Assembly (NCBI RefSeq): GCF_002873135.1 | Contig: NZ_MCVI01000013.1 | Span: 47,041-111,040 of the forward strand | Reading direction: 5' to 3' | Source of the DNA: Shewanella sp. 10N.286.48.A6 | GTDB taxonomy: Bacteria; Pseudomonadota; Gammaproteobacteria; Enterobacterales; Shewanellaceae | DNA: 64,000 bases | In this document: piece by piece, positions 1-64,000 of the stretch | Layout: each line of letters begins with the position of its first letter | How positions within the stretch are numbered: position 1 is the stretch's first letter | The notes under the pieces: generated by a model | Told to the model about the DNA's origin: nothing | The model's input: only the letters and a program-made list of their open reading frames with translations | Database searches by the model: none | Translations under genes and position numbers: made by a program

Positions 1-96
1 AGTAGTGGGACAGAGTTAAGCTCTAGAATATCCCCTTTAGATTTAGTTCATCCTTAAGCTAAAAAATTCTTCTAAATTTCTGTAACCTAAAATAAG

Positions 97-126
97 TCCC
101 TGACTCTGTTTGTTCAGCGTCAGGGA
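97..126. repeat. Short inverted repeat
   Basis: Arms TCCCTGAC (97-104) and GTCAGGGA (119-126) are perfectly complementary around a 14-base loop. It lies left of the decayed transposase gene. It could be an old element end or a hairpin; no second copy was found to the right, so its role is open. Confidence 0.3.
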
Positions 127-247
127 AATCTATTGACGAGCTTATGTTTATCCCATTTCCAGGGCGGGATCATACTTTGTTATCAGTAGAGAACTTTTTC
201 GTATCTGCATGATCTGATCAGGTATGTTATTCTACTGAGCCTAATCC

Positions 248-730
248 ATGTCTTTATTCGAACACTTGAAACTCATCGAATACTCACGCTTTAACTTCAC
301 TTAGACCATGATTTAGTTGATATTACTTTTCTTATTTTAGCCGTAACCGTTTCCGGTTGTGATGGCTGGTAAGCTATCGAAGAATTCGATAAAGAGAACC
401 TATCTCGGCTTGGTAAACATCGAGGTTTTGACAAAGGGAACCCGACTCGGCATTCCATTCCTCGGATCATTAAAGTTATCGATACCGAAATACTGGTATT
501 AACGCTCTTTCGTTGGACAAATAGCTTAAGAGAGGCATCATCTAAGCTATTAATCGCTATCGACGGCAAAACGTTGAGCGGGTGCTGTTAATTAACATGG
601 TGCTAAAAATGCGCAACACCTCGTTTCGGCCTTTGATAGCGAACAAGGTATTGTGCTCTATCTGCAAGATATATAGAACAAAGGTAACGAAGTCGTAACG
701 GTTCAATTGCTGTTGCGCGTGTTAGTGTAA
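248..730 (+). pseudogene. Decayed ISAs1-family transposase
   Basis: Translation across frames gives pieces typical of ISAs1-family DDE transposases (the 'H-repeat associated' proteins): an N-terminal stretch HDLVDITFLILAVTVSGCDGW, then AIEEFDKENL, then the catalytic-region motif LLIAIDGKTLSG, followed by a VSAFDSEQGIVLYLQD-like part. The reading frame is broken by a stop right after the first 18 codons, a frameshift near 300, an in-frame TAA after the GCDGW motif, and a TAA at about 588. No intact copy can be translated, so the element is dead. It marks the left flank of the sulfatase operon. The 90-residue minus-strand reading over 297-569 is only its shadow. Family assignment is from motif recall; the decay itself is directly visible. 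Confidence 0.7.
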
Positions 731-850
731 AAGGGGGTGTTTGGTCAAATTGTATACAAACTAACCAGAAGGTGTTGTATTACTTGTATCATCTTCGGGT
801 TAGTGAAATATAATTAACACTTTCGTTTACTATGTTGTGTCAATAACTAA

Positions 851-2290
851 TTAGTGATTAATTTGATGGGGCTTCACTTTTCTTGCTTGTTGTAAATTGC
901 GAAGATGAAGTTGTTCATAAAAGTTATCCATTTCTTGTTGGTATTCCCAAGATTGTTGCAATAGATTGTTTTGATTTAGCCCATTCCACTCATTCCATAA
1001 TCTTGCTAGTTCAGATTGCGCTTGGGGCATTTGATCTACTCGATTTTTAGATTCATAAGGATCATTTTTCATATCGAAAAAACTGCGTCCAACATTCGGT
1101 AAAGGTTGATTCATATATTTATAATCTACTGTACGAACAGCATAGATACCACTGGCCTCTTCTAAACGCCAAAATAAAGCCTGATGAGGGCTACCTGAAT
1201 TTTTACCCGTAAGGTAGGGGATAAGATTCACGCCATCAAGTTGTTTGTCTGATGCCTCTGCAATCGCCACAGACGTTGCCGCAATATCTAGAGATGACAC
1301 TAATCCATCAAATGTTTGTCCTGGTTGAATTCTTTTCGGCCAGTGCGCAATGAAAGGAACGTGTATACCACCTTCTAGTAATGCAACTTTTCCGCGGCGA
1401 AAAGGGCCATTACTTGCCCAATTACTCTCTGGTTGCCACTCTTCAGGGTAAACTCCACCATTATCAGATAAAAAAATGATTAAGGTATTATTTAATAGTT
1501 CATTTTGACGAAGAGCGTTAACCACTAAACCAATACCTTGATCCATTACATCAATCATTGCCGCATAAATTCGTCTGTTGGGATCTTCAATATGACTATA
1601 TTTTTCTATAACGAGTTCGGGGGCTTCTAGAGGGGTATGAGGTGCATTGTACGATAAATACATGAAAAAAGGCTTTTGCGCATTATCAGTAATAAATTTA
1701 GCGGCATCTTTACTTAACGCAGTTGTTAAATACTCATCAAATTCAGCTATACCGGTATTTCGCATAATCGGTAATGTATATCCATCACCTCCAACAGTGA
1801 CTTTATTTGGCATATAGTGATGGCCACCATCTAAAAAGCCATAAAAATAATCAAATCCTCGATTATTAGGTTGAAATTGTGGTGCACCGCCGAGATGCCA
1901 CTTTCCAATCACCGCAGTGGTGTATCCTACTGATTGTAATCGTTGAGGAAAGGTTTTTTCACTCAAAGTTAAGCCCATATATTTATCGTTAGGCGCATAA
2001 GTGACATTATTCTCCATCCCAAAACGGGCTTGATACCGTCCTGTTAGTAGACCAGCACGTGATGGCCCACAATACGGGTGAGTGACATAGCCATTTTTAA
2101 ATATGATTCCATTTTTCGCTAGGTTATCTAAATTGGGTGTTTTTATTTGTGTTGAGCCTGTAAACCCAACATCACCATACCCTAGATCATCTGCAAGAAT
2201 TACCACGATATTTGTTTTTTCAACATTTGCATAGGTATGAAAACTTATAAACAACAAAGTTATTAAGCTATAAATCACATGTTTTTTCAT
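851..2290 (-). CDS. S1-family sulfatase (exported)
   Basis: This 479-residue type I sulfatase should remove sulfate esters from algal galactans in the periplasm or outside the cell. Residues 1-21 form a Sec signal peptide ending near TYA-N. The metal-binding start VVILADDLGYGD (about 29-40) and the CGPSR motif with Cys74, the residue matured to formylglycine, are both intact, as is a later LSDNGG motif. The start at 2290 has a good AAGGAAG ribosome site. Its stop-to-start distance from the sulfatase upstream is only 4 bases, so the two are co-transcribed from the promoter left of 3863. No formylglycine-generating enzyme or anSME gene is in the window, so maturation must depend on a gene elsewhere. 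The exact sulfate position attacked cannot be read from the sequence; agar or porphyran is inferred from the neighbours. Confidence 0.88.
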   Translation of the reverse strand: MKKHVIYSLITLLFISFHTYANVEKTNIVVILADDLGYGDVGFTGSTQIKTPNLDNLAKNGIIFKNGYVTHPYCGPSRAGLLTGRYQARFGMENNVTYAPNDKYMGLTLSEKTFPQRLQSVGYTTAVIGKWHLGGAPQFQPNNRGFDYFYGFLDGGHHYMPNKVTVGGDGYTLPIMRNTGIAEFDEYLTTALSKDAAKFITDNAQKPFFMYLSYNAPHTPLEAPELVIEKYSHIEDPNRRIYAAMIDVMDQGIGLVVNALRQNELLNNTLIIFLSDNGGVYPEEWQPESNWASNGPFRRGKVALLEGGIHVPFIAHWPKRIQPGQTFDGLVSSLDIAATSVAIAEASDKQLDGVNLIPYLTGKNSGSPHQALFWRLEEASGIYAVRTVDYKYMNQPLPNVGRSFFDMKNDPYESKNRVDQMPQAQSELARLWNEWNGLNQNNLLQQSWEYQQEMDNFYEQLHLRNLQQARKVKPHQINH

Positions 2291-2294
2291 TGTT

Positions 2295-3716
2295 CTAAAC
2301 TTCCTTATTATGGTTATATTTTGGTTTACGGTAGGTATCCATACGGCTCATCGCTTGACCTTCATATTCACGTTTGAGTTGCCATAAAGGTCTCTCAAGA
2401 GTTAATTCCCACTTGAATAATGCTTTCATTAACGCTAGAACTTTTTCTGGATGAGAGGCGGCTAAATTATGTTGCTCTGCTTCATCTTTGGATAGGTCAT
2501 ACAGCTCTACAGGTCTATCAGGGAAACGCAGTAATTTTAAATCGCCATGGCGAATTGCAGCACGTGTTTCTTTTTTCCAATATAAAATATCATGTGGTCT
2601 TAATGCGTTATCTGTAGCTAGGTAGGGGAGTAAGTTAACCCCATTTAGCTGCATTTTAGGATCAACTTTGCCTTTGGCTGCGTTAATAAATGTAGGGACT
2701 AAGTCTAGTGAGCTAACTGGGTATGGGTAGTGAGTTTTTGATGTTTTAAGCTGCTTAGGCAGTTTTAATAACATTGGAACTCTTATTCCCCCTTCCAGGT
2801 GATTTGCTTTTGTGCCGCTTAGCGGAGCGTTATTAGCACTGTTTTGATCTGTTGGCCCACCATTGTCGTTTATAAAAACAACCAGTGTATTATCGATAAC
2901 ATTGTGAATTTTTAAGTGCTTGAGTAATGAGCCAACTGCTCGATCCATAGCAAAATTCATTGCAGCTAGCACTTTAAGTTGGCCTGATAAATTGGGGAAA
3001 TGTGCTAAATCATTAGCCGTAGCTTGCATGGGCGCATGTACTGCAGAAAAGGATAATACCGCAAAAAATGGTTGTTGGTCCAAGACTGCCTGAGTGATGA
3101 AGTTATTGGTTTCCATTGCAAGTGCATCTGTCAAATATCCTTCATGTTCTACAAATTGCTTGTAATTTCTTTCCATTTTTAAAGCAGGGTGAACTTGATG
3201 TAATTTATTTGTGTAGGCGAAGTAATCTCGAGCGCCCCCGCGAAAGCCATAAAACTCATCAAACCCTCGTTGAGTTGGATGAAATTTGTCATGATTACCT
3301 TGATGCCACTTACCAAATAGCCCAGTACGATACCCAAGATTTGTAAGGTGATCTGCTATTGTCTTTTGCTCAAGAGGTAAGCCCATATCGTCACCGGTTA
3401 AACCTGATTTGCTCATGTAGCCGGTAACATTATTTTCTTCAAAACCAAAACGTTGTTGATATTTACCTGTGAGAATTCCTGCTCTAGACGGGCCGCAAAC
3501 TGCTGCGGTGACGTATGCTTGGTCAAAAATAATGCTCTGTTGTGCCAGTTTATCTATTTCTGGTGTTTTCATCACTTTGCTGCCTTGAAAACCAAAGTCA
3601 TGATATCCGGCATCATCAGCAATAATTAATACGATGTTAGGTTTTTCATTCGCATGAGCCACCAGGCTGAATAGCAATAAAAGCAGGCCAGTGCAGAGTT
3701 TAAGGTCATTAATCAT
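2295..3716 (-). CDS. S1-family sulfatase (exported)
   Basis: This is the first gene of the two-sulfatase operon, 473 residues. A hydrophobic signal peptide (about residues 6-22, ending AHA-N) is followed by VLIIADDAGYHD (metal site) and CGPSR with Cys74 as the formylglycine precursor. A later FINDNGG motif carries the usual second metal ligand. It is clearly related to the next gene but not a recent duplicate: only the core motifs agree closely. Export plus location beside agarases suggests desulfation of agar or porphyran chains. The upstream region (3717-3942) is shared with the divergent membrane AraC gene and contains a perfect regulon palindrome. The sulfate position is unknown. Confidence 0.88.
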   Translation of the reverse strand: MINDLKLCTGLLLLLFSLVAHANEKPNIVLIIADDAGYHDFGFQGSKVMKTPEIDKLAQQSIIFDQAYVTAAVCGPSRAGILTGKYQQRFGFEENNVTGYMSKSGLTGDDMGLPLEQKTIADHLTNLGYRTGLFGKWHQGNHDKFHPTQRGFDEFYGFRGGARDYFAYTNKLHQVHPALKMERNYKQFVEHEGYLTDALAMETNNFITQAVLDQQPFFAVLSFSAVHAPMQATANDLAHFPNLSGQLKVLAAMNFAMDRAVGSLLKHLKIHNVIDNTLVVFINDNGGPTDQNSANNAPLSGTKANHLEGGIRVPMLLKLPKQLKTSKTHYPYPVSSLDLVPTFINAAKGKVDPKMQLNGVNLLPYLATDNALRPHDILYWKKETRAAIRHGDLKLLRFPDRPVELYDLSKDEAEQHNLAASHPEKVLALMKALFKWELTLERPLWQLKREYEGQAMSRMDTYRKPKYNHNKEV

Positions 3717-3862
3717 AAAGAGCTTTTGTTTAGTGAAATTGCACTAGACACTAAAACAAGCAAATAATATTTGCATTCAATATCATCTTTAATGAATTAT
3801 AAAATAATCTTTACATTTTAATTCAGGATCTTAGCAAATGATTAAGCAACATAAAAAGATTT

Positions 3863-3874
3863 ATTGTTAACAAT
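3863..3874. promoter_or_regulatory. Regulon operator ATTGTTAACAAT (perfect)
   Basis: A perfect 12-bp palindrome lies between the divergent sulfatase operon (start 3716) and the membrane AraC gene (start 3943). It is one of seven perfect copies in the window, all outside genes, and it sits just upstream of the -35 of the rightward promoter. Confidence 0.75.
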
Positions 3875-3877
3875 GTG

Positions 3878-3907
3878 TTGACTGTGTAAGTAGGCCATAG
3901 ATATAGT
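3878..3907 (+). promoter_or_regulatory. Candidate sigma-70 promoter for the AraC gene
   Basis: TTGACT (3878-3883), an 18-base spacer and TATAGT (3902-3907) resemble a sigma-70 promoter and lie 36 bases before the start codon at 3943. The palindrome at 3863-3874 ends 3 bases before the -35. This is inferred from base matches only. Confidence 0.5.
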
Positions 3908-3942
3908 TATAGGCTGGAATAAAACAAAATGATCAAACGCTT

Positions 3943-5385
3943 ATGTACCACGTTGAATTAAATTGGGATATGTTACTGCGAACGGTACTCCCTTTTGTTG
4001 CGGCCAATATTTTTCTTATGGTGCTGGTTTATTTCACATTAGTCAGAGATCGCATAGGTAAGGCTTATCCATTTTATTGCTTATTTATCATCTGTTTTAT
4101 TATCTTTTTGTGTGGACCTCTTATTAATATCATGCCATTAAATGAAGCGAGGCGAGGGTATGATATCGTACGCAACGTTTTATTGTTTACTGTGGGTATC
4201 CCTTGCTTACTCTATGCATTATTTTTGCAAGCAAAACAGCACATCTCAAAATTTCTGCTCATTACTCCAGTTATTTTAGGTTTTGCCTGGTGTTGTGGTT
4301 TTATTGTTGCTGCACCGTTATATCAGTACCACCCCAGTGAACTGCCTTGGTTAATCAGTGTTCAGAGCATTGACCATCAGATTATTTATTTATCGCAACT
4401 TGTTTTGATTATTATCCAGCTATTAGTGCCTTGTATTTTACTGTTAGGTAACAATCTTAAACCTTATGTCGCTACGCAGGTTTATGGTGCAATTACACTA
4501 AGTTTTTTCATGTGTTTAGGAAATGCGTTTGAGCTATGGATTGTTTATTACGCAGGAGCAAGTTTGAGTGCAATCATTTGGGCAAGGGCAGTATTTAATG
4601 ATGTCAAATTTACAAATGCAAAAATTCACCGTCATACAAAGCATCACCAATCTCTAGCTTTGGCGCAGTTTACTGCTAATAATGAGCGTTGCTTTAGTCA
4701 ATATTATCCCTATGAATTGAATAACACTTACCCGCTCAAAGAGCGCGATGCTCTATTAGAAGTGATTGGCATAGCAAATCCAGACTTAGCTAAAGCGAAG
4801 CTTGATGAATTATTACTAAAATTGAAGAGTTATAGTAAAAATACATTAAGTTGCTATCAGCATAGAGCTAAAGAAGTCGCTTTTATGATGTTTGATCAAG
4901 TTATTTTTCACTGTGGTAATAACAAATACATACTTGATAGATTGGAGAGTGCAGGGAATAGTTTACACTCAGCATCCAGTATTGCAGATATAGATCGTAT
5001 TTTGCATCATTCAGTTGATATGATCGCGACGACTGTTAGCCAGCTCTCTACAGGTAGCCCTGAGCAACAGTTGGTGGATAAGGTGAAAGTGTATATTTTA
5101 AATCGCTATCATCACGATATTACGGTTGCTGATATTGTTAGTGCCGTAGGGGCAAGTCGCTCATATACCATGAAAAATTTTAAGCAGCTGACTTCAACAA
5201 CCATTAATCAATATCTTGTTAATGTCAGAATAGAGCATGCTAAGTCTATATTATTATCAAAAAATGTAACAGAAACGGCTTATGCGGTTGGGTTTAATAA
5301 CTCTGCATATTTCTCAACGGTATTTAAAAAGTACACTCAATTATCACCCAAACAATATCAAGATAAATGCTCCGTTAAATCATAA
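3943..5385 (+). CDS. Membrane-anchored AraC-family transcriptional regulator
   Basis: This 480-residue protein has two halves. The first 220 residues or so hold six or seven hydrophobic segments, among them LLRTVLPFVAANIFLMVLV, FYCLFIICFIIFLCGPL, LLITPVILGFAWCCGFIVA and YLSQLVLIIIQLLVPCILL. The last 100 residues form an AraC double helix-turn-helix (VADIVSAVGASRSYTMKNFK, then TETAYAVGFNNSAYFSTVFKKY ending SPKQYQ). A DNA-binding domain tethered to a multi-span membrane domain suggests that it senses a membrane or periplasmic signal. It diverges from the two-sulfatase operon and shares a palindrome-bearing intergenic region with it. The ligand is unknown. No strong ribosome site is seen before the start. 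Confidence 0.85.
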   Translation: MYHVELNWDMLLRTVLPFVAANIFLMVLVYFTLVRDRIGKAYPFYCLFIICFIIFLCGPLINIMPLNEARRGYDIVRNVLLFTVGIPCLLYALFLQAKQHISKFLLITPVILGFAWCCGFIVAAPLYQYHPSELPWLISVQSIDHQIIYLSQLVLIIIQLLVPCILLLGNNLKPYVATQVYGAITLSFFMCLGNAFELWIVYYAGASLSAIIWARAVFNDVKFTNAKIHRHTKHHQSLALAQFTANNERCFSQYYPYELNNTYPLKERDALLEVIGIANPDLAKAKLDELLLKLKSYSKNTLSCYQHRAKEVAFMMFDQVIFHCGNNKYILDRLESAGNSLHSASSIADIDRILHHSVDMIATTVSQLSTGSPEQQLVDKVKVYILNRYHHDITVADIVSAVGASRSYTMKNFKQLTSTTINQYLVNVRIEHAKSILLSKNVTETAYAVGFNNSAYFSTVFKKYTQLSPKQYQDKCSVKS

Positions 5386-5622
5386 GTTTAAGCCATGTGA
5401 TTTTTATAACCTTGGCTATTATCAATGAAAACGGACCGGTTCGTGTCAATACACATATTGAGTTTCTCTTCATTCATTCTTTAATAATTAAATCGAATCT
5501 ACGACTTTATCCATCGCCTTGACACTTGCAAGGTGTAGTTGTGGTGTTGCGATGAATTTAGCCATGGATATGGAGGTTATCAGTAATAGAGTGTTACTAA
5601 ATCGCAATCGAATCTGGCATAT

Positions 5623-5796
5623 ATGTTTATGTTGGCAGAGCCTAAATTAGTTGGATATGCTAAAAGATTAGACACAGCAGTACCAGGAAGTGACTTTTAC
5701 TAAAAGTTGACTCACCTGATTGATTATATGGCTAACTCTAATCCTGAAGGGGCAGCCAAGGCTGCTGTCGATTCATTCTATATTAATACTGAATAG
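5623..5796 (+). pseudogene. Relic reading frame with internal stop
   Basis: A 58-codon frame from an ATG at 5623 to a TAG at 5794 reads MLAEPKLVGYAKRLDTAVPG, then an in-frame TAA at codon 27, then LTHLIDYMANSNPEGAAKAA. The composition looks like real protein rather than random AT-rich sequence, so it may be the remnant of a deleted gene. I do not recognise the family. Confidence 0.3.
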
Positions 5797-6106
5797 AGCT
5801 TACTTTAGATAAAATAGATTTTAATAAAAATGAGCGGCTATTAAGCCGTCTCAGAGTTACAAATGTCTTCGTTTAAATCAAAGATTATTACGAGTTATTT
5901 TACACCTTTAAGCTAAAAAATCGGCTTTCTTGAATCTATTACCTCTATTTCAACCGTTTAGAATGTCTGATTCAACTGATTTGATTTTACGAATCACCAA
6001 GACCTTAAAGAGTTATTAAGTCACTGTTAGTATTAGTTTAAAGTTAATTTATGCAAGTTTACTAATAGTTGCATAGGACATAATAGCTATATATTAGCCA
6101 AAGTTT

Positions 6107-6118
6107 ATTGTTAACAAT
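6107..6118. promoter_or_regulatory. Regulon operator ATTGTTAACAAT (perfect)
   Basis: A perfect palindrome 190 bases upstream of galT in the long intergenic region. It links galactose metabolism to the same control as the agarase and AHG genes. Confidence 0.7.
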
Positions 6119-6307
6119 TAACTTTATGTGTGATAGCTTGTCATAAGTGTTTCACTTTTGAGCGCGCATTTTTGACATGTTGAGTTTGTCAAAATTGGCA
6201 TGGACGTTATTGGTGGGAAAGTGAGCAGTTATATCTTGCTTTTAACAAAAATATTAATCACTTATGTTAGATGCTTTTTGTTTTATTGATAATTTTAGAA
6301 GGTAATC

Positions 6308-7357
6308 ATGCAGCAAGAAAATAATCAATTTGATCCAACAGAGCACCCACATCGACGTTATAACCCTATGACCGATGAATGGGTGTTGGTATCACCCCAT
6401 CGTGCCAAAAGACCCTGGCAGGGCCAAGTTGAAAAAGTCGATGAGCAGGATAAAAAACCTCACGATGAAAGTTGTTATTTATGTGCGGGTAATGTGCGTA
6501 TTAATGGCGAGGTTAATCCTGAGTATAAAAAATCTTTTGTGTTCGAAAATGATTTTGCAGCGTTAAAAAAAGATACCGTTAAGTTTGAACAAAATGACCC
6601 ATTATTCAAACTAAAAACCGAGCAAGGGGTTAGCAGAGTGATTTGTTTTTCACCAGATCACAGTAAAACCTTGCCACAATTATCTATTACAGAGCTAACT
6701 CATGTAGTTGAAGCATGGAAACATCAAACTGAAGTGCTGGGTAAGCATTATAAGTGGGTGCAAGTGTTTGAAAATAAAGGGGCTGTGATGGGGTGTTCAA
6801 ATCCGCATCCACATGGTCAAGTATGGGCTCAAAATCAATTGCCGACGTTGGCGCAAAAAAAGCAAAACGCGTTTAATCAGTATTATTCAGACCATAGCAG
6901 CAATCTGCTTGCTGATTATGTTGAACGTGAATTAGCAGAAAAAACTCGGGTTGTGGTTAGCAACGATGACTGGGTTGTAGTAGTGCCTTATTGGGCGGCG
7001 TGGCCATTTGAAACTCTATTATTACCAAGATTTCCAATTCAAAGAATGACAGATTTAATTGCCGAACAGCAAGTTAACCTCGCCGATATTATCAAGCAAA
7101 TTACTATTCGATACGACAATTTATTTAATTGTTCATTCCCTTATTCAATGGGCTGGCATGGTGCGCCATTTGATAAGGCGGCACACCCTGAGTGGACATT
7201 ACACGCCAGCTTTTTACCGCCATTATTACGTTCTGCCACGGTACGTAAGTTTATGGTGGGATATGAAATGATGGCTGAATCACAACGCGATTTGACTCCT
7301 GAACAAGCTGCTGAGCGCTTAAGAGTCGTTTCAGCAGTACATTATAAATTAAGCTAG
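6308..7357 (+). CDS. galT: Galactose-1-phosphate uridylyltransferase
   Basis: GalT exchanges UMP between UDP-glucose and galactose-1-phosphate in the Leloir pathway, in the cytoplasm. The 349-residue length is usual for the family. The start region [20 protein letters not shown] is characteristic, CYLCAGN carries the CxxC metal site, and the active-site triad His167-Pro-His169 lies in [11 protein letters not shown]-terminal GWHGAPFD segment is also conserved. An AAGGT ribosome site precedes the ATG. galK follows after 22 bases, so the pair is an operon. Here the galactose source is probably D-galactose released from neoagarobiose. galE and galM are absent from the window. Confidence 0.95.
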
Positions 7358-7379
7358 TTGATATTTTTGTAGGTTAATC

Positions 7380-8537
7380 ATGAGTAAAGAATTGATAAAG
7401 AGAGTAAAAGATACCTTCTCACATGCGTTTGGTTATCAAGCTAGTCATGTTTTCCAAGCACCAGGAAGAGTGAACTTGATTGGTGAGCATACTGACTATA
7501 ACGATGGTTTTGTTTTACCTAGTGCAATTAATTTTGCCACCGTAGTGGCTGCTAGTCCTCGTGAAGATAATCGTGTACGAGTGATATCTGTTGATTATGA
7601 TAATGCTGAAGATGATTTTTTAATTGATGACGATATTAGCAAATCACCACAAACTTGGGCCAATTATATTCGCGGTGTGGTGAAGCATTTGCGCTTAAGA
7701 GGCTTAACCTTTAACGGTGCAGATATTGTGGTGAGTGGCAATGTGCCACAAGGGGCGGGCTTAAGTTCATCTGCAGCATTAGAGGTGGTTATTGGCTTAA
7801 CCTTTAAGTCGTTATTTGATTTACCGTTAACAGCGCAAGATATTGCTTTAAATGCCCAGCAAGCTGAAAACCAGTTTGTGGGTTGTAATTGCGGCATTAT
7901 GGATCAGTTGATTTCAGCGCAGGCGAAAAAAGATCATGCCTTGTTAATTGATTGCCGCTCATTAGAAACTGCGCCGGTATTGCTCCCTGATAATTGGCGA
8001 ATTTTAATTATTAACTCCAATAAAAAACGGGGCTTAGTTGATAGCGAATACAATACTCGACGAGCGCAATGTGAACAGGCTGCCGCATTTTTTGAGGTAA
8101 AAGCGTTACGTAATGTCAGTATTAGTCAGTTTGAACAACGTAAGCCAGGTCTTGACCCTATAACCGCTAAACGTGCACGACATATTATTACTGAAAATAA
8201 ACGCACTGTAGATGCCGCTGAAGCATTACGTCAAAACAACATGCCTGTACTACAGCGTTTAATGGCAGAGTCGCACGCATCAATGCGCGATGACTTTGAA
8301 ATTACAGCGCCTGAAGTGGATGCATTAGTAGACATTATGAAAACAGCTTTAGGGGAGTTAGGCGGCGTTAGAATGACGGGTGGCGGCTTCGGTGGCTGTG
8401 TCGTTTCAATATTACCAGAAAACATGATTGAACAAGTGGTTGAAGCGGTTAATGCACAATACACAAAACGCAGTAATTTAACGGCATCGATATTCATTTG
8501 TACAGCAGAGCAAGGGGCTCAACAGCTTTGTTTTTAG
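7380..8537 (+). CDS. galK: Galactokinase
   Basis: GalK phosphorylates D-galactose at C1 with ATP, feeding GalT. This 385-residue GHMP kinase has the galactokinase signature [14 protein letters not shown] at residues 27-40, the ATP loop [12 protein letters not shown] near residue 127-138, CGIMDQ, and the C-terminal [13 protein letters not shown]. It is the second gene of a galT-galK operon that closes with a strong hairpin at 8574. Its presence in an agarolytic locus implies that galactose from agar enters glycolysis through the Leloir route, while the anhydro sugar uses the AHG operon to the right. Confidence 0.96.
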
Positions 8538-8573
8538 TATTTTCTGTGGCTTTTGGTTAGATAGTTATTCATT

Positions 8574-8610
8574 AAACAGCCCGATAATCATTGAGTTATC
8601 GGGCTGTTTT
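8574..8610. terminator. Bidirectional terminator after galK
   Basis: The arms AAACAGCCCGATAA and TTATCGGGCTGTTTT form a long perfect stem with an 8-base loop and T tracts on both strands. It lies between the convergent galK and FG-GAP genes and probably ends both transcripts. Confidence 0.85.
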
Positions 8611-8639
8611 ATTACTGATGAAATAGGAAATTTAACCGA

Positions 8640-10634
8640 TTAATTTCCCACATTAATCCATTGACCTGCGGCAACGTCATGTTGTTGTAACTGGCTGTTA
8701 TCTCGCCACGTCACGGTTATTGTTTTTACCTGATTTGCTTCACCCAAACCAAAGTGAGCTATGTTCATTAAGCTTTGAGAGTGTGCCGCGCTAATAGAGC
8801 CTACAGTAAATACTTGTTTGTCTATTTTTTCTATCGCTTGAGTGGCGGACTTTTGATGATATTCAATCACTACTTTTGCCCCTAATGGGTCAATACCAGA
8901 AGCGCTGTAACCTACATTCACATTAATAAAGTTGGCTTTACTGGCAGCTTGCGCAACACCTCCTAGGTTGTTAAACACCTGCCACTGACCGTTATCATCG
9001 TCACCACTAATGATGTCTACAAAACCGTCTTTATCAATATCGAACGCCGCGCCCATATCGCCATGGGCTTGAGAACCTAATGCAGTAGCGCCATGGCCTT
9101 CAACCTGAGTAAATTGACCTTGATGATTAAGCAGTAATATATCTTCAACTCGTTTATTAAGTTCACCAAATCGGTAAACAAAAAAGTCTGAATAGCTATC
9201 ATTGTCAAAGTCTGCGCTGATTACTCCCCAATTGTTATGCTTAGATTGAGGAGGAAGCCTTGAAGATGCGTCTACAAAGCGGCCATTATCATTAACAAGT
9301 AATATGTCATCTACCCCTAACGCTTGTGGCTGCCAATCAGGCTGAATGGAGGTCACTCCAGTAATAGAAGCTCTGATATCCCAAGCAAGATTGTCGTTTA
9401 GTTTCCAATCCAGTCGCCATTGATGCTGGCCCTTATTTTCTCCTTGTTGAATTTGCCCCACATAATGGATGTACCAGCCAGACTCGGTTATTGTCGGTTT
9501 GCCTTTGGCTAATTCAGGCGTCAAGGTAATGGATTTTTTTGGTGGATCGATTCGGGCATGATGTTGGCCAATAAACACCGGTAACTTGATAAGCTTTGGC
9601 CCACGAGGGAAATGATAAAAGTCGCCTAATGTAATGGGGCCTTGGCTGGTAAAACTAATACCGTCTTGGCTTTTATTACCTTCATCACGAATATCTAAGC
9701 GGGTGGTTTTTTTATCAAAAGAAAGCGCGTTATTAGCTATTTGATAATAAGACTTGCCTCGGGCTAAATATAAGTCTGTATCGCCATCATTTTCTATGTC
9801 AGTTTGGGCTATCGCAGTAACAAAGCCAACATCTTGCAAGTGAGCTGGTAAATACTGTTTCGTGGCATTTTCATATTGGCCATTGATTTTTCCTAGCCAT
9901 ATTTGTAGCGCTGAATAAGCATTAAAGGTAATTAAATCTGGATATTGATCATCATTTAATTGGCTTATCAAGATTTTTTCTGCATCAATGTCTTCAAATA
10001 ATGGACTTGAATGATATTTGAATTGCCCATCCCCCTGATTAATAAATAACAAATTACGCGGTACATCTTCGGTTATCATTTTTTCTGCGTTAATTTGAAT
10101 TAAGTCTAAATCACCGTCGTTATCGACATCTAACCAACGGGCTGAGCGTCCTCTTGCTCCCATATTTGCTAGCCCACTTTGTACTGTTACATCAACAAAT
10201 TTACCTTGCTGCTGTTTGAATAAGCGCGGTGGTTTAGGTTGTGTACCATTACCGCCACCTAAAGTGATAATGACGTCAACCTCACCATCATTGTCATAAT
10301 CAGCAGCGGAAATACCATGGACATCAGCTTGCGCTAACAAATGCGGTCCGCTGGTAAAAGTCCCCTTGTTACTGCCATAAAATAACTGAGTTGGCCATTG
10401 GTCATGGTTAGTTAGCAGCAAGTCATAATTGCCATCTCTATTTAAATCAACCGTTGCAGGGCCGCCATATTTCCAAGCTGGAAAAGAACTTAAGCGACTT
10501 TCTTGGGTTACCTTGGTAAACATCGGTGTAGGTGGAGCAGCTGCAAGTACATAATGATTATTCAATGCCATCATGCTAATTAGCCCAACAATTGAAATTC
10601 CATTCCGATGCTGAGTAAGTCGTCTGTTGTTCAT
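8640..10634 (-). CDS. Exported FG-GAP/VCBS repeat protein with ASPIC/UnbV domain
   Basis: The start is placed at 10634, where a GAAAGGAT ribosome site precedes MNNRRLTQHRN, giving 664 residues; an upstream in-frame start would add 12 unlikely residues. A signal peptide ends near residue 32. At least seven calcium-loop repeats of the form DxDxDGxxD follow (for example DLNRDGNYD, DYDNDGEVD, DVDNDGDLD, DIENDGDTD, DFDNDSYSD, DIDKDGFVD), which build a beta-propeller. The last 100 residues resemble the ASPIC/UnbV domain of CRTAC1-like proteins (LGAKVVIEY ... LGEANQVKTITVTW). Such proteins are often found beside polysaccharide-degrading genes, but no reaction is firmly assigned to them. It may bind or process agar fragments outside the cell. 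A near-palindrome at 10653 sits at its start, so it probably belongs to the regulon. Confidence 0.82.
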   Translation of the reverse strand: MNNRRLTQHRNGISIVGLISMMALNNHYVLAAAPPTPMFTKVTQESRLSSFPAWKYGGPATVDLNRDGNYDLLLTNHDQWPTQLFYGSNKGTFTSGPHLLAQADVHGISAADYDNDGEVDVIITLGGGNGTQPKPPRLFKQQQGKFVDVTVQSGLANMGARGRSARWLDVDNDGDLDLIQINAEKMITEDVPRNLLFINQGDGQFKYHSSPLFEDIDAEKILISQLNDDQYPDLITFNAYSALQIWLGKINGQYENATKQYLPAHLQDVGFVTAIAQTDIENDGDTDLYLARGKSYYQIANNALSFDKKTTRLDIRDEGNKSQDGISFTSQGPITLGDFYHFPRGPKLIKLPVFIGQHHARIDPPKKSITLTPELAKGKPTITESGWYIHYVGQIQQGENKGQHQWRLDWKLNDNLAWDIRASITGVTSIQPDWQPQALGVDDILLVNDNGRFVDASSRLPPQSKHNNWGVISADFDNDSYSDFFVYRFGELNKRVEDILLLNHQGQFTQVEGHGATALGSQAHGDMGAAFDIDKDGFVDIISGDDDNGQWQVFNNLGGVAQAASKANFINVNVGYSASGIDPLGAKVVIEYHQKSATQAIEKIDKQVFTVGSISAAHSQSLMNIAHFGLGEANQVKTITVTWRDNSQLQQHDVAAGQWINVGN

Positions 10635-10652
10635 AAAGTATCCTTTCTGTAT

Positions 10653-10664
10653 TTTGTTAACATT
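10653..10664. promoter_or_regulatory. Regulon operator, two mismatches (TTTGTTAACATT)
   Basis: The core TTGTTAACA is kept, and only the outer bases differ from ATTGTTAACAAT. It lies 19 bases before the FG-GAP gene start on the minus strand. The position supports function; the mismatches make it less certain than the perfect copies. Confidence 0.45.
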
Positions 10665-10800
10665 AAACAATTTGTCTGTAAATGTAAATGGCTATTAATC
10701 ATTCATGTTTAATTGGTGATGGCTCATTAGTAAGCAGTGTTTTGTTTGAAATGCGACGATTACTGAGTGAATTAATTTGTCCTTTGAAGTTAACTTAAGC

Positions 10801-10838
10801 TTTACATCAAAACCACACAAGTGTAGATTGTTAACAAT
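10801..10838 (+). promoter_or_regulatory. AHG operon promoter with overlapping perfect operator
   Basis: TTTACA (10801-10806), a 17-base spacer and TAGATT (10824-10829) form a plausible promoter. The perfect palindrome ATTGTTAACAAT at 10827-10838 overlaps the -10 by three bases, a layout that favours repression. The same 15-base string TAGATTGTTAACAAT occurs at the TonB receptor promoter (18115-18129). Confidence 0.65.
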
Positions 10839-10873
10839 AAATCGTAAAATATTATCTGGTAGCGAGTCTCTAT

Positions 10874-11983
10874 ATGACCAACGAAGTGACAAGAATTGAA
10901 GCGATAAATGTTGAATACTATCAAGTGCCGTTAGCTGAAGTCCTTTCAGACGCTAAGCATGGTGATCATACCCACTTTGAACTCATTCTAATGCGTATTC
11001 GAACCGCTGATGGTTATGAAGGTGTAGGTTATACCTATACAGGTGGTAAAGGCGGGAGGGCTATTTATTCATTACTCAATGATGAAATGAAACCGTTGTT
11101 ATTAGGTAAAGACGCAGCAGATATCATGGCTATATGGGATGAAATGCAGTGGCATTTTCATTATGTCGGTCGTGGTGGTTTATTGAGTTTCGCTATTTCA
11201 GCTGTTGATATCGCATTATGGGACATCAAATGTAAAAACTTAGACTTGCCACTTTGGAAAGTCGCTGGCGGTCATAGTAATACTGTCAATTGTTATGCTG
11301 GTGGCATCGACTTAAATTTTGACCAGCCCAAACTGCTTAATAATATTCAAAGTTATTTAGATCGCGGCTTTGAAGCAGTAAAAATCAAGGTAGGTAAAGC
11401 CGATTACAAAGAAGACGTAAGGCGCGTTGAAGCTGTTCGAGAGCTAATAGGTCAAGATCGTATCTTCATGGTTGATGCCAATTACTCAATGACGAAAGAG
11501 CAAGCAATCAGATTCTCTAATGCTATTACTCATTGCGACATTAAATGGTTTGAAGAGCCGACCATTCCAGATGATTATCAAGGTTATGCTGACATTGCTG
11601 ATGCGACTAGTATCCCCCTCGCAATGGGAGAAAACTTACATACTATTCATGAGTTTACCTATGCAATCCAACAATCAAAATTAGGTTTTTTACAACCAGA
11701 TGCTTCTAACATTGGCGGCATTACCGGATTTTTGATGGTGGCACAGTTAGCTTATGCCAATAATCTTCCTGTTTGTAGTCATGGCATGCATGAGTTACAC
11801 GTGAGTTTGTTAGCGTCACAACCCCATTCTGGATATTTAGAAGTCCATTCATTCCCCATCGATGAATACACCACAACACCGCTAAAAATTGTTAACGGCA
11901 AAGCTGTTGCGCCGAATATTGCTGGTACCGGTGTTGTCTTTGACGATGCGTTATTAACACCCCATTTAAAAATGAGTTCATAA
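10874..11983 (+). CDS. Enolase-superfamily 3,6-anhydro-L-galactonate cycloisomerase
   Basis: This 369-residue mandelate racemase/muconate lactonising type enzyme likely converts 3,6-anhydro-L-galactonate to 2-keto-3-deoxy-L-galactonate, the ring-opening step of AHG catabolism. Catalytic lysines K170-x-K172 lie in KIKVGK, metal ligands are D201 (MVDANYS), E227 (WFEEP) and E253 (MGEN), and a catalytic His303 lies in CSHGMHELH. It opens a four-gene operon with a zinc dehydrogenase, a KduD-like SDR and an AldA-like aldehyde dehydrogenase, which together match the published AHG pathway. The superfamily is certain. The substrate is inferred from context; a plain sugar-acid dehydratase is the alternative. 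Confidence 0.85.
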   Translation: MTNEVTRIEAINVEYYQVPLAEVLSDAKHGDHTHFELILMRIRTADGYEGVGYTYTGGKGGRAIYSLLNDEMKPLLLGKDAADIMAIWDEMQWHFHYVGRGGLLSFAISAVDIALWDIKCKNLDLPLWKVAGGHSNTVNCYAGGIDLNFDQPKLLNNIQSYLDRGFEAVKIKVGKADYKEDVRRVEAVRELIGQDRIFMVDANYSMTKEQAIRFSNAITHCDIKWFEEPTIPDDYQGYADIADATSIPLAMGENLHTIHEFTYAIQQSKLGFLQPDASNIGGITGFLMVAQLAYANNLPVCSHGMHELHVSLLASQPHSGYLEVHSFPIDEYTTTPLKIVNGKAVAPNIAGTGVVFDDALLTPHLKMSS

Positions 11984-11993
11984 GGTAAATTAT

Positions 11994-13025
11994 ATGCAAG
12001 CTGCTCAATATATAGGTAACAAGTCATTCAAAATTATTGAGGCTTCACCAGTTGCTCCTGCAGACGATGAAGTTCGATTGAACGTAGGTTATGTTGGTAT
12101 TTGTGGTACTGATATGCACATTTATCACGGCGTAATGGATCAACGTGTTAATCCGCCGCATACCATTGGTCATGAAATATCTGGCACCATCGCCGAGTTA
12201 GGCAAAAATGTCAGTGGATACAGCGTCGGTGAACGTGTTGTTGTGCGTCCGTTAGATTGGTGTGGTGATTGTCCTGCCTGTGATGCTGGCCATACGCATG
12301 TATGTCAAAATCTTAAGTTTATGGGGATTGATACTCCGGGCGCTTTTCAAAATTCATGGACTGTTAAATCGCGCACTTTGCACAAACTGCCCGCTAACGT
12401 AAGTTTGAAGCAAGGCGCGTTAATTGAACCATTGTCAGTGGCTTGTCATGATATTTCACGTTCACGTCTTAAAGCAGGTGAAAAAGCGGTTGTTATTGGT
12501 GGCGGTCCTATTGGTCAACTTGTTGCGTTAGTGGCTAAATCAGTCGGGGCTGAAGTGATCATTTCAGAGCCTAATGAAAGTCGCCGCAGCTTTTCAAATA
12601 AATTTGATATCCCAACGGTTAACCCAATCGAGCAAGACTTAGCAGAATACGTACAAGATTGGACAAATGGAAAGGGCGCAGATGTGGTCTTTGAAGTTTC
12701 TGGTGTACAACCTGCTGTCGATTCAATGGTTCAAGTAGCGGCAGTTAGAGGCCGTATTTGCATGGTGGCCATTCATGCTCAAAAACCACAAGTTGATTTA
12801 TTCCAATTCTTCTGGAAAGAACTTGAGCTGCTAGGTGCACGAGTATACGAACATGCTGATTTTGATATGGCGATTGAACTTGTTGCTGCTGGTAAGATAG
12901 ATTTAGAACCTTTCATCACATCTATCAGTGACTTAGAGAATATTAGTAATGCTTTTGCTAGTATGGATAATAATCCAATAGGTATGAAAGCACTGGTTTC
13001 ATGCGAAGAAAAACTAAACGGTTAA
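11994..13025 (+). CDS. Zinc-dependent medium-chain dehydrogenase (sugar-acid dehydrogenase)
   Basis: This 343-residue MDR enzyme has the catalytic zinc region GICGTDMHIYHG and GHEISG, the structural zinc lobe CGDCPACDAGHTHVC, and an NAD-binding VVIGGGPIGQL motif. The family includes sorbitol and L-galactonate-5-dehydrogenases. Within the operon (11 bases after the cycloisomerase, ribosome site AAGGTAAAT) the best fit is the oxidation of 2-keto-3-deoxy-L-galactonate at C5 to the 2,5-diketo acid, which the next gene would reduce to KDG. This pair inverts the C5 stereocentre. The step assignment rests on pathway logic, not on a residue that proves the substrate. Confidence 0.8.
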   Translation: MQAAQYIGNKSFKIIEASPVAPADDEVRLNVGYVGICGTDMHIYHGVMDQRVNPPHTIGHEISGTIAELGKNVSGYSVGERVVVRPLDWCGDCPACDAGHTHVCQNLKFMGIDTPGAFQNSWTVKSRTLHKLPANVSLKQGALIEPLSVACHDISRSRLKAGEKAVVIGGGPIGQLVALVAKSVGAEVIISEPNESRRSFSNKFDIPTVNPIEQDLAEYVQDWTNGKGADVVFEVSGVQPAVDSMVQVAAVRGRICMVAIHAQKPQVDLFQFFWKELELLGARVYEHADFDMAIELVAAGKIDLEPFITSISDLENISNAFASMDNNPIGMKALVSCEEKLNG

Positions 13026-13037
13026 TAAGGTAACAAA

Positions 13038-13802
13038 ATGCTTAATAAATTTGATTTAACAGGTAAAGTTGCCTTAGTCACGGGTTGCAGTCGCGGTATT
13101 GGTAAAGCAATGGCAGAAGCGCTCGCTGAAGCTGGCGCTGATATCATTGGTGTATCAGCAAGTCTTGCTGCATCAGGTTCTGATGTGGAAAAAAATGTTC
13201 AAGCGGCTGGTAAAAAATTCTATCCATATCAATGTGATTTTTCAGATAGACAAAGTCTTTATCACTTTATCGAAACAGTGAAAGCGCAGCATGCAAATAT
13301 TGATATTCTAGTGAATAATGCGGGTTCTATATTACGCGAGCCAGCAACTGAGCATCGTGATGAATACTGGGATAAAATCATTGAGATAAACCTAAATTCT
13401 CAATTTATTTTAAGCCGTGAAATTGGCAAAGAAATGGTTGCACGTGGTGAAGGTAAAATTATTTTCACTGCTTCATTGTTAACATTTCAAGGTGGTATTA
13501 CTGTTCCTGGTTATGCAGCAAGTAAAGGTGCAATTGGTCAGCTAACAAAAGCACTTGCAAACGAATGGGCTGGTAAAGGCGTTAATGTTAATGCTATTGC
13601 ACCAGGTTACATTGCCACTGATAATACTGAAGCACTGCGTGATGATCCTGTGCGTTCTAAATCTATTTTAGATCGTATCCCACAAGGGCGATGGGGAACT
13701 CCTGATGATTTTAAAGGACCGACAGTATTTTTAGCTTCCGCAGCTTCTGATTATATGAATGGCGGTATTTTGTTGGTTGATGGCGGTTGGATGGGAAGAT
13801 AA
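13038..13802 (+). CDS. KduD-like short-chain dehydrogenase (2,5-diketo-3-deoxygluconate reductase)
   Basis: This 254-residue SDR has the cofactor motif TGCSRGIG (15-22), NNAG, and the catalytic set S146, Y159, K163 (YAASK). The C-terminal part ([16 protein letters not shown], then VFLAS and LVDGGWM) closely resembles KduD, 2-dehydro-3-deoxy-D-gluconate 5-dehydrogenase. In the AHG route such an enzyme makes KDG from the 2,5-diketo acid, linking to the KDG kinase at 33699. It is the third gene of the operon, 12 bases after the zinc dehydrogenase and 4 bases before the aldehyde dehydrogenase start. An ATTGTTAACATT string inside it (13475) is coding and not taken as an operator. Confidence 0.87.
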
Positions 13803-13806
13803 AGTC

Positions 13807-15258
13807 ATGGAAATTAGAAATAACGTAAATTTTATTAATGGTGAGTACGTACCGTCAAAATCTGATGGCACTATTTCAGTATTTTCACCTAGTACTGGAG
13901 AGTTAGTCGGTGTTATTCCGCAAGGATGTGTTGATGATGCGCAAGATGCATTAGAAATTGCTCAGCAGGCTCAAAAGCTTTGGGCGAAAAAGACCCCGAG
14001 AGCACGTGCCGTTATCTTACGTAAATTTGCTGATGGTATACGAGCTAGCGCCGAATCATTAGCAGAGCTCTTAGTAAAAGAGCAAGGTAAATTGATTGAT
14101 GTCGCCCGCATGGAGGTGAATGCCACTGCGACATTTGTTGAATATGCTTGTGATAATGCGTTGACCTTACAAGGTGATATTTTACCTTCTGATAATGAAA
14201 ACGAAAAGATTTACATCCATAAAGTACCTAAAGGTGTTGTGGTTGCGATTACCGCGTGGAATTTTCCGTTAGCATTAGCTGGCAGAAAAATTGGCCCAGC
14301 ATTGATAACGGGTAACAGTATTGTTGTTAAACCGACTCAAGAAACGCCCCTTGCAACGATGGAGTTAGGTCGTATTGCTAATGAAGCGGGTATACCACCA
14401 GGTGTACTGAACATCATTAATGGTAGTGGCTCTATTGTCGGCCAACATTTATGTGAAAGCCCTATTACAGAGCTGATAACCATGACGGGTAGTACCCGTG
14501 CTGGTCAAATTATCTATCAGGCCAGTAGCAAGCATCTCACGCCAGTGATGCTAGAACTTGGGGGCAAAGCGCCGTTTATTGTGATGGAAGATGCTGATTT
14601 AGATAAAGCCGTCGACGATGCCGTAGTTGCACGTTTTGCTAATTGTGGTCAGGTTTGTACCTGCGCAGAACGTCTATATGTTCACGCCGATGTTTATGAT
14701 GCCTTTATTGCTAAATTCATCCCTAAAGTGCAAGCACTTAAAGTAGGTAACCCAATGGACCCAAGTTCTGATATGGGGCCAAAAGTTAATCAAAGTGAGA
14801 TTAACAATATTCACAGCTTGGTTGAAAAAAGCATTAAACAAGGCGCGAAACTCGCTACCGGTGGGAAAATTGCTGAGGTTGCAGGTTTTGAAGGCGGAAA
14901 CTGGTATGAGCCTACAGTGCTGGTAGATGTAGAGCAGAATAATATTTTGGTTCATGAAGAAACTTTCGGCCCAGTATTACCTATCATTAAAATTCACAGT
15001 ATTGATGATGCTATTACTTATACCAACGATAGTGAGTATGGTTTGTCGGCGTATTTATACACCAAAAACTTGGCTTACATTCACCGCTCTATTGCAGAAA
15101 TGGAAGTTGGCGAAGTATATGTTAATCGTGGGTTAGGGGAGCAACATCAAGGTTTCCATAATGGTTGGAAAATGAGTGGTGTTGGTGGTGAAGACGGTAA
15201 GTATGGTTTAGAGCAGTATGTTGAAAAGAAAACCGTTTATATGAACGAAGCTGAATAA
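13807..15258 (+). CDS. AldA-like aldehyde dehydrogenase (3,6-anhydro-L-galactose dehydrogenase)
   Basis: The start is set at ATG 13807, just after the SDR stop; the longer reading from 13759 overlaps the SDR and lacks a ribosome site. The 483-residue length is right for the NAD(P)-dependent aldehyde dehydrogenase family. Catalytic Cys284 lies in GQVCTCAE, the general base Glu250 in LELGGKAP, and MTGSTRAG and WNFPLA are present. Overall it resembles lactaldehyde dehydrogenase AldA. It should oxidise 3,6-anhydro-L-galactose to the anhydrogalactonate, which is the first reaction of the pathway although the gene is last in the operon. A strong terminator follows. A general lactaldehyde or glycolaldehyde role is the alternative. 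Confidence 0.88.
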
Positions 15259-15274
15259 AGTGATATTTGTTACC

Positions 15275-15309
15275 AAGCCTTGAGGGTTCTCCTCAAGGCT
15301 TCAATTTTT
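15275..15309 (+). terminator. Terminator of the AHG operon
   Basis: AAGCCTTGAGG and CCTCAAGGCTT pair perfectly around a 5-base loop, followed by CAATTTTT. It separates the AHG operon from the GH50 gene. Confidence 0.85.
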
Positions 15310-15480
15310 GAGTTAATTCATCCTGTTGTATTCCATCATTAACCATTTTGCACTGGCAAGCCAGTGCAATCGATTGTTGCAACTGTGATTTAGTATTCGG
15401 CAGGTATGAAGTGAAATTTTAAGGCGTTAATTAACCATTATCAGCGTAGTCGTTTTGCTGACTATATTGCAGGAGGCGAT

Positions 15481-17901
15481 ATGCCTGAACTATTTTTAAA
15501 TAATGTTCCAATAAAGGTTTCAAATAACATTTCAAATAAAGCGCGTGCAGTGTGTGGCTTGCTTTTACTAGGGAGCCTAGCGACATTATTGGGCTGCAAT
15601 AGCCATACTCCAGCAGAAGCCACAACAGCTAATACGTCTGAGACAGCCAAAGATACAGTTTCTAAGGCGGATAATGTCAATTTTGAACGTACGCTGTTCG
15701 ACTTTGAAAATGCTGACCAATTACAAAACATCATTGGAAAAAATGCCCTGTTTTCCATAGTGAATAGCGGCAACAATAATGCCCTTGAAGTTACCTTTCA
15801 ATCTGAAGTTAATTATAAAGCCAATATTAGTTTACAGGCAACATCACCATGGGATATAAGCGGTCACCAAGATGTTGCCATTGCGGTGGACATTACTAAT
15901 CATGCCGACGCATCAACGCCACTCTATGTTAAAGCGTTTGACTTAAACGACCACCAATCACGCAGTACGGTTATTCCGGCGTCTTCCTCCAAAACCTATT
16001 ACATTGTGTTAAGTGGTGATGAGTTAGACCAAAATACCGGAATTCGTTCAAACCCTAAATATTGGCTCACAGACTATGAACAAATTGAATGGCGGGGTGG
16101 CAAAAAAGACCTAGATTTACACCACATAACAGCCTTTGAGTTTCAGGTTGGCGGCTCTTTAGTCGATAAACATCTTTCGTTTGATAATGTGCGCTTAATA
16201 ACGCCTAAAGCGGTAATAAGTGATTATTTAGTCGGCTTGGTTGATCAGTTTGGTCAAAACGCAAAACAATATTTCAACGGCAAGGTGAATTCTGTTGAAG
16301 CATTACAACAGCGCAGTGCAAAAGAAATCGCCCTACTTGAAAAAGCCCCACGATTGGCCGATCGAAGTCAATTTAACGGCTGGATAAATGGTCCTAAACT
16401 AGCTGCAACAGGCTATTTTAGAGTGGATAAGTATCGAGATAAATGGACCTTAGTTGACCCCGAAGGCTATTTGTTCTTTTCAAATGGTATTGCCAATATA
16501 CGCATGGCTAATACCTCAACTATTACCGGCTATGATTTTGATCCCGCGCTGATAAATATTAAGTTAGCCACTGACTTAACACCTGAAGACTCACTAGGAT
16601 TGAACCAAGTTGACCATCAAGCCATACCCAGTCGTAAACTCGTCTCGGCACTACGCAGTGACATGTTTAGCTGGCTGCCAAGTTATGATGAACCCTTAGG
16701 GCAGAATTTTGGTTATCGTCGCAGTGTTCATACTGGGCCGGTACTTTCTGGGGAGACTTTTAGTTTTTATCGGGCAAATTTACAACGTAAATTTGCCGAA
16801 AATGACCCTGAAAAATTATTTAAAAAATGGAAAGATAATACTATTAATCGTATGCACAGCTGGGGCTTTACCTCATTTGGAAACTGGGTAGACCCCGGGT
16901 ATTACCAAATGAATCGCTTACCATATTTTGCGAATGGTTGGATTATAGGTGACTTCAAAACGGTCAGCAGTGGTAATGATTATTGGAGCCCACTACCAGA
17001 TCCTTTTGACCCAGTTTTTGCAGTACGTGCTAGAGCCACTATTGCGCAAATAGCCTTAGAAGTCGATAACAACCCTTGGTGTATTGGGGTATTTATTGAT
17101 AACGAAAAAAGTTGGGGCATGATGGGCAGTACACAAAGCCAGTATGGAATTGTGATCAATACCCTAAGTCGTTCAACTGAAGACAGCCCAGCAAAAGCGG
17201 CGTTTGTTGATGCATTAAAGAGCAAGTATTTAACGATTGACTCTTTAAACAAGGCGTGGGAGCAAAAGTTCAGTTGGGATGATCTCATAAAAGGCGTGAG
17301 TTTAAAGAATATCAACGATGATGTTAGCGCTGATTTATCGATGCTACTTACCTTATATGCTGAACAATATTTTAAAACAGTGAGTTCGACCTTGAAGCAA
17401 TATATGCCCAACCATTTATATATGGGGGCGAGATTTGCCAGTTGGGGGATGACGCCAGAGATCCGCGCGGCAGCGGCTAAATATGCTGATGTGATGAGTT
17501 ATAACTATTATAACGAAGGCTTAGATAAAGGCTTTTGGGCCTTCTTAGAGGAAGTTAATCGGCCAAGCATTATTGGTGAGTTTCATAATGGTTCACTCGA
17601 CTCAGGTTTGTTACACCCAGGCCTAGTGCCTGCACAATCTCAAGCTGATAGGGGCCAGATGTATCAAGAGTATATGAAAAGTGTCATCGAGAATCGATAC
17701 TTTGTCGGTGCGCATTGGTTTCAATATATTGATTCGCCTTTAACCGGCAGAGCTTATGATGGCGAAAACTATAATGTCGGTTTTGTTTCGGTGACAGATA
17801 AACCTTATACCGAATTGGTAGATGCCGCGAAAGTTGTTAATAGCACTCTGTATAAAAAGCGTTTTAGTGAAGAAATAAAGTCAGTAAAAGACGTAAATTA
17901 G
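15481..17901 (+). CDS. GH50 beta-agarase 1 (lipoprotein)
   Basis: GH50 enzymes cut beta-1,4 bonds of agarose, commonly releasing neoagarobiose from chain ends. This 806-residue protein starts after a perfect AGGAGG (15471-15476). A lipobox LLGC with Cys39 predicts an anchored lipoprotein. Residues about 60-240 form a CBM-like jelly-roll domain, then the GH50 barrel begins near GPKLAATGYFR. The presumed acid/base Glu542 (IDNEKSWG) and nucleophile Glu700 (IIGEFHNG) are 158 residues apart, as expected for GH50. It follows the AHG operon behind a terminator and has no palindrome of its own in the 220 bases upstream, unlike the second GH50 gene. Two paralogues lie at 29311 and 42555. Confidence 0.92.
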   Translation: MPELFLNNVPIKVSNNISNKARAVCGLLLLGSLATLLGCNSHTPAEATTANTSETAKDTVSKADNVNFERTLFDFENADQLQNIIGKNALFSIVNSGNNNALEVTFQSEVNYKANISLQATSPWDISGHQDVAIAVDITNHADASTPLYVKAFDLNDHQSRSTVIPASSSKTYYIVLSGDELDQNTGIRSNPKYWLTDYEQIEWRGGKKDLDLHHITAFEFQVGGSLVDKHLSFDNVRLITPKAVISDYLVGLVDQFGQNAKQYFNGKVNSVEALQQRSAKEIALLEKAPRLADRSQFNGWINGPKLAATGYFRVDKYRDKWTLVDPEGYLFFSNGIANIRMANTSTITGYDFDPALINIKLATDLTPEDSLGLNQVDHQAIPSRKLVSALRSDMFSWLPSYDEPLGQNFGYRRSVHTGPVLSGETFSFYRANLQRKFAENDPEKLFKKWKDNTINRMHSWGFTSFGNWVDPGYYQMNRLPYFANGWIIGDFKTVSSGNDYWSPLPDPFDPVFAVRARATIAQIALEVDNNPWCIGVFIDNEKSWGMMGSTQSQYGIVINTLSRSTEDSPAKAAFVDALKSKYLTIDSLNKAWEQKFSWDDLIKGVSLKNINDDVSADLSMLLTLYAEQYFKTVSSTLKQYMPNHLYMGARFASWGMTPEIRAAAAKYADVMSYNYYNEGLDKGFWAFLEEVNRPSIIGEFHNGSLDSGLLHPGLVPAQSQADRGQMYQEYMKSVIENRYFVGAHWFQYIDSPLTGRAYDGENYNVGFVSVTDKPYTELVDAAKVVNSTLYKKRFSEEIKSVKDVN

Positions 17902-18058
17902 CCCAGTACGCCCTAAGTTAAATACTACTGACATTTTCAATCCTAACTATACCAATACCAGTGCTTATTACGGATAAAGATGGCTATTTATCTCTTTTTT
18001 TCATAGATATAAAAACACTTATCTACGCATTTTTGAGCGTCATTAAAAAGCATTAAAA

Positions 18059-18070
18059 ATTGTCAACAAT
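18059..18070. promoter_or_regulatory. Regulon operator, one mismatch (ATTGTCAACAAT)
   Basis: It differs from the perfect palindrome only at the sixth base. It lies 20 bases upstream of the -35 of the TonB receptor promoter and supports a consensus ATTGTNNACAAT. Confidence 0.65.
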
Positions 18071-18117
18071 AAACAAACTTCAAAAAACTATTGACAGGGT
18101 GGTTAATAAATAGCTAG

Positions 18118-18129
18118 ATTGTTAACAAT
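18118..18129. promoter_or_regulatory. Regulon operator ATTGTTAACAAT (perfect)
   Basis: A perfect palindrome overlaps the last three bases of the -10 (TAGATT) of the TonB receptor promoter. This is the same geometry as at the AHG operon promoter. Confidence 0.75.
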
Positions 18130-18199
18130 TCGGTCACAAATATGCGCTAATGCATGCGGTCGGATTAAGGCTTAAAATCCGATAACAAGAAGGTTTTTC

Positions 18200-20986
18200 A
18201 TGATGAAAAATAAAAATTTCAGATTTAATTCTGTTTATTGTGCGATGTTGATAGCAGCAAGTGTTGGGGCACAAGCTGAGGAAGTTGACAGCGTTGATGG
18301 CAATAGTGCAGAAACCGCAGTGGAAGTTATTCAAGTTAAGGGTATTCGAAGTTCTCTGACTAAATCAGCTCAAACTAAGCGTTATTCTGATGGTGTGGTC
18401 GATGCAATCAGTGCTGAAGATATAGGTAAATTACCTGACACTAATTTAGCAGAGTCGCTGCAACGTATTGCTGGTGTTTCTATTGACCGTGCAAATAACG
18501 AAGGTAACAAGGTATCTGTTCGTGGTTTTGGGCCTGAATTTAACCTAGTAACCTTAAATGGTCGTCAAATGCCAAATTCATCTGCGCTGCAATCAGCAGG
18601 GGTTTCACGTAGTTTTAATTTTCGTGAGATTGCTGCTGAAAGTGTTTCTGGTGTAAACGTTTACAAAACCGGTAAAGCACACATCACCTCAGGTGGTATT
18701 GGCGCGACTATTGATATCGCTACAGCGCGTCCATTTGACTATGATGGTTTTAAGGCGTTTGTTAGTGCCAAAGGTATTTACGATACCAGCGTTGAAGAAG
18801 GAGATTCAGTCACGCCAGAAGTTTCAGGCATGATCAGCCAAACCTTTGCTGATGATAAAGTCGGTTTCTTATTATCAGCCTCTCACGCAGAACGAAATAG
18901 TCATACCGATTTAGTAGGGACAGATGGTTGGGTTAGAAACCGTAGCCGTGACAATGTAGATTTATCGGCCATTGATACTGATAGAAACCCAGAGCAAGCA
19001 ATTTGGACGCCGTGGACGGCTAAAACAGAGCAACTGGATACCGAAAGAACGCGTCAAAATGCTCAAGCTGTTTTACAAATCCAGCCAATTGATTCAGTTG
19101 TTGCCACACTTGATTACACTATCTCTCGCTTTGAACAAACCAGTGTGACCAACCGTTCAGCGTTTTGGTTCGATAATCCAAGTGGATCTGCCGATGCTAA
19201 TGGCACCTTGTGGAATCCTCGGGATCAAGACGATGAGTTAAACTTTTGGGCGTGGGAATATTACGAAGAAAAAGAAAATGATTCACTGGGCCTGAACATT
19301 GAATGGCAAGCAACGGATACCTTAAGTTTTGAGCTTGATATTCATGATTCAACTTCAGAGTCTAATCCTGATGGTCAAACCGCAGAGACATTAGCTAATT
19401 TAAAAAATCCATCTGGCTCAGTTGGCTTAATTGGCGCTAATTTTATTGGCGATATTCCCGAAATTATTGTTGATGACTCAAACTTACCAGGTGGGGCTTA
19501 TAACAAAGACAATATCGTTTCTGATTTATATCAAAAACGTGGCTACTCAATGGAAAACAATGTTAAGCAATATCGTTTTTCAGGAACTTGGGAAAACGCA
19601 TCATCTGACAGTGCATTAACTAAAATCAATTTCGGTATTATGAATACTGACTACTCCATTGATACACGTTTAAGTGAAGTATTCTCATTTGTTGATGTGC
19701 CACTTGATGATCTCGATCTTAGCTTTAAGCCTCTTGGCGATACTGCAGATCAATTCTCGGGTGCGGATAAATTATTCCCGTTGATTTCACAATATGATGT
19801 TAATCAATTCATCGATATTGTCAAAAATGAAGGCAAGTTCGCCGAGCCGAATATTAAAACCAATGGCGTCAATGAAGAAACGTTAGCGGCTTATTTGTCA
19901 TTTGATTTTGATACCGAGTTTAATGACATGCCAGTCAAAATGAATGTAGGTGTGCGTTACGAAGATACCGATGTGTCTGCTTATTCGGTTCAAAATGGTA
20001 TTGTTGCGATGAATTATCGACATGATCAAGAATTGCGTCCTGTTTATGATGATGTCCCAACAGCAGATGAATTAAGCGGTAGCTATACTCGAATTTTACC
20101 TAATTTTGATTTCAATATGACGGTCACTGATGAGCTAGTAACGCGTTTTTCTTATAGCCGCACATTATCACGCGCTGGTGTTAGCGCCATGTTCCCGGCA
20201 ACCAATGTTAATGCACGTCCGGGTGGACCATTTAACGCATCTCAGGGTAACCCAAACCTTTTACCTATCACATCGGATAACTTTGATTTGTCATTAGAGT
20301 GGTACTTCGATGATGGTAGCTTTGCTTCTGCTGGTTACTTTAAAAAGTATGTTGAAAACTTCATCGGTGCCGGTACTGAAAACCGCTCGATTAATGATGT
20401 TAAAGGTCAGCCATTAACAGACCCAAGTGTCAACCCTCGTGCAGGGTGCCCTGATGCTGCTGATATACCAAATCCTGCATGTTTAGGCGTTGCGACAGAT
20501 CCTGTGATTACCTGGGAAGTTGCTACGCCTGACAATCTACAAAACCGTGAGGTTGATGGCTGGGAGTTAAATGCACAATACATGTTTTGGGATAGTGGCT
20601 TCGGTGCCGTGGCTAACTACACAATCGTAAACAGTGATGAGTCCTTTGACCCTTATAACTTCGATCAAACTATTGCACTGACCGGTTTAAGCGATTCAGG
20701 AAACTTGGTGGCATTTTATGAAAATGATAGCTTTCAAGCCCGTATCGCTTATAACTGGCGTGATGAGTTCTTGCTAGCGCTTGGTAATGAACCTACGTTT
20801 ACTGAAGCTTATGGTCAACTTGATATGAGTGTGTCCTACGATATCAACGACACGTTCACTGTATCTGTAGATGGCCTTAATTTAACCGATGAAACGGTAC
20901 GTCGATTCGGCCGCTTTGAAGAGCAATTGTTGTCTGCAGAGCAATACGGGCCTCGCTTTACATTTGGTATAAGTGCCAAGTTTTAA
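18200..20986 (+). CDS. TonB-dependent receptor 1 (agar oligosaccharide uptake)
   Basis: This 928-residue outer-membrane receptor should import agar-derived oligosaccharides using TonB energy. A signal peptide ends near AQA-E (residue 26). A TonB box-like VEVIQVKG is followed by the plug domain (SAEDIGKLPDTNLAESLQRI, then VRGFGPEF and LNGRQMP), and the protein ends as a barrel with a terminal Phe (GISAKF). It belongs to the proteobacterial receptor type that commonly travels with a tryptophan-halogenase-like protein and SapC, and both of these follow. Its promoter carries two regulon operators. Substrate is inferred from context. Confidence 0.93.
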   Translation: MMKNKNFRFNSVYCAMLIAASVGAQAEEVDSVDGNSAETAVEVIQVKGIRSSLTKSAQTKRYSDGVVDAISAEDIGKLPDTNLAESLQRIAGVSIDRANNEGNKVSVRGFGPEFNLVTLNGRQMPNSSALQSAGVSRSFNFREIAAESVSGVNVYKTGKAHITSGGIGATIDIATARPFDYDGFKAFVSAKGIYDTSVEEGDSVTPEVSGMISQTFADDKVGFLLSASHAERNSHTDLVGTDGWVRNRSRDNVDLSAIDTDRNPEQAIWTPWTAKTEQLDTERTRQNAQAVLQIQPIDSVVATLDYTISRFEQTSVTNRSAFWFDNPSGSADANGTLWNPRDQDDELNFWAWEYYEEKENDSLGLNIEWQATDTLSFELDIHDSTSESNPDGQTAETLANLKNPSGSVGLIGANFIGDIPEIIVDDSNLPGGAYNKDNIVSDLYQKRGYSMENNVKQYRFSGTWENASSDSALTKINFGIMNTDYSIDTRLSEVFSFVDVPLDDLDLSFKPLGDTADQFSGADKLFPLISQYDVNQFIDIVKNEGKFAEPNIKTNGVNEETLAAYLSFDFDTEFNDMPVKMNVGVRYEDTDVSAYSVQNGIVAMNYRHDQELRPVYDDVPTADELSGSYTRILPNFDFNMTVTDELVTRFSYSRTLSRAGVSAMFPATNVNARPGGPFNASQGNPNLLPITSDNFDLSLEWYFDDGSFASAGYFKKYVENFIGAGTENRSINDVKGQPLTDPSVNPRAGCPDAADIPNPACLGVATDPVITWEVATPDNLQNREVDGWELNAQYMFWDSGFGAVANYTIVNSDESFDPYNFDQTIALTGLSDSGNLVAFYENDSFQARIAYNWRDEFLLALGNEPTFTEAYGQLDMSVSYDINDTFTVSVDGLNLTDETVRRFGRFEEQLLSAEQYGPRFTFGISAKF

Positions 20987-21017
20987 TCTTGGTGAGTACC
21001 TAGCTAATTGAGCCTCT

Positions 21018-21045
21018 GGCTGCTGCTTTTTGCAGCAGCCTTTTT
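21018..21045 (+). terminator. Terminator after TonB receptor 1
   Basis: GGCTGCTGC and GCAGCAGCC pair around a 5-base loop and a T run follows. Some read-through into the halogenase gene 46 bases later is likely, since no other clear promoter is seen. Confidence 0.8.
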
Positions 21046-21091
21046 AGCTTGTAGTAGATTTTAAATGACAAAACGAGAATTGGAGTAAATC

Positions 21092-22732
21092 ATGTCTAAA
21101 TCCTTAGCGAACAATCCAATCGACGAACAGCATCAGCAGCAGAATAAAACTATCGAGAATATCGTTATTGTAGGTGGGGGAACTGCTGGCTGGATAACAG
21201 CTGGCACGTTAGCGGCAAAGCTAAACAAGCAGCATGAAAAAAACTTTAGTATCACATTGGTTGAGTCAGCTAATGTGGCGCCCATTGGCGTGGGTGAGGG
21301 TACTTGGCCTACCATGCGCCGAACGCTAAAAAATATGGGAATTAGAGAAACCGATTTTATCCGCCAATGTCATGTGTCCTTTAAGCAAGGAGCTAAATTT
21401 TGCCAATGGGTCACCGGAAAGCAAGATGATTACTACTATCATCCTTTAATGCTTCCCGAAGGTGGTGAGCATGATAATCTGGCCGCACATTGGTTCAATA
21501 TTCAATTTCCATATCATCAGGCTAATGAGGAATGGGTACCTAATCAAGCTTTGTCATTTTCAATGTGTTTAAGCCCTCAAGAAGCAATATGCCAAGCCGG
21601 ATTAGCCCCTAAATTAATCACTACAGCAGAGTACGATGCTGTTGCTAATTATGCTTATCACTTAGATGCAGGTCGTTTTTCTAAGTTTTTAAAACAACAC
21701 TGTATTAGCCAACTGAATGTTAACCATATTGTCGATGATGTTATTGCAATTAATAATGATGATAGTGGGGATATTCAATGTGTGACGACGGCGAAATCTG
21801 GTGATGTATATGGTGAGTTGTTTATAGATTGCAGTGGCTTTAAATCACTGCTGCTTGGGGAGCATTACCAAGTACCATTTAAAAGCTGTAAAGACATATT
21901 ATTCGTTGATAATGCTATTGCCGTTCAAGTGCCCTATGAAAACGAGCAAAGCCCCATTGCCTCACAAACCATTTCAACAGCGCAAACCGCAGGCTGGATT
22001 TGGGACATAGGTTTATCAAGTCGCCGAGGGGTAGGCCATGTTTATTCCAGTAAGTATATTTCAGAGCAAACGGCAATTGCTGAGCTTAAACAATATCTTG
22101 CGCCTTCAGTAAGCAATATTGATGAATTAACATTTCGTAAAATACCGATTAATCCAGGCTATCGAGAGCAATTTTGGCATCGCAATTGTGTCGCGGTGGG
22201 GTTATCTGCAGGGTTTTTAGAACCATTAGAAGCATCAGCACTGTTGTTAGTAGAGATCTCTGCCAACATGATAGCCCAGCAGTTACCTGCTAATCGTGCA
22301 TGTATGGATATTGTAGCGAAGCGATTTAATCAAACCTTTACATACCGCTGGGAGAGGATCATAGATTTTCTAAAGCTGCATTATATGTTGACTCAGCGTG
22401 ATGATAGCCAATTCTGGATAGATAATCGCCACCCAGACACTATTCCACAAAGCCTTAAAACATTGCTGAGCTTATGGAAGTACCATATTCCAAGTGATAA
22501 TGACTTTATCCATGCTACAGAAGTCTTTCCTGCTGCCAGTTATCAATATGTTCTTTATGGGATGGGGTTTAAAACTAAAGCGTCGCATCGGGGTTTAGCT
22601 GATACAGCACAAAAAGATGCTGCATTATTGTTTCAAAAAGTCGCATCTGACACCTCACAATTAAGCGCTCATTTAATGTCAAATCGAGAACTATTAAAGT
22701 TAATCAATCAATACGGTTTACAACGAGTATAA
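21092..22732 (+). CDS. Flavin-dependent 'tryptophan halogenase' family protein
   Basis: This 546-residue FAD protein begins with the dinucleotide motif VGGGTAGWITA (about 27-37), then GVGEGTWPT. It keeps the halogenase lysine region FKQGAKFCQW, the WxWxI-type motif (GWIWDIG) that limits monooxygenation, and the FLEPLEAS segment with the conserved glutamate. In marine gammaproteobacteria relatives of this gene accompany TonB receptors for carbohydrates, and their true substrate is not settled. A free tryptophan substrate seems unlikely in an agar locus. It forms a pair with the SapC gene 11 bases downstream. Confidence 0.85.
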   Translation: MSKSLANNPIDEQHQQQNKTIENIVIVGGGTAGWITAGTLAAKLNKQHEKNFSITLVESANVAPIGVGEGTWPTMRRTLKNMGIRETDFIRQCHVSFKQGAKFCQWVTGKQDDYYYHPLMLPEGGEHDNLAAHWFNIQFPYHQANEEWVPNQALSFSMCLSPQEAICQAGLAPKLITTAEYDAVANYAYHLDAGRFSKFLKQHCISQLNVNHIVDDVIAINNDDSGDIQCVTTAKSGDVYGELFIDCSGFKSLLLGEHYQVPFKSCKDILFVDNAIAVQVPYENEQSPIASQTISTAQTAGWIWDIGLSSRRGVGHVYSSKYISEQTAIAELKQYLAPSVSNIDELTFRKIPINPGYREQFWHRNCVAVGLSAGFLEPLEASALLLVEISANMIAQQLPANRACMDIVAKRFNQTFTYRWERIIDFLKLHYMLTQRDDSQFWIDNRHPDTIPQSLKTLLSLWKYHIPSDNDFIHATEVFPAASYQYVLYGMGFKTKASHRGLADTAQKDAALLFQKVASDTSQLSAHLMSNRELLKLINQYGLQRV

Positions 22733-22743
22733 AAGGAGCAACC

Positions 22744-23538
22744 GTGAACAATATCATTGTTGATAGTAACATCCATAAAAATACTAAAGTGTGCAGTGGC
22801 CATGGTAATCAATTTGGCGAAAATATTCACTTTGTGCCTGTCATAGCAGATGAGTTACGTAGCCTGATTTTGGAATACCCTTGCTGTTTACTAAAGGATA
22901 ATCAAACGGGTCAATTTGGCTTGCATGCATTATTGGGCTTTGAACCCGGAGAGAACCTATTTTTAACTGCAGATGGTTGGAGCAGCCACTATATTCCCCT
23001 TCATATTCGTCGACAGCCTTTTATGGTCGGACGAATTGGCGAAAGCTCATCGCCTGCTAATGCTGATAATACGGTATTAACTATTGATATGAATAGTAAG
23101 AGGGTTATTGAAGGCGATACAGCAGATAATGCCCACGCATTATTTGATGAAAACCAAAAACCAACAGCCTATTTAACGGCAATGAGTAAGATGGTCTTTG
23201 AGCTTTCTCACGGCATATTGCGCACTGATACATTTATTCAAACCCTTGCAGATAACGATTTAATTGAAGCAATTCAATTGGAGGTTACTATCAATAAAAA
23301 ATTAACTGCAGCTAATCCATCGGCTTCACAACAAGTAGTGGACTCAACTTTAGCTACCCAAAAGGTTAACTTTGACGGTTTGTATGTAATCAATGAAAAA
23401 AAACTTGCTTGCCTTAGTGATGCCTTATTAGAGCAATTTCATCAAAATGGTTATCTGCAGGCTTGTCATTTAATGATGGCATCGATGGGTCAAATTCAAC
23501 ATTTAATCACATTACGGAATAGCGCAAATCATGCTTAA
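22744..23538 (+). CDS. SapC family protein
   Basis: This 264-residue protein starts with GTG at 22744 after a good AAAAGGAGC ribosome site. The N-terminal half contains the SapC hallmarks VPVIADEL, CCLLKDNQTGQFGLHALLGF and YIPLHIRRQPFMVG. Family members were first named after a surface-layer-associated protein in Campylobacter, but in Alteromonadales they sit with TonB receptors and halogenase-like flavoproteins and have no proven role. No signal peptide is visible, so a cytoplasmic position is likely. It closes the receptor-halogenase-SapC block and is followed by a terminator. Confidence 0.85.
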   Translation: MNNIIVDSNIHKNTKVCSGHGNQFGENIHFVPVIADELRSLILEYPCCLLKDNQTGQFGLHALLGFEPGENLFLTADGWSSHYIPLHIRRQPFMVGRIGESSSPANADNTVLTIDMNSKRVIEGDTADNAHALFDENQKPTAYLTAMSKMVFELSHGILRTDTFIQTLADNDLIEAIQLEVTINKKLTAANPSASQQVVDSTLATQKVNFDGLYVINEKKLACLSDALLEQFHQNGYLQACHLMMASMGQIQHLITLRNSANHA

Positions 23539-23576
23539 TGCTTAAGGTAAATTAACGTTTTACGCATTTAAGTCGG

Positions 23577-23604
23577 AATACCTCGATTTTATCGGGGTAT
23601 TTTT
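23577..23604 (+). terminator. Terminator after SapC gene
   Basis: AATACCTCGAT pairs with ATCGGGGTATT through one G-T pair around a 3-base loop, followed by TTTT. It faces the convergent GH16 gene. Confidence 0.75.
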
Positions 23605-23722
23605 ATGCTTGATGATCCAGAACAAGTCCTTAGAGTTGATGGTTTAATGGAGTAAACACCCAAACTTCGTTTTTTATAGTAAACATTGGGTGCTCATTTT
23701 TTAGGATAGGTTACTTGAGAAA

Positions 23723-25093
23723 CTATTGTGTTAATGAAAAGCGTTGGTTATCGCCATCATAGCAATTCCATTGGGTAAGGCTTGCACCATCAGATGTTAC
23801 TTTACCCGCTATATCCAAACATTTATTACTGACCTTATTGCGAATCTCATATTGGTCATTGCCTTTGTCGATTAGATCCCACATTTGATTTTGGTTTGAA
23901 CTGTTACAAACCCATTGCTGAATTTTGGCGCCATTAGCGGTTGAACCAGCCGATAAATCTAAACAAAGGTTACTCACTTTAGCCTTAATAGAATAGAAAC
24001 CATTGGATAATTCAGTAAAACTAAATTGTTGGTCACTATTATTGTTACTACAAGCTGTTTGCTGGTAAGTACTGCCGTTTGATTTTTTACCATCAACAAC
24101 ATCTACACATTTATTACTATGTTTTGCGACGACTTGATATTGAGTATTAGGATTGATGTCACCGCCAGTATTGCCACCTGATGAACCATCACTCACTGGT
24201 TGATAGACGCGGATCCAATCTACATACATTTTGTTTTTACTGGCGTCAGCTAAATCTGCATTAGTGGCAATATTACCCGCTTCAGAACGCCAAGAGTGAT
24301 CTTCAGTATCCAAAATAATGAACATTTCTTCGTTCATTGTATATTGGCTTTTGTTCATTATCGCACCAGTGTAGTCTTTATCTTTCATGACAACTTCGTC
24401 CCAAGAGCCATTAGGAGTTTCTTGACCATCGATATAAAAGGTGACGTCAGTAGGGCTTTTCCAGTAAGCGCCAAATCGATGGAAACCTTCACGCCAATTG
24501 TTACCCCATACCGGTGTATTATGGGTTTGATCATTAAAGTCACTTCTGATGCTATTGTCATTGTTTCTTAAGAAAACATGAAAGTTAGTCGACATATTTT
24601 GTGCAAACCAGGTTTCACGTGCTCCGCCATATACTTCTAAAATATCAATTTCGCGCTCATCATTTTCGCTCAGTAGCCAAAAGTTTGATGATAACTCTAG
24701 GTTACTCACCTTAATATTAGCTTCTAAGAAAATAGGGTACTTAACTTTAGTTTTTGAGGTAATAACACCTGCATTCACCAAGTCCGGTGCTTTGCGCGAT
24801 GCGCTAATAATCAAATTACCATCAGACACCCAAGACTCTCCGCTGTTCCAACGTGTTAGTCCAGGTCCTTCCCATGCATTGAAATAGGTGTCATTCCATT
24901 TACTGTTAAATGTCGATGTCTTACCGTTATAGTTAAAGGAATCGGAGTACTGCTCATTCAATTGCCAAACGAGACCATTGCCTGCAACTGCTGGCAGTGG
25001 AATATCATCCCAATCAGCTGCATAAATTGAACTGGATAAAACACTCGTGCTTATTAACGCTGTTGCGCATACGAGATTTAAATGATGTTTCAT
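23723..25093 (-). CDS. GH16 beta-agarase with C-terminal CBM13
   Basis: The start is at 25093 (MKHHLNL), preceded by AAAGGGAAA; a longer reading adds five residues. The protein has 456 residues. A signal peptide ends at IYA-A. The GH16 domain (about 27-300) has the endo-beta-agarase look (WNDTYFNAWEGPGLTRW, FWLLSENDEREIDILE) with catalytic Glu148, Asp150 and Glu153 in ExDxxE. A short Gly/Ser linker leads to a ricin-type CBM13 with three repeats (KCVDV, LCLDL, KCLDI, each with a QxW/QxF element). It is probably a secreted endo-enzyme that opens agarose gel to neoagaro-oligosaccharides for the GH50 and GH117 enzymes. Confidence 0.93.
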   Translation of the reverse strand: MKHHLNLVCATALISTSVLSSSIYAADWDDIPLPAVAGNGLVWQLNEQYSDSFNYNGKTSTFNSKWNDTYFNAWEGPGLTRWNSGESWVSDGNLIISASRKAPDLVNAGVITSKTKVKYPIFLEANIKVSNLELSSNFWLLSENDEREIDILEVYGGARETWFAQNMSTNFHVFLRNNDNSIRSDFNDQTHNTPVWGNNWREGFHRFGAYWKSPTDVTFYIDGQETPNGSWDEVVMKDKDYTGAIMNKSQYTMNEEMFIILDTEDHSWRSEAGNIATNADLADASKNKMYVDWIRVYQPVSDGSSGGNTGGDINPNTQYQVVAKHSNKCVDVVDGKKSNGSTYQQTACSNNNSDQQFSFTELSNGFYSIKAKVSNLCLDLSAGSTANGAKIQQWVCNSSNQNQMWDLIDKGNDQYEIRNKVSNKCLDIAGKVTSDGASLTQWNCYDGDNQRFSLTQ

Positions 25094-25146
25094 ATATTTC
25101 CCTTTCATTGTGGATCTTTATTATGGGTAAAGTTTGGAGCTAAAGA

Positions 25147-25170
25147 CTATTCCTGCCCCAACAGGAATAG
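25147..25170. repeat. Inverted repeat between GH86 and GH16 genes
   Basis: CTATTCCTG and CAGGAATAG form a 9-bp perfect stem with a 6-base loop. It sits downstream of the GH86 stop (25269) on the minus strand, so it may be a weak terminator or an mRNA end stabiliser. The following T-run is short. Confidence 0.45.
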
Positions 25171-25268
25171 ATCTCACCATTGCGATAACGACGTAATATC
25201 ACAATCGTAAGATGAGTTTGGGTGCAGTTTTCACTGGACCTAAAATATCGTTTAGTCTGTTATGTGTT

Positions 25269-27698
25269 TTATTCGCGAATGAGTTTTTTTGATTGTTCAA
25301 AATATTGCATTGAAACAGAGGTAACAAAGCCACCATCATCATCAAAAGTAATCTCTACTTGATTGTTTTGGTTTACATAGCTGTTGTTAATCGGAATTTC
25401 GATTAATCCGAAAAATTGTAGTCGACCATCCCCATTAGCATATTGATCGTAGCCACGGTAATCAGTATTGATAACAACGGGATTACCATTAACGCTAACA
25501 GTCGGTTGTAGTGATTTACCGTGATCGCGTCCTAATCCTATTCGTAATGACGCTTCACCATTGTCGGCAATAACAACATTATTAAGGTTAAAAGTCAGTG
25601 GGCTATCGGCAACAATACTTTGCTTATAAATATCTGCGTAGTATTTGGTTTCATTTTGGCTATGCCCTTGAGTAATGAGCTTATTAAATGAGAGTTTAAT
25701 AATTGTTGTGGCTTCTGCGCCGATAGTGAGTGATGCAATATCGGCGAGTAACTGCGGTTCAGTTTCAGTTAACACAGGGGTTTGATTGTCATGAGATAGC
25801 TGTTTGATACTAATTGCGCTTATGGATGTTTCATCAAAACCCTGTAGTGATAAATCAACAAGCTGTGATGTTTGTTCCAAACTATTGATAACAAGGTAAG
25901 CATCGCTATTGCCCGCATCATTGGTATTAATGTATGCATCTAACTGAAAATCAGCATCAGTAGCAAAGCTATCAACTCGGGTTCCGTTAACTTCTGACCA
26001 TAATTGGTAAAACTTCACCATTTCGGTATAAACGTATTCATCACCAGTTTGACCTGACGCCTCTTTATTTTGACGCATTAACCGAGTGTAATAGGGGACT
26101 GTTTCACTTAAGCGTCCCCATTCAGCTTTAACTGGGATAAACGGAATCGCCATTTCAATTTGGTTTGGACGCTCTAAAAACGACATCAATTGGCCGTTAA
26201 TCGCTTTTAAATGATTCCAGTCACGCTGTGGTAACCAAGGTTGGTTAAACAGAGAATGCATTTGAGCGCCATACTCAGAAATGATAAAGGGTTTAACTTC
26301 TCCTAAAGACATCGCCATATATTGCTCGAGCATATCGAACGTTGCTTCAATATTACTGCCCGTCCTTAACTCTTCTCTGTTTTGAAAAGCAGGGAAGTCA
26401 TATAGGTGTAGTGAAATAAAATCCATGTCTGCGCCAGCAACATCAATAAAGGCTTTATCCCTTAATTCCCAACGATCAAAATTTTGTTTCTCAAAATCAG
26501 GAAACGCAACTGTATAGCCGCCAATCAGCACATTATCGTTAGCGAATACGTCATCGACTTTTACTGCTTTAATGGCTTTTGCAACGTTACTATGAAATTC
26601 AAATACTTTAGTTACTGTGGTTGGTTCTTCTGCATAATCAACTAAGTCGTAAAGTGGCTCGTTCATCACTTCAATGTATTTAGGCTTAGGTTGTCCATAG
26701 ACATCAATGCCATCATTTTTGTTAAAGTATTTAGCAACAAATTGCCCCATATAATCACCGGTAGCGGTGCCAAAGGGTTCAGAGGCGCTGTCCTTTTGTG
26801 AAAATGCCCAACCTTGCCCCGTATCTTTGCCATCAGGCCAATAAGGGTGTTGCTGAGCAGCCACAACCATACTGGCATTTCGATGTGCGTGTTGACGTTG
26901 TGATTGAGCTCTGTCATCTTCAGATGAAGTGTAATTCCAGCGGCTACCACCACCGTTACTGGTTGCCATGTCTGCATCTACAAATCCGCTTTTTAAAGCT
27001 GACTCTGCTAAAAGGCTCAATTGGTAACGCATACCTCCGGTGTCTCTACCAAAATAGACATCGTATCCTTCGACGAATTCAGTAATGAGATCATCAGAAG
27101 CATTAACGCCAACATTAAACCAATCATTTTCAGTATGAGAGGCATGGATGGTAATAAATTTCTCACGTGCAAATTGATTAATACCCGCTACGGTATGGAC
27201 AGTATCAAGATTGAATATGAGTGTGGTATTTTGTGTTTCAGGCTCAGATTGTAATGTCGTGACTTTAAACGGGGTTGTGTAGTCTCCAATCGTTAATTGA
27301 GCGACAACTTCTGAGCTGGCATTATCAGATGACATTAAACGCACTGAGATTGAATCATCTGCGGCGACAGTACCACTCGTATTGGTAAATTCACCGCCAT
27401 TGATAGCATACTCACCCAGGCTAATGTTGATTTCTACGTTGGTATTAATACCCGTAATGATTATAGGATTTGAAGTAATGTAACGACTTAATTCAACATC
27501 TGTTTGCGCTTCAAAAACGAACTCATCCGGTGATGAGTCAAGTTCAGCAGGTGGTTGAACGATAGGTTTATCAGGTTCAGTGATTGGGCTACTTGAAGAG
27601 CTACCTCCACAAGCCGTTACCGAGGCGCTAATCATTAATGTAATGATGGATTTTTGTATTATAGATCGACTAAACAATCCTTTGTTATCTTGTATCAT
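25269..27698 (-). CDS. GH86 beta-agarase or beta-porphyranase (lipoprotein)
   Basis: Start taken at ATG 27698 (MIQDNKG), giving 809 residues; a GTG nine bases upstream is possible. A hydrophobic stretch ends in a lipobox-like VTAC, then a low-complexity GGSSSSSP linker. GH86 barrel motifs include the acid/base Glu347 in IEVMNEPLYD and the nucleophile Glu475 in IISEYGAQM; C-terminal beta domains follow. GH86 contains both agarases and porphyranases, and the motifs I can see do not separate them. The P450 demethylation genes and sulfatases make a porphyran-related role possible. A regulon operator lies 133 bases upstream. The gene reads toward the GH16 gene and may be co-expressed with it. Confidence 0.85.
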   Translation of the reverse strand: MIQDNKGLFSRSIIQKSIITLMISASVTACGGSSSSSPITEPDKPIVQPPAELDSSPDEFVFEAQTDVELSRYITSNPIIITGINTNVEINISLGEYAINGGEFTNTSGTVAADDSISVRLMSSDNASSEVVAQLTIGDYTTPFKVTTLQSEPETQNTTLIFNLDTVHTVAGINQFAREKFITIHASHTENDWFNVGVNASDDLITEFVEGYDVYFGRDTGGMRYQLSLLAESALKSGFVDADMATSNGGGSRWNYTSSEDDRAQSQRQHAHRNASMVVAAQQHPYWPDGKDTGQGWAFSQKDSASEPFGTATGDYMGQFVAKYFNKNDGIDVYGQPKPKYIEVMNEPLYDLVDYAEEPTTVTKVFEFHSNVAKAIKAVKVDDVFANDNVLIGGYTVAFPDFEKQNFDRWELRDKAFIDVAGADMDFISLHLYDFPAFQNREELRTGSNIEATFDMLEQYMAMSLGEVKPFIISEYGAQMHSLFNQPWLPQRDWNHLKAINGQLMSFLERPNQIEMAIPFIPVKAEWGRLSETVPYYTRLMRQNKEASGQTGDEYVYTEMVKFYQLWSEVNGTRVDSFATDADFQLDAYINTNDAGNSDAYLVINSLEQTSQLVDLSLQGFDETSISAISIKQLSHDNQTPVLTETEPQLLADIASLTIGAEATTIIKLSFNKLITQGHSQNETKYYADIYKQSIVADSPLTFNLNNVVIADNGEASLRIGLGRDHGKSLQPTVSVNGNPVVINTDYRGYDQYANGDGRLQFFGLIEIPINNSYVNQNNQVEITFDDDGGFVTSVSMQYFEQSKKLIRE

Positions 27699-27830
27699 AG
27701 TGCTCACTTACAGTTGTAATAACTAAAGAGGGACAACAACAACGCCGACAACAATCTAATCAGTTAAGCATTAGATACAAACATAACTATCCCAGAGGTG
27801 TTGAACTTAACTTAGCATTGTTTTTATTAA

Positions 27831-27842
27831 ATTGTTAACAAA
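27831..27842. promoter_or_regulatory. Regulon operator, one mismatch (ATTGTTAACAAA)
   Basis: Only the last base departs from the perfect palindrome. It lies 133 bases upstream of the GH86 start. Confidence 0.6.
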
Positions 27843-28184
27843 ATAATTGGATGTATTTGATGTTTTGCATTGTCGATGAATTTATTTGATGCTATAAAGC
27901 TCGCTAGATAGATGTATACTTACTTGTTTCTCGTTTTAGAGAATATTGGGTGAATATAAATCATTGGTAGTTTTTGTTTTTAATGCTTCATTAGGTCAGC
28001 TATTTATTTGAAGCTTAATCTTTTTGTCTTTTTTCATTTATTATTAATATGAGTGTGAATGAATATTTAAGTAAAGTTTGTTTAATCTAATATGTTTACA
28101 TTTTTATAAAACCAATAATTGTAAACCACTTAACTGGTATCGCTTGTATTTGAGTTGGCGCTATTTTCTGTTAGGAATGCTTGC

Positions 28185-28220
28185 AGAGTAATGTGTAGAG
28201 TAATGTGTAGAGTAATGTGC
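28185..28220. repeat. Three tandem 12-bp repeats
   Basis: AGAGTAATGTGT occurs twice in a row and a third time as AGAGTAATGTGC. It is non-coding and lies just past the gntR terminator. It is probably a small slippage repeat. Confidence 0.8.
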
Positions 28221-28243
28221 ATGATGACAAAACTTAGCCACAA

Positions 28244-28270
28244 AAAAAGACAGCGGCTGACTGTCTTTTT
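28244..28270 (-). terminator. Terminator of gntR
   Basis: AAAAAGACAG and CTGTCTTTTT pair around a 7-base loop, with T runs on both strands. It is 85 bases past the gntR stop on the minus strand. Confidence 0.75.
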
Positions 28271-28354
28271 ATGAAATAAACATGATCTAGTTCATGTTCA
28301 TTGTATATCGCTGAATGGGTGGTTGAGCCTGTCAAAAATTAAGTAATAATATCG

Positions 28355-28972
28355 CTACTTAATATTTTCTTTAATTGCTTTAACTGCGCGAGTAATATCA
28401 CCTTCACGTAACGCTTGTAGGATCCCTCTGTGCTCTTCTACACATTCTGAGCTAGTGGTAATACGTTTATAGTTAAGGCGCATACGCATGACGTATGGAT
28501 ACCAGATATTAACTAAATCTTCGCCACCTGCTTTATATATTAGGTAGTTATGGAACGAGATATCAACTTTTGTCACTTCAGTAAAATCTTCTCTATCAAA
28601 GGCTCCTTGTAACTCATCAAGAATCGTTTCCAATTGGGTTACATCATCTTCAGTTAATGGGTTATTTTTGAAATTTTCGATAGCATAGACTTCAATGTTA
28701 CGACGGAGGTTAATCATCAGCTTTTGCAGCTTTGGCTCTAGAACACTGTTAACTGATGCACCACAGTTATTTTTAGATATCAGTAAACCTTCTTTGGTTA
28801 ACTGTAAGATCACATCTCGAATCGGCCCGCGCGATAAACCAAAGCGTTTTGCTAACTCTTGCTCGTTAAGCTTAGTGTTTGGCGCTAAATCACCAGCAAT
28901 AATATCTGAACGCAGTTGATCTGCAATTTGATCTTTAACTGAAAGAATTTTTGTCGGTTTTGCTGCAGCCAT
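28355..28972 (-). CDS. GntR-family (FadR subfamily) transcriptional regulator, likely master regulator of the locus
   Basis: Start taken at ATG 28972 (MAAAKPTK), giving 205 residues; a TTG four codons upstream is possible. The N-terminal winged helix (residues about 10-75) carries the GntR signature KLNEQELAKRFGLSRGPIRD. The rest is an FCD ligand domain with DISFHNYLIYKAGG and a later EEHRGILQAL, which would hold a metal and a sugar-acid effector. It stands alone between two agarase genes, and two operator copies lie upstream of its own start (29049, 29153), suggesting autoregulation. FadR-type proteins bind short palindromes like the ATTGTNNACAAT sites here. Its role as the factor that binds them is an inference; the effector may be an intermediate of AHG breakdown such as KDG. 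Confidence 0.85.
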   Translation of the reverse strand: MAAAKPTKILSVKDQIADQLRSDIIAGDLAPNTKLNEQELAKRFGLSRGPIRDVILQLTKEGLLISKNNCGASVNSVLEPKLQKLMINLRRNIEVYAIENFKNNPLTEDDVTQLETILDELQGAFDREDFTEVTKVDISFHNYLIYKAGGEDLVNIWYPYVMRMRLNYKRITTSSECVEEHRGILQALREGDITRAVKAIKENIK

Positions 28973-29048
28973 TGTTGTACCCAATTTTCATCATTATATA
29001 CTAACATTCTAGACACTTAGTGAAATCATTACAATTGTCAAATGTCAT

Positions 29049-29060
29049 ATTGTTAATAAT
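29049..29060. promoter_or_regulatory. Regulon operator, one mismatch (ATTGTTAATAAT)
   Basis: It differs at the ninth base and lies 77 bases before the gntR start, consistent with autoregulation. Confidence 0.55.
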
Positions 29061-29152
29061 ATACAGAATTATTTTCTGTAAGTTATTGATGTTAAATGAT
29101 TCATTAGAATAATTTCTGTTATTTTATGAAAAACAATGCTCTGAAACCGTTT

Positions 29153-29164
29153 ATTGTTAACAAC
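29153..29164. promoter_or_regulatory. Regulon operator, one mismatch (ATTGTTAACAAC)
   Basis: It differs only at the last base. It is the second site upstream of gntR and lies downstream of the GH50 stop. Confidence 0.6.
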
Positions 29165-29310
29165 AAACATAGTTGTTAAATAACTGACAGGGCAACTCTG
29201 GAGAACTAAGCAGATTTCAAACAATCAAAACGAGATTGGATAAAACTGAATGCTTCCTGGGGATAAGAAGCATTCATAAAACAAAGATTAAATTAACGCG
29301 GTTACTCTCT

Positions 29311-31683
29311 TCATTCTTGTTTACCAAACCTTCTTTGATACATATTGCCATTCACGGTTTTAGCCGCTTCAACCATAAATGGGTAAGGGGTGTCTGTAAC
29401 TGAAATGAATCCGACATTGTAGTTTTCGCCATCATAAGCGCGACCAGTAATAGGTGAATCGATATACTGGAACCAATGCGCACCGATGAAGTAAGGGTTA
29501 TCAATAACCGAATTCATATAATCTTGATACATCACGCCGCGGTCTTGCTGATCTGCAGCATGAATTAAACCAGGATGATATAAACCAGAATCTTTAGCGC
29601 CAATATGAAACTCACCAATGATGCTTGGCATGTCGATATCTTCGAGGAATTTCCAAGATTTTTTAGTCAGTCCTTCTTTATATGAATTAAAGCTCACGAC
29701 ATCAACAAATTTTGCTGAAGATTTAACGACTTCAATAGGCATTCCCCAATCAGGAAAGCGAGAGCCTAAATACATATGGTTTGGCATGTATTTTTGTAAT
29801 GCTTTATCTACCGTGCTGAAGTACTTGTCAGCATAGGCTGAAAGTAATACGCCATAATCAGCTATTTGACGTTCGTTATTGATACTTGAATCAATGCCGC
29901 GGTCAAATGCTTCCCAACTGGTGAACTCTTTCTCCCAAACAGTATTCAGTGCTTGAATCTCACCATATTTTTGCTTCATGACTGCGGTGAATGCAGCTTT
30001 TGTTGGAACATCTTTGCCGTCACGTGTGAGTGTATTAACTACAATGCCGTAATGACTTTTGACGCTATCTGAACGGCCAAAACTTTTTTCATTATCGATG
30101 AATACGCCGACACACCAAGGATTATTTTTAACTTCTTCATAAACCACTTTCGCTGTTTCAAAAGCTCGGACTTCAAATTCAGGGTCAAATACATCTGGCA
30201 TAGCCCCCCAAAAGTCATCACCACTTGACACTGTTTTGTAGTTACCAATAATCCATCCGTTAGCAAAATAGGGTATTTTATTGTTGTCGTAATATCGTGG
30301 ATCAGTCCAGTTACCTAAAGATGTAAAACCCCAATCTAACATTCTGTTGATTGTTGTATCTTCCCAAGCTTGCATATAGCCTTGAGGCTGGTTGCCGTAT
30401 TTACGTTCAAGGTTTGCAGAATAAAAGCTGTAAGTTTCACCATGTTTCAATGGCCCAGAATGTGCGCTTCTTCGATATCCAAAATGTTTGCCTAAAGGTT
30501 CGTTATATTTAGGTAACCAATTGAACATGTTTGCGCGAGTATCTGATGCTTTAAAACGACTGGCGATAGCAGCATCGGATACCCGATTTAATTTTTGTGA
30601 ATCTTCTGGGGTGACATCAGCTTTAGTGCGTTGAACAATATTTTGTTGAGCGAAGTCATAACCTGTCATGGTTGATGAGTTTGATAATCGAATGATATCT
30701 AGGCCAGTGGCGAGATACAAGTAACCATCGGGATCAACTAATGACCACTTATCATTAACCTTTTCGGTTCTAAAATAGCCCGTTGCGGCTAGTTTAGGAC
30801 CTGCTAGCCAGCCACCATATTGGCTCCTTCCATCAGCGACTTTTCCAGATAAGGTTTTTGCCTCAGCCACGCGTTGGTTTTCTAATTCAACTTCATTGTT
30901 TATCTTACCCACAAAATCTTCTGTGTTGTTCTGACCAAATTGATCAACGATGTGAGTTAAGAACTGTTTATTAAACTCAGGGTTTTGACGAATTCTAATG
31001 TTACTCAACAAAATTTCTTTATCATGTAAGTTACTTTGCACACTTAAACTAATTTTCGCGATGCCTTTGGTGTTGAGGTTCTTCTTGCCCCACATAGAGG
31101 TAAATTGTACTTCGTCACTTTCCCAAGTATCAGGGTTTGAACGTAAACCTGAATTAAAATTTAGTTCAACTTTATGATCGCCATCAGGAGTGGCTAAATC
31201 ATGACCTGCCATTTTCGCATAATAGGTATTTGAGGTGCTGCCGACAGGAATATTGACTGTGCGAGTGTAATTAGCACCATCAATATCACTGATATCAAGG
31301 TAAAGCTGCACACTGTGCTTACCAGTATTGGCAATATCAAATGCGAGATTAAAGTCTTTTAACGCACTCCAATCCCACGGCGTATCAGGGTTAAAACTGA
31401 TATTACTGTAACTATTATTTTCAGATTTAAACTTAACTGCGATAGCGCCATCATTAATCTGCGTATCTGCTGCAACGGTATTGATTAAATCGGTCTGCTG
31501 TTTATTAAAATCAATAAGTTGGATAGTTTGGCTAGCAGTTGAATCTATTTCTGATCTCGGAGTGACATTAAATGTCACTGATTCAGACTGACAACCGCTC
31601 AATGCAGCAATTATTGATGTCACTAATAAAGCACGCTTGGTTGACTCTATTGTTGACAGGGTCGAGCTCATTTTGTTTTTCAT
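29311..31683 (-). CDS. GH50 beta-agarase 2 (lipoprotein)
   Basis: Start at ATG 31683 (MKNKMSS), giving 790 residues. A signal peptide ends in a lipobox LSGC, so anchoring to a membrane is likely. The domain layout equals that of the GH50 gene at 15481: an N-terminal CBM-like domain, then the barrel from GPKLAATGYFR. Presumed acid/base Glu532 (IDNEKSFG; Phe replaces the Trp of the other two copies) and nucleophile Glu691 (IIGEFHIG) are 159 residues apart. An operator variant (31708-31719) lies 24 bases upstream. Three GH50 enzymes in one locus suggest division of labour, for example exo action on polymers versus oligomers, which the sequence alone does not settle. Confidence 0.92.
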   Translation of the reverse strand: MKNKMSSTLSTIESTKRALLVTSIIAALSGCQSESVTFNVTPRSEIDSTASQTIQLIDFNKQQTDLINTVAADTQINDGAIAVKFKSENNSYSNISFNPDTPWDWSALKDFNLAFDIANTGKHSVQLYLDISDIDGANYTRTVNIPVGSTSNTYYAKMAGHDLATPDGDHKVELNFNSGLRSNPDTWESDEVQFTSMWGKKNLNTKGIAKISLSVQSNLHDKEILLSNIRIRQNPEFNKQFLTHIVDQFGQNNTEDFVGKINNEVELENQRVAEAKTLSGKVADGRSQYGGWLAGPKLAATGYFRTEKVNDKWSLVDPDGYLYLATGLDIIRLSNSSTMTGYDFAQQNIVQRTKADVTPEDSQKLNRVSDAAIASRFKASDTRANMFNWLPKYNEPLGKHFGYRRSAHSGPLKHGETYSFYSANLERKYGNQPQGYMQAWEDTTINRMLDWGFTSLGNWTDPRYYDNNKIPYFANGWIIGNYKTVSSGDDFWGAMPDVFDPEFEVRAFETAKVVYEEVKNNPWCVGVFIDNEKSFGRSDSVKSHYGIVVNTLTRDGKDVPTKAAFTAVMKQKYGEIQALNTVWEKEFTSWEAFDRGIDSSINNERQIADYGVLLSAYADKYFSTVDKALQKYMPNHMYLGSRFPDWGMPIEVVKSSAKFVDVVSFNSYKEGLTKKSWKFLEDIDMPSIIGEFHIGAKDSGLYHPGLIHAADQQDRGVMYQDYMNSVIDNPYFIGAHWFQYIDSPITGRAYDGENYNVGFISVTDTPYPFMVEAAKTVNGNMYQRRFGKQE

Positions 31684-31707
31684 AACCACACACAATGTTA
31701 AATTTAT

Positions 31708-31719
31708 TTTGTTAACAAT
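31708..31719. promoter_or_regulatory. Regulon operator, one mismatch (TTTGTTAACAAT)
   Basis: It differs only at the first base and lies 24 bases upstream of the GH50 gene 2 start. Confidence 0.6.
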
Positions 31720-31932
31720 CTACATTGCGAATGCTGTTGACGCAATAAGTTATTAATAGTTTGCGAGGATTCTTATTTAAAAAGCCGTATATTTGAAAAT
31801 TGGAATATTTAACTAATACAACTAATAAAATAATTCGTTTCAACAAATTATACATATTATTCAGTGTAATACATTAAAAGTTTGGCTAAGTAAGTGGATA
31901 AGAAACAACGAGACAATTAATCTCTATAGTAA

Positions 31933-31944
31933 ATTGTTAACAAT
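31933..31944. promoter_or_regulatory. Regulon operator ATTGTTAACAAT (perfect)
   Basis: A perfect palindrome 135 bases upstream of the sugar porter gene that heads the transporter-KDG kinase pair. Confidence 0.72.
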
Positions 31945-32079
31945 AGTTGCTAAATCTTTGTTGTTAATGCTACTGTAATGTTAATGGTCGTTGAGTGACT
32001 AATTGTAACCGTCATTAAGATGACTAATGCGGAAAATTAACAGCTCATAAGCGGCATCATTACAAATTATTACTAAAAG

Positions 32080-33696
32080 ATGGATACACATATGATTGCT
32101 AGAAGTCACAGCGTTTACTATTGTGCGTTGGTTGTTGCTATCGGAGGATTTATCTTCGGTCTCGATGCTGCACTAATATCAGGGACCGTTAGATTTGTTA
32201 CCAGTGAATTTGGTTTATCTGATATGCAAATAGGAACCGTCGTAAGTGCCCCAGGTTTTGGTGTTATATTTGCTTTACTCATTACTGGTTTTGTTTGTGA
32301 TAAAATCGGGCGTAAGAAAACCCTCGTACTGATTTCTTTTATTTACATTATCTCAGCTGTGTTATCTGTTATTGCGACCAGTTTCGAAGCACTGGTTATT
32401 GCCAGGTTTATAGGTGGATTAGCATTTACATCTTTATCTGTCGCCGCTATGTATATAGGCGAAATAGCACCATCCCATCTACGTGGCAAGCTAGTATCAA
32501 TTATTCAAATTAATATCGTTGTGGGCTTATCATTAGCATATTTCGTTAATTATGGAATATTGTCTTTTTCAGAAAGTGGTCATCCATTGGTGACTTCACT
32601 AGGAATCGATACCCACACATGGCGTTGGATGTTGGCTGTTGAAATAATACCGGCCATCATTTGGTTTTTACTGTTACTGAATATTCCTCAAAGCCCACGC
32701 TGGTTAATCATGAAGCGTAAAGAAGTTAAAGCGAAAGAAATCATTAATCAATTCAACAATACGACCCATTGTGATGATGAAATCGCACAGATTAAAGCAA
32801 GCCTTAAAGATCACGATGAGAAAGCCTCGTTCATTGAACTATTTAAAAGTCTATTTGATACCAAAGTTAGATCGGTAATGATTATTGCGTTAACCATTGG
32901 TATTGTTCAACAAATTACCGGAATTAACGCCATCATGTTTTATGCCCCAACGGTATTTGAACAATTAGGTATTGGAACGGATGCTGCTTTCTTCCAAGCT
33001 GTTGTTGTGGGTTTAGTGAGCATTGTATTTACGATTGTTGCTATTTTACTTATCGATAAATTAGGGCGAAGACCTTTAGTGATCTGGGGTTTAGCAACCG
33101 CTACGGTAAGCTTGTTCGCTTGTTTTTGGGGATTTCACAGCGCGACATATACATTAACCGATCAAGCTTTAATTGCACTAGCTGCTGAAATTAATATTGG
33201 CGACTTATCGTCAATGGCTAATGTGGTATATCAAAGTGATGTCGAGTTTAAAGATGCCCTTATTCAAATAATGGGTGAGGCGGATGCCAAGCTCTATGAA
33301 AGTCAGATATTACAAAGTGCAGCCAGTATTAATGCAAACTTGATCATTGGCGGCATTATTGGCTTTATTGCTGCGTTTCATTTTTCAATTGGTCCAATCA
33401 TGTGGGTGCTATTTTCTGAGATATTCCCTACTCACATTCGCGGTGTGGCAATTCCGGTATTTGCTTTCATAACCAGCTTTGTTAGCTATTTAGTACAACA
33501 GTTTTTCCCTTGGCAACTCAGTGTATTTGGCGCAGATGAAATATTCTTATTCTATGCCATCTGCGGTGCGATTGGTTTTGTGCTCTTGTATAAAATTATG
33601 CCAGAAACTAAGAACAAAACGATTGAAGAAATTGAAATGTTACTAGCAAGAGAATCTGAACCTGAAAACGTTACTTTGCTAAAAAGAGAAGCGTAA
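32080..33696 (+). CDS. MFS sugar porter
   Basis: This 538-residue sugar:proton symporter of the GalP/XylE type has twelve predicted membrane spans. Family motifs are GRKKTLVLIS, RFIGGLAFTSL with GEIAPSHLRGKL, QSPRWLI, QQITGINAIMFYAPTVF, DKLGRRPLVIWG and PETKNKTIEEIE. About 45 extra residues lie before the tenth span, which accounts for its greater length than XylE. It is 2 bases before the KDG kinase start, so the pair forms an operon. It probably brings galactose, AHG or a neoagaro-disaccharide across the inner membrane. The cytoplasmic look of the GH117 protein two genes on fits disaccharide import. An ATG at 32092 is an alternative start. Confidence 0.9.
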   Translation: MDTHMIARSHSVYYCALVVAIGGFIFGLDAALISGTVRFVTSEFGLSDMQIGTVVSAPGFGVIFALLITGFVCDKIGRKKTLVLISFIYIISAVLSVIATSFEALVIARFIGGLAFTSLSVAAMYIGEIAPSHLRGKLVSIIQINIVVGLSLAYFVNYGILSFSESGHPLVTSLGIDTHTWRWMLAVEIIPAIIWFLLLLNIPQSPRWLIMKRKEVKAKEIINQFNNTTHCDDEIAQIKASLKDHDEKASFIELFKSLFDTKVRSVMIIALTIGIVQQITGINAIMFYAPTVFEQLGIGTDAAFFQAVVVGLVSIVFTIVAILLIDKLGRRPLVIWGLATATVSLFACFWGFHSATYTLTDQALIALAAEINIGDLSSMANVVYQSDVEFKDALIQIMGEADAKLYESQILQSAASINANLIIGGIIGFIAAFHFSIGPIMWVLFSEIFPTHIRGVAIPVFAFITSFVSYLVQQFFPWQLSVFGADEIFLFYAICGAIGFVLLYKIMPETKNKTIEEIEMLLARESEPENVTLLKREA

Positions 33697-33698
33697 CC

Positions 33699-34652
33699 AT
33701 GAAATCAATACTTGCTATAGGTGAGTGCATGATGGAGTTAATTGAAAAATCTGACTCCTTATTAAACCGATCATTTGCTGGTGATACATACAATGCTTTG
33801 GTTTATGCAAAACGCTATAACCCGCAAACCGATTGTCGTTATTTTACTGCTGTAGGTGGTGATGCTACGAGTAAAACAATGTTGTCCGCGTGGAAGAAAC
33901 ATAACTTGAATACAGACTGCGCTCTGGTATCAACATCTGCAACAATTGGGATTTACGCAATATCAACAGATGATACAGGTGAACGCAGTTTCAGTTATTG
34001 GCGCTCACAATCAGCAGCGACACAAATGATGCGTTTAAAGCCATTACCAGAATTAATCAACCAAATCGGCCATGCTGATATCGCTTTTTTTAGTGGAATT
34101 TCATTGGGTATTTTATCTGATGAAGATAAAGGGCTATTACTTGAATTGACCAAGAGGCTCCAAGAAAATGGCACTAAAATAGCCTTCGACCCTAATTACC
34201 GACCCGCAATGTGGAACGGCCCAGAACATGCTATTCATTGGCTTGAGTTAGCATATCAGCACTGTGATATCGCTTTACCAGGAATAGAAGAGCATGAGTT
34301 ATTACTTGGTCATACTTCACCTATAAAAATCATGCAATATTGTCAGTCATTAGGCGCTAAAGAAATTATCGTTAAGTGTGGTAATGACGGCACATTTGTA
34401 TATGAATGTGGCGAACTTATTGCGCATCAAGCGTTTGTCGCTGCCCCAGTTCAAATTGATTCTACAGCTGCAGGAGATTCTTTTGCTGGTACTTATTTAG
34501 CGGCACGCAATATCGGTTGTGATATTGAGACAGCGCTTATTGATGCTTGCAGTGTTGCAAGGGAAGTTGTCCAACATAAAGGCGCAATATTAGACATTGA
34601 CGTATATGCAGCAATAAATACATACGCTAAGCGTAATCAGCTATTAATTTAG
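33699..34652 (+). CDS. kdgK: 2-keto-3-deoxygluconate kinase (PfkB family)
   Basis: This 317-residue PfkB kinase phosphorylates KDG to KDPG in the cytoplasm. It has the substrate start GECMMELIE, FAGDTYN, VGGD, and the C-terminal signature DSTAAGDSFAGTYLA with catalytic Asp260. KdgK is the final visible step for both AHG and uronate routes. Here it completes the AHG operon at 10874-15258: KDG made by the KduD-like SDR would be phosphorylated and then split by a KDPG aldolase, which is absent from the window. The gene follows the MFS transporter by 2 bases. Confidence 0.9.
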   Translation: MKSILAIGECMMELIEKSDSLLNRSFAGDTYNALVYAKRYNPQTDCRYFTAVGGDATSKTMLSAWKKHNLNTDCALVSTSATIGIYAISTDDTGERSFSYWRSQSAATQMMRLKPLPELINQIGHADIAFFSGISLGILSDEDKGLLLELTKRLQENGTKIAFDPNYRPAMWNGPEHAIHWLELAYQHCDIALPGIEEHELLLGHTSPIKIMQYCQSLGAKEIIVKCGNDGTFVYECGELIAHQAFVAAPVQIDSTAAGDSFAGTYLAARNIGCDIETALIDACSVAREVVQHKGAILDIDVYAAINTYAKRNQLLI

Positions 34653-34774
34653 TGTTCAGTAGAAACATCATCAGTAATGTGTGCAGATGACATAAATTAA
34701 TTATGAATAATTTCTAATGATTTTTATCTAATACATAATTTCTAGTTGCTTAAGTTGTAAGGGAAAACCAGTTT

Positions 34775-35893
34775 ATGAGTTTACAGAAACCTTTGAGCCT
34801 CGCGAGTCAACGCGCTATCGAACGTGGATATGATGATAACAATGCCGAATGGATGGTCGAGTTTGATGTAAGTCCGCTAAAAGGGGATTTTGCTTTTGAA
34901 GAAGGGGTTATTAGACGAGATCCATCATCAGTGATTGACGTCGGTGGTGTGTTGCATTGTTGGTACACCAAAGGCCAAGGAGAAACCGTAGGGTTTGGGT
35001 CAGATAACCTTGAGGATAAAGTCTTTCCATGGGATTTGACTGAAGTTTGGCACGCGACATCGAACGATGGCGAAACGTGGAAAGAGCAAGACGTTGCGAT
35101 TGAACGTGGTCAAGCTGGCGAATATGACGATCGCGCCATTTTTACTCCAGAAGTGCTGGTGCACAATGGGCGCTTTTACCTTGTATACCAAACCGTCACC
35201 ACGCCTTATACCAATAGGCAGTTTGAAGAAATTGCATTAGCCAGTTCAGACAGCCCTTATGGTCCGTGGCTCAAATCTGCATCGCCAATCCTAAGTCCAA
35301 GTAAAGATGGCCAGTGGCGAGGGGATGAAGACAACCGTTTTCATGTGAACAGTAAGGGGAGTTTTGACAGTCACAAAGTGCATGATCCTTGCTTACTGTT
35401 TTTTAATGACAAGTTTTACCTTTACTACAAAGGAGAAACCATGGGCGAAGAAATGAACTTTGGTGGCCGCGAAATTAAACACGGCGTAGCGATTGCTGAC
35501 AACATTGAAGGGCCTTATATCAAGTCTGAGTTAAACCCTATTTCAAACAGTGGTCACGAAGTGGTTGTGTGGAATTTTGAAAGTGGCATTGCTTCACTAT
35601 TAACAACCGATGGCCCTGAAAAAAATACCATTCAGTTTGCAGATGATGGCCAAAATTTTGAGATTAAAGCCCACATAAAAGGGGCCCCAGAAGCCATTGG
35701 TTTGTTTAGACCAACTAAGCCTAATAGTGTTGCAGCAAATAGCTCAAATGTACGTGTAAATGACAGCCAAAGACCAGGCCTAACTTGGGGGCTTTGTCAT
35801 CAATATGATGCTTCTTGGAACTGGAATTTTATTTGTCGCTTTAGTATCAAACGACAAGTGTTAGATGCTGGAACTTTTCAAAATAGTAACTAG
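34775..35893 (+). CDS. GH117 alpha-1,3-(3,6-anhydro)-L-galactosidase (neoagarobiose hydrolase)
   Basis: This 372-residue protein hydrolyses the alpha-1,3 link of neoagaro-oligosaccharides, freeing 3,6-anhydro-L-galactose from the non-reducing end. The five-bladed propeller of GH117 is recognisable from the N-terminal RAIERGYD arm used for dimerisation, [51 protein letters not shown] and [12 protein letters not shown]. There is no signal peptide, so it acts in the cytoplasm on imported disaccharides. It supplies galactose to GalK and AHG to the aldehyde dehydrogenase. It lies 122 bases after kdgK and may share its transcript; the gap shows no operator. Confidence 0.92.
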
Positions 35894-36100
35894 CAAATGA
35901 CTGGTCGTTAGCAGTAAGTAGCTAATCGTTAGGGCATGAAGCCGATGCTAATTTTATCGTATATGGTTTCGACCCCTTAATGATTTGGCGTCGTAGCTTT
36001 TGCTTTATAACAGTGAATGTTCGGCTAAAGGCTGATGTTGTCATCACTTAATCGCTTTATTGAGTACAAACGGACTCTTGTAAACAAAACTGAGGAAGGT

Positions 36101-38473
36101 ATGGATAGACGCAGTTTTATAAAACTTTCGGCTTTAACTACGGGTGGATTGTTATTCCCATCTCAAGCTGCTAGAGCGGCAGCCAATAGATTGTCTGTTA
36201 CTGACGTTTCTTTAGTGGAAACATTAGCCAGTAATAGTAAACGTCCTTGGCTTGGTTCTGCCTTTTGGGGTAATCGCCTGCAAGATTGGCAATTGAATGC
36301 AGGTAAGATTGAATGCATTCGAAACGGGCGTGGATTTGAAATGCGCACGGTGTCGATATTAACGCGACAACTTAATAACAGTATTAAGCCTGCACGTATT
36401 AAAGCAAAAGTTTCAAACTTAACGCCTAACAAAGCTGGCTTTTGTGGTTTTTTATTGGGGGCGGGTTCGGATCGTTTAGATTATCGAGCTAGTGCATTAA
36501 TCCAAAGGGCATCTGGTGAAAATGGCGGCTTTATGGCTGTCATTAATGAAAAAGGTGAACTTAGTTTTAATGACTTTACTAACAAACAAAAACCATTGGC
36601 TTATGAAAAAATCGAGAGAACCAATAGCGTTAATATTGGCGCTGTTCATGATCGTGAGATTATCTTAGATTGCCATATTGATCCGGTATCTAAAGCGTCA
36701 TTTGATGTCCGTTTAGTTGCCATTGACAGTAAAACTGGAAAAGAGCTTGGGTTTATTGTTAGAACAGGCGTTCCTAATGATGAACTACTAGGTGGGGTAA
36801 TGTTGTTATCTTCAACACCACCTAAGCAAAGTGGGGCGCGCTGGGCATTTTCAGATATTCAAACGGGTGGTGAAAAACTATCGAAACTTGATCAACAAGC
36901 CATTGGGCCTGTTATGGGTTGTATGCACAGTGTCAATAAGTCGGTATTAAAACTCAGTGCCCAGTTTATGCCAGTTGCTGACGATGAGTATCAAACTGCA
37001 AAGTTACAATATCAACTCGTCGGCAGTAAAGAGTGGGTCTCTGCGCCTTCATCCCAAATGGAGCCAGGCTACATCATTCAATATCGCGTCGATAACTGGG
37101 ATAACACCCAAACACACAATTATCGAGTGGTTACCGTTAGCGCATCAGATCAGGTGGACGTGTTATACCAAGGTCAAGTGCTAAAAGATCCAGGTAAAAC
37201 AAAGCCATTGTCTATTGCTTTGTATTCTTGCCTTGTGGCCACCAATCAGTCATTAGATATTGAACATTTCAAGACCAGATTAAAACAAGAAAAGCAATTA
37301 GGTCGTTTTAGTCCTGAGAATATTTTGTTTCCTCATACAGAACTGGTGAATAATTGCGACAAGCACGAACCAGATATGTATGTATTTTGTGGTGATCAAT
37401 TCTATGAAGCAACGCCAACACAAGTATGGCGTAATCGACCTGACTCACACTTAGACATGCTTTATCGCTGGTATCTTTGGTATTGGACATTTAAAGACTC
37501 TATTCGAGATAAACCAGCAATATTGTTAGCGGATGACCATGACGTACTACAAGGTAACTTATGGGGAGTAGGTGGCCGCGATCCCGTTGTATTAGAAGGT
37601 GATAAACGCACCGAAGAAGACGGTGGCTATATGCAAACCAAAGCCTTGGTCAAAATGGTTTATCGAATGCAACATGGTCATAATCCTGATGCATACGATC
37701 CAACACCAATAGAACACGGTATACCTGTGACTTATGGTGCCTTTGTTTATGGTGGTGTCAGTTTTGCCATGGTAGAAGATAGAAAGTTTAAATCCCGCCG
37801 TAATATCAATATTGATCCGATTTATGCCCAAGGTGAGTTATTGGGTCATAGGCAAGAGCAGTTTTTACGCGAATGGGCAGATATGGATCAAGCGCTGCCT
37901 AAAATCTGTATTGCTGCATCCATGTGGGGATCGCCTCAGACGAAAAGTAATTTAGAACCATTGTTAGATTACGACTCAAACGGCTATCCACCTGACGGTA
38001 GAACTCGCGCAGTCAAATTGATTAAAGACGCAGGCGCAGTAGTCATTTGCGGTGATCAACATTTAGCCATGGTGGCTAAACAAGGGTTAGACACCTTTGA
38101 AGATGGACCATTATTTTATGCCGGCCCTGCAGGCGCCGCTTTTTGGCAACGTTGGTTTGAAGGATTAGATAAGCTCGATAATCAATTCAAAAATGATCCG
38201 AATACTGGTGATTTTACTGATACCTTTGGCAATAAGATGCGAGTATTCGCGGTAGCTAATCCAAAAGTGACCTATGATGATTTTAAACAGCAAACGAATA
38301 ATTCTTGGAGTAACTTTTTAGCTGACAGAAGTTTAAAGAGTGAAGGCTACGGTATTGTAAAAGTAAATCATCATGCCGAACAATTTGAATTTGAATGTTG
38401 GGAGTGGGATACCGATCCAACTCAGGGTAAACAATTTGCTGGTTGGCCATATATTCATAAATTTGAATCTTAA
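36101..38473 (+). CDS. Tat-exported PhoD-like metallophosphoesterase
   Basis: Start at ATG 36101, right after a GAGGAAGGT ribosome site, giving 790 residues; a longer reading adds 22 residues without support. The N-terminus MDRRSFIKLSALTTGG is a twin-arginine signal. A beta-rich domain (about 40-320) precedes the PhoD-like catalytic part with MYVFCGDQFYEA, LLADDHDVLQGNLWG, SMWGSPQTKS and VVICGDQHLAMV, which supply the metal-binding Asp, Asn and His residues. PhoD proteins are phosphodiesterases or phosphatases, but why one lies among agarases is unclear: it could free phosphate or act on sulfate esters of the algal wall. A terminator follows. Confidence 0.83.
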   Translation: MDRRSFIKLSALTTGGLLFPSQAARAAANRLSVTDVSLVETLASNSKRPWLGSAFWGNRLQDWQLNAGKIECIRNGRGFEMRTVSILTRQLNNSIKPARIKAKVSNLTPNKAGFCGFLLGAGSDRLDYRASALIQRASGENGGFMAVINEKGELSFNDFTNKQKPLAYEKIERTNSVNIGAVHDREIILDCHIDPVSKASFDVRLVAIDSKTGKELGFIVRTGVPNDELLGGVMLLSSTPPKQSGARWAFSDIQTGGEKLSKLDQQAIGPVMGCMHSVNKSVLKLSAQFMPVADDEYQTAKLQYQLVGSKEWVSAPSSQMEPGYIIQYRVDNWDNTQTHNYRVVTVSASDQVDVLYQGQVLKDPGKTKPLSIALYSCLVATNQSLDIEHFKTRLKQEKQLGRFSPENILFPHTELVNNCDKHEPDMYVFCGDQFYEATPTQVWRNRPDSHLDMLYRWYLWYWTFKDSIRDKPAILLADDHDVLQGNLWGVGGRDPVVLEGDKRTEEDGGYMQTKALVKMVYRMQHGHNPDAYDPTPIEHGIPVTYGAFVYGGVSFAMVEDRKFKSRRNINIDPIYAQGELLGHRQEQFLREWADMDQALPKICIAASMWGSPQTKSNLEPLLDYDSNGYPPDGRTRAVKLIKDAGAVVICGDQHLAMVAKQGLDTFEDGPLFYAGPAGAAFWQRWFEGLDKLDNQFKNDPNTGDFTDTFGNKMRVFAVANPKVTYDDFKQQTNNSWSNFLADRSLKSEGYGIVKVNHHAEQFEFECWEWDTDPTQGKQFAGWPYIHKFES

Positions 38474-38496
38474 TCAGTTAAACCCATACTTTGTTT

Positions 38497-38521
38497 AAAG
38501 CCATCCTCGGATGGCTTTTTT
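38497..38521 (+). terminator. Terminator after PhoD-like gene
   Basis: AAAGCCATCC and GGATGGCTTT pair around a 2-base loop and are followed by a T run. Confidence 0.82.
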
Positions 38522-38861
38522 ATGTTAAGCATCTATTAGATGATTTAATTAACAATTTGCATGCTGTAAAAATATATCTGTTAACATTTCAAATGCCACA
38601 TTTGAACTTTTTTTATAATTAACCTCAGAAATCAGTATATATCTCTAGCTTCTCATTCTTATTAAAGTGTTATCTTCTACCGATTCGGCAATGTCAGATA
38701 ATTTAACTGTGTAAATAATTGTTGGCGTAAAATTCTTTAAAATCAATGATAAACAATCGAAAGAACAATAGTTAACGGTATGTTGGTTGAGGTACAATGC
38801 GACAAAGACGAGAAAGAGTTTCATCGAATTAGTTAAATAAATCGATTTAAGTTTATTGAAG

Positions 38862-38873
38862 ATTGTTAACAAA
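38862..38873. promoter_or_regulatory. Regulon operator, one mismatch (ATTGTTAACAAA)
   Basis: It ends 6 bases upstream of the -35 of the TonB receptor 2 promoter and differs from the perfect palindrome only at the last base. Confidence 0.6.
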
Positions 38874-38879
38874 ATTATG

Positions 38880-38908
38880 TTGACAGTTATCCCCTTGGTT
38901 AGTAATGT
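38880..38908 (+). promoter_or_regulatory. Candidate promoter for TonB receptor 2
   Basis: TTGACA (38880-38885), a 17-base spacer and TAATGT (38903-38908) lie 80 bases before the start codon. The operator is just upstream of the -35, as at the membrane AraC promoter. Confidence 0.5.
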
Positions 38909-38988
38909 CTGTAAACAGGGTTGCAACATTATATTAACTTTTGCAATTCGGGTTAGGCAGAAACACAAACGCTCTTGGGGGAGTAGAT

Positions 38989-41900
38989 ATGCCAATTAAG
39001 ACATTAAAATATAAGTACAGCTCTGTATATCTCGCATTGTTAACAGCAATGTCTATGCAGGTCGTTGCTGAAGAAAAGGCAACCGATGAAGCTGCAGAAG
39101 AAATTGAAGTAATTCAAGTTAAAGGCTTAAAAAGTAGTTTAAAGAAGTCAATCAACGATAAACGTTTTTCAGAAAACCTGACTGATTCAATTAATGCTGA
39201 AGATATCGGTAAATCAACCGATCAAAACATTGCAGATGCTTTATCACGAGTTACTGGTGTTACTGTTCAGTCAGTTGATGGAGAAGGTTCTCGTATTACG
39301 GTACGTGGTGCTAATTCACAACAAAATAATGTCAGTATGAATGGCGTCCAACTCGGTTCGACTGATTTCAGTCAAAGTGTTAATTTATCGCAGTACTCAT
39401 CTGATATTTTATCTAAAATTGAAGTGGTTAAAACACCCAGTGCTGATCATGAAGAAGGTGCATTAGGTGCAAACATTAACCTGATAACTAACAAACCATT
39501 AGATTTAAATTATCAAATTAGAACGGTAACGGTTGAAGGCCGCTATAACGATTTATTAGATGACGAAAACTATAAGGTTTCAGGTACGATATCCGAAAAA
39601 ATGTTTGATGATACTTTTGGGGTGATTTTTACCGCTGTAAAAGAAACTAACTCTTACCGTAAAGATCAATATAGTGCTGATAATTGGGTATCTGAATTTT
39701 CTCATTTAGCTTCTGATACAGAAGGGAATCTTGTTGAAGATGTGTGGGGCATCACCAATAAGAATTCACGGTATGAGTTGTATAATAATGATGTAGACCG
39801 TATGAACTTTAATTTGGGATTACAGTGGACACCAACTGATTCAACAGAGTTTAATCTCAATACCAATTACACCAAACAGTCTTTTGAAAGTTCAATGCAT
39901 GGCGTTCAAGTTCGTAGTGGTCAACAAGGTAATATGATTGAAGGGATTGACCCTGGTTTAGGCGGCGGCCCATCACAGTGGACGGATCCACAGCAAGATT
40001 GGCATACCATTGATTTAAAAACCAATACATTTACTAAATACTTAAACCGATTTGGTGATGGTGGTTTAAGCCAGTCTGAAAACAAATATGATGAAGAAAA
40101 CACCGTTATCTCATTCGATGTTAGACATGATATTACTGACAATCTTATTTTAAATGCCGGTCTAGGTTACTCAAAGTCTGAACGTATTCCTGAAAACCAA
40201 GTTTATATTGCGATGCAAAACTTTAGCAATATTAACCGCTGGTTATTAAAAAATGTTCCAGAAACTGATATTGAGCCTGTTGGTTATGACTGCACTAATG
40301 GCCCATGTACTTTAGTGGGTGGTTCTGGTCTGATTGATTATGGCGAGAATAACGAATTTGGCGATCCATTAAATGTTTGGGATAACTACGGCACAACAGG
40401 CTTTAACGTTGATGAGCTCAATGCCCAGCACTTAACCTTTTTGAATCGCTCAGTTGTTGCCGTTGAAGATGAACAAAAATCAGCTTTCGTCGATTTTGAC
40501 TGGATAGTCGACGCTGGGCCATTATCAAGTATTGAGTTTGGTGCTAAGTACTCTAACCGTGAAAAATACGTAGATAACCAGCAAAATGCATTTAATAGTG
40601 TCGGCGAAGGTGTAGTTATTAATAACCCTTATACAGGAGCACCTACGGTTTTAAATGATGGTTTGAATTCGTTAAGTGGTGATCTATTTGCAACTGGGGA
40701 AAGCTTTCCTGTAGATGATTTCATGGACAGTAATGGCTATGGGCGCGATGCGATTACGGATGGTTGGACAACCTTTTCAGCATTTAAAGCATTTGATGTT
40801 GCTTTAGGTTCTCCTTCTGTTGGTTTCGAGCCTGATAATTCAAATACACGTTCTGCAGAGCTTGAAAATTTCGCTACCTACTTGAAAGCCAACTTTGATT
40901 TTTTTGACGGTCGTTTATCTGGTGATGTCGGTGTTCGTTATGTTAAAACCACTGTAGATACATCAGGTTACTCAGGTGTGCAGTTTGCTATTGACCCAGG
41001 TAACGTTGGCCGGTTAATGGACCCTTTCAAATTGGCTGAATTACGTGATTCAAGTCTGCCTGAATGTAGTGGTATTCCATTTTACGGTACTGATTGGAAC
41101 GCAGAAACTCGTTGGGCTCGTGTTGATGGCAATGGTTACGATACTAATGGTACTAACGATTTAACTGATGATATTGCTCGACCAGATGAAGGTGCTTGTT
41201 TTGATGCTAATGCTGTACGTGGTAATCCAAACGAAAGTGGTTGGTGGTTATGGCGTCACAGTGATATATCTACTGAAAAATTCTATGGTTATGGTGATAG
41301 ACAACTTGACGAAAATGGTCAGCTTGTTGCAACTGAAGATAGAAGTAAGCGTAGCTTTGCTGTAACTGGTACTCATGATTATGACGTTTTCTTACCCAGT
41401 CTAAACTTGAATTATCTGCTTACTGACGATTCGGTACTACGTTTTGCAGCATCTAAGACGATGGCACGCCCACAAATTGATTCATTACGTCCTGGTTTTA
41501 AAGTGCGTGAAACCCAGTGGGGCGGTTACAATCGTAATAACACCATTACCCTCACAACACCTAAATTAGACCCATTAGAATCAATTAACTTAGATTTATC
41601 GTACGAATGGTACTTTAACGAATCAGGTATGTTGTCTGCAGGCCTATTCTATAAAGACATGACTAATTTCGAAGAATCTGAAACTGTTGTGACTTATATG
41701 GATGACCTACGAGATGTCGGCTTAACAGAAGGCGAAGGTTATAATCCTGATGATTTAGTATTGGTAGCTGGCCAAGACAGTCTTGAACAATGTATGCCTA
41801 AACGCTTCCAGGGTAATGATGAATTCCGTGAAGATTGGATGTATTCAGGTGACTTGGAGCAAATGTGTGCTCAGTTCAAAACAACTCGTATCAAAAATGG

Positions 41901-42450
41901 TAAAGGTGCGAACATTAAAGGGGTTGAACTGCAGTATATTCAAACTTTTGACATGCTACCCGGTTGGCTTTCAGGTTTAGGTATTCAAACTAATTATACC
42001 TATCAAGACAGTAAATATGACCAAGAAGTATCGTCAATAGATGACACTGTTCAACTACCTGAGTTACAAGTTGCCTATACACCTGAGCATAGTTATAACT
42101 TAACTGCATTTTGGGAGAAAAATGGCCATCAGTTGCGTTTATCCTACCGAGGTAATACCGATCAGCTAGCTAAACGTTCTTGGGAGTCGGGTTCATTATG
42201 GGAAGAAGGGCGTCAAACATTAGATTTTTCGGCGAGTTACAAGCTAAATGATATGGTGACTTTCTCCTTTCAAGCGGTTAATTTAACGGATGAAGGTGTT
42301 CGTCAGTATTACACTAGTCGCTTCCTTAATGTTAATGGAGATGTTTTAGACGAAGGTAGCCCAATCAGTGGTAACGCGACCGATTCTAGAACCGTTAATC
42401 AATATCAAACAGGTCGAACATTCCGCCTTAATGCTCGAATGAACTTCTAA
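38989..42450 (+). CDS. TonB-dependent receptor 2 (large)
   Basis: Start at ATG 38989, preceded by GGGGGAG, giving 1153 residues. A signal peptide ends at VVA-E (about residue 23). A TonB box-like IEVIQVKG precedes the plug (NAEDIGKSTDQNIADALSRV, VRGANSQQNN, EGALGANINL), and the barrel ends with Phe. It is over 200 residues longer than the receptor at 18200, mainly through extended outside loops, and shares its N-terminal pattern, so the two probably bind different agar or porphyran oligosaccharides. No halogenase or SapC partner follows. A terminator and the third GH50 gene come next. Confidence 0.93.
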   Translation: MPIKTLKYKYSSVYLALLTAMSMQVVAEEKATDEAAEEIEVIQVKGLKSSLKKSINDKRFSENLTDSINAEDIGKSTDQNIADALSRVTGVTVQSVDGEGSRITVRGANSQQNNVSMNGVQLGSTDFSQSVNLSQYSSDILSKIEVVKTPSADHEEGALGANINLITNKPLDLNYQIRTVTVEGRYNDLLDDENYKVSGTISEKMFDDTFGVIFTAVKETNSYRKDQYSADNWVSEFSHLASDTEGNLVEDVWGITNKNSRYELYNNDVDRMNFNLGLQWTPTDSTEFNLNTNYTKQSFESSMHGVQVRSGQQGNMIEGIDPGLGGGPSQWTDPQQDWHTIDLKTNTFTKYLNRFGDGGLSQSENKYDEENTVISFDVRHDITDNLILNAGLGYSKSERIPENQVYIAMQNFSNINRWLLKNVPETDIEPVGYDCTNGPCTLVGGSGLIDYGENNEFGDPLNVWDNYGTTGFNVDELNAQHLTFLNRSVVAVEDEQKSAFVDFDWIVDAGPLSSIEFGAKYSNREKYVDNQQNAFNSVGEGVVINNPYTGAPTVLNDGLNSLSGDLFATGESFPVDDFMDSNGYGRDAITDGWTTFSAFKAFDVALGSPSVGFEPDNSNTRSAELENFATYLKANFDFFDGRLSGDVGVRYVKTTVDTSGYSGVQFAIDPGNVGRLMDPFKLAELRDSSLPECSGIPFYGTDWNAETRWARVDGNGYDTNGTNDLTDDIARPDEGACFDANAVRGNPNESGWWLWRHSDISTEKFYGYGDRQLDENGQLVATEDRSKRSFAVTGTHDYDVFLPSLNLNYLLTDDSVLRFAASKTMARPQIDSLRPGFKVRETQWGGYNRNNTITLTTPKLDPLESINLDLSYEWYFNESGMLSAGLFYKDMTNFEESETVVTYMDDLRDVGLTEGEGYNPDDLVLVAGQDSLEQCMPKRFQGNDEFREDWMYSGDLEQMCAQFKTTRIKNGKGANIKGVELQYIQTFDMLPGWLSGLGIQTNYTYQDSKYDQEVSSIDDTVQLPELQVAYTPEHSYNLTAFWEKNGHQLRLSYRGNTDQLAKRSWESGSLWEEGRQTLDFSASYKLNDMVTFSFQAVNLTDEGVRQYYTSRFLNVNGDVLDEGSPISGNATDSRTVNQYQTGRTFRLNARMNF

Positions 42451-42465
42451 TCTAGCTTCTCAATT

Positions 42466-42492
42466 AAGGGTCACTTTAGTGGCCCTTTTTTT
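42466..42492 (+). terminator. Terminator after TonB receptor 2
   Basis: AAGGGTCAC and GTGGCCCTT pair with one mismatch around TTTA and a run of eight T follows. Confidence 0.75.
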
Positions 42493-42554
42493 TATTAAAT
42501 TAACATCAATTGCCCATATTTACTGTGTCATTAATCCATGACAAGGAGTGTAAT

Positions 42555-44906
42555 ATGAAACTGACTTGCGTTTATCCTAATGCCTTATTGCTAAGTGTAT
42601 TAACACTGGCGGGTTGTCAGCCTGTCGCTTCACCTGAATCACAAAAAAACTCAACCGATAATTCTGCACCATCAATCGAATCCACTAGTTTAGTGCGCGA
42701 ACAGACCACAAGTTTAATGACTTTAGTCGATTTCGCTTCTGCTGAGCAGCAAACTTGGCTACAAAGCCGTTCTGCAAAATTTCAGTTGCTAAAAAACCAA
42801 CTACAAATTGGTTTTTTAGCTCAACATAATATTTCAACCGTCAGCATCAAACCTGAACAGCCATGGGACTTATCGTCACTAAGTCGATATAACTTGGCAT
42901 TTGATGTGGCTAACCCTCAAGATAAATCAGTGCATTTTTATTTATCCGTTGAAAATCAGCAAGGTGAGTACCAAAGCCACTCAATCAGTATTGCACCTCA
43001 TTATAAAGGCACGGTATTTTTCCCGCTAGATGGTAAAGAAGCTGTTACTGAAGCTGGTTTTTGGGGCGATGCTATGCCTTGGAAAACCGACGATTCATTA
43101 ATGGTTTGGCGTTCATGGCGTGCCGATAACGTAGATTTAACTCAAATTGCTGCATTGAATTTTTTTACTATTGGCCTGTTAGAAAACCGCTCAATTGAAA
43201 TTAAAGATATTCGCATAAGGGCGAATCCAGAGCCCGATCCGCAATGGCTTAATAAGATTGTGGATCAATATGGTCAAAATGCCCTTATTGATTACCCGCT
43301 AAAAATTACCTCCGATGAGCAATTAGCACTGCAAACCGCCGAGGAGTTGGCTCAACTTAACGCATCATCAGGTATGCCTAATCGCTCGATATATGGTGGA
43401 TACACTAAAGGGCCTAAGTTAAAAGCCACAGGTTTTTTTAGAACTGAAAAAGTTGATGGTAAGTGGTGGATGGTTGACCCACAAGGTCATGTGTTTTTTT
43501 CACATGGCCCTGCTAATGTGAGAATGGCCAATATGTCGACATTAACGGGAATTGATTATAAAGATGATGCTGTGCGTTATCGTGACCCGAATGAAACCAC
43601 CCCTGAAGACTCAATGGGAACGGTGCAAATCCCACAAGCCATAAAAGACAGTCGATATGTGGCGTCATCTTTACGGCACAATATGTTTGAGTGGTTGCCG
43701 GAATATTCAGATCCCCTCGCTAAGCATTACAGCTACCGCCGTTCAACCCACAAAGGCGCAATGCCGTATGGTGAAACCTATAGTTTTTATCAGGCGAATT
43801 TACAGCGTAAATACGGTAATCAACCTGATGGTGCATACTTAACCAAATGGCATGAAGTAACATTATCTCGAATGAAAGACTGGGGCTTTACTTCATTTGG
43901 TAACTGGGTAGACCCAGCTTTCTATAGTGCTAAACAAGTGCCATATTTTGCCAATGGTTGGATTATTGGTGATTTTAAAACCCTATCTGGCTCAGTTAAT
44001 CATTGGGGCTTAATGCCAGATCCCTTTGACCCGGAGTTTGCCCGTCGAGCTAAGATAACCATTGATGAGATTTCAGACTCTGTAAAAGACTCGCCTTGGT
44101 GTGCTGGCATTTTCATTGATAATGAAAAAAGCTGGGGTGAGCGAGAAGGCTCAATTGAATCGCGCTATGGAGTCATTTTAGATGCCTTGTCTAAAAACAT
44201 AACTGAAAGCCCTGCTAAAAAAGCCTTTAGTGAATTTTTACATCAAAAGTATACCCAAATCGAGCAGTTAAATGCTGCTTGGCAAACTGACATTATCGAT
44301 TGGGATTCGCTCAACCAAGGCGTTACCTTTAACCAATACAGTGAATCACAAGTAGCTGATTTATCGAGTTTACTGGAGTTATTAGGTGAGCAATACTTTA
44401 AGGTGGTGCATAACACCCTAGCGGAGAAAATGCCTAATCATTTATACATGGGGGCCAGAATGGCGAATTGGGGCATGCCAGATGAAATTATTAAGGCCTC
44501 ACTGAAATATTCTGATGTACTGAGTTTCAATATTTATGAAGAAGGAATGCAACCTCACTTTTGGCAGTTTTTAGAGCAGGTTGATTTGCCGGTGGTTATT
44601 GGTGAATTCCATATTGGCAGCACTGAAGGTTCAGGCCTGTTTAACCCAGGTATTGTGCATGCTAGTGGTCAACAGGATAGAGCCAATAAGTATAAAAACT
44701 ACATGCAAAGCGTGTTAGAAAAACCATATATGGTTGGCGCACATTGGTTTCAATATGTTGATGAACCGCTAACTGGGCGAGCCTTTGACGGCGAGAATGC
44801 CAATATTGGGTTTGTGACGGTGACAGATACGCCTTATCCGCAATTAATTGAGGCGGTTAAAGAGGTGACTTCAACCATGTATCAGCAGAGGCTAGACACT
44901 AAATAA
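42555..44906 (+). CDS. GH50 beta-agarase 3 (lipoprotein)
   Basis: Start at ATG 42555 with AAGGAG 7 bases before it, giving 783 residues; the longer reading adds 15 residues. A lipobox LAGC predicts anchoring. Layout again is a CBM-like domain (about 55-230) and the GH50 barrel, with presumed acid/base Glu524 (IDNEKSWG) and nucleophile Glu684 (VIGEFHIG), 160 residues apart. It departs from the other two copies at several barrel positions (for example GPKLKATGFFR in place of GPKLAATGYFR) and carries a GSTEGSGLFNPG insertion in the GEFH loop region. It follows the TonB receptor and has no operator of its own. A terminator follows. Confidence 0.92.
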   Translation: MKLTCVYPNALLLSVLTLAGCQPVASPESQKNSTDNSAPSIESTSLVREQTTSLMTLVDFASAEQQTWLQSRSAKFQLLKNQLQIGFLAQHNISTVSIKPEQPWDLSSLSRYNLAFDVANPQDKSVHFYLSVENQQGEYQSHSISIAPHYKGTVFFPLDGKEAVTEAGFWGDAMPWKTDDSLMVWRSWRADNVDLTQIAALNFFTIGLLENRSIEIKDIRIRANPEPDPQWLNKIVDQYGQNALIDYPLKITSDEQLALQTAEELAQLNASSGMPNRSIYGGYTKGPKLKATGFFRTEKVDGKWWMVDPQGHVFFSHGPANVRMANMSTLTGIDYKDDAVRYRDPNETTPEDSMGTVQIPQAIKDSRYVASSLRHNMFEWLPEYSDPLAKHYSYRRSTHKGAMPYGETYSFYQANLQRKYGNQPDGAYLTKWHEVTLSRMKDWGFTSFGNWVDPAFYSAKQVPYFANGWIIGDFKTLSGSVNHWGLMPDPFDPEFARRAKITIDEISDSVKDSPWCAGIFIDNEKSWGEREGSIESRYGVILDALSKNITESPAKKAFSEFLHQKYTQIEQLNAAWQTDIIDWDSLNQGVTFNQYSESQVADLSSLLELLGEQYFKVVHNTLAEKMPNHLYMGARMANWGMPDEIIKASLKYSDVLSFNIYEEGMQPHFWQFLEQVDLPVVIGEFHIGSTEGSGLFNPGIVHASGQQDRANKYKNYMQSVLEKPYMVGAHWFQYVDEPLTGRAFDGENANIGFVTVTDTPYPQLIEAVKEVTSTMYQQRLDTK

Positions 44907-44926
44907 CCTTTACTGATTGAAGTGAT

Positions 44927-44960
44927 AGGGCTAATGGCTTGGTAGCATTAGCCCTTTTTT
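44927..44960 (+). terminator. Terminator after GH50 gene 3
   Basis: AGGGCTAATG and CATTAGCCCT pair around a 9-base loop and a T run follows. Confidence 0.82.
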
Positions 44961-45104
44961 TGTGGCTGACAAATGCCACTTAAAGTATCCAAATGGCATT
45001 AAAGTGATATTTCTGCACCTAATATGTGTATTTTACTACTCATTGCCACGCTAGGATGTTACTTCGTATTAACATTTTTATATCTAGCCATAAAAAGGTG
45101 TGCA

Positions 45105-46295
45105 ATGACAGCCAAAATCAAAGGTATTAGCCAGTTTAACGATGCGTTTTCCGACAAGCGATCAACATCGGGTTTGGGGCAGATGGACGATCAAAATGAC
45201 CCGGTAAAGATGATTTTAGGCTTAAAAGCACTACGAAAAGCGGCGCATGATAGTACTATTTTTCAGTCTGGCGCAACCCCCGGGCGTATTGTTATTCCTT
45301 CAGAAGTTGCCATTAGACAAACTCGTCAAATTCCATTTGAGCTTGACCCTCCTGAGCACAGTGGTTTTCGTGAATTACTTAACCCTTGGTTTAAACGTCC
45401 ATTAGCTGCCGTTTATCAAGCCAAATTACAGCAAATAATAGATCAAACTATTGCACATGCTTTAGATAAAGCTTCAGTTGATATTGTGGCTGAATTCGCC
45501 TTACCGCTTCAATCTAAAGCACTGTCTTTATTGCTAAATACTTCAATGAATAAAGCGCAAACTTGGATTGATTGGGGAACACATGTATTTAGAAGTGAAT
45601 CCAGTAACTTAGATGCAGATAAAGCCAATGTTTTATATGACTACATAGATGCTGAAATTGATAAAACAATGGCTAAGCCAAGACCCGATGATTCCGCCAC
45701 AGAAGACCTTTATTCGGTACTGCTTAATGCGGAAGTTGACGGTAAAAAACTGACTAAGGAACAAGTGAAAGGTGTGATGATTTTAACCTTTGCTGGTGGT
45801 CGAGATACGGTGATTAATGCCATTACTAACACCATTGCTTACTTTAGTGAAAACATCAATGACTTACAGCGAATTGCTAGCGAACCAGACATTGTTAACC
45901 GAGCGGTTGAAGAGTTATTGCGTTATTTTTCTCCGTTAACCCAAATGGGTCGTGTAGCAACTGAAGATACTACTGTTTATGAGCATGCCATTAAAGCCGA
46001 TAGCCGAGTTTCATTGTGTTGGGCTTCTGCAAATCGTGATGAAACAGTATTCAGTAACCCTAACTCAGTCGACTTTGACCGCAAAGTGAATCCACATGTG
46101 AGTTTCGGTTTTAGTCACCACAATTGTTTAGGGGCGACTCATGCAAGGCAAATTTTAAGGCAACTGGTGCTGACACTGGCAAATACAGTGGCTGACATTA
46201 ACGTTGTTAGCGCTGATGAAAACATTGAACAGTTAGGCGAGTTTTCACGCAAAGTGGGCTTTAACCACCTAGTGGTCAGCCTGACAGCGAAATAA
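45105..46295 (+). CDS. Cytochrome P450, likely 6-O-methyl-D-galactose demethylase
   Basis: Start at ATG 45105 with AAAGGTG before it, giving 396 residues, the length of soluble bacterial P450s; the longer reading would add an unlikely hydrophobic leader. The heme ligand Cys341 lies in FGFSHHNCLG, the ExxR pair is Glu270/Arg273, and the oxygen-binding I-helix motif is FAGGRDT. A ferredoxin and a ferredoxin reductase follow, making a complete three-part class I system. In agar/porphyran degraders such sets (CYP236A-like in Zobellia and Formosa) demethylate 6-O-methyl-D-galactose, releasing formaldehyde and galactose. That role is inferred from context and fits the dehydrogenase and esterase genes to the right. 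No operator is seen upstream. Confidence 0.85.
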   Translation: MTAKIKGISQFNDAFSDKRSTSGLGQMDDQNDPVKMILGLKALRKAAHDSTIFQSGATPGRIVIPSEVAIRQTRQIPFELDPPEHSGFRELLNPWFKRPLAAVYQAKLQQIIDQTIAHALDKASVDIVAEFALPLQSKALSLLLNTSMNKAQTWIDWGTHVFRSESSNLDADKANVLYDYIDAEIDKTMAKPRPDDSATEDLYSVLLNAEVDGKKLTKEQVKGVMILTFAGGRDTVINAITNTIAYFSENINDLQRIASEPDIVNRAVEELLRYFSPLTQMGRVATEDTTVYEHAIKADSRVSLCWASANRDETVFSNPNSVDFDRKVNPHVSFGFSHHNCLGATHARQILRQLVLTLANTVADINVVSADENIEQLGEFSRKVGFNHLVVSLTAK

Positions 46296-46540
46296 CTAAT
46301 CTGTGCGACGGATAGGAGATTAGCTAACGCACTTATTTATTTTTAGATTGATTTTAAAATACATTTCTAGAGATATTTTTGCTTAGAACAAGGCAAATTT
46401 GTGCGTCAATAGCTAGTCTATTGCAAGCAAATGTAACGCTATTATCAGTAAAAACAGCCTCTAGAAAGTAAGTTGTTATGCGCAGCTCAGGTTAACTAAT
46501 AACTTAATAAAACGAAAACTAACAATAAAGGAATTATACA

Positions 46541-46849
46541 ATGGCTAAAGTCATCTTTGTTACTCAAAACAACGGCTCGGTGGAAGTGGAAGGCGACAGC
46601 GGCTCTTTAATGGAGTTAGCGGTGGCAAATGGTGTTGCAGGTATTGATGGTGACTGTGGCGGAGTGTGTTCATGTGCCACATGCCATATTTATGTAGACC
46701 CAGCCGACTTTGACAGAGTTGGGGCGGCAGAAGAAGTGGAAGCTGATATGTTGGAATTGGATGGCAAGGTGACTGAATATAGTCGTTTGTGTTGCCAAAT
46801 TGAAGTATCTGAACAAATTGATGGAATGACTTTTGTTGTCGCCAACTAA
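46541..46849 (+). CDS. Putidaredoxin-type [2Fe-2S] ferredoxin
   Basis: This 102-residue electron carrier has the cluster ligands Cys39, Cys45, Cys48 (DCGGVCSCATC) and Cys85 (RLCCQI), the spacing of putidaredoxin. It should pass electrons from the reductase 20 bases downstream to the P450 upstream. An AAAGGAA ribosome site precedes the start. A 245-base gap separates it from the P450 gene; that gap shows no gene and no clear promoter. Confidence 0.93.
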   Translation: MAKVIFVTQNNGSVEVEGDSGSLMELAVANGVAGIDGDCGGVCSCATCHIYVDPADFDRVGAAEEVEADMLELDGKVTEYSRLCCQIEVSEQIDGMTFVVAN

Positions 46850-46869
46850 GATCACTTTAAGGGTTAAAC

Positions 46870-48198
46870 ATGCAATCAGCTGAAGAATTTCGTTCTAACA
46901 ATGGCGCTGTCGTGATTATTGGTGCCAGTCATGCAGGGGTTAATTTTGCATTTAACCTACTTCAACAAGGGTGGACTGGCTGCATAACTTTAATCGAACG
47001 TGATCCCGAGTTGCCGTATCACAGGCCACCGTTATCTAAAAAAACATTGCAATCAGCAGAGTTGAAGTCGACACCATTGAAGGCTGAAAAAGCCTACAAA
47101 GATAACAATATTGAATTAAAGCTTGGTTATGAGGTGACCGTTGTTAATCATTCAGCCAAGCAGCTGACTCTCAATGATGGTCAATATATTCATTATGACA
47201 AATTAATCATTGCGACCGGCTGTCGGGCCTTTATTCCGCCTATTTCAGGGATGGACGTGGCTGAGACTTCAAATACTAATCGGTCTATTTTTACTATGCG
47301 CACTTTTGCTGATACGACAGCCATTAAGGCGGCACTAAATAACAGCAGCGATAAGCAGGTGGTTATTATTGGCGGTGGTTATATTGGCCTTGAAAGCGCC
47401 GCATCCTTGATTGCAATGGGTGCCAAAGTGACTGTGATTGAAAAGCAGCCGAAGATATTATCGCGAGTGACGTCAGCCGTGATGTCAGACTTTTTAACTG
47501 AATTACATCTCAGTAAAGGTGCTGAAATACTGACAGGTAAAGACGTTATTGAAGTTAAGCAACTCAGTCACCAATATCCTCACCAGCCCTCTCACCAGTA
47601 CCAACATAAACAAGTGGTGGTGTGCGGTGACGGCAGTGAATATTGTGCCGATTTTATTATTGTTGGTGTCGGCGTTAGGCTAAATTCGCAATTAGCGCTT
47701 GATGCAGGTGTTGAGGTTGAGCAGGGCATTAAAGTGAATGAGGCTTGCCAAACATCTAATGAAGACATTTTTGCCATTGGTGATTGCACTCAGCAATTTA
47801 GCTCACTTTATCAAAGATGGATTCGGCTTGAGTCAGTTCAAAATGCCGTTGATCAGGCCAAAATTGCCGCGCAGTTTTTAACGGGGAAATTATCCCAAGG
47901 TGAGCCTGTTCAGCAAACCGTTCCTTGGTTCTGGTCAGATCAATATAACTGTAAATTGCAAATTGTAGGCTTGTCTGACGGCTATGATGAGCTCCTTGTG
48001 AAGCAAGAATCAGTCGATCAGTTTTCGGTTTGGTATTTTAAAGCAGATAAGTTGCTGTGTGTTGAGGCCGTAAATTATGCCAAAGCTTATGTGTTAGGCA
48101 CGCAGGCGATAAAGCAAAATCTCTTAGTTGATAAGACGGCATTGCAAAGTCGGGATGCGTTATCCAAAGAAATCCTGTTTTTAGCAGTTTCTAACTAA
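46870..48198 (+). CDS. NAD(P)H-dependent ferredoxin reductase (putidaredoxin reductase type)
   Basis: This 442-residue FAD enzyme has two dinucleotide folds: VVIIGASHAGVNFA near the start and VVIIGGGYIGLESA in the middle. The conserved LPYHRPPLSKKTL and the FAIGDCTQ motif that touches FAD are also present. It supplies electrons to the ferredoxin and P450. It is slightly longer than family norm (about 400-410) through a His/Gln-rich loop (QLSHQYPHQPSHQYQHK). It ends convergent with an AraC regulator. Confidence 0.92.
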   Translation: MQSAEEFRSNNGAVVIIGASHAGVNFAFNLLQQGWTGCITLIERDPELPYHRPPLSKKTLQSAELKSTPLKAEKAYKDNNIELKLGYEVTVVNHSAKQLTLNDGQYIHYDKLIIATGCRAFIPPISGMDVAETSNTNRSIFTMRTFADTTAIKAALNNSSDKQVVIIGGGYIGLESAASLIAMGAKVTVIEKQPKILSRVTSAVMSDFLTELHLSKGAEILTGKDVIEVKQLSHQYPHQPSHQYQHKQVVVCGDGSEYCADFIIVGVGVRLNSQLALDAGVEVEQGIKVNEACQTSNEDIFAIGDCTQQFSSLYQRWIRLESVQNAVDQAKIAAQFLTGKLSQGEPVQQTVPWFWSDQYNCKLQIVGLSDGYDELLVKQESVDQFSVWYFKADKLLCVEAVNYAKAYVLGTQAIKQNLLVDKTALQSRDALSKEILFLAVSN

Positions 48199-48233
48199 CA
48201 TTTACTCTGCTGATTAGTCGACACCGCAATCGA

Positions 48234-49085
48234 TTAGTTGGTTAATTGTTTGCGGTATTGATGTGGGGTGATTTTAAAATGATGTTTGAATTGCTTGATG
48301 AAATACGACGAGCTTGAAAAGCCTAATTCATAAGAAATATCTGTTACTGATGTGGTCGTTTGGCTTAACAAACGTGCTGCAGTATACAGTTTATGACGGA
48401 TCATATAGTCGGAATAGGGCACTCTAAAGTGGTTTTTAAACACTCTAGAAAAATAAGACGGCGATAGGTGACATAGTTTGGCTGCGTCTTCTAATGACAA
48501 ATTTACCCCCGTGGGTTGAGTTAATTTAGCCATTAATGGAGCGAGTTTTTGGTAACTGTTCGACACATTTAGCGGAGTTTGCTTACTGGTTAAGCTACTT
48601 TTGCCATATTCGCACACTATGGTCACAAGGCTATTGAACAACTGTTTGCAGGTATGACTTTGGGGATTTTCATTAAACTCAGTCAATAACCAGCCTAGTA
48701 ATTGATGAATTTTCTGTTGTACCTCAGTGGAGAAACGCAAATGCAAACCGGTTTTTAATATCTCAGTAAATTGACTTATGGATGGGTGATTGAGGAGCTC
48801 AGGCATAAATTGGACTATATACCAAGATTTAGGACGTGGGTTTAGTACAAAGTTATGGCTTTCCATGGATGGCGTGAACACCGCTTCAAAATCAGCAAGT
48901 AGGCTTTCTCCCTGATGATAGAAATAACTGCCATCAATTTGTTCAAAAAAAATGAACTCATGCACTTGATGAAAGTGCAAAAAGCATGAGTAGCTATCGT
49001 GTTGCAGATAACTGACGTAATGAATTTCAAAGTCGTAACCGTCTTTTATGGAATAAGGTTCGCAGTAAATAGTAGGTTTTTTCAT
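48234..49085 (-). CDS. AraC-family transcriptional regulator
   Basis: Start at ATG 49085 (MKKPTIYCEP), giving 283 residues; the longer reading runs through the operator and into the divergent gene. An N-terminal cupin-like ligand domain (FEIHYVSYLQHDSYSCFLHFHQVHEFIF) is followed by the double helix-turn-helix (SLEDAAKLCHLSPSYFSRVF, then SVTDISYELGFSSSSYFIKQF, ending TPHQYRK). Its position between the P450 set and the divergent dehydrogenase-esterase pair suggests it activates these genes in response to a methylated sugar or another product. A perfect operator lies 12 bases before its start, shared with the dehydrogenase gene. Confidence 0.9.
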   Translation of the reverse strand: MKKPTIYCEPYSIKDGYDFEIHYVSYLQHDSYSCFLHFHQVHEFIFFEQIDGSYFYHQGESLLADFEAVFTPSMESHNFVLNPRPKSWYIVQFMPELLNHPSISQFTEILKTGLHLRFSTEVQQKIHQLLGWLLTEFNENPQSHTCKQLFNSLVTIVCEYGKSSLTSKQTPLNVSNSYQKLAPLMAKLTQPTGVNLSLEDAAKLCHLSPSYFSRVFKNHFRVPYSDYMIRHKLYTAARLLSQTTTSVTDISYELGFSSSSYFIKQFKHHFKITPHQYRKQLTN

Positions 49086-49097
49086 ATCTTTATACTT

Positions 49098-49109
49098 ATT
49101 GTTAACAAT
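49098..49109. promoter_or_regulatory. Regulon operator ATTGTTAACAAT (perfect)
   Basis: A perfect palindrome in the 35-base gap between the divergent AraC and alcohol dehydrogenase genes, placed to control both at once. Confidence 0.75.
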
Positions 49110-49120
49110 TAGGAGTTTAC

Positions 49121-50230
49121 ATGTACAAGGCAAAGGCTGCAATTGCAGACGGTAAAGGGGGGGTCTTTTTTGACACCGTAACCTTAGGTAAGCCAAAGGC
49201 AGGTGAAGTAAAAATAAAAATACAGGCCTCCGGTATTTGCCATACCGATTTGGACTCTATTAAAACTTGGAATAAAAAGTTCATCATTGGTCACGAGGGT
49301 GCGGGCACCGTAGTTGAGCTTGGTGACAATGTAACTGGCTTAGCTATTGGCGATAAGGTAATTTTAAATTGGGCAATTCCATGCGGTGAATGTTTTCAGT
49401 GCCAAGAAGGTAACTTACATATTTGTGAGGTTAATAGTCCTGTAACGGGTGATGGCTTATGCGGACATGCCCATGAGCAAGGTTGCCAACATAATGGTAA
49501 TAGTTTAAGTCGCTCATTTCATTTAGGCACCATGAGTGAATACACCATAGTCAAATCAGCCGCAGTGATAAAAATTGACAGTAATATACCGTTTCCAAGT
49601 GCCAGTATTGTTGGCTGTGGTGTGATGACCGGATATGGCTCAGTGGTTAATGCTGCAAAAGTAAAAGTGGGTTCCACTGTTGCGGTATTAGGCTGTGGCG
49701 GAGTGGGTTTAAATGTTATTCAAGCTGCTGCTATTGCGGGGGCGGCTAAAATCATCGCCATTGATTTAATAGAGTCTCGCTTGCAACAAGCCAAGCAATT
49801 TGGTGCAACTGATATTATAGTGGCCAGTAAAGATGACCCTAACTTGACTGAAATGGTTGCTCAAGTTAAAGCCTTAACACAAGGTCGTGGCGCAGATTAT
49901 GGCTTTGAATGTACCGCTGTTCCAGCTTTAGGTTCAGCGCCATTAGCATTAATAAGAAGTGCCGGTGTAGCTGTACAGGTCAGTGGTATTGAGCAAAAAA
50001 TTGATTTTGATTGTGAGTTGTTTGAATGGGACAAAATTTACATTAATCCGCTGTATGGTCAGTGCAATCCCAAGCTAGATTTTGGTCAAATTATTCAATT
50101 GTATGATGCAGGTAAAATGAAGCTAGATGAGTTGGTCACTAAAACCTATTCATTAGCCGAATTACAACAAGGTTTCGATGACATGTTGGCAGGACGGATT
50201 GCCAAAGGCGTTATCGTGTTTGATGATTAA
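49121..50230 (+). CDS. Zinc alcohol dehydrogenase, class III-like (formaldehyde detoxification candidate)
   Basis: This 369-residue MDR enzyme resembles class III alcohol dehydrogenases (glutathione-dependent formaldehyde dehydrogenase). Catalytic zinc region GICHTDLDS and GHEGAGTVVELG, structural zinc cysteines CGECFQCQEGNLHIC, and NAD motif LGCGGVGLNVIQ are intact. P450 demethylation of 6-O-methyl-galactose yields formaldehyde, so an aldehyde or formaldehyde-oxidising role is attractive. An AGGAG ribosome site lies just before the start. An esterase with a formylglutathione-hydrolase-like serine motif follows by 48 bases. The Gly-Asp loop of true class III enzymes is not fully checked, so another alcohol substrate is possible. 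Confidence 0.83.
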   Translation: MYKAKAAIADGKGGVFFDTVTLGKPKAGEVKIKIQASGICHTDLDSIKTWNKKFIIGHEGAGTVVELGDNVTGLAIGDKVILNWAIPCGECFQCQEGNLHICEVNSPVTGDGLCGHAHEQGCQHNGNSLSRSFHLGTMSEYTIVKSAAVIKIDSNIPFPSASIVGCGVMTGYGSVVNAAKVKVGSTVAVLGCGGVGLNVIQAAAIAGAAKIIAIDLIESRLQQAKQFGATDIIVASKDDPNLTEMVAQVKALTQGRGADYGFECTAVPALGSAPLALIRSAGVAVQVSGIEQKIDFDCELFEWDKIYINPLYGQCNPKLDFGQIIQLYDAGKMKLDELVTKTYSLAELQQGFDDMLAGRIAKGVIVFDD

Positions 50231-50278
50231 CTTAGCCAATCTAGTTAATGGATTATTTATTTATGTAGGGAATGATTA

Positions 50279-51088
50279 ATGACTGTCAAGCGTTTAGAAG
50301 TGTCACCCATTAATTTCTACGGTGATAATTTTGACACGATTACGGCTTATAGCAGCCACCTGAATGGCCGAGGTGATATTAGTGTTTATCGCCAAACAAC
50401 AAAGAGTACCAATGTCCCTATTATCATACTGTTACATGGGGTGTATGGAAGTCATTGGGTGTGGAGCCAGCTAGGTGGAGTAGAGCAGGTCTATACAAAC
50501 CTACGGCAGAAAGGCTTGAGTGAGTTTGTGCTGGTGATGCCATCAGACGGAGGTCACTATGAAGGCAGTGGTTACTTACCATTTAATCATGCGGATTATG
50601 AGGCTTGGATTGTTGAAGATGTCATTTCAGCTGTTATTGACACTCTGCCTATGTGTTCTGATAAATCAAAAATTTATATTTGTGGCTTATCAATGGGCGG
50701 GTATGGCGCATTACGTCTAGGAGCGAAGTATCCTAAAGTGTTTAGTGGTATATCGGCTCATTCATCAATTACCAATATTGAAGATTTTACTGAGTTTGTT
50801 GACCGTGAGACATTAAATTCATTGCAACAAACCACGGATATATATGGCGGAGATGTATTCACCACATTAAATGAAAATCACTCGACATTAGCACCTTTGA
50901 GGTTAGATTGCGGTAAAGAAGACCCGCTTTTTACTGCTAATAGCCGATTAGTAAGGCAACTTATTATGGCCAATATTGACCATACATTCGAAATATTTGA
51001 TGGCGGACATAGTTGGGAGTATTGGCATCAGCATGTGGTAAAGACGTTTGAATTTTTTGCCCATATAGAGAAAAGCAATAATGCTTGA
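50279..51088 (+). CDS. Esterase-D-like alpha/beta hydrolase
   Basis: This 269-residue hydrolase has the oxyanion segment LLHGVYGSHWVW, the nucleophile elbow GLSMGGYGA with Ser138, and a C-terminal DGGHSWEYW holding the catalytic His; CGKEDPLF likely carries the acid. These are features of the esterase D/S-formylglutathione hydrolase group. Together with the dehydrogenase upstream it could complete a formaldehyde-to-formate route, or it could remove acyl groups from algal sugars. There is no signal peptide, which favours a cytoplasmic role. It is the second gene of the pair controlled from 49098. Confidence 0.78.
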   Translation: MTVKRLEVSPINFYGDNFDTITAYSSHLNGRGDISVYRQTTKSTNVPIIILLHGVYGSHWVWSQLGGVEQVYTNLRQKGLSEFVLVMPSDGGHYEGSGYLPFNHADYEAWIVEDVISAVIDTLPMCSDKSKIYICGLSMGGYGALRLGAKYPKVFSGISAHSSITNIEDFTEFVDRETLNSLQQTTDIYGGDVFTTLNENHSTLAPLRLDCGKEDPLFTANSRLVRQLIMANIDHTFEIFDGGHSWEYWHQHVVKTFEFFAHIEKSNNA

Positions 51089-51305
51089 AATTCATATCAG
51101 GCACCCTTAAGGTTTCCATACCCGCTACCCTCGAGTTTTCCTAACAGTCACCCTTGAGATCTTTAATCAAGGGGCTGCCTTTACCTTTTGTTGTGGTCAA
51201 CCGATATTGGCCATGCTCTTAGAGTTTAACCAGAATATTCGTCCTGTGTGGCTGGATGTTAGCCTACATCATATTGATGGACCCTGAACTGATAGTAATA
51301 CTCAA

Positions 51306-51540
51306 TTATGTATTGAGTAATTCACCTTGCGGACTATATACCCAGATATTATTGATGTTGTTATGAAACATCATGAAGCGGCGCTCCTTGGCATCCATAG
51401 CATATCCATGACAAATTAGACTGGGTATTGGGCTGGGTTAAGCTTGCCCCAATGTGCATCCACCTAGAATGTAAACTCTCCGTGACCAATAATTTTGCCG
51501 TGAGGGGCCAGTCCATTAATGGGAATGGCATGTTGAGTAA
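51306..51540 (-). pseudogene. Remnant of a propeller-like (NHL/6-bladed) protein
   Basis: The minus strand reads HAIPINGLAPHGKIIGHGE, a stop, VDAHWGKLNPAQYPV, another stop, and after a one-base shift CHGYAMDAKERRFMMFHNNI then NNIWVYSPQGELLNT before a final stop. The pieces run in a sensible order and look like NHL-type propeller blades of sugar-locus proteins. The frame is broken at least three times, so the gene is dead. The family match is tentative. Confidence 0.4.
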
Positions 51541-51576
51541 GCGTCTGGTTTGCAGTCTTGGTTTTTTCTTATGATA

Positions 51577-51606
51577 AAACCGCTCAAATAATGTTTTAAG
51601 CGGTTT
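51577..51606 (-). terminator. Terminator of the PhyH-like gene
   Basis: AAACCGCT and AGCGGTTT form a stem about 30 bases past the stop codon on the minus strand, and on that strand it is followed by a T-rich stretch. Confidence 0.65.
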
Positions 51607-51637
51607 GGATTAATTTATCTGAAAGGCTACAAATGGA

Positions 51638-52393
51638 TTAACTGGCTTGCCAATTCAAAATGGCATCATCTTCTACTCGGTTTAATGGGTAGTAGACTGC
51701 TTCGTTTTCAATAAACGATTGATTACTGATAGCATTGTAAGCGCTAATCATGCTCCAGCGAGGTTGTGCTGAACGGTTTTGGTTGGATTTATGTAATAAA
51801 TTACAGTGGAAGAATAATACATCTCCAGGTTCAAGTTCGACATTAACAAGAGGATGATATTTCATCGCTTCTTCTACGAATTCCATTGCCGCGCCTTTTT
51901 GGTCACCGGTTTTGTTGTGGTCTAAACGACCTAAGTGATGTGAGCCTTTTAGTACCTGTAAGCAACCATTTTCTTGGGTTGCCTTATTAATAGCAATCAT
52001 GCAACTGATCGCTTTGGGATAAAGCATGAAGTTGTCGCGGTGCCAGTAACCAAAGTCTTGATGCCATTCCCATGCGCCGCCCACAAAGGGCTCCTTCATC
52101 ATAATTTTTGTACTAGTGTGGTAAACCTCTTCACCTATTAACGTTTGACATACATCCACTAAGCGTCGGCCGCGAGAAAACATGCTGTAAAAATCGTCGC
52201 CGGTTTTTTGCCATAAACACACTTTACTGATAGCGCCTTGTGCATCTTTTTTATCCCATGCTCGCTTATACAATGACTCATCGTTAAATGCGGCTTGTTG
52301 TAATCGAGAAATTTCTTCCTGCGAATAGTAGCCTTTCATAATCAAATATCCATTTTGATTAAATTGCGTAATTTGTTCGGCGGTGATTGTCAT
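51638..52393 (-). CDS. Phytanoyl-CoA dioxygenase (PhyH)-like Fe(II)/2-oxoglutarate oxygenase
   Basis: This 251-residue oxygenase has the iron triad His111-x-Asp113 (WHQDFGYWH) and distal His201 (LLHKSNQNRS), with an Arg eight residues or so beyond that can bind 2-oxoglutarate. The N-terminus (ITAEQITQFNQNGYLIMKG) is typical for PhyH-like proteins. Members act on many small molecules, not only phytanoyl-CoA, and bacterial ones sit in sugar or osmolyte loci. A perfect operator is 36 bases upstream, so it shares the agar regulon. The substrate is unknown; a methylated or oxidised galactose derivative is one possibility. Confidence 0.85.
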   Translation of the reverse strand: MTITAEQITQFNQNGYLIMKGYYSQEEISRLQQAAFNDESLYKRAWDKKDAQGAISKVCLWQKTGDDFYSMFSRGRRLVDVCQTLIGEEVYHTSTKIMMKEPFVGGAWEWHQDFGYWHRDNFMLYPKAISCMIAINKATQENGCLQVLKGSHHLGRLDHNKTGDQKGAAMEFVEEAMKYHPLVNVELEPGDVLFFHCNLLHKSNQNRSAQPRWSMISAYNAISNQSFIENEAVYYPLNRVEDDAILNWQAS

Positions 52394-52428
52394 ATGCTAT
52401 TGTCCATAACTGATTGTGGTTAATGATT

Positions 52429-52440
52429 ATTGTTAACAAT
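52429..52440. promoter_or_regulatory. Regulon operator ATTGTTAACAAT (perfect)
   Basis: A perfect palindrome between the divergent PhyH-like and IclR genes. On the minus strand a TTGAAA lies at a suitable distance, so the palindrome would overlap the -10 of the PhyH-like gene. Confidence 0.72.
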
Positions 52441-52608
52441 AATCATGGATGATGTTGAAGATTTCAACTAGAATTTATATAAAAATATGACATTTATATA
52501 TGAATATTTATGGTTCTATTAAGTCACTGTTTTATTAGTTTATTGTTATTTCTTAGTGCTGAAAATATTTTTTTGTTCATATTAGAATATGTGATTAAAG
52601 GAGCCAAA

Positions 52609-53379
52609 GTGAAAGATAAAACAAGCCAAAAATATGCAGTACCGGCATTAGATAAAGGGTTGGATATACTTGAGTTTTTGGTTAGTCATGCTATGCCTTG
52701 CAACCAAAGTGAGATAGCGGCGGGTGTTGGGCGTGGCCCAAATGAGATTTATAGAGTACTTGTTAGATTGGAAAAGCGTGGTTATGTTCAACGCCACCCC
52801 ACAACAGGTCGATATGAATTATCGCTAAAGTTGTATCATCTCTCTAGAAACATTTCGCCTATGGATAGAGTTCGACAATCAGCGTTACCTTATATGGAAG
52901 ATCTAGCTGTAAGTACTGGTCAGTCTTGTTATTTAAGTATGCTGTATCAAAGCCAAGCGATGGTAATTGTTTATGCTAGAAGCACCAGTGCTATTCACTT
53001 AAGCATTGCTGAAGGTGCAATGTTTCGTCTTAGCCAATCAACAGCGGGAAAATTATTACTAGCCAATAGTAATGAAGAAGTACAGACGATGTTAATTGAG
53101 CATGATCCGACATTTTGCCACTGGGGCCCGTCTGAACGAAGTTATTTAACGACAGAGTTAGCAGCTTTAAGACAATCTGGATTTATTGTGCAGCCAAACA
53201 GTTTACTGACAGGAGTAAAAGATTATTCCGTACTTATTGGCCAACCAAATGCAAAAGTCATTGCGGCTTTAAGTATGTCCACTTTTGAAATGCAAACTGA
53301 TGAAGTTAATCGTTCGCATGACCTGCTTGAATCACTATTTAAAACGGCAAGTCAAATTACTAGGTTGATTGCGGAATAA
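52609..53379 (+). CDS. IclR-family transcriptional regulator
   Basis: Start taken at GTG 52609, which has AAAGGAG 5 bases before it; earlier in-frame starts add a non-conserved hydrophobic leader. The 256-residue protein has a winged helix (ALDKGLDILEFLVSHAMPCNQSEIA, then GRGPNEIYRVLVRLEKRGYV) and the IclR effector domain (FRLSQSTAGKLLLA, GFIVQPNSLLTGVKDYSVLI). It probably controls the GMC oxidoreductase operon downstream, the PhyH-like gene, or both. IclR proteins often respond to sugar acids or ketones. Confidence 0.9.
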   Translation: MKDKTSQKYAVPALDKGLDILEFLVSHAMPCNQSEIAAGVGRGPNEIYRVLVRLEKRGYVQRHPTTGRYELSLKLYHLSRNISPMDRVRQSALPYMEDLAVSTGQSCYLSMLYQSQAMVIVYARSTSAIHLSIAEGAMFRLSQSTAGKLLLANSNEEVQTMLIEHDPTFCHWGPSERSYLTTELAALRQSGFIVQPNSLLTGVKDYSVLIGQPNAKVIAALSMSTFEMQTDEVNRSHDLLESLFKTASQITRLIAE

Positions 53380-53393
53380 AACACGCTTGCGAC

Positions 53394-53405
53394 ATTGTAG
53401 ACAAT
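53394..53405. promoter_or_regulatory. Regulon operator, altered centre (ATTGTAGACAAT)
   Basis: The two five-base arms ATTGT/ACAAT are perfect; only the two central bases differ. It lies 119 bases upstream of the Tat subunit gene, just after the iclR stop, and supports the consensus ATTGTNNACAAT. Confidence 0.55.
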
Positions 53406-53523
53406 AAACAATTTAAACGTTATGGTATTATCACATTATTATTTTACTAGGTTATAAGAGTTGCTGTTAGATAGCTGATAACGCTTTCTGAATTCTTATC
53501 TGTGTTTCATGGATGGTATTGGT

Positions 53524-54057
53524 ATGAATAGGCGACAATTTTTAATCAACCTTTCTGTTGCTTTAGGTTGTAGTGTTGTTTCAATCGAGAACATGGTTGT
53601 TGCGGCTACATCTGCGTTTGATAGTGAAACAATGAAGGCAGGTTTTACTGAAAAGCAATTGGAATGTATTAAGTTAATAAGCGATATCATTATTCCTCAT
53701 ACGGATACACCCAGCGCTAGCGAAGCCGATGCGCACTTGTATGTTGACTATTACGTTCATCATTTTATGACCCCTGATGAACAAAATAAATTTGTTGGCC
53801 AGTTTGATAATTTATTTAATGCTAATCCAAGTTTCTTAGATCTGTCAGCCAATCAACAGGTTAACTTAATAGAAACAATTGATGGTGATATGTACCAAGG
53901 TTCTGAGCAAAGTACATTCTATCGTAAGCTTAAACAACTGATTGTAATTGGTTATTACACTTCAAAAATCGGTGCTACTCAGGCGTTAAACTTCGATCCT
54001 ATTCCCGGGCCATATCAAGAAATTAAGTTAAATCAAGTTGGCGGCGTTTGGTTTTAA
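53524..54057 (+). CDS. Gluconate 2-dehydrogenase subunit 3-like Tat protein (GMC partner)
   Basis: Start placed at ATG 53524 (MNRRQFLINL), with GGATGG 7 bases before; five residues fewer than the longest reading. The protein has 177 residues. NRRQFL is a twin-arginine motif followed by a hydrophobic segment to VVAA. The body (TEKQLECIKLISDIIIPHTDTPSASEADAH) fits the gluconate 2-dehydrogenase subunit 3/LacC-type small subunit. Such subunits carry their GMC partner across the membrane by hitch-hiking, and the GMC gene 25 bases downstream indeed lacks a signal. Together they resemble the periplasmic glucoside 3-dehydrogenase complex. Confidence 0.82.
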   Translation: MNRRQFLINLSVALGCSVVSIENMVVAATSAFDSETMKAGFTEKQLECIKLISDIIIPHTDTPSASEADAHLYVDYYVHHFMTPDEQNKFVGQFDNLFNANPSFLDLSANQQVNLIETIDGDMYQGSEQSTFYRKLKQLIVIGYYTSKIGATQALNFDPIPGPYQEIKLNQVGGVWF

Positions 54058-54082
54058 CTGCTGACAAAATCAGGAAAAATTA

Positions 54083-55795
54083 ATGAATTATGATGTCATT
54101 GTTGTCGGCTCAGGAATGTCTGGGGGAATTGCGGCAAAAGAGTTTTGTGAGAAAGGATATAAAACTTTGGTATTGGATCGGGGGGAACCTATTGAACATG
54201 GTCAATATAAAACGGAAGGGTTAGCACCTTGGCAAATGCCTTTTCGGGGGGAAGTGTTGCAAGAGTTTAAATTACAGCAGCACATACAGAAAAATATATA
54301 CATCTATAGTGACTTTACCAAGCACCATTTAATTAATGATCTTGAAAATCCTTATATCCAAAAACAACCATTTATTTGGTATCGAAGTGCCACTGTCGGA
54401 GGTAAATCATTAATTTGGGGTAGACAGAGTTACCGTTGGTGCGAACAGGACTTTAAAGCAAATAAGCAAGATGGTTATGGTGTAGATTGGCCTATACGAT
54501 ACCGTGATATCGCCCCTTGGTATGACTATATAGAGCCTTTTGTTGGTATCTCAGGTAGCTATGAAAATTTGCCTCAACTACCAGATGGTAAATTTTTACC
54601 GCCTCAGCCTTTAAATGTGGTTGAACGAGATATGAAAGCCAAGGTTGAGGAAGCCTTTCCTGAACGGAAATTTATTCCTGCACGAATGGCTAATTTAACC
54701 CAAGCAAGTAAGATTCATACCGACTTAGGGAGAGGGCAGTGCCAAGCCAGAAGTGAGTGCCCTAGAGGGTGTTCTTTTGGGGGTTATTACTCTTCTAACT
54801 CGGCGGCCTTACCTGCGGCAAAACGGACTGGAAACCTAACGCTTATCGCCAATGCTCAAGTGCAAGAGGTGCTCTATGATGACGTAGACCGTAGAGCAAC
54901 AGGGATTCGTTATGTTGATAATAAAACAGGAAAATCGCACAGTATCAATGCGAAAGTCGTATTTATGTGTGCTTCTACCTTAGGCTCAATTCAAATCCTA
55001 CTCAATTCTAAATCGACTACATTTCCCAATGGTATTGGTAATCGATATGACATTCTGGGACGTTACATTATGGATCATTGTGGCGGCGGTGGCGCCAGCG
55101 GCAAAATACCTGGTTATTTAGACGATTATTATAAAGGTCGCCGTCCAGGAGGGGTATATATACCGCGGTTTAGAAACCTTGAAAATACGTTATCAATTAC
55201 TAAATCTACCAATAACCAGACTAAAAACGGTTTTTTACGTGGTTATGGTTTTCAAGGCGGTGCCAGTCGCAGTGGTTGGCAATGGGCTAAGAATGGTCAA
55301 GGGATCGGTGCTGACTTTAAAGCGAAAGTCAGCCAGCCGGGTAATTGGTATTTCAGTATGTGGGGCTTTGGTGAAGTCTTGCCACGCTATGAGAATCGCG
55401 TGACTTTGCATCCGACTAAAACTGACCTGTGGGGCTTGCCTTTATTGGTAACAGACGTGACTTACCAGCAAAATGAAATAAACATGGTAGATGATATGAC
55501 CGCTACGGCAGTTGAAATTTTAACCGCGGCGGGTCTTGAAGATATTAAAGGATTTGAAGGATATGCACCGCCAGGTGGTGCAATTCATGAAATGGGCGGA
55601 TGTTGTATGGGGGTAGAGGCTAAAACCTCTTATCTTAATAAATGGAATCAATGTCATGAAGTGGCCAATTTGTTTGTGACCGATGGCGCTGCATTTTCAT
55701 CAACGTCTTGTGTTAATCCTTCTATTACTTTTATGGCGATGACTGCTAGATCTGTTGATTATGCAGATAAACAGTTAAAGGCTGGGTTGCTTTAA
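54083..55795 (+). CDS. GMC-family sugar oxidoreductase (large FAD subunit)
   Basis: This 570-residue FAD enzyme starts with VIVVGSGMSGGIAAKEF, has the FAD-anchoring VGGKSLIWGRQSYRW, and a C-terminal half with HEMGGCCMG (catalytic His) and SSTSCVNPSITFMAM (Asn). With the Tat small subunit it matches membrane-linked sugar dehydrogenases of the gluconate, sorbitol or glucoside-3-dehydrogenase type that pass electrons to cytochrome c. No cytochrome gene is adjacent, so the electron acceptor is encoded elsewhere. The RGQCQARSECPRGCSFGG stretch is rich in cysteine and characteristic of this subgroup. Substrate: probably a galactose or anhydrogalactose unit, by context only. Confidence 0.86.
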   Translation: MNYDVIVVGSGMSGGIAAKEFCEKGYKTLVLDRGEPIEHGQYKTEGLAPWQMPFRGEVLQEFKLQQHIQKNIYIYSDFTKHHLINDLENPYIQKQPFIWYRSATVGGKSLIWGRQSYRWCEQDFKANKQDGYGVDWPIRYRDIAPWYDYIEPFVGISGSYENLPQLPDGKFLPPQPLNVVERDMKAKVEEAFPERKFIPARMANLTQASKIHTDLGRGQCQARSECPRGCSFGGYYSSNSAALPAAKRTGNLTLIANAQVQEVLYDDVDRRATGIRYVDNKTGKSHSINAKVVFMCASTLGSIQILLNSKSTTFPNGIGNRYDILGRYIMDHCGGGGASGKIPGYLDDYYKGRRPGGVYIPRFRNLENTLSITKSTNNQTKNGFLRGYGFQGGASRSGWQWAKNGQGIGADFKAKVSQPGNWYFSMWGFGEVLPRYENRVTLHPTKTDLWGLPLLVTDVTYQQNEINMVDDMTATAVEILTAAGLEDIKGFEGYAPPGGAIHEMGGCCMGVEAKTSYLNKWNQCHEVANLFVTDGAAFSSTSCVNPSITFMAMTARSVDYADKQLKAGLL

Positions 55796-55842
55796 GCTAT
55801 TAAAACAAGAGGTTAATAGAATTATTTAGGGTGGGAAGTAGT

Positions 55843-56610
55843 ATGGTTTTATCTCGTTATTTTTTGTTAATTATTGGCTTTAGCTTGATGCTTTTGAATA
55901 ACCATACATTATCAGCCAAGCAATTTAACGTCTTGTTATTTACTAAAACAGCCGGGTGGCATCACCAAAGTATTTTAGAGGGAGTGAATGCCATGAAGGT
56001 GTTGGCTGAAAAGCATCACTTTGATTATGAATGGCATGAAGATGCTAACCAATTTAATGATAAAAATTTAGCGCGCTTTGATGTGATTATATTTTTAAAT
56101 ACCACAGGCGATATCCTTAATCTGGCGCAACAACAAGCCATGAAGTCATTTATTCAAGCCGGTAAGGGCTTTGTTGGGATCCATTCTGCATCTGATACGG
56201 AGTATCAATGGACCTGGTATACCCAGTTAGTTGGTAGAATGTTTGTGATCCACCCAGCTATTCAAACCGCTAAAATTAATGTCATTGCTACTGAGTTTCC
56301 GGGGGTCGAATTGATGCCAGAAAACTTTTTTTGGACTGATGAATATTATCAATTTAGCGAACCATACTCCGATAAGTTGAAATATATTCTCAGCGTTGAT
56401 GAAACCTCTTACCAAGCCAATGCCCAATGGGGGGAACTCAAAGTTAACGGCATGGGGGAGTTTCATCCACTATCTTGGTATCAAGAGTTTGAGGGTGGCC
56501 GCTCTTTTTATACTGCACTAGGGCATTTATCAGCAACTTACCAAGACCCTATGTTTTTACAGCATCTCTATGGAGGCATTTATTGGGCTGCAACTGGTAA
56601 TGGACTTTAA
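55843..56610 (+). CDS. ThuA-like exported protein
   Basis: Start taken at ATG 55843 after GGGAAG; a GTG four codons upstream is possible. The 255-residue protein has a signal peptide (to about LSA-K) and the ThuA/trehalose-utilisation fold (LLFTKTAGWHHQSILEG, FDVIIFLNTTGDIL, FIQAGKGFVGIHSASDTEY, GRSFYTALGH). ThuA-type proteins occur with GMC sugar dehydrogenases in the 3-keto-disaccharide pathway of rhizobia. Here the exported form beside an exported GMC complex suggests action on an oxidised sugar in the periplasm. It is the last gene of the operon and of the agar locus. Confidence 0.83.
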   Translation: MVLSRYFLLIIGFSLMLLNNHTLSAKQFNVLLFTKTAGWHHQSILEGVNAMKVLAEKHHFDYEWHEDANQFNDKNLARFDVIIFLNTTGDILNLAQQQAMKSFIQAGKGFVGIHSASDTEYQWTWYTQLVGRMFVIHPAIQTAKINVIATEFPGVELMPENFFWTDEYYQFSEPYSDKLKYILSVDETSYQANAQWGELKVNGMGEFHPLSWYQEFEGGRSFYTALGHLSATYQDPMFLQHLYGGIYWAATGNGL

Positions 56611-57285
56611 AGAAGCCTGTTATTTTAAATGTTTAGCATTGTTGCTATATGGCAACAGTCTAACCAATCATACCTATCATCATTTATTTGACTATTTGAA
56701 AACCCCTGTTTAATACTAAATTTTAAGTAAGCCATTAAAGTTCACCTTAAGCGCACAGTGCCAAAGCTTACTGCAGCAACGTAGCTGAACTAATATAGAA
56801 TACAGTCAACAAGATTATAGTTTTGGAACTTTTTATAAATATCATTCCTTAGTTTCAGCGCTCCAGATTGTGTCAAGTTTTCCACAGCTGGCGCAGCTGA
56901 CTAATTCAAAGTCTCGCTTTCTCTAGGTAAAGCAAACCACAGAAGACGCGCTCAAACTCATCAGATCAACTTGCAGTTTATTACTCGCACAGTCCATCTT
57001 TCGCTACTTCTGACACTTAATCATATGAAGATATTTGTCCTTGTGCCATTCGTCTATTTATGTGCAGATGTGGTCTTTATTTTCGAATCGATTAATGGCT
57101 TGACTACTAAAGTCGTATCTGAATTCCCCATGTTCAATAGGGCACTATTTGTTTAGTTCTAAAATAAGTTGACATTTTTTTCAATCAGAAATATAGTCAA
57201 TCTTAGTTAGCAATTGCAGCTTTCACTTACACAATTTGATTGCAAGTAACTGAAAGTAAACGACTAATTTTTAATTTAATACGGA
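56611..57285. other. Gene-free region between agar locus and island
   Basis: I see no gene in this 675-base stretch. The reading at 56971-57156 has no family likeness. The sequence looks like decayed material and marks the change from the agar locus to the tRNA-associated island. Confidence 0.5.
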
Positions 57286-57317
57286 AGCCTTGGGTTCAAA
57301 TCCCTATCTCTCCGCCA
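57286..57317 (+). tRNA. 3' end remnant of a tRNA-Ser (attachment site)
   Basis: GGGTTCAAATCCC is a T-arm, followed by TATCTCTCCGCCA, an acceptor end with CCA like that of tRNA-Ser(CGA). Bases further 5' do not fold into the rest of a tRNA, so this is only a 3' fragment, as left by an element that integrates in a tRNA gene. A tyrosine integrase begins 200 bases downstream. Confidence 0.65.
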
Positions 57318-57325
57318 TATTCAAG

Positions 57326-57363
57326 ACGAAAGGCTCATCAGTAATGATGAGCCTTTTTTCGTT
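57326..57363 (+). terminator. Hairpin after tRNA remnant
   Basis: AAAGGCTCATCA and TGATGAGCCTTT pair around a 4-base loop with a following T run. It is probably the terminator of the original tRNA gene, copied along with its 3' end. Confidence 0.8.
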
Positions 57364-57415
57364 TAATCTGCTTTTAAAAGCATTTGAACCCAAGGGTTCC
57401 TATTTCGGAAATACG

Positions 57416-57441
57416 CTATCTCTTTGCCATATTAAATACGA
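57416..57441 (+). repeat. Second, degenerate copy of the tRNA 3' end
   Basis: It matches 57304-57329 at 22 of 26 bases (CTATCTCT, GCCATATT, ACGA shared), but the T-arm is scrambled and the acceptor reads TTGCC. A hairpin follows here too. Two tandem tRNA 3' ends suggest successive insertions at the same site. Confidence 0.6.
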
Positions 57442-57442
57442 G

Positions 57443-57472
57443 AAAAGCCGTTGATTATCAACGGCTTTTTTT
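57443..57472 (+). terminator. Hairpin after second tRNA 3' copy
   Basis: AAAAGCCGTTGAT and ATCAACGGCTTTT pair around a single base, with seven T at the end. It overlaps the extended reading of the integrase and therefore supports the later start at 57517. Confidence 0.75.
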
Positions 57473-57516
57473 GTTTCTGGCATTTGAGGGGCTTTCTGAG
57501 AGGATTGACTCAGACA

Positions 57517-58836
57517 ATGTACCTTTATAGAGCTCCCAATAGTGTGTACTTCACACGTATCTGTTTAGCCAAATCGTTACGCGATAAAGGCTTTCCTTTT
57601 GATATTAAAGTTTCTTTGTTGACTCGTGACAGAGCACAAGCGGTTATTCGTAATATCGATGTCGCAGGCACACTGAAAAAAATCATCAATACCATAGACC
57701 ATCAAACCTGTATTAATGACTTTATTCGTTATGTTGATGAAGTGATTAACAGTCTTCGCAGTGAATTTGAGAAAAACAAGTCAACCATCAGTACAAAGCC
57801 ATCAAGGTATAGCATCCCCATCAGAGACACTAAGCTGTCACAACACCGTGAAAGCACGGCTGTCGCCCAAGCAATGCCCGTGGTGACGTTACATGATGCA
57901 CTTGCTGATTTTGTAGCTTCAAAAGAGAAGTCAGGCATTAGACCACTCTCTATTAAACAACTTGAACAGCGAACCTGTCACTTCATTAAGTTACTGCCAA
58001 CAATCGGCAACTGGTCACCAAAAAGCACCCAAGCTATTTGCGTTAACGATATCACCTCGGCTGATGCGATGAAGTACCGTGATGAGCTACTCACACAGGG
58101 CAGAAGCTATAAAAGTAATAAAGAATACTTAGCGGCCGTATTTCAGTTTTTTAAGTGGTGCAAGTTAATGAACTACTGCAGCCATAACCCTTTTGAAAAC
58201 GTGACAGTAGGGCAAAAGCCCAAAGTTAAAGCCAACCAAGAAAGAGACCGTTGGGATACGAGTGAACTAAAAAGGCTGATACATTCAGCCGAATTTAAAG
58301 ATTCAACAGCTGACTTTAAGTGGGTCACCCGATTGATGCTTTATGGCGGTCTAAGGCCATCAGAGGCGTGTCAGTTAACGCCCCGTGATATCGTCGTAAT
58401 CGAAGGTATTCATTGCATTAACGTTGATGACAGCGGCAAAGGGCAACGTATTAAGAATGCCAATGCAAGACGCAGTATTCCAATCCACCAAAGCTTGATA
58501 AAGCAGGGCTTTATTGAATTTGTAAAAACACGTAAAAAACATCCCCAGTTGTTTAATTATAAACCAGTGGGGTTAGTGGAAGATTGGTCAAAAACCTATT
58601 GTAAGCACCTATCGATATTACAAACCTGCATTGGCACGAAAGCGAGTCAACGACCAACGGCTTATAGTCTACGACACACTTTTATCGATGAGTTTAAGCG
58701 TTTGGATATCAGCGAGCATATTGTGGCGCAGATAGTTGGCCACGCAAACCCAAACATCACCTACGGCCGCTATGGCAAGGATATGCAGGCTAGGGCATTA
58801 CTCAAATACACTGAGCGACTTGAATATAATATTTGA
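57517..58836 (+). CDS. Tyrosine site-specific integrase (tRNA-associated island)
   Basis: Start at ATG 57517 (MYLYRAPNSVYFTR), since the upstream reading runs through a terminator hairpin. The 439-residue protein has a DNA-binding N-terminus and a tyrosine recombinase catalytic domain: Arg in GGLRPSEACQL, the HxxR-like box SLRHTFIDEF, then the GHANPNITYGRY end with the catalytic Tyr. Its place just inside a duplicated tRNA-Ser 3' end is the classical layout of an integrative island. It is distinct from the integron integrase on the other strand. No excisionase is seen beside it. Confidence 0.9.
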   Translation: MYLYRAPNSVYFTRICLAKSLRDKGFPFDIKVSLLTRDRAQAVIRNIDVAGTLKKIINTIDHQTCINDFIRYVDEVINSLRSEFEKNKSTISTKPSRYSIPIRDTKLSQHRESTAVAQAMPVVTLHDALADFVASKEKSGIRPLSIKQLEQRTCHFIKLLPTIGNWSPKSTQAICVNDITSADAMKYRDELLTQGRSYKSNKEYLAAVFQFFKWCKLMNYCSHNPFENVTVGQKPKVKANQERDRWDTSELKRLIHSAEFKDSTADFKWVTRLMLYGGLRPSEACQLTPRDIVVIEGIHCINVDDSGKGQRIKNANARRSIPIHQSLIKQGFIEFVKTRKKHPQLFNYKPVGLVEDWSKTYCKHLSILQTCIGTKASQRPTAYSLRHTFIDEFKRLDISEHIVAQIVGHANPNITYGRYGKDMQARALLKYTERLEYNI

Positions 58837-59004
58837 TGATCGGGTGTGTTTATTCGAAAGTGATAGAGGAGTGTGTAGCTCATTTCTGCCCCATTATCAT
58901 TTAGAACAATGACTCATTCTAATTTTGTGTTTCTGTGTTTGCCTTATATTTACTAATGCAGAAAGCAAAAGATATGGCTTTAGTAGCTAGTCTTGTTGTA
59001 TGCC

Positions 59005-59964
59005 TTAAAGACTATCAAGAGGACTTATGACCCCAGTATGATGGCCACCAATCACATGGGTATATATCTCGGTTGTTTTGACATCACTGTGTCCCAATAA
59101 CTCCTGGATGGTGCGAATGTCATGGCCTTTGAGTAATAAAGATGTTGCAAACGAATGGCGGAAAGTATGGGCGGTAACGCGCTTATCTATACCACTGTTA
59201 GTGGTAGCTTGCCTTAATGCTCGTGAAAAAGCCGTTGGATGAATATGGTGTCTGCACACGTAGTTGTCACTTGGGTGCATACAACGGCGGCTAGCAGGAA
59301 AGATATGTTGCCAATGAAACTTAGAAGCATTACTGCGATATTTTCTGATGAGAGAGATGGGCAATGAAGCAAGTCCAAAGCCATCTGACAAATCCGTCTC
59401 GTGGAGCTTTTTTACCAGTTTCATTTGTGACTTTAGAGTATCAATCAATCCGTTAGGAAGCATACAAACTCGATCTTTTTGCCCTTTACCTCGGTACACA
59501 AAGATAGATTTAGTGGTTAGATCAATATCTTTTACCCTAAGTTTTAGGGCTTCCTTTAATCTTAGGCCTGAGCCAAATAGGATGGCACCAATTAAATAGT
59601 GGTAGCCTGACAAATTGTTGATGATCAGTTTTGCTTCTTCGTTAGACAATACCTGCGGTATTCGTTTAGGGGCTTTTGCATAGGGAAATTGTAACTCATT
59701 GGACTTAACTTTTAACACATGGCGACAAGCAAATACAATGGCACATAGGGCCTGTTTCTGGGTGCTCGCCGACACTTTACACTCGACTGCTAAAAAGCAG
59801 AGAAATTGTTCAATCAAAGCGGGGCTTATATCAGCGACATGACGAATATTACAATGTCGAATGAAATAACGGTTCCAATAGAGGTAGGATTTTTCTGTTT
59901 GATAGCTGTAATGGCGTACCCTGATCTCTGCCCGTATAGCCTCCAAAAATGTTAATTGCCCCAT
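59005..59964 (-). CDS. intI: Integron integrase (IntI type)
   Basis: Start at ATG 59964 (MGQLTFLEAI); the longer reading would include the LexA box. The 319-residue length is normal for IntI. It has the recombinase boxes GSGLRLKEALKLR, HTFRHSFATSLL, LLGHSDVKTTEIYTHV with catalytic Tyr, and the IntI-specific extra segment between the boxes (SDNYVCRHHIHPTAFSRALRQA) which distinguishes integron integrases from XerC/D. It inserts cassettes at attI by folding single-stranded attC sites. It points away from the cassette array, as usual. A LexA box upstream predicts induction by the SOS response. Confidence 0.93.
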   Translation of the reverse strand: MGQLTFLEAIRAEIRVRHYSYQTEKSYLYWNRYFIRHCNIRHVADISPALIEQFLCFLAVECKVSASTQKQALCAIVFACRHVLKVKSNELQFPYAKAPKRIPQVLSNEEAKLIINNLSGYHYLIGAILFGSGLRLKEALKLRVKDIDLTTKSIFVYRGKGQKDRVCMLPNGLIDTLKSQMKLVKKLHETDLSDGFGLASLPISLIRKYRSNASKFHWQHIFPASRRCMHPSDNYVCRHHIHPTAFSRALRQATTNSGIDKRVTAHTFRHSFATSLLLKGHDIRTIQELLGHSDVKTTEIYTHVIGGHHTGVISPLDSL

Positions 59965-59985
59965 AACCGTCGCCTCACCAATGAA

Positions 59986-60001
59986 CTGTATATATATACA
60001 G
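59986..60001. promoter_or_regulatory. LexA box at integron integrase promoter
   Basis: CTGTATATATATACAG is a perfect match to the CTG-N10-CAG LexA consensus with the favoured TA-repeat centre. It ends 22 bases upstream of the intI start, where LexA would block transcription until DNA damage. Confidence 0.85.
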
Positions 60002-60296
60002 TTATAGTTCAAGTTAAGATAATTACTATGAAAAAGATGCATAAATCGTTTGATTGGCGCATCGATAATACTAACTTTTAAAAATTAACTCATTATTATC
60101 AATTGTTTGTAATATTTATAAAAGTGTTATGCAGACCTCGTAAACATCTATGCATCTTTTTTATCTTCTAAATTGTCATATTTCTTATGTATTTCTTGTT
60201 AAAAAATATATTTACAACAAATACTTACAAGTGATAGTTTGAAGAAAAGACTTACAAGAAAGCAGGAGGTTATCCTGCTGCTAATCAATAAGCTGT
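60002..60296. other. Presumed attI site and cassette promoter region
   Basis: The 295 bases between intI and the first cassette should hold the primary recombination site and the Pc promoter. A GTTAGTA at 60295-60301 resembles the crossover sequence at the other cassette joints (GTTAGTG at 61631) and marks the likely attI/cassette 1 junction. No gene is seen. Confidence 0.5.
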
Positions 60297-60321
60297 TAGT
60301 AGCAAAGGAGTTGCTCATATT

Positions 60322-60543
60322 TTGGATATCCTAACTCGAATTTGTCCATGCTGTGGTAAAGGTATACCGTTGAGATTACGGTTGGTTTTACTCAAGCATA
60401 AACCTCTTATTTGTAAATACTGTACAAAACCCCTTAAACCAAATAATAATATCTCTTTGGTTCATTCCTTTATAATTGGTTTTATTATTTCTTGGTCTAT
60501 TAAGCATTACACTGAATTAAGTTTATTTGGCCAATTAGTATAG
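60322..60543 (+). CDS. Small zinc-ribbon membrane protein (integron cassette 1)
   Basis: This 73-residue protein starts with TTG at 60322, 11 bases after AAAGGAG. It has two CxxC pairs (CPCC near residue 8 and CKYC near 36) forming a zinc ribbon, then a hydrophobic segment (HSFIIGFIISW). It is a single-gene cassette bounded by the presumed attI and the first attC. Function is unknown. Confidence 0.6.
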   Translation: MDILTRICPCCGKGIPLRLRLVLLKHKPLICKYCTKPLKPNNNISLVHSFIIGFIISWSIKHYTELSLFGQLV

Positions 60544-60628
60544 GAATTTTTTTTATTGCATTTTTTCAACCAATCGTTGATGTTCTCTTCTCTCTTGAGG
60601 AAGATGATGCACTCTGATAAATTGCAAC

Positions 60629-60723
60629 TAACAAGCTAATAAATAAGGACAAAAAACAGTTGGCTGTTTTCGTTCCTCAATATTTTAGCCAACAATTTTT
60701 TGCCCATTATTAGGGCGTTATGT
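60629..60723 (+). repeat. attC site 1 (integron recombination site)
   Basis: It begins with TAACAAGC and ends GGGCGTTATG; the inner parts AAAAACAGTTGGCT and AGCCAACAATTTTT pair as a hairpin. The crossover should fall at G60717/T60718. Length is about 95 bases. It is closely related to attC site 2. Confidence 0.8.
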
Positions 60724-60739
60724 TTAAAAGGAGTCTCAA

Positions 60740-61537
60740 TTGAGCACTGTTGACAAATATCCATCTTCACAAGGGTTTCTAATAGAAACTCCGTTATATG
60801 AAATAGTTAAATATGAAGATGCTGATTTGGAGTTAGGAAGGCAAATTAAATACTTCGATGAAAACTTTGATTCATATTGTCCGGAATGCAATTCCCACAG
60901 TATTTTTGAGCGCAATTGGGGAAACTCAGGATATATAAACCATGAAGCAAATAGTTGGGTTGATTGCGGAGTGTTTTCAATACAAATCCAATGCACAAGA
61001 AATAGAGAACATAGGCAATTATTCATATTTAAAGCAATAGATCAAAGTTTACAAAAAATAGGCCAATTGCCTTCAATTGCTGAATTAAATTTATTTGATG
61101 TAAAGAAATACTCTAAAGTTCTCGAAAAAAAATACTTCAGAGAATTAACTAAAGCAATAGGTTTAGTTTCACATGGAGTTGGTGTTGGCTCCTTTGTTTA
61201 TCTAAGGCGCATTTTTGAATTTTTAATTGAAGAATCCCATGTAAAATTGAGCAGTGATCAATCATGGGTTGAAGATTCATACAGAAGAGCAAGAATGAAT
61301 GAAAAAATCGAAATGCTCAGTTCTGAACTACCTGATTTTTTAGTCGAGAATAAATCAATGTATTCTATTTTAAGTAAAGGAATACATGAGTTAAGCGAAA
61401 ATGATTGTCTAAAAGCATTTCCTATTATAAAGATTGGTATCGAAATTATTCTTGATGAAAAAATAGAAAAGCTAAACAAAGAAAAAAAATTGGCAGAAGC
61501 TAAAAAAGCTTTGTCAGCGTTAAGTAGCACTATTTAA
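60740..61537 (+). CDS. Unknown 265-residue cassette protein (cassette 2)
   Basis: Starts with TTG 60740 after AAAGGAG (60727-60733), 22 bases inside the cassette. The N-terminal part carries SYCPECNSHSIFER, one half of a possible metal site, with a later CGVFSIQIQC. The middle FRELTKAIGLVSHGVGVGSFVYLRRIFEF is a striking conserved-looking helical segment, and the C-terminus is a Lys/Glu-rich coiled coil. The layout recalls DUF4145-like proteins that are frequent near defence genes, but I cannot assign a family. No signal peptide or membrane span. AT-rich codon use agrees with a transferred cassette. Confidence 0.75.
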   Translation: MSTVDKYPSSQGFLIETPLYEIVKYEDADLELGRQIKYFDENFDSYCPECNSHSIFERNWGNSGYINHEANSWVDCGVFSIQIQCTRNREHRQLFIFKAIDQSLQKIGQLPSIAELNLFDVKKYSKVLEKKYFRELTKAIGLVSHGVGVGSFVYLRRIFEFLIEESHVKLSSDQSWVEDSYRRARMNEKIEMLSSELPDFLVENKSMYSILSKGIHELSENDCLKAFPIIKIGIEIILDEKIEKLNKEKKLAEAKKALSALSSTI

Positions 61538-61540
61538 ACA

Positions 61541-61637
61541 TAACAAGCTGTTAAACAAGGACAAAATACAGTTGGCTTTTGCTCCTTCGTCGCTTATTTT
61601 AACCAACTATTTTTTGCCTGTTAATTGGGCGTTAGTG
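61541..61637 (+). repeat. attC site 2
   Basis: TAACAAGCTGTTAAACAAGG at one end and TTGGGCGTTAGTG at the other; the inner ACAGTTGG and CCAACTAT pair. Crossover is expected at G61631/T61632. It shares most bases of its arms with attC 1, so both cassettes come from related integrons. Confidence 0.82.
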
Positions 61638-61652
61638 CTTTAGAGGAAGCCG

Positions 61653-62077
61653 ATGATATTTGAGTTTCAACAAGCCGCAAAATCAGATCGCGATTATCTA
61701 CTAGATCTGCGCAAGTTAACTATGGTTGAGCATTTAGAAAAATCTGGACAATTCTTGTCTGATAAAGAGCATGAAATTAGGCTTGATGATAAATATCATT
61801 GTCGTATTTGGTGCATTATAAAAACGTATTAGTTGGTACTCTCAAATACGCGTCAACTAATCACGAAGTTGAGATAATGCAAATTCAAATACATCCTGAC
61901 CATCAAAATAAAGGTTATGGGCGAAGCATTATTCAGCAAGTATTGAATGATGCTGAGTCAAAGAGCGTGTCGCTCACAGTGTTAAAGGATAATCCTGCAT
62001 TGCAACTATATTTGCGATTGGGTTTCAAAATTGTCGGCGAGGATATGTATGAATATCATATGCAAATCAAGCACTAA
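61653..62077 (+). pseudogene. GNAT acetyltransferase, frameshifted (cassette 3)
   Basis: A frame from ATG 61653 reads MIFEFQQAAKSDRDYLLDLR, continues to LDDKYHC, then hits a stop at 61830. A second frame continues as SYLVHYKNVLVGTLKY, then the acetyl-CoA site IQIHPDHQNKGYGRSIIQQV, and runs to 62077. Adding one T after the TGT codon near 61802 would join them into a 141-residue GNAT protein. It is therefore a cassette acetyltransferase broken by a one-base deletion, or a sequencing error. The downstream part could begin at TTG 61799 but would lack the first strands of the fold. The stop codon merges with the attC start. Confidence 0.75.
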
Positions 62078-62173
62078 CAAGCGGCTAAACTCCGACAATG
62101 TTAAGTTGTCATGGTTTTGGCAAACAACGCAAAAAGCCATACCAACCCATTGCGTGTTAGGCGGGCGTTAAAT
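62075..62173 (+). repeat. attC site 3 (divergent)
   Basis: It begins TAACAAGCGGC at the stop of the GNAT frame. Two possible crossovers occur at the far end: GTTAGGC (62156-62162) and GTTAAAT (62167-62173), both fitting GTTRRRY. The inner part differs from attC 1 and 2, so this cassette has another origin. Confidence 0.65.
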
Positions 62174-62211
62174 GGCTTTCGGCTTTGGTCGTTAATAATT
62201 TCGGAGGAGCA

Positions 62212-63975
62212 ATGGCTCACAAAATCTCTAACGTAAAAATTAAGAATTATAAGTCTTGTATAAATAGTGAATTGAAACTTTCCGATTTCACACCTCTAGT
62301 TGGTTACAACAATGCAGGTAAATCGAATTGTTTGTCTGCAATTCAGTGGCTTCTGAGGAAGTCATCATTAGCAGAAAAAGACTTTTATGACGCGAACTCA
62401 CCGATAGAAGTAATAGCAACTATTGAGGGAGTTTCTCAAAGTCTATTGGACTTAATGCCAGAAAGACAACGAAATTCAGTTGAAAGTTACGTTGTAAACG
62501 GTGAGTTAAAGATTCGTCGCCTTCAATCAGTGCCAAATGCAAGAGTAGCCGATATTAAGTTGTCTGTTTGGGATGATAGCAGTTCGGATTGGGTTCTTAA
62601 CCCTACCGGAATCGATAATGCTATTAAAGTGTTACTCCCTGAGCCTATCAGAATAGGTGCAATGGAGAATGCTGCTGAAGATGCAGCAAAAGCTAAATCT
62701 ACGACTACTATTGGCAAGCTTTTAGCCGAGTTTATTGAACCTGTTAAGGTCGCGCACGAAACAGAGCTGAACCAACACCTTCTTGAAGTGGGGCGACGAA
62801 TATCAAGTGAAGGTGACATGAGGTTTACGGAACTGAATAACATTGACCAGAACGTAAACTCTAAAGTAAATGACCTTTTCCCGGGTATGAGCGTAAAGCT
62901 GCACTTTGAAACGCCGACTATAGATGACCTAATTAAAGCTGGTACTTTGAAAGTATTCGAAGATCACAATGGTGGACGCGACTTTTCGTCTTATGGACAT
63001 GGTGCTCAGCGTTCGATACAAATGGCTTTGGTACAGTATCTTGCAGAAGTTAAGCGTCAGTCTTCATCAAGCACAGCAACAACGCTACTATTAATCGACG
63101 AGCCAGAGCTGTATTTACACCCATTCGCAATTGAACAAGTTAGGGAAGCATTGCTAGCCCTGTCTGTTGCAGGTTATCAGGTAGTAATTTCAACTCACTC
63201 AGCTCAAATGATTACACCAGAATGCGCTGAAAAAGCTCTATTGATAAGAAAGAATGCAACGAATGGGACATATTCTAGGTTGCGTTTAGCTGACGCAATA
63301 CAAACCGTTGTACCAAACTCTACACATCAGATGGAGCAACTATTTAGCCTATCTCATTCAACTCAAGTGCTATTTGCGGAGAATGTAGTTCTTACCGAGG
63401 GTAAAACTGAGTTACGTCTTATGCCCTTTTTATTTAAGACTATTGCTAACGCAACAATGGGGCAAGAAAAGCAAGCTCTAGTTGCTCAAAGTGGCGTTAA
63501 TGATACGAAAAAATCTCTAGCAATTTTGACAGCTATGGATTTACCAGCTAAAGCAATTTGTGACCTTGATTATGCTTTCAATGGCGCAATTCGAGACGGC
63601 TATATACAAGGCAATGACCCAGATATAGTAGCTTTAAAAGGTATATTACAAACATTGTCACAGGCTGGCAGTATTGTTTTGAACCCTAATACTGGTTTGC
63701 CAAAAAACAGCAATATTGTCTCAGCGGCAGGTGCTTTTGAATTACTAGCTAATGAACCTAATGCTATTCCACATATAGAATCAGTTCATAACCGAATGAA
63801 ATCCGAAGGTATTTGGCTTTGGAAAAGAGGTGCGATAGAAGCTCATATAGGCACAACTAGTAAAGATGAATCGGCGTGGGCGCAATTTAAATCTGCTGTA
63901 ACCCAAAATGGGTTGTCGTCTACGTGTCCTGATTATCAAAGTGTCCTTGATCTCATTGAGTGGATACGAAACTAG
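62212..63975 (+). CDS. OLD-family ATPase/TOPRIM nuclease (cassette 4)
   Basis: Start at ATG 62212 with GGAGGA 4 bases before; a TTG nine codons upstream is less likely. The 587-residue protein has an ABC-type ATPase: Walker A GYNNAGKSN (31-39), signature-like FSSYGHGAQRS, Walker B LLLIDEPELYLHP and the H-loop ISTHSAQM. A C-terminal TOPRIM domain follows with VVLTEGKTELRL (Glu) and ICDLDYAF (DxD). This is the layout of OLD nucleases, which include anti-phage effectors. An attC-like sequence begins 6 bases after the stop, so the cassette carries no UvrD-like helicase partner; that argues for a stand-alone (class 1) OLD rather than a Gabija GajA. Confidence 0.88.
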   Translation: MAHKISNVKIKNYKSCINSELKLSDFTPLVGYNNAGKSNCLSAIQWLLRKSSLAEKDFYDANSPIEVIATIEGVSQSLLDLMPERQRNSVESYVVNGELKIRRLQSVPNARVADIKLSVWDDSSSDWVLNPTGIDNAIKVLLPEPIRIGAMENAAEDAAKAKSTTTIGKLLAEFIEPVKVAHETELNQHLLEVGRRISSEGDMRFTELNNIDQNVNSKVNDLFPGMSVKLHFETPTIDDLIKAGTLKVFEDHNGGRDFSSYGHGAQRSIQMALVQYLAEVKRQSSSSTATTLLLIDEPELYLHPFAIEQVREALLALSVAGYQVVISTHSAQMITPECAEKALLIRKNATNGTYSRLRLADAIQTVVPNSTHQMEQLFSLSHSTQVLFAENVVLTEGKTELRLMPFLFKTIANATMGQEKQALVAQSGVNDTKKSLAILTAMDLPAKAICDLDYAFNGAIRDGYIQGNDPDIVALKGILQTLSQAGSIVLNPNTGLPKNSNIVSAAGAFELLANEPNAIPHIESVHNRMKSEGIWLWKRGAIEAHIGTTSKDESAWAQFKSAVTQNGLSSTCPDYQSVLDLIEWIRN

Positions 63976-63980
63976 CCATT

Positions 63981-64000
63981 TAACAGATAAGGATAGGCCG
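63981..64000 (+). repeat. Start of attC site 4 (cut by window end)
   Basis: TAACAGATAAGGATAGGCCG begins 6 bases after the OLD gene stop and resembles the TAACAAG starts of the other sites. The array evidently continues beyond the window. Confidence 0.5.

What the first reader, a model, noticed from the sequence alone, without database searches (positions are those of the whole stretch)
3863..53405. A 12-bp palindrome ATTGTNNACAAT defines a regulon across the whole agar locus
I count seven perfect copies of ATTGTTAACAAT (3863, 6107, 10827, 18118, 31933, 49098, 52429), six with one mismatch (18059, 27831, 29049, 29153, 31708, 38862), and two with two mismatches (10653, 53394). All lie in intergenic regions upstream of genes: sulfatases/AraC, galT-galK, FG-GAP protein, AHG operon, TonB receptor 1, GH86, gntR, GH50 gene 2, MFS-kdgK, TonB receptor 2, AraC/alcohol dehydrogenase, PhyH/IclR and the GMC operon. 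A perfect 12-mer is expected far less than once by chance in 64 kb. The only GntR/FadR gene in the window has two copies before its own start, so it is the best candidate binder.
Basis: partly seen in the sequence, partly recalled or inferred. Interest (0 to 1): 0.78.

Follow-up and report, generated by a model that had tools for sequence, protein, structure and literature searches.

The report
Shared DNA switch for agar genes
A short mirror-image DNA sequence sits in front of most sets of agar-eating genes in this marine bacterium and in its agar-eating relatives, and is most likely the landing site of one regulator protein that turns the pathway on and off together.

Summary
All 7 perfect ATTGTTAACAAT copies of the 4.65 Mb genome lie in this window. 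The site recurs before the same operons in 11 named genera. Over 387 upstream regions it precedes operon-first genes (AHG cycloisomerase 13 of 13, TonB receptors 34 of 34, GH50b 27 of 28, sugar transporter 16 of 17) but not five genes internal in the window (0 of 62). Copies follow genes that moved elsewhere. The GntR/FadR regulator (28355-28972) is the best binder: 8 family genomes with it hold 4-7 perfect copies, the other 144 average 0.6. One genome with GntR but no IclR has sites; two with IclR but no GntR ortholog have none. The operator fits the published FadR-subfamily rule and not the IclR forms, and related PrpR-like regulators have the same half-sites beside their genes. Several sites overlap or abut candidate promoters, so repression relieved by a pathway sugar acid is likely, but binding, sign and effector are untested. 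A new regulon of a known kind.

The parts
28355..28972 (-). GntR/FadR-subfamily regulator (205 aa), proposed binder of the palindrome
   Evidence: Pfam GntR + FCD; 33 orthologs at 54-100% in named genomes, all 33 loci with at least one TTGTNNACAA
3863..3874 (.). perfect site between sulfatase operon (-) and AraC1 (+)
   Evidence: a perfect site also lies before a 61% sulfatase homolog elsewhere in G047
6107..6118 (.). perfect site before galT-galK
   Evidence: also in G053 and G058; 3 of 11 galT upstream regions in all, galT lying inside an operon in the Pseudoalteromonas loci
10653..10664 (.). two-mismatch site at the 5' end of the FG-GAP gene (-)
   Evidence: better copies near the same gene in G053 and G047
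10827..10838 (.). perfect site before the AHG catabolic operon, overlapping a candidate -10
   Evidence: 13 of 13 upstream regions of this gene carry a site; promoter layout in 6 Shewanella
18059..18070 (.). distal site (ATTGTCAACAAT) before TonB receptor 1
   Evidence: 17 of 17 upstream regions of TBDR1 carry at least one site
18118..18129 (.). proximal perfect site before TonB receptor 1, overlapping a candidate -10
27831..27842 (.). site before GH86/porphyranase-like gene (-)
   Evidence: 7 of 10 GH86 upstream regions
29049..29060 (.). weaker site (ATTGTTAATAAT) before gntR
   Evidence: one-mismatch copies in the same place in 6 other Shewanella genomes
29153..29164 (.). site (ATTGTTAACAAC) before gntR
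   Evidence: 22 of 36 gntR upstream regions have a site within 350 bp
31708..31719 (.). site before GH50b (-)
   Evidence: 27 of 28 GH50b upstream regions
31933..31944 (.). perfect site before MFS-kdgK-GH117 genes (+)
   Evidence: 16 of 17 MFS upstream regions
38862..38873 (.). site before TonB receptor 2, just upstream of a TTGACA box
   Evidence: 17 of 17 TBDR2 upstream regions; layout
49098..49109 (.). perfect site in the 35-bp gap between the ATGs of AraC2 (49085, -) and ADH (49121, +)
   Evidence: ADH 4 of 5 upstream regions
52429..52440 (.). perfect site between PhyH (-) and IclR (+)
   Evidence: PhyH 12 of 13, IclR 12 of 14 upstream regions; kept where the pair lies elsewhere in G047 and G067
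53394..53405 (.). site ATTGTAGACAAT before the GMC oxidoreductase genes
   Evidence: 4 of 5 GMC3 upstream regions, same sequence
1..57 (+). 3' end of a 1045-aa ORF (36-39% like the FG-GAP protein over part of its length in relatives) that starts outside the window with ATTGTAAACAAT 38 bp before its ATG (C13:43910-43921); possible further member
   Evidence: conservation of this site not tested

Best explanation
The palindrome [A/T]TTGT-TA-ACAA[A/T] is the operator of the GntR/FadR-subfamily regulator encoded at 28355-28972. A dimer binds it before about a dozen transcription units for agar and porphyran use (TonB receptors, GH50/GH86-type hydrolases, anhydrogalactose pathway, transporter-KDG kinase, galT-galK, ADH/AraC2, PhyH/IclR, GMC genes, its own gene) and most likely represses them by occupying the promoter. 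A carboxylic sugar acid made in the pathway (anhydrogalactonate, 2-keto-3-deoxy-galactonate or -gluconate) probably binds the FCD domain and releases it. Shown: the sites, their concentration in the locus, conservation and co-occurrence with GntR. Inferred: that GntR binds them, that it represses, and the effector class.
For: (1) 7 of 7 perfect genomic copies in the locus, reversed control 0. (2) 174 of 387 upstream regions carry the motif against 3, 4 and 17 for three control palindromes; first genes of operons mostly have it, five genes internal in the window 0 of 62; TTGT-N2-ACAA ranks first of 2304 gapped 4+4 palindromes. (3) Perfect copies per genome: 8 GntR+ genomes 4-7 (mean 5.9), 144 others mean 0.63, max 4; second sample: 8 GntR+ 5-10, 12 without 0-4. 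(4) Starting from the AHG cycloisomerase rather than GntR: site within 300 bp upstream in 11 of 12 genomes with a GntR ortholog, 0 of 12 without. (5) G015, GntR without IclR: 4 perfect copies; G239 and G230, IclR without GntR ortholog: 0. (6) FadR-subfamily operators are TKGT/ACMA with 2 or 3 nt between GT and AC; the residues at positions reported to steer K (here Q/K/I/T/H but never Arg; Pro; Asn, 34 sequences) point to T. (7) 25 of 26 prpB-adjacent paralog loci (2.5-3.6 kb each) have [AT]TTGTNNACAA[AT]. (8) Genes lying elsewhere keep the site. (9) The AraC2/ADH site lies in a 35-bp gap between start codons; sites at the AHG operon and TonB receptor 1 overlap candidate -10 boxes.
Against: No binding, expression or effector data. 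Related genomes are not independent, so P values overstate. Agar-type cycloisomerase (70-100% identity) and GntR co-occur, so test 4 is confounded by gene subtype: G229 has a 78% GntR yet its 63% cycloisomerase lacks the site, as do second copies in G212 and G244. 14 of 36 gntR genes lack a site within 350 bp. Among GntR- genomes, G080 and G096 hold 4 perfect copies and G062, G088, G110 hold 3; their surroundings were not inspected. Zero perfect copies in G239 and G230 is not unusual for GntR- genomes (mean 0.63), so point 5 is weak on that side. The core TTGTNNACAA alone is not enriched in the genome (98 against 126 for its control). At TonB receptor 2 the site lies just upstream of a TTGACA box, which would also suit activation. 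PrpR might bind CA-centred copies (18059 and others).
Confidence: 0.87

Rival explanations
1. The IclR-family regulator at 52510-53379 is the binder and the GntR only a neighbour.
For: IclR orthologs occur in 6 of the 7 other GntR+ family genomes and in 8 of 8 further GntR+ genomes tested; a site lies before IclR in 12 of 14 regions.
Against: G015 (98% complete) gives no IclR hit but has 4 perfect copies; G239 and G230 have IclR (45% and 53%), no GntR ortholog, and 0 perfect copies. The IclR-family consensus forms in the passages read do not fit. IclR was found within the fetched loci (up to 10 kb each side) in only 8 of 33, all 33 of which have TTGTNNACAA; it may lie elsewhere in those genomes.
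Confidence: 0.05
2. A regulator encoded outside the locus (for example PrpR) uses the sites.
For: The genome's PrpR-like gene has two TTGTCGACAA sites just upstream, same half-sites; CA-centred sites occur in both groups.
Against: PrpR-like genes occur in genomes with few or no perfect copies; centre TA in 73 of 103 agar-locus sites against 4 of 57 at prpB-adjacent loci. Perfect-copy number follows the agar GntR.
Confidence: 0.04
3. GntR binds the sites but acts as an activator at some or all promoters.
For: Sites at TonB receptor 2 and AraC1 lie just upstream of -35-like boxes.
Against: Sites overlap a candidate -10 at the AHG operon and TonB receptor 1, and one lies in a 35-bp gap between two start codons at AraC2/ADH, where an activator site is hard to place. 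DgoR, a characterised relative, represses.
Confidence: 0.15
4. The palindrome is a repeated element without a regulatory role, or chance.
For: About 10 of 24 loose matches in the window are expected by chance.
Against: Position before operon-first genes and conservation across genera; little conservation of flanks beyond the 12 bp.
Confidence: 0.01

Closest known systems
PrpR-like GntR/FadR regulators adjacent to prpB (methylisocitrate lyase)
   Same: GntR homologs with a similar recognition helix (SRGP in most), same half-sites ATTGT/ACAAT with a 2-nt gap beside their genes. PMC4494728 lists PrpR among 2-nt-gap FadR-subfamily groups (section 10 read).
   Different: About 26% identity to the own-genome relative; centre mostly CG or CA rather than TA; beside propionate genes, not agar genes. 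The PrpR name for these unnamed loci rests on the prpB neighbour.
DgoR of Escherichia coli (D-galactonate repressor, GntR/FadR)
   Same: FCD domain with Asp/His metal ligands, sugar-acid catabolism, half-sites TTGT..ACAA in IR1 (passages of PMC12288454 and PMC7674646).
   Different: 3 nt between half-sites, one operon, and only a weak sequence match (PDB 7c7e, E 1e-5).
CgrA, AraC-family regulator of the Zobellia carrageenan locus
   Same: Controls a marine red-algal galactan locus (passages of PMC5698469).
   Different: Different regulator family, phylum and polysaccharide; no operator given in the passages read.
GntR annotated as galactonate operon repressor in the Pseudoalteromonas carrageenovora carrageenan cluster
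   Same: GntR gene in a marine galactan catabolic cluster (passage of PMC6262041).
   Different: Carrageenan, not agar; annotation only in the passage read; orthology to this GntR not tested.

Membership tests
GntR superfamily, FadR subfamily | N-terminal GntR winged helix and C-terminal FCD domain | tested here: met
   PF00392 57.5 bits, PF07729 52.9 bits, both above cut-off
GntR superfamily, FadR subfamily | palindromic operator TKGT/ACMA with 2 or 3 nt between GT and AC | tested here: met
   TTGT-TA-ACAA against the rule in PMC4494728, granted that this GntR is the binder
GntR superfamily, FadR subfamily | FCD metal-ligand residues | tested here: inconclusive
   D137, H141, H181 invariant in 34 sequences; the position of TM0439 His174 is Asn167 by my reading; metal binding not tested
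GntR superfamily, FadR subfamily | the protein binds the operator | not testable with these tools
   needs gel shift or footprint
PrpR orthologous group | neighbourhood with prpB and CG/CA-centred operator | tested here: not met
   agar locus; centre TA in 73 of 103 sites of 29 agar loci
DgoR orthologous group | 3-nt gap between half-sites | tested here: not met
   2-nt gap in the window sites
IclR-family operator | GKTYCRYW3-4RYGRAMC or TGRAACAN1-2TGTTYCA | tested here: not met
   compared by eye with passages of PMC8222616

The most novel reading that the evidence does not exclude
One GntR/FadR regulator is the conserved master switch of agar and porphyran catabolism across agarolytic Gammaproteobacteria. 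It was exchanged together with the genes (no tree was built to test this), shares its half-sites with PrpR-like regulators of the same cells, and is kept apart from them mainly by the two central base pairs (TA against CG).
Probability: 0.5. Interest if true: 0.66.

Novelty: new member of a known kind. Interest (0 to 1): 0.56.

Why it matters
In the open-access papers I could search, I saw no regulator with an operator described for agar catabolism in Gammaproteobacteria (listings, some capped, and passages). A predicted operator shared by 11 named genera gives one testable switch for red-algal polysaccharide use, ties genes of unclear role (PhyH, GMC, FG-GAP, tryptophan-halogenase-like, SapC) to the pathway, and offers a paralog pair for studying how a two-base centre keeps regulons apart.

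Tried and rejected
Of the 33 places with up to one mismatch outside the window, I looked only at the 7 that keep TTGTNNACAA, plus one core match at C8:69063. One (C13:43910) lies before the 1045-aa ORF. Of the other seven, five lie inside coding ORFs (C83 twice, C8:78282, C18, C23), one lies 202 bp before an rpe-like ORF (C15, also 88 bp before a 122-aa ORF) and one 58 bp before a putA-like ORF (C8:69063; names by my reading of the translations). None of these seven looks like an agar gene. The other 26 places and the TTGTTAACAA cores with both ends changed were not inspected. Two perfect copies of G067 lie inside ORFs and one of G015 lies 59 bp before a gnd-like ORF, so not every perfect copy elsewhere is a site of this regulon. 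The one-mismatch copy at 13475 is coding and treated as chance.

Idea that wing residue N69 sets the TA centre: weakened, since L170 and L174 have Asn there but CG centres. Idea that the region upstream of IclR always carries the site: only 3 of 8 distant GntR+ genomes have one within 600 bp. No structure prediction was run: it would not have shown which DNA is bound. Sigma-70 boxes were found with a simple score of my own (output cut in the middle), so promoter statements are leads.

Rows dropped: hits under 35% identity, hits starting after residue 60 of the query, upstream stretches under 150 bp, integrases; loci L082-L085 (same genomes as G048, G058, G084, G053), G015 stretches (L103 stands for it), and G047b, G067b, G067d. 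The AraC2 row there (2 of 8) is depressed by the doubtful TTG start used for the query.
Full report
Observation. The window holds 7 perfect, 7 one-mismatch and 10 two-mismatch copies of ATTGTTAACAAT; dinucleotide shuffles give about 10 such loose matches, so loose copies alone prove little, but 7 perfect ones are far in excess. In the whole genome (4,649,920 bases, 104 contigs) there are exactly 7 perfect copies, all in this window, and none of the reversed control. With one mismatch allowed there are 47 places, 14 of them in the window, control 12. The clustering of perfect copies has probability about 1e-13 under even placement, with the caveat that the window was chosen first. The core TTGTNNACAA by itself is not enriched genome-wide (98 against 126 for its control): the central TA and outer A/T matter. 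In an alignment of the 15 listed sites, conservation falls off outside the 12 bp, with a modest A/T preference.

Surroundings. The genus is Shewanella by inference: G048, same genus as the window, has a contig of the same length and match place as Shewanella electrodiphila.

Relatives. In the family sample, 8 of 152 genomes (the own one included) hold a GntR at 67-100% identity; the next best hits are about 32%. These 8 hold 7, 5, 4, 7, 7, 7, 6 and 4 perfect copies (G000, G047, G048, G053, G058, G067, G084, G015); the other 144 average 0.63 with a maximum of 4 (Mann-Whitney P 1e-7, relatedness not corrected). I read most of the agar regions of the 7 relatives (that of G084 without its left end, where one search places two further copies): copies stand at corresponding promoters even where the locus is inverted or reshuffled, and before genes that lie elsewhere (PhyH/IclR in G047 and G067, a sulfatase homolog in G047, an MFS/PhyH pair in G015). 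A scan of named genomes gave 40 loci, 33 of them with 54-100% GntR orthologs, in Shewanella, Pseudocolwellia, Psychrosphaera, Colwellia, Paraglaciecola, Pseudoalteromonas, Thalassotalea, Paraferrimonas, Microbulbifer, Alteromonas, Neiella and one unclassified MAG. Five of the 33 are genomes already seen as G handles, and Paraglaciecola hydrolytica appears twice. TTGTTAACAA occurs 93 times in these 33 loci against about 2 expected, at least once in 30 of 33; TTGTNNACAA occurs in 33 of 33. Of the 7 loci with 24-33% homologs, 1 has TTGTTAACAA and 5 have TTGTNNACAA.

Position test. Over 387 upstream regions (window, 9 stretches of 6 Shewanella genomes, 29 named loci), the motif is present in 174 against 3, 4 and 17 for three control palindromes. 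Genes that are first in the window or mostly so: cycloisomerase 13 of 13, TBDR1 17 of 17, TBDR2 17 of 17, GH50b 27 of 28, MFS 16 of 17, PhyH 12 of 13, IclR 12 of 14, GMC3 4 of 5, ADH 4 of 5, FG-GAP 7 of 9, GH86 7 of 10, gntR 22 of 36, sulf2 2 of 4, AraC1 1 of 1, AraC2 2 of 8, galT 3 of 11. Genes internal in the window: ZnADH 0 of 13, SDR 0 of 13, galK 0 of 11, SapC 0 of 14, PhoD-like 0 of 11 (the five quoted as 0 of 62). The remaining rows: ALDH 3 of 13 (the coding copy at 13475 lies in this range in the window), KdgK 2 of 18, tryptophan-halogenase-like 1 of 20, GH117 1 of 18, GH50c 1 of 6, and none in sulf1 (7), GH50a (4), ricin-like (6), P450 (6), reductase (6), esterase (5), GMC (4) and ThuA (4). 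The ranking of 2304 gapped 4+4 palindromes (gaps 0-8) puts TTGT-N2-ACAA first, followed by two shifted readings of the same site. The 29 named loci were found through GntR, so their GntR content is by construction; the next test avoids this.

Test not started from GntR. Of 394 genomes of the order, 24 hold the cycloisomerase at E <= 1e-120. Searching GntR in the 20 not already known and scanning upstream: sites within 300 bp in 11 of the 12 genomes with a GntR ortholog (55% or more), in 0 of 12 without. The exception is G229, and second gene copies in G212 and G244 also lack sites; these three are of the 63-64% subtype, and the 12 genes of GntR- genomes are all at 61-64%, so subtype and regulator are confounded. 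Perfect copies in these 20 genomes: 5-10 in the 8 with GntR, 0-4 in the 12 without.

Which regulator. IclR is found in 6 of 7 other GntR+ family genomes and 8 of 8 further GntR+ genomes tested, so it is a serious rival. But G015 gives no IclR hit and keeps 4 perfect copies, while G239 and G230 have IclR, lack the GntR ortholog, and have 0. This double dissociation rests on three genomes, and 0 copies is close to the background. The 600 bp upstream of IclR hold no site in G239 and G230, but nor do they in 5 of 8 distant GntR+ genomes. IclR-family operators have other forms (PMC8222616, passages). FadR-subfamily operators are TKGT/ACMA, 2 or 3 nt apart (PMC4494728, sections 5 and 10). In that work Arg at HTH position 28 prefers G at the K position, Pro at 40 avoids it, and Asn at 59 leans to A/T without significance. 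By ungapped counting from its Table 1, these are residues 38, 50 and 69 here: Q/K/I/T/H (no Arg), Pro and Asn in 34 aligned sequences (G067, not in that set, has Leu at 50). This agrees with TTGT.

The paralog. Weaker GntR hits lie beside prpB in 26 of the 37 paralog loci examined (prpB identified on one of them); 25 of 26 have [AT]TTGTNNACAA[AT] in the locus, centred CG (28) or CA (20), TA only 4 of 57, while 29 agar loci have TA in 73 of 103 and CG in 1. The own genome has such a pair with two CG-centred sites. So the half-site looks like a property of this branch of GntR proteins, and the centre differs. CA centres occur in both groups (16 of 103 and 20 of 57), so any insulation is incomplete.

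How it works. The AraC2/ADH site lies in the 35 bp between two start codons. At the AHG operon of six Shewanella a TTTACA box lies 17 bp before a TAGATT (TAAATT in G048) that runs into the site, and TonB receptor 1 of the window has TTGACA 18 bp before such a TAGATT. TAGATT fused to TTGTTAACAA occurs 11 times in the 33 named loci, up to Microbulbifer and Neiella. This favours occlusion of RNA polymerase. At TonB receptor 2 and AraC1 the site lies just upstream of a -35-like box, so regulation there may differ. FCD residues D137, H141 and H181 are invariant in 34, as expected of carboxylate-binding FCD domains such as DgoR (passages); the effector is therefore guessed to be a sugar acid of the pathway. 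Pathway chemistry beyond these calls is recalled.

Known or new. Searches of an open-access library showed no description of this regulon (listings were capped at 20 of 108, 12 of 663 and 10 of 13). Passages read mention GntR genes near carrageenan or alginate clusters (PMC6262041, PMC5698469, PMC3124978) without an operator. PMC5943477 and PMC6952198, on two organisms in my set, do not contain GntR, IclR or AraC in the held main text. Subscription journals, supplements and RegPrecise were not available, so prior prediction elsewhere cannot be excluded.

Verdict. A real operator and regulon (about 0.97), bound by the GntR (about 0.9), probably repressing (about 0.75), with a sugar-acid effector (about 0.5). 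Ordinary in kind, but new in assignment as far as I could see, broad and directly testable.

Noticed in passing
57409-58897 and C13:31667-33154 (L076:4627-6114): The tyrosine-integrase gene right of the agar locus has a 96% identical 1.5-kb copy in the same orientation about 71 kb to the left; integrase-like fragments also lie beside the locus in G048 and G058. The locus may sit on a mobile or recombining island.
   Followed up: partly
62185-63975: OLD-like AAA ATPase with a TOPRIM domain beyond the second integrase, at the contig end; possible defence gene.
   Followed up: no
C13:43960 to window 57: 1045-aa ORF resembling the FG-GAP protein, with ATTGTAAACAAT 38 bp before its start; possible extra regulon member outside the window.
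   Followed up: partly
L210:6720-8400: Own-genome PrpR-like GntR next to prpB, with TTTGTCGACAAT and ATTGTCGACAAT just upstream: same half-sites, different centre.
   Followed up: yes
L052:6295 (G047): Perfect site 79 bp before a 354-aa ORF (NHL-repeat-like by my reading) far from the agar locus of G047; role unknown.
   Followed up: no
52510-53379: The start of IclR is doubtful: stops appear upstream of about residue 30 in G048 and G053, suggesting GTG 52591 or 52609 as start.
   Followed up: partly
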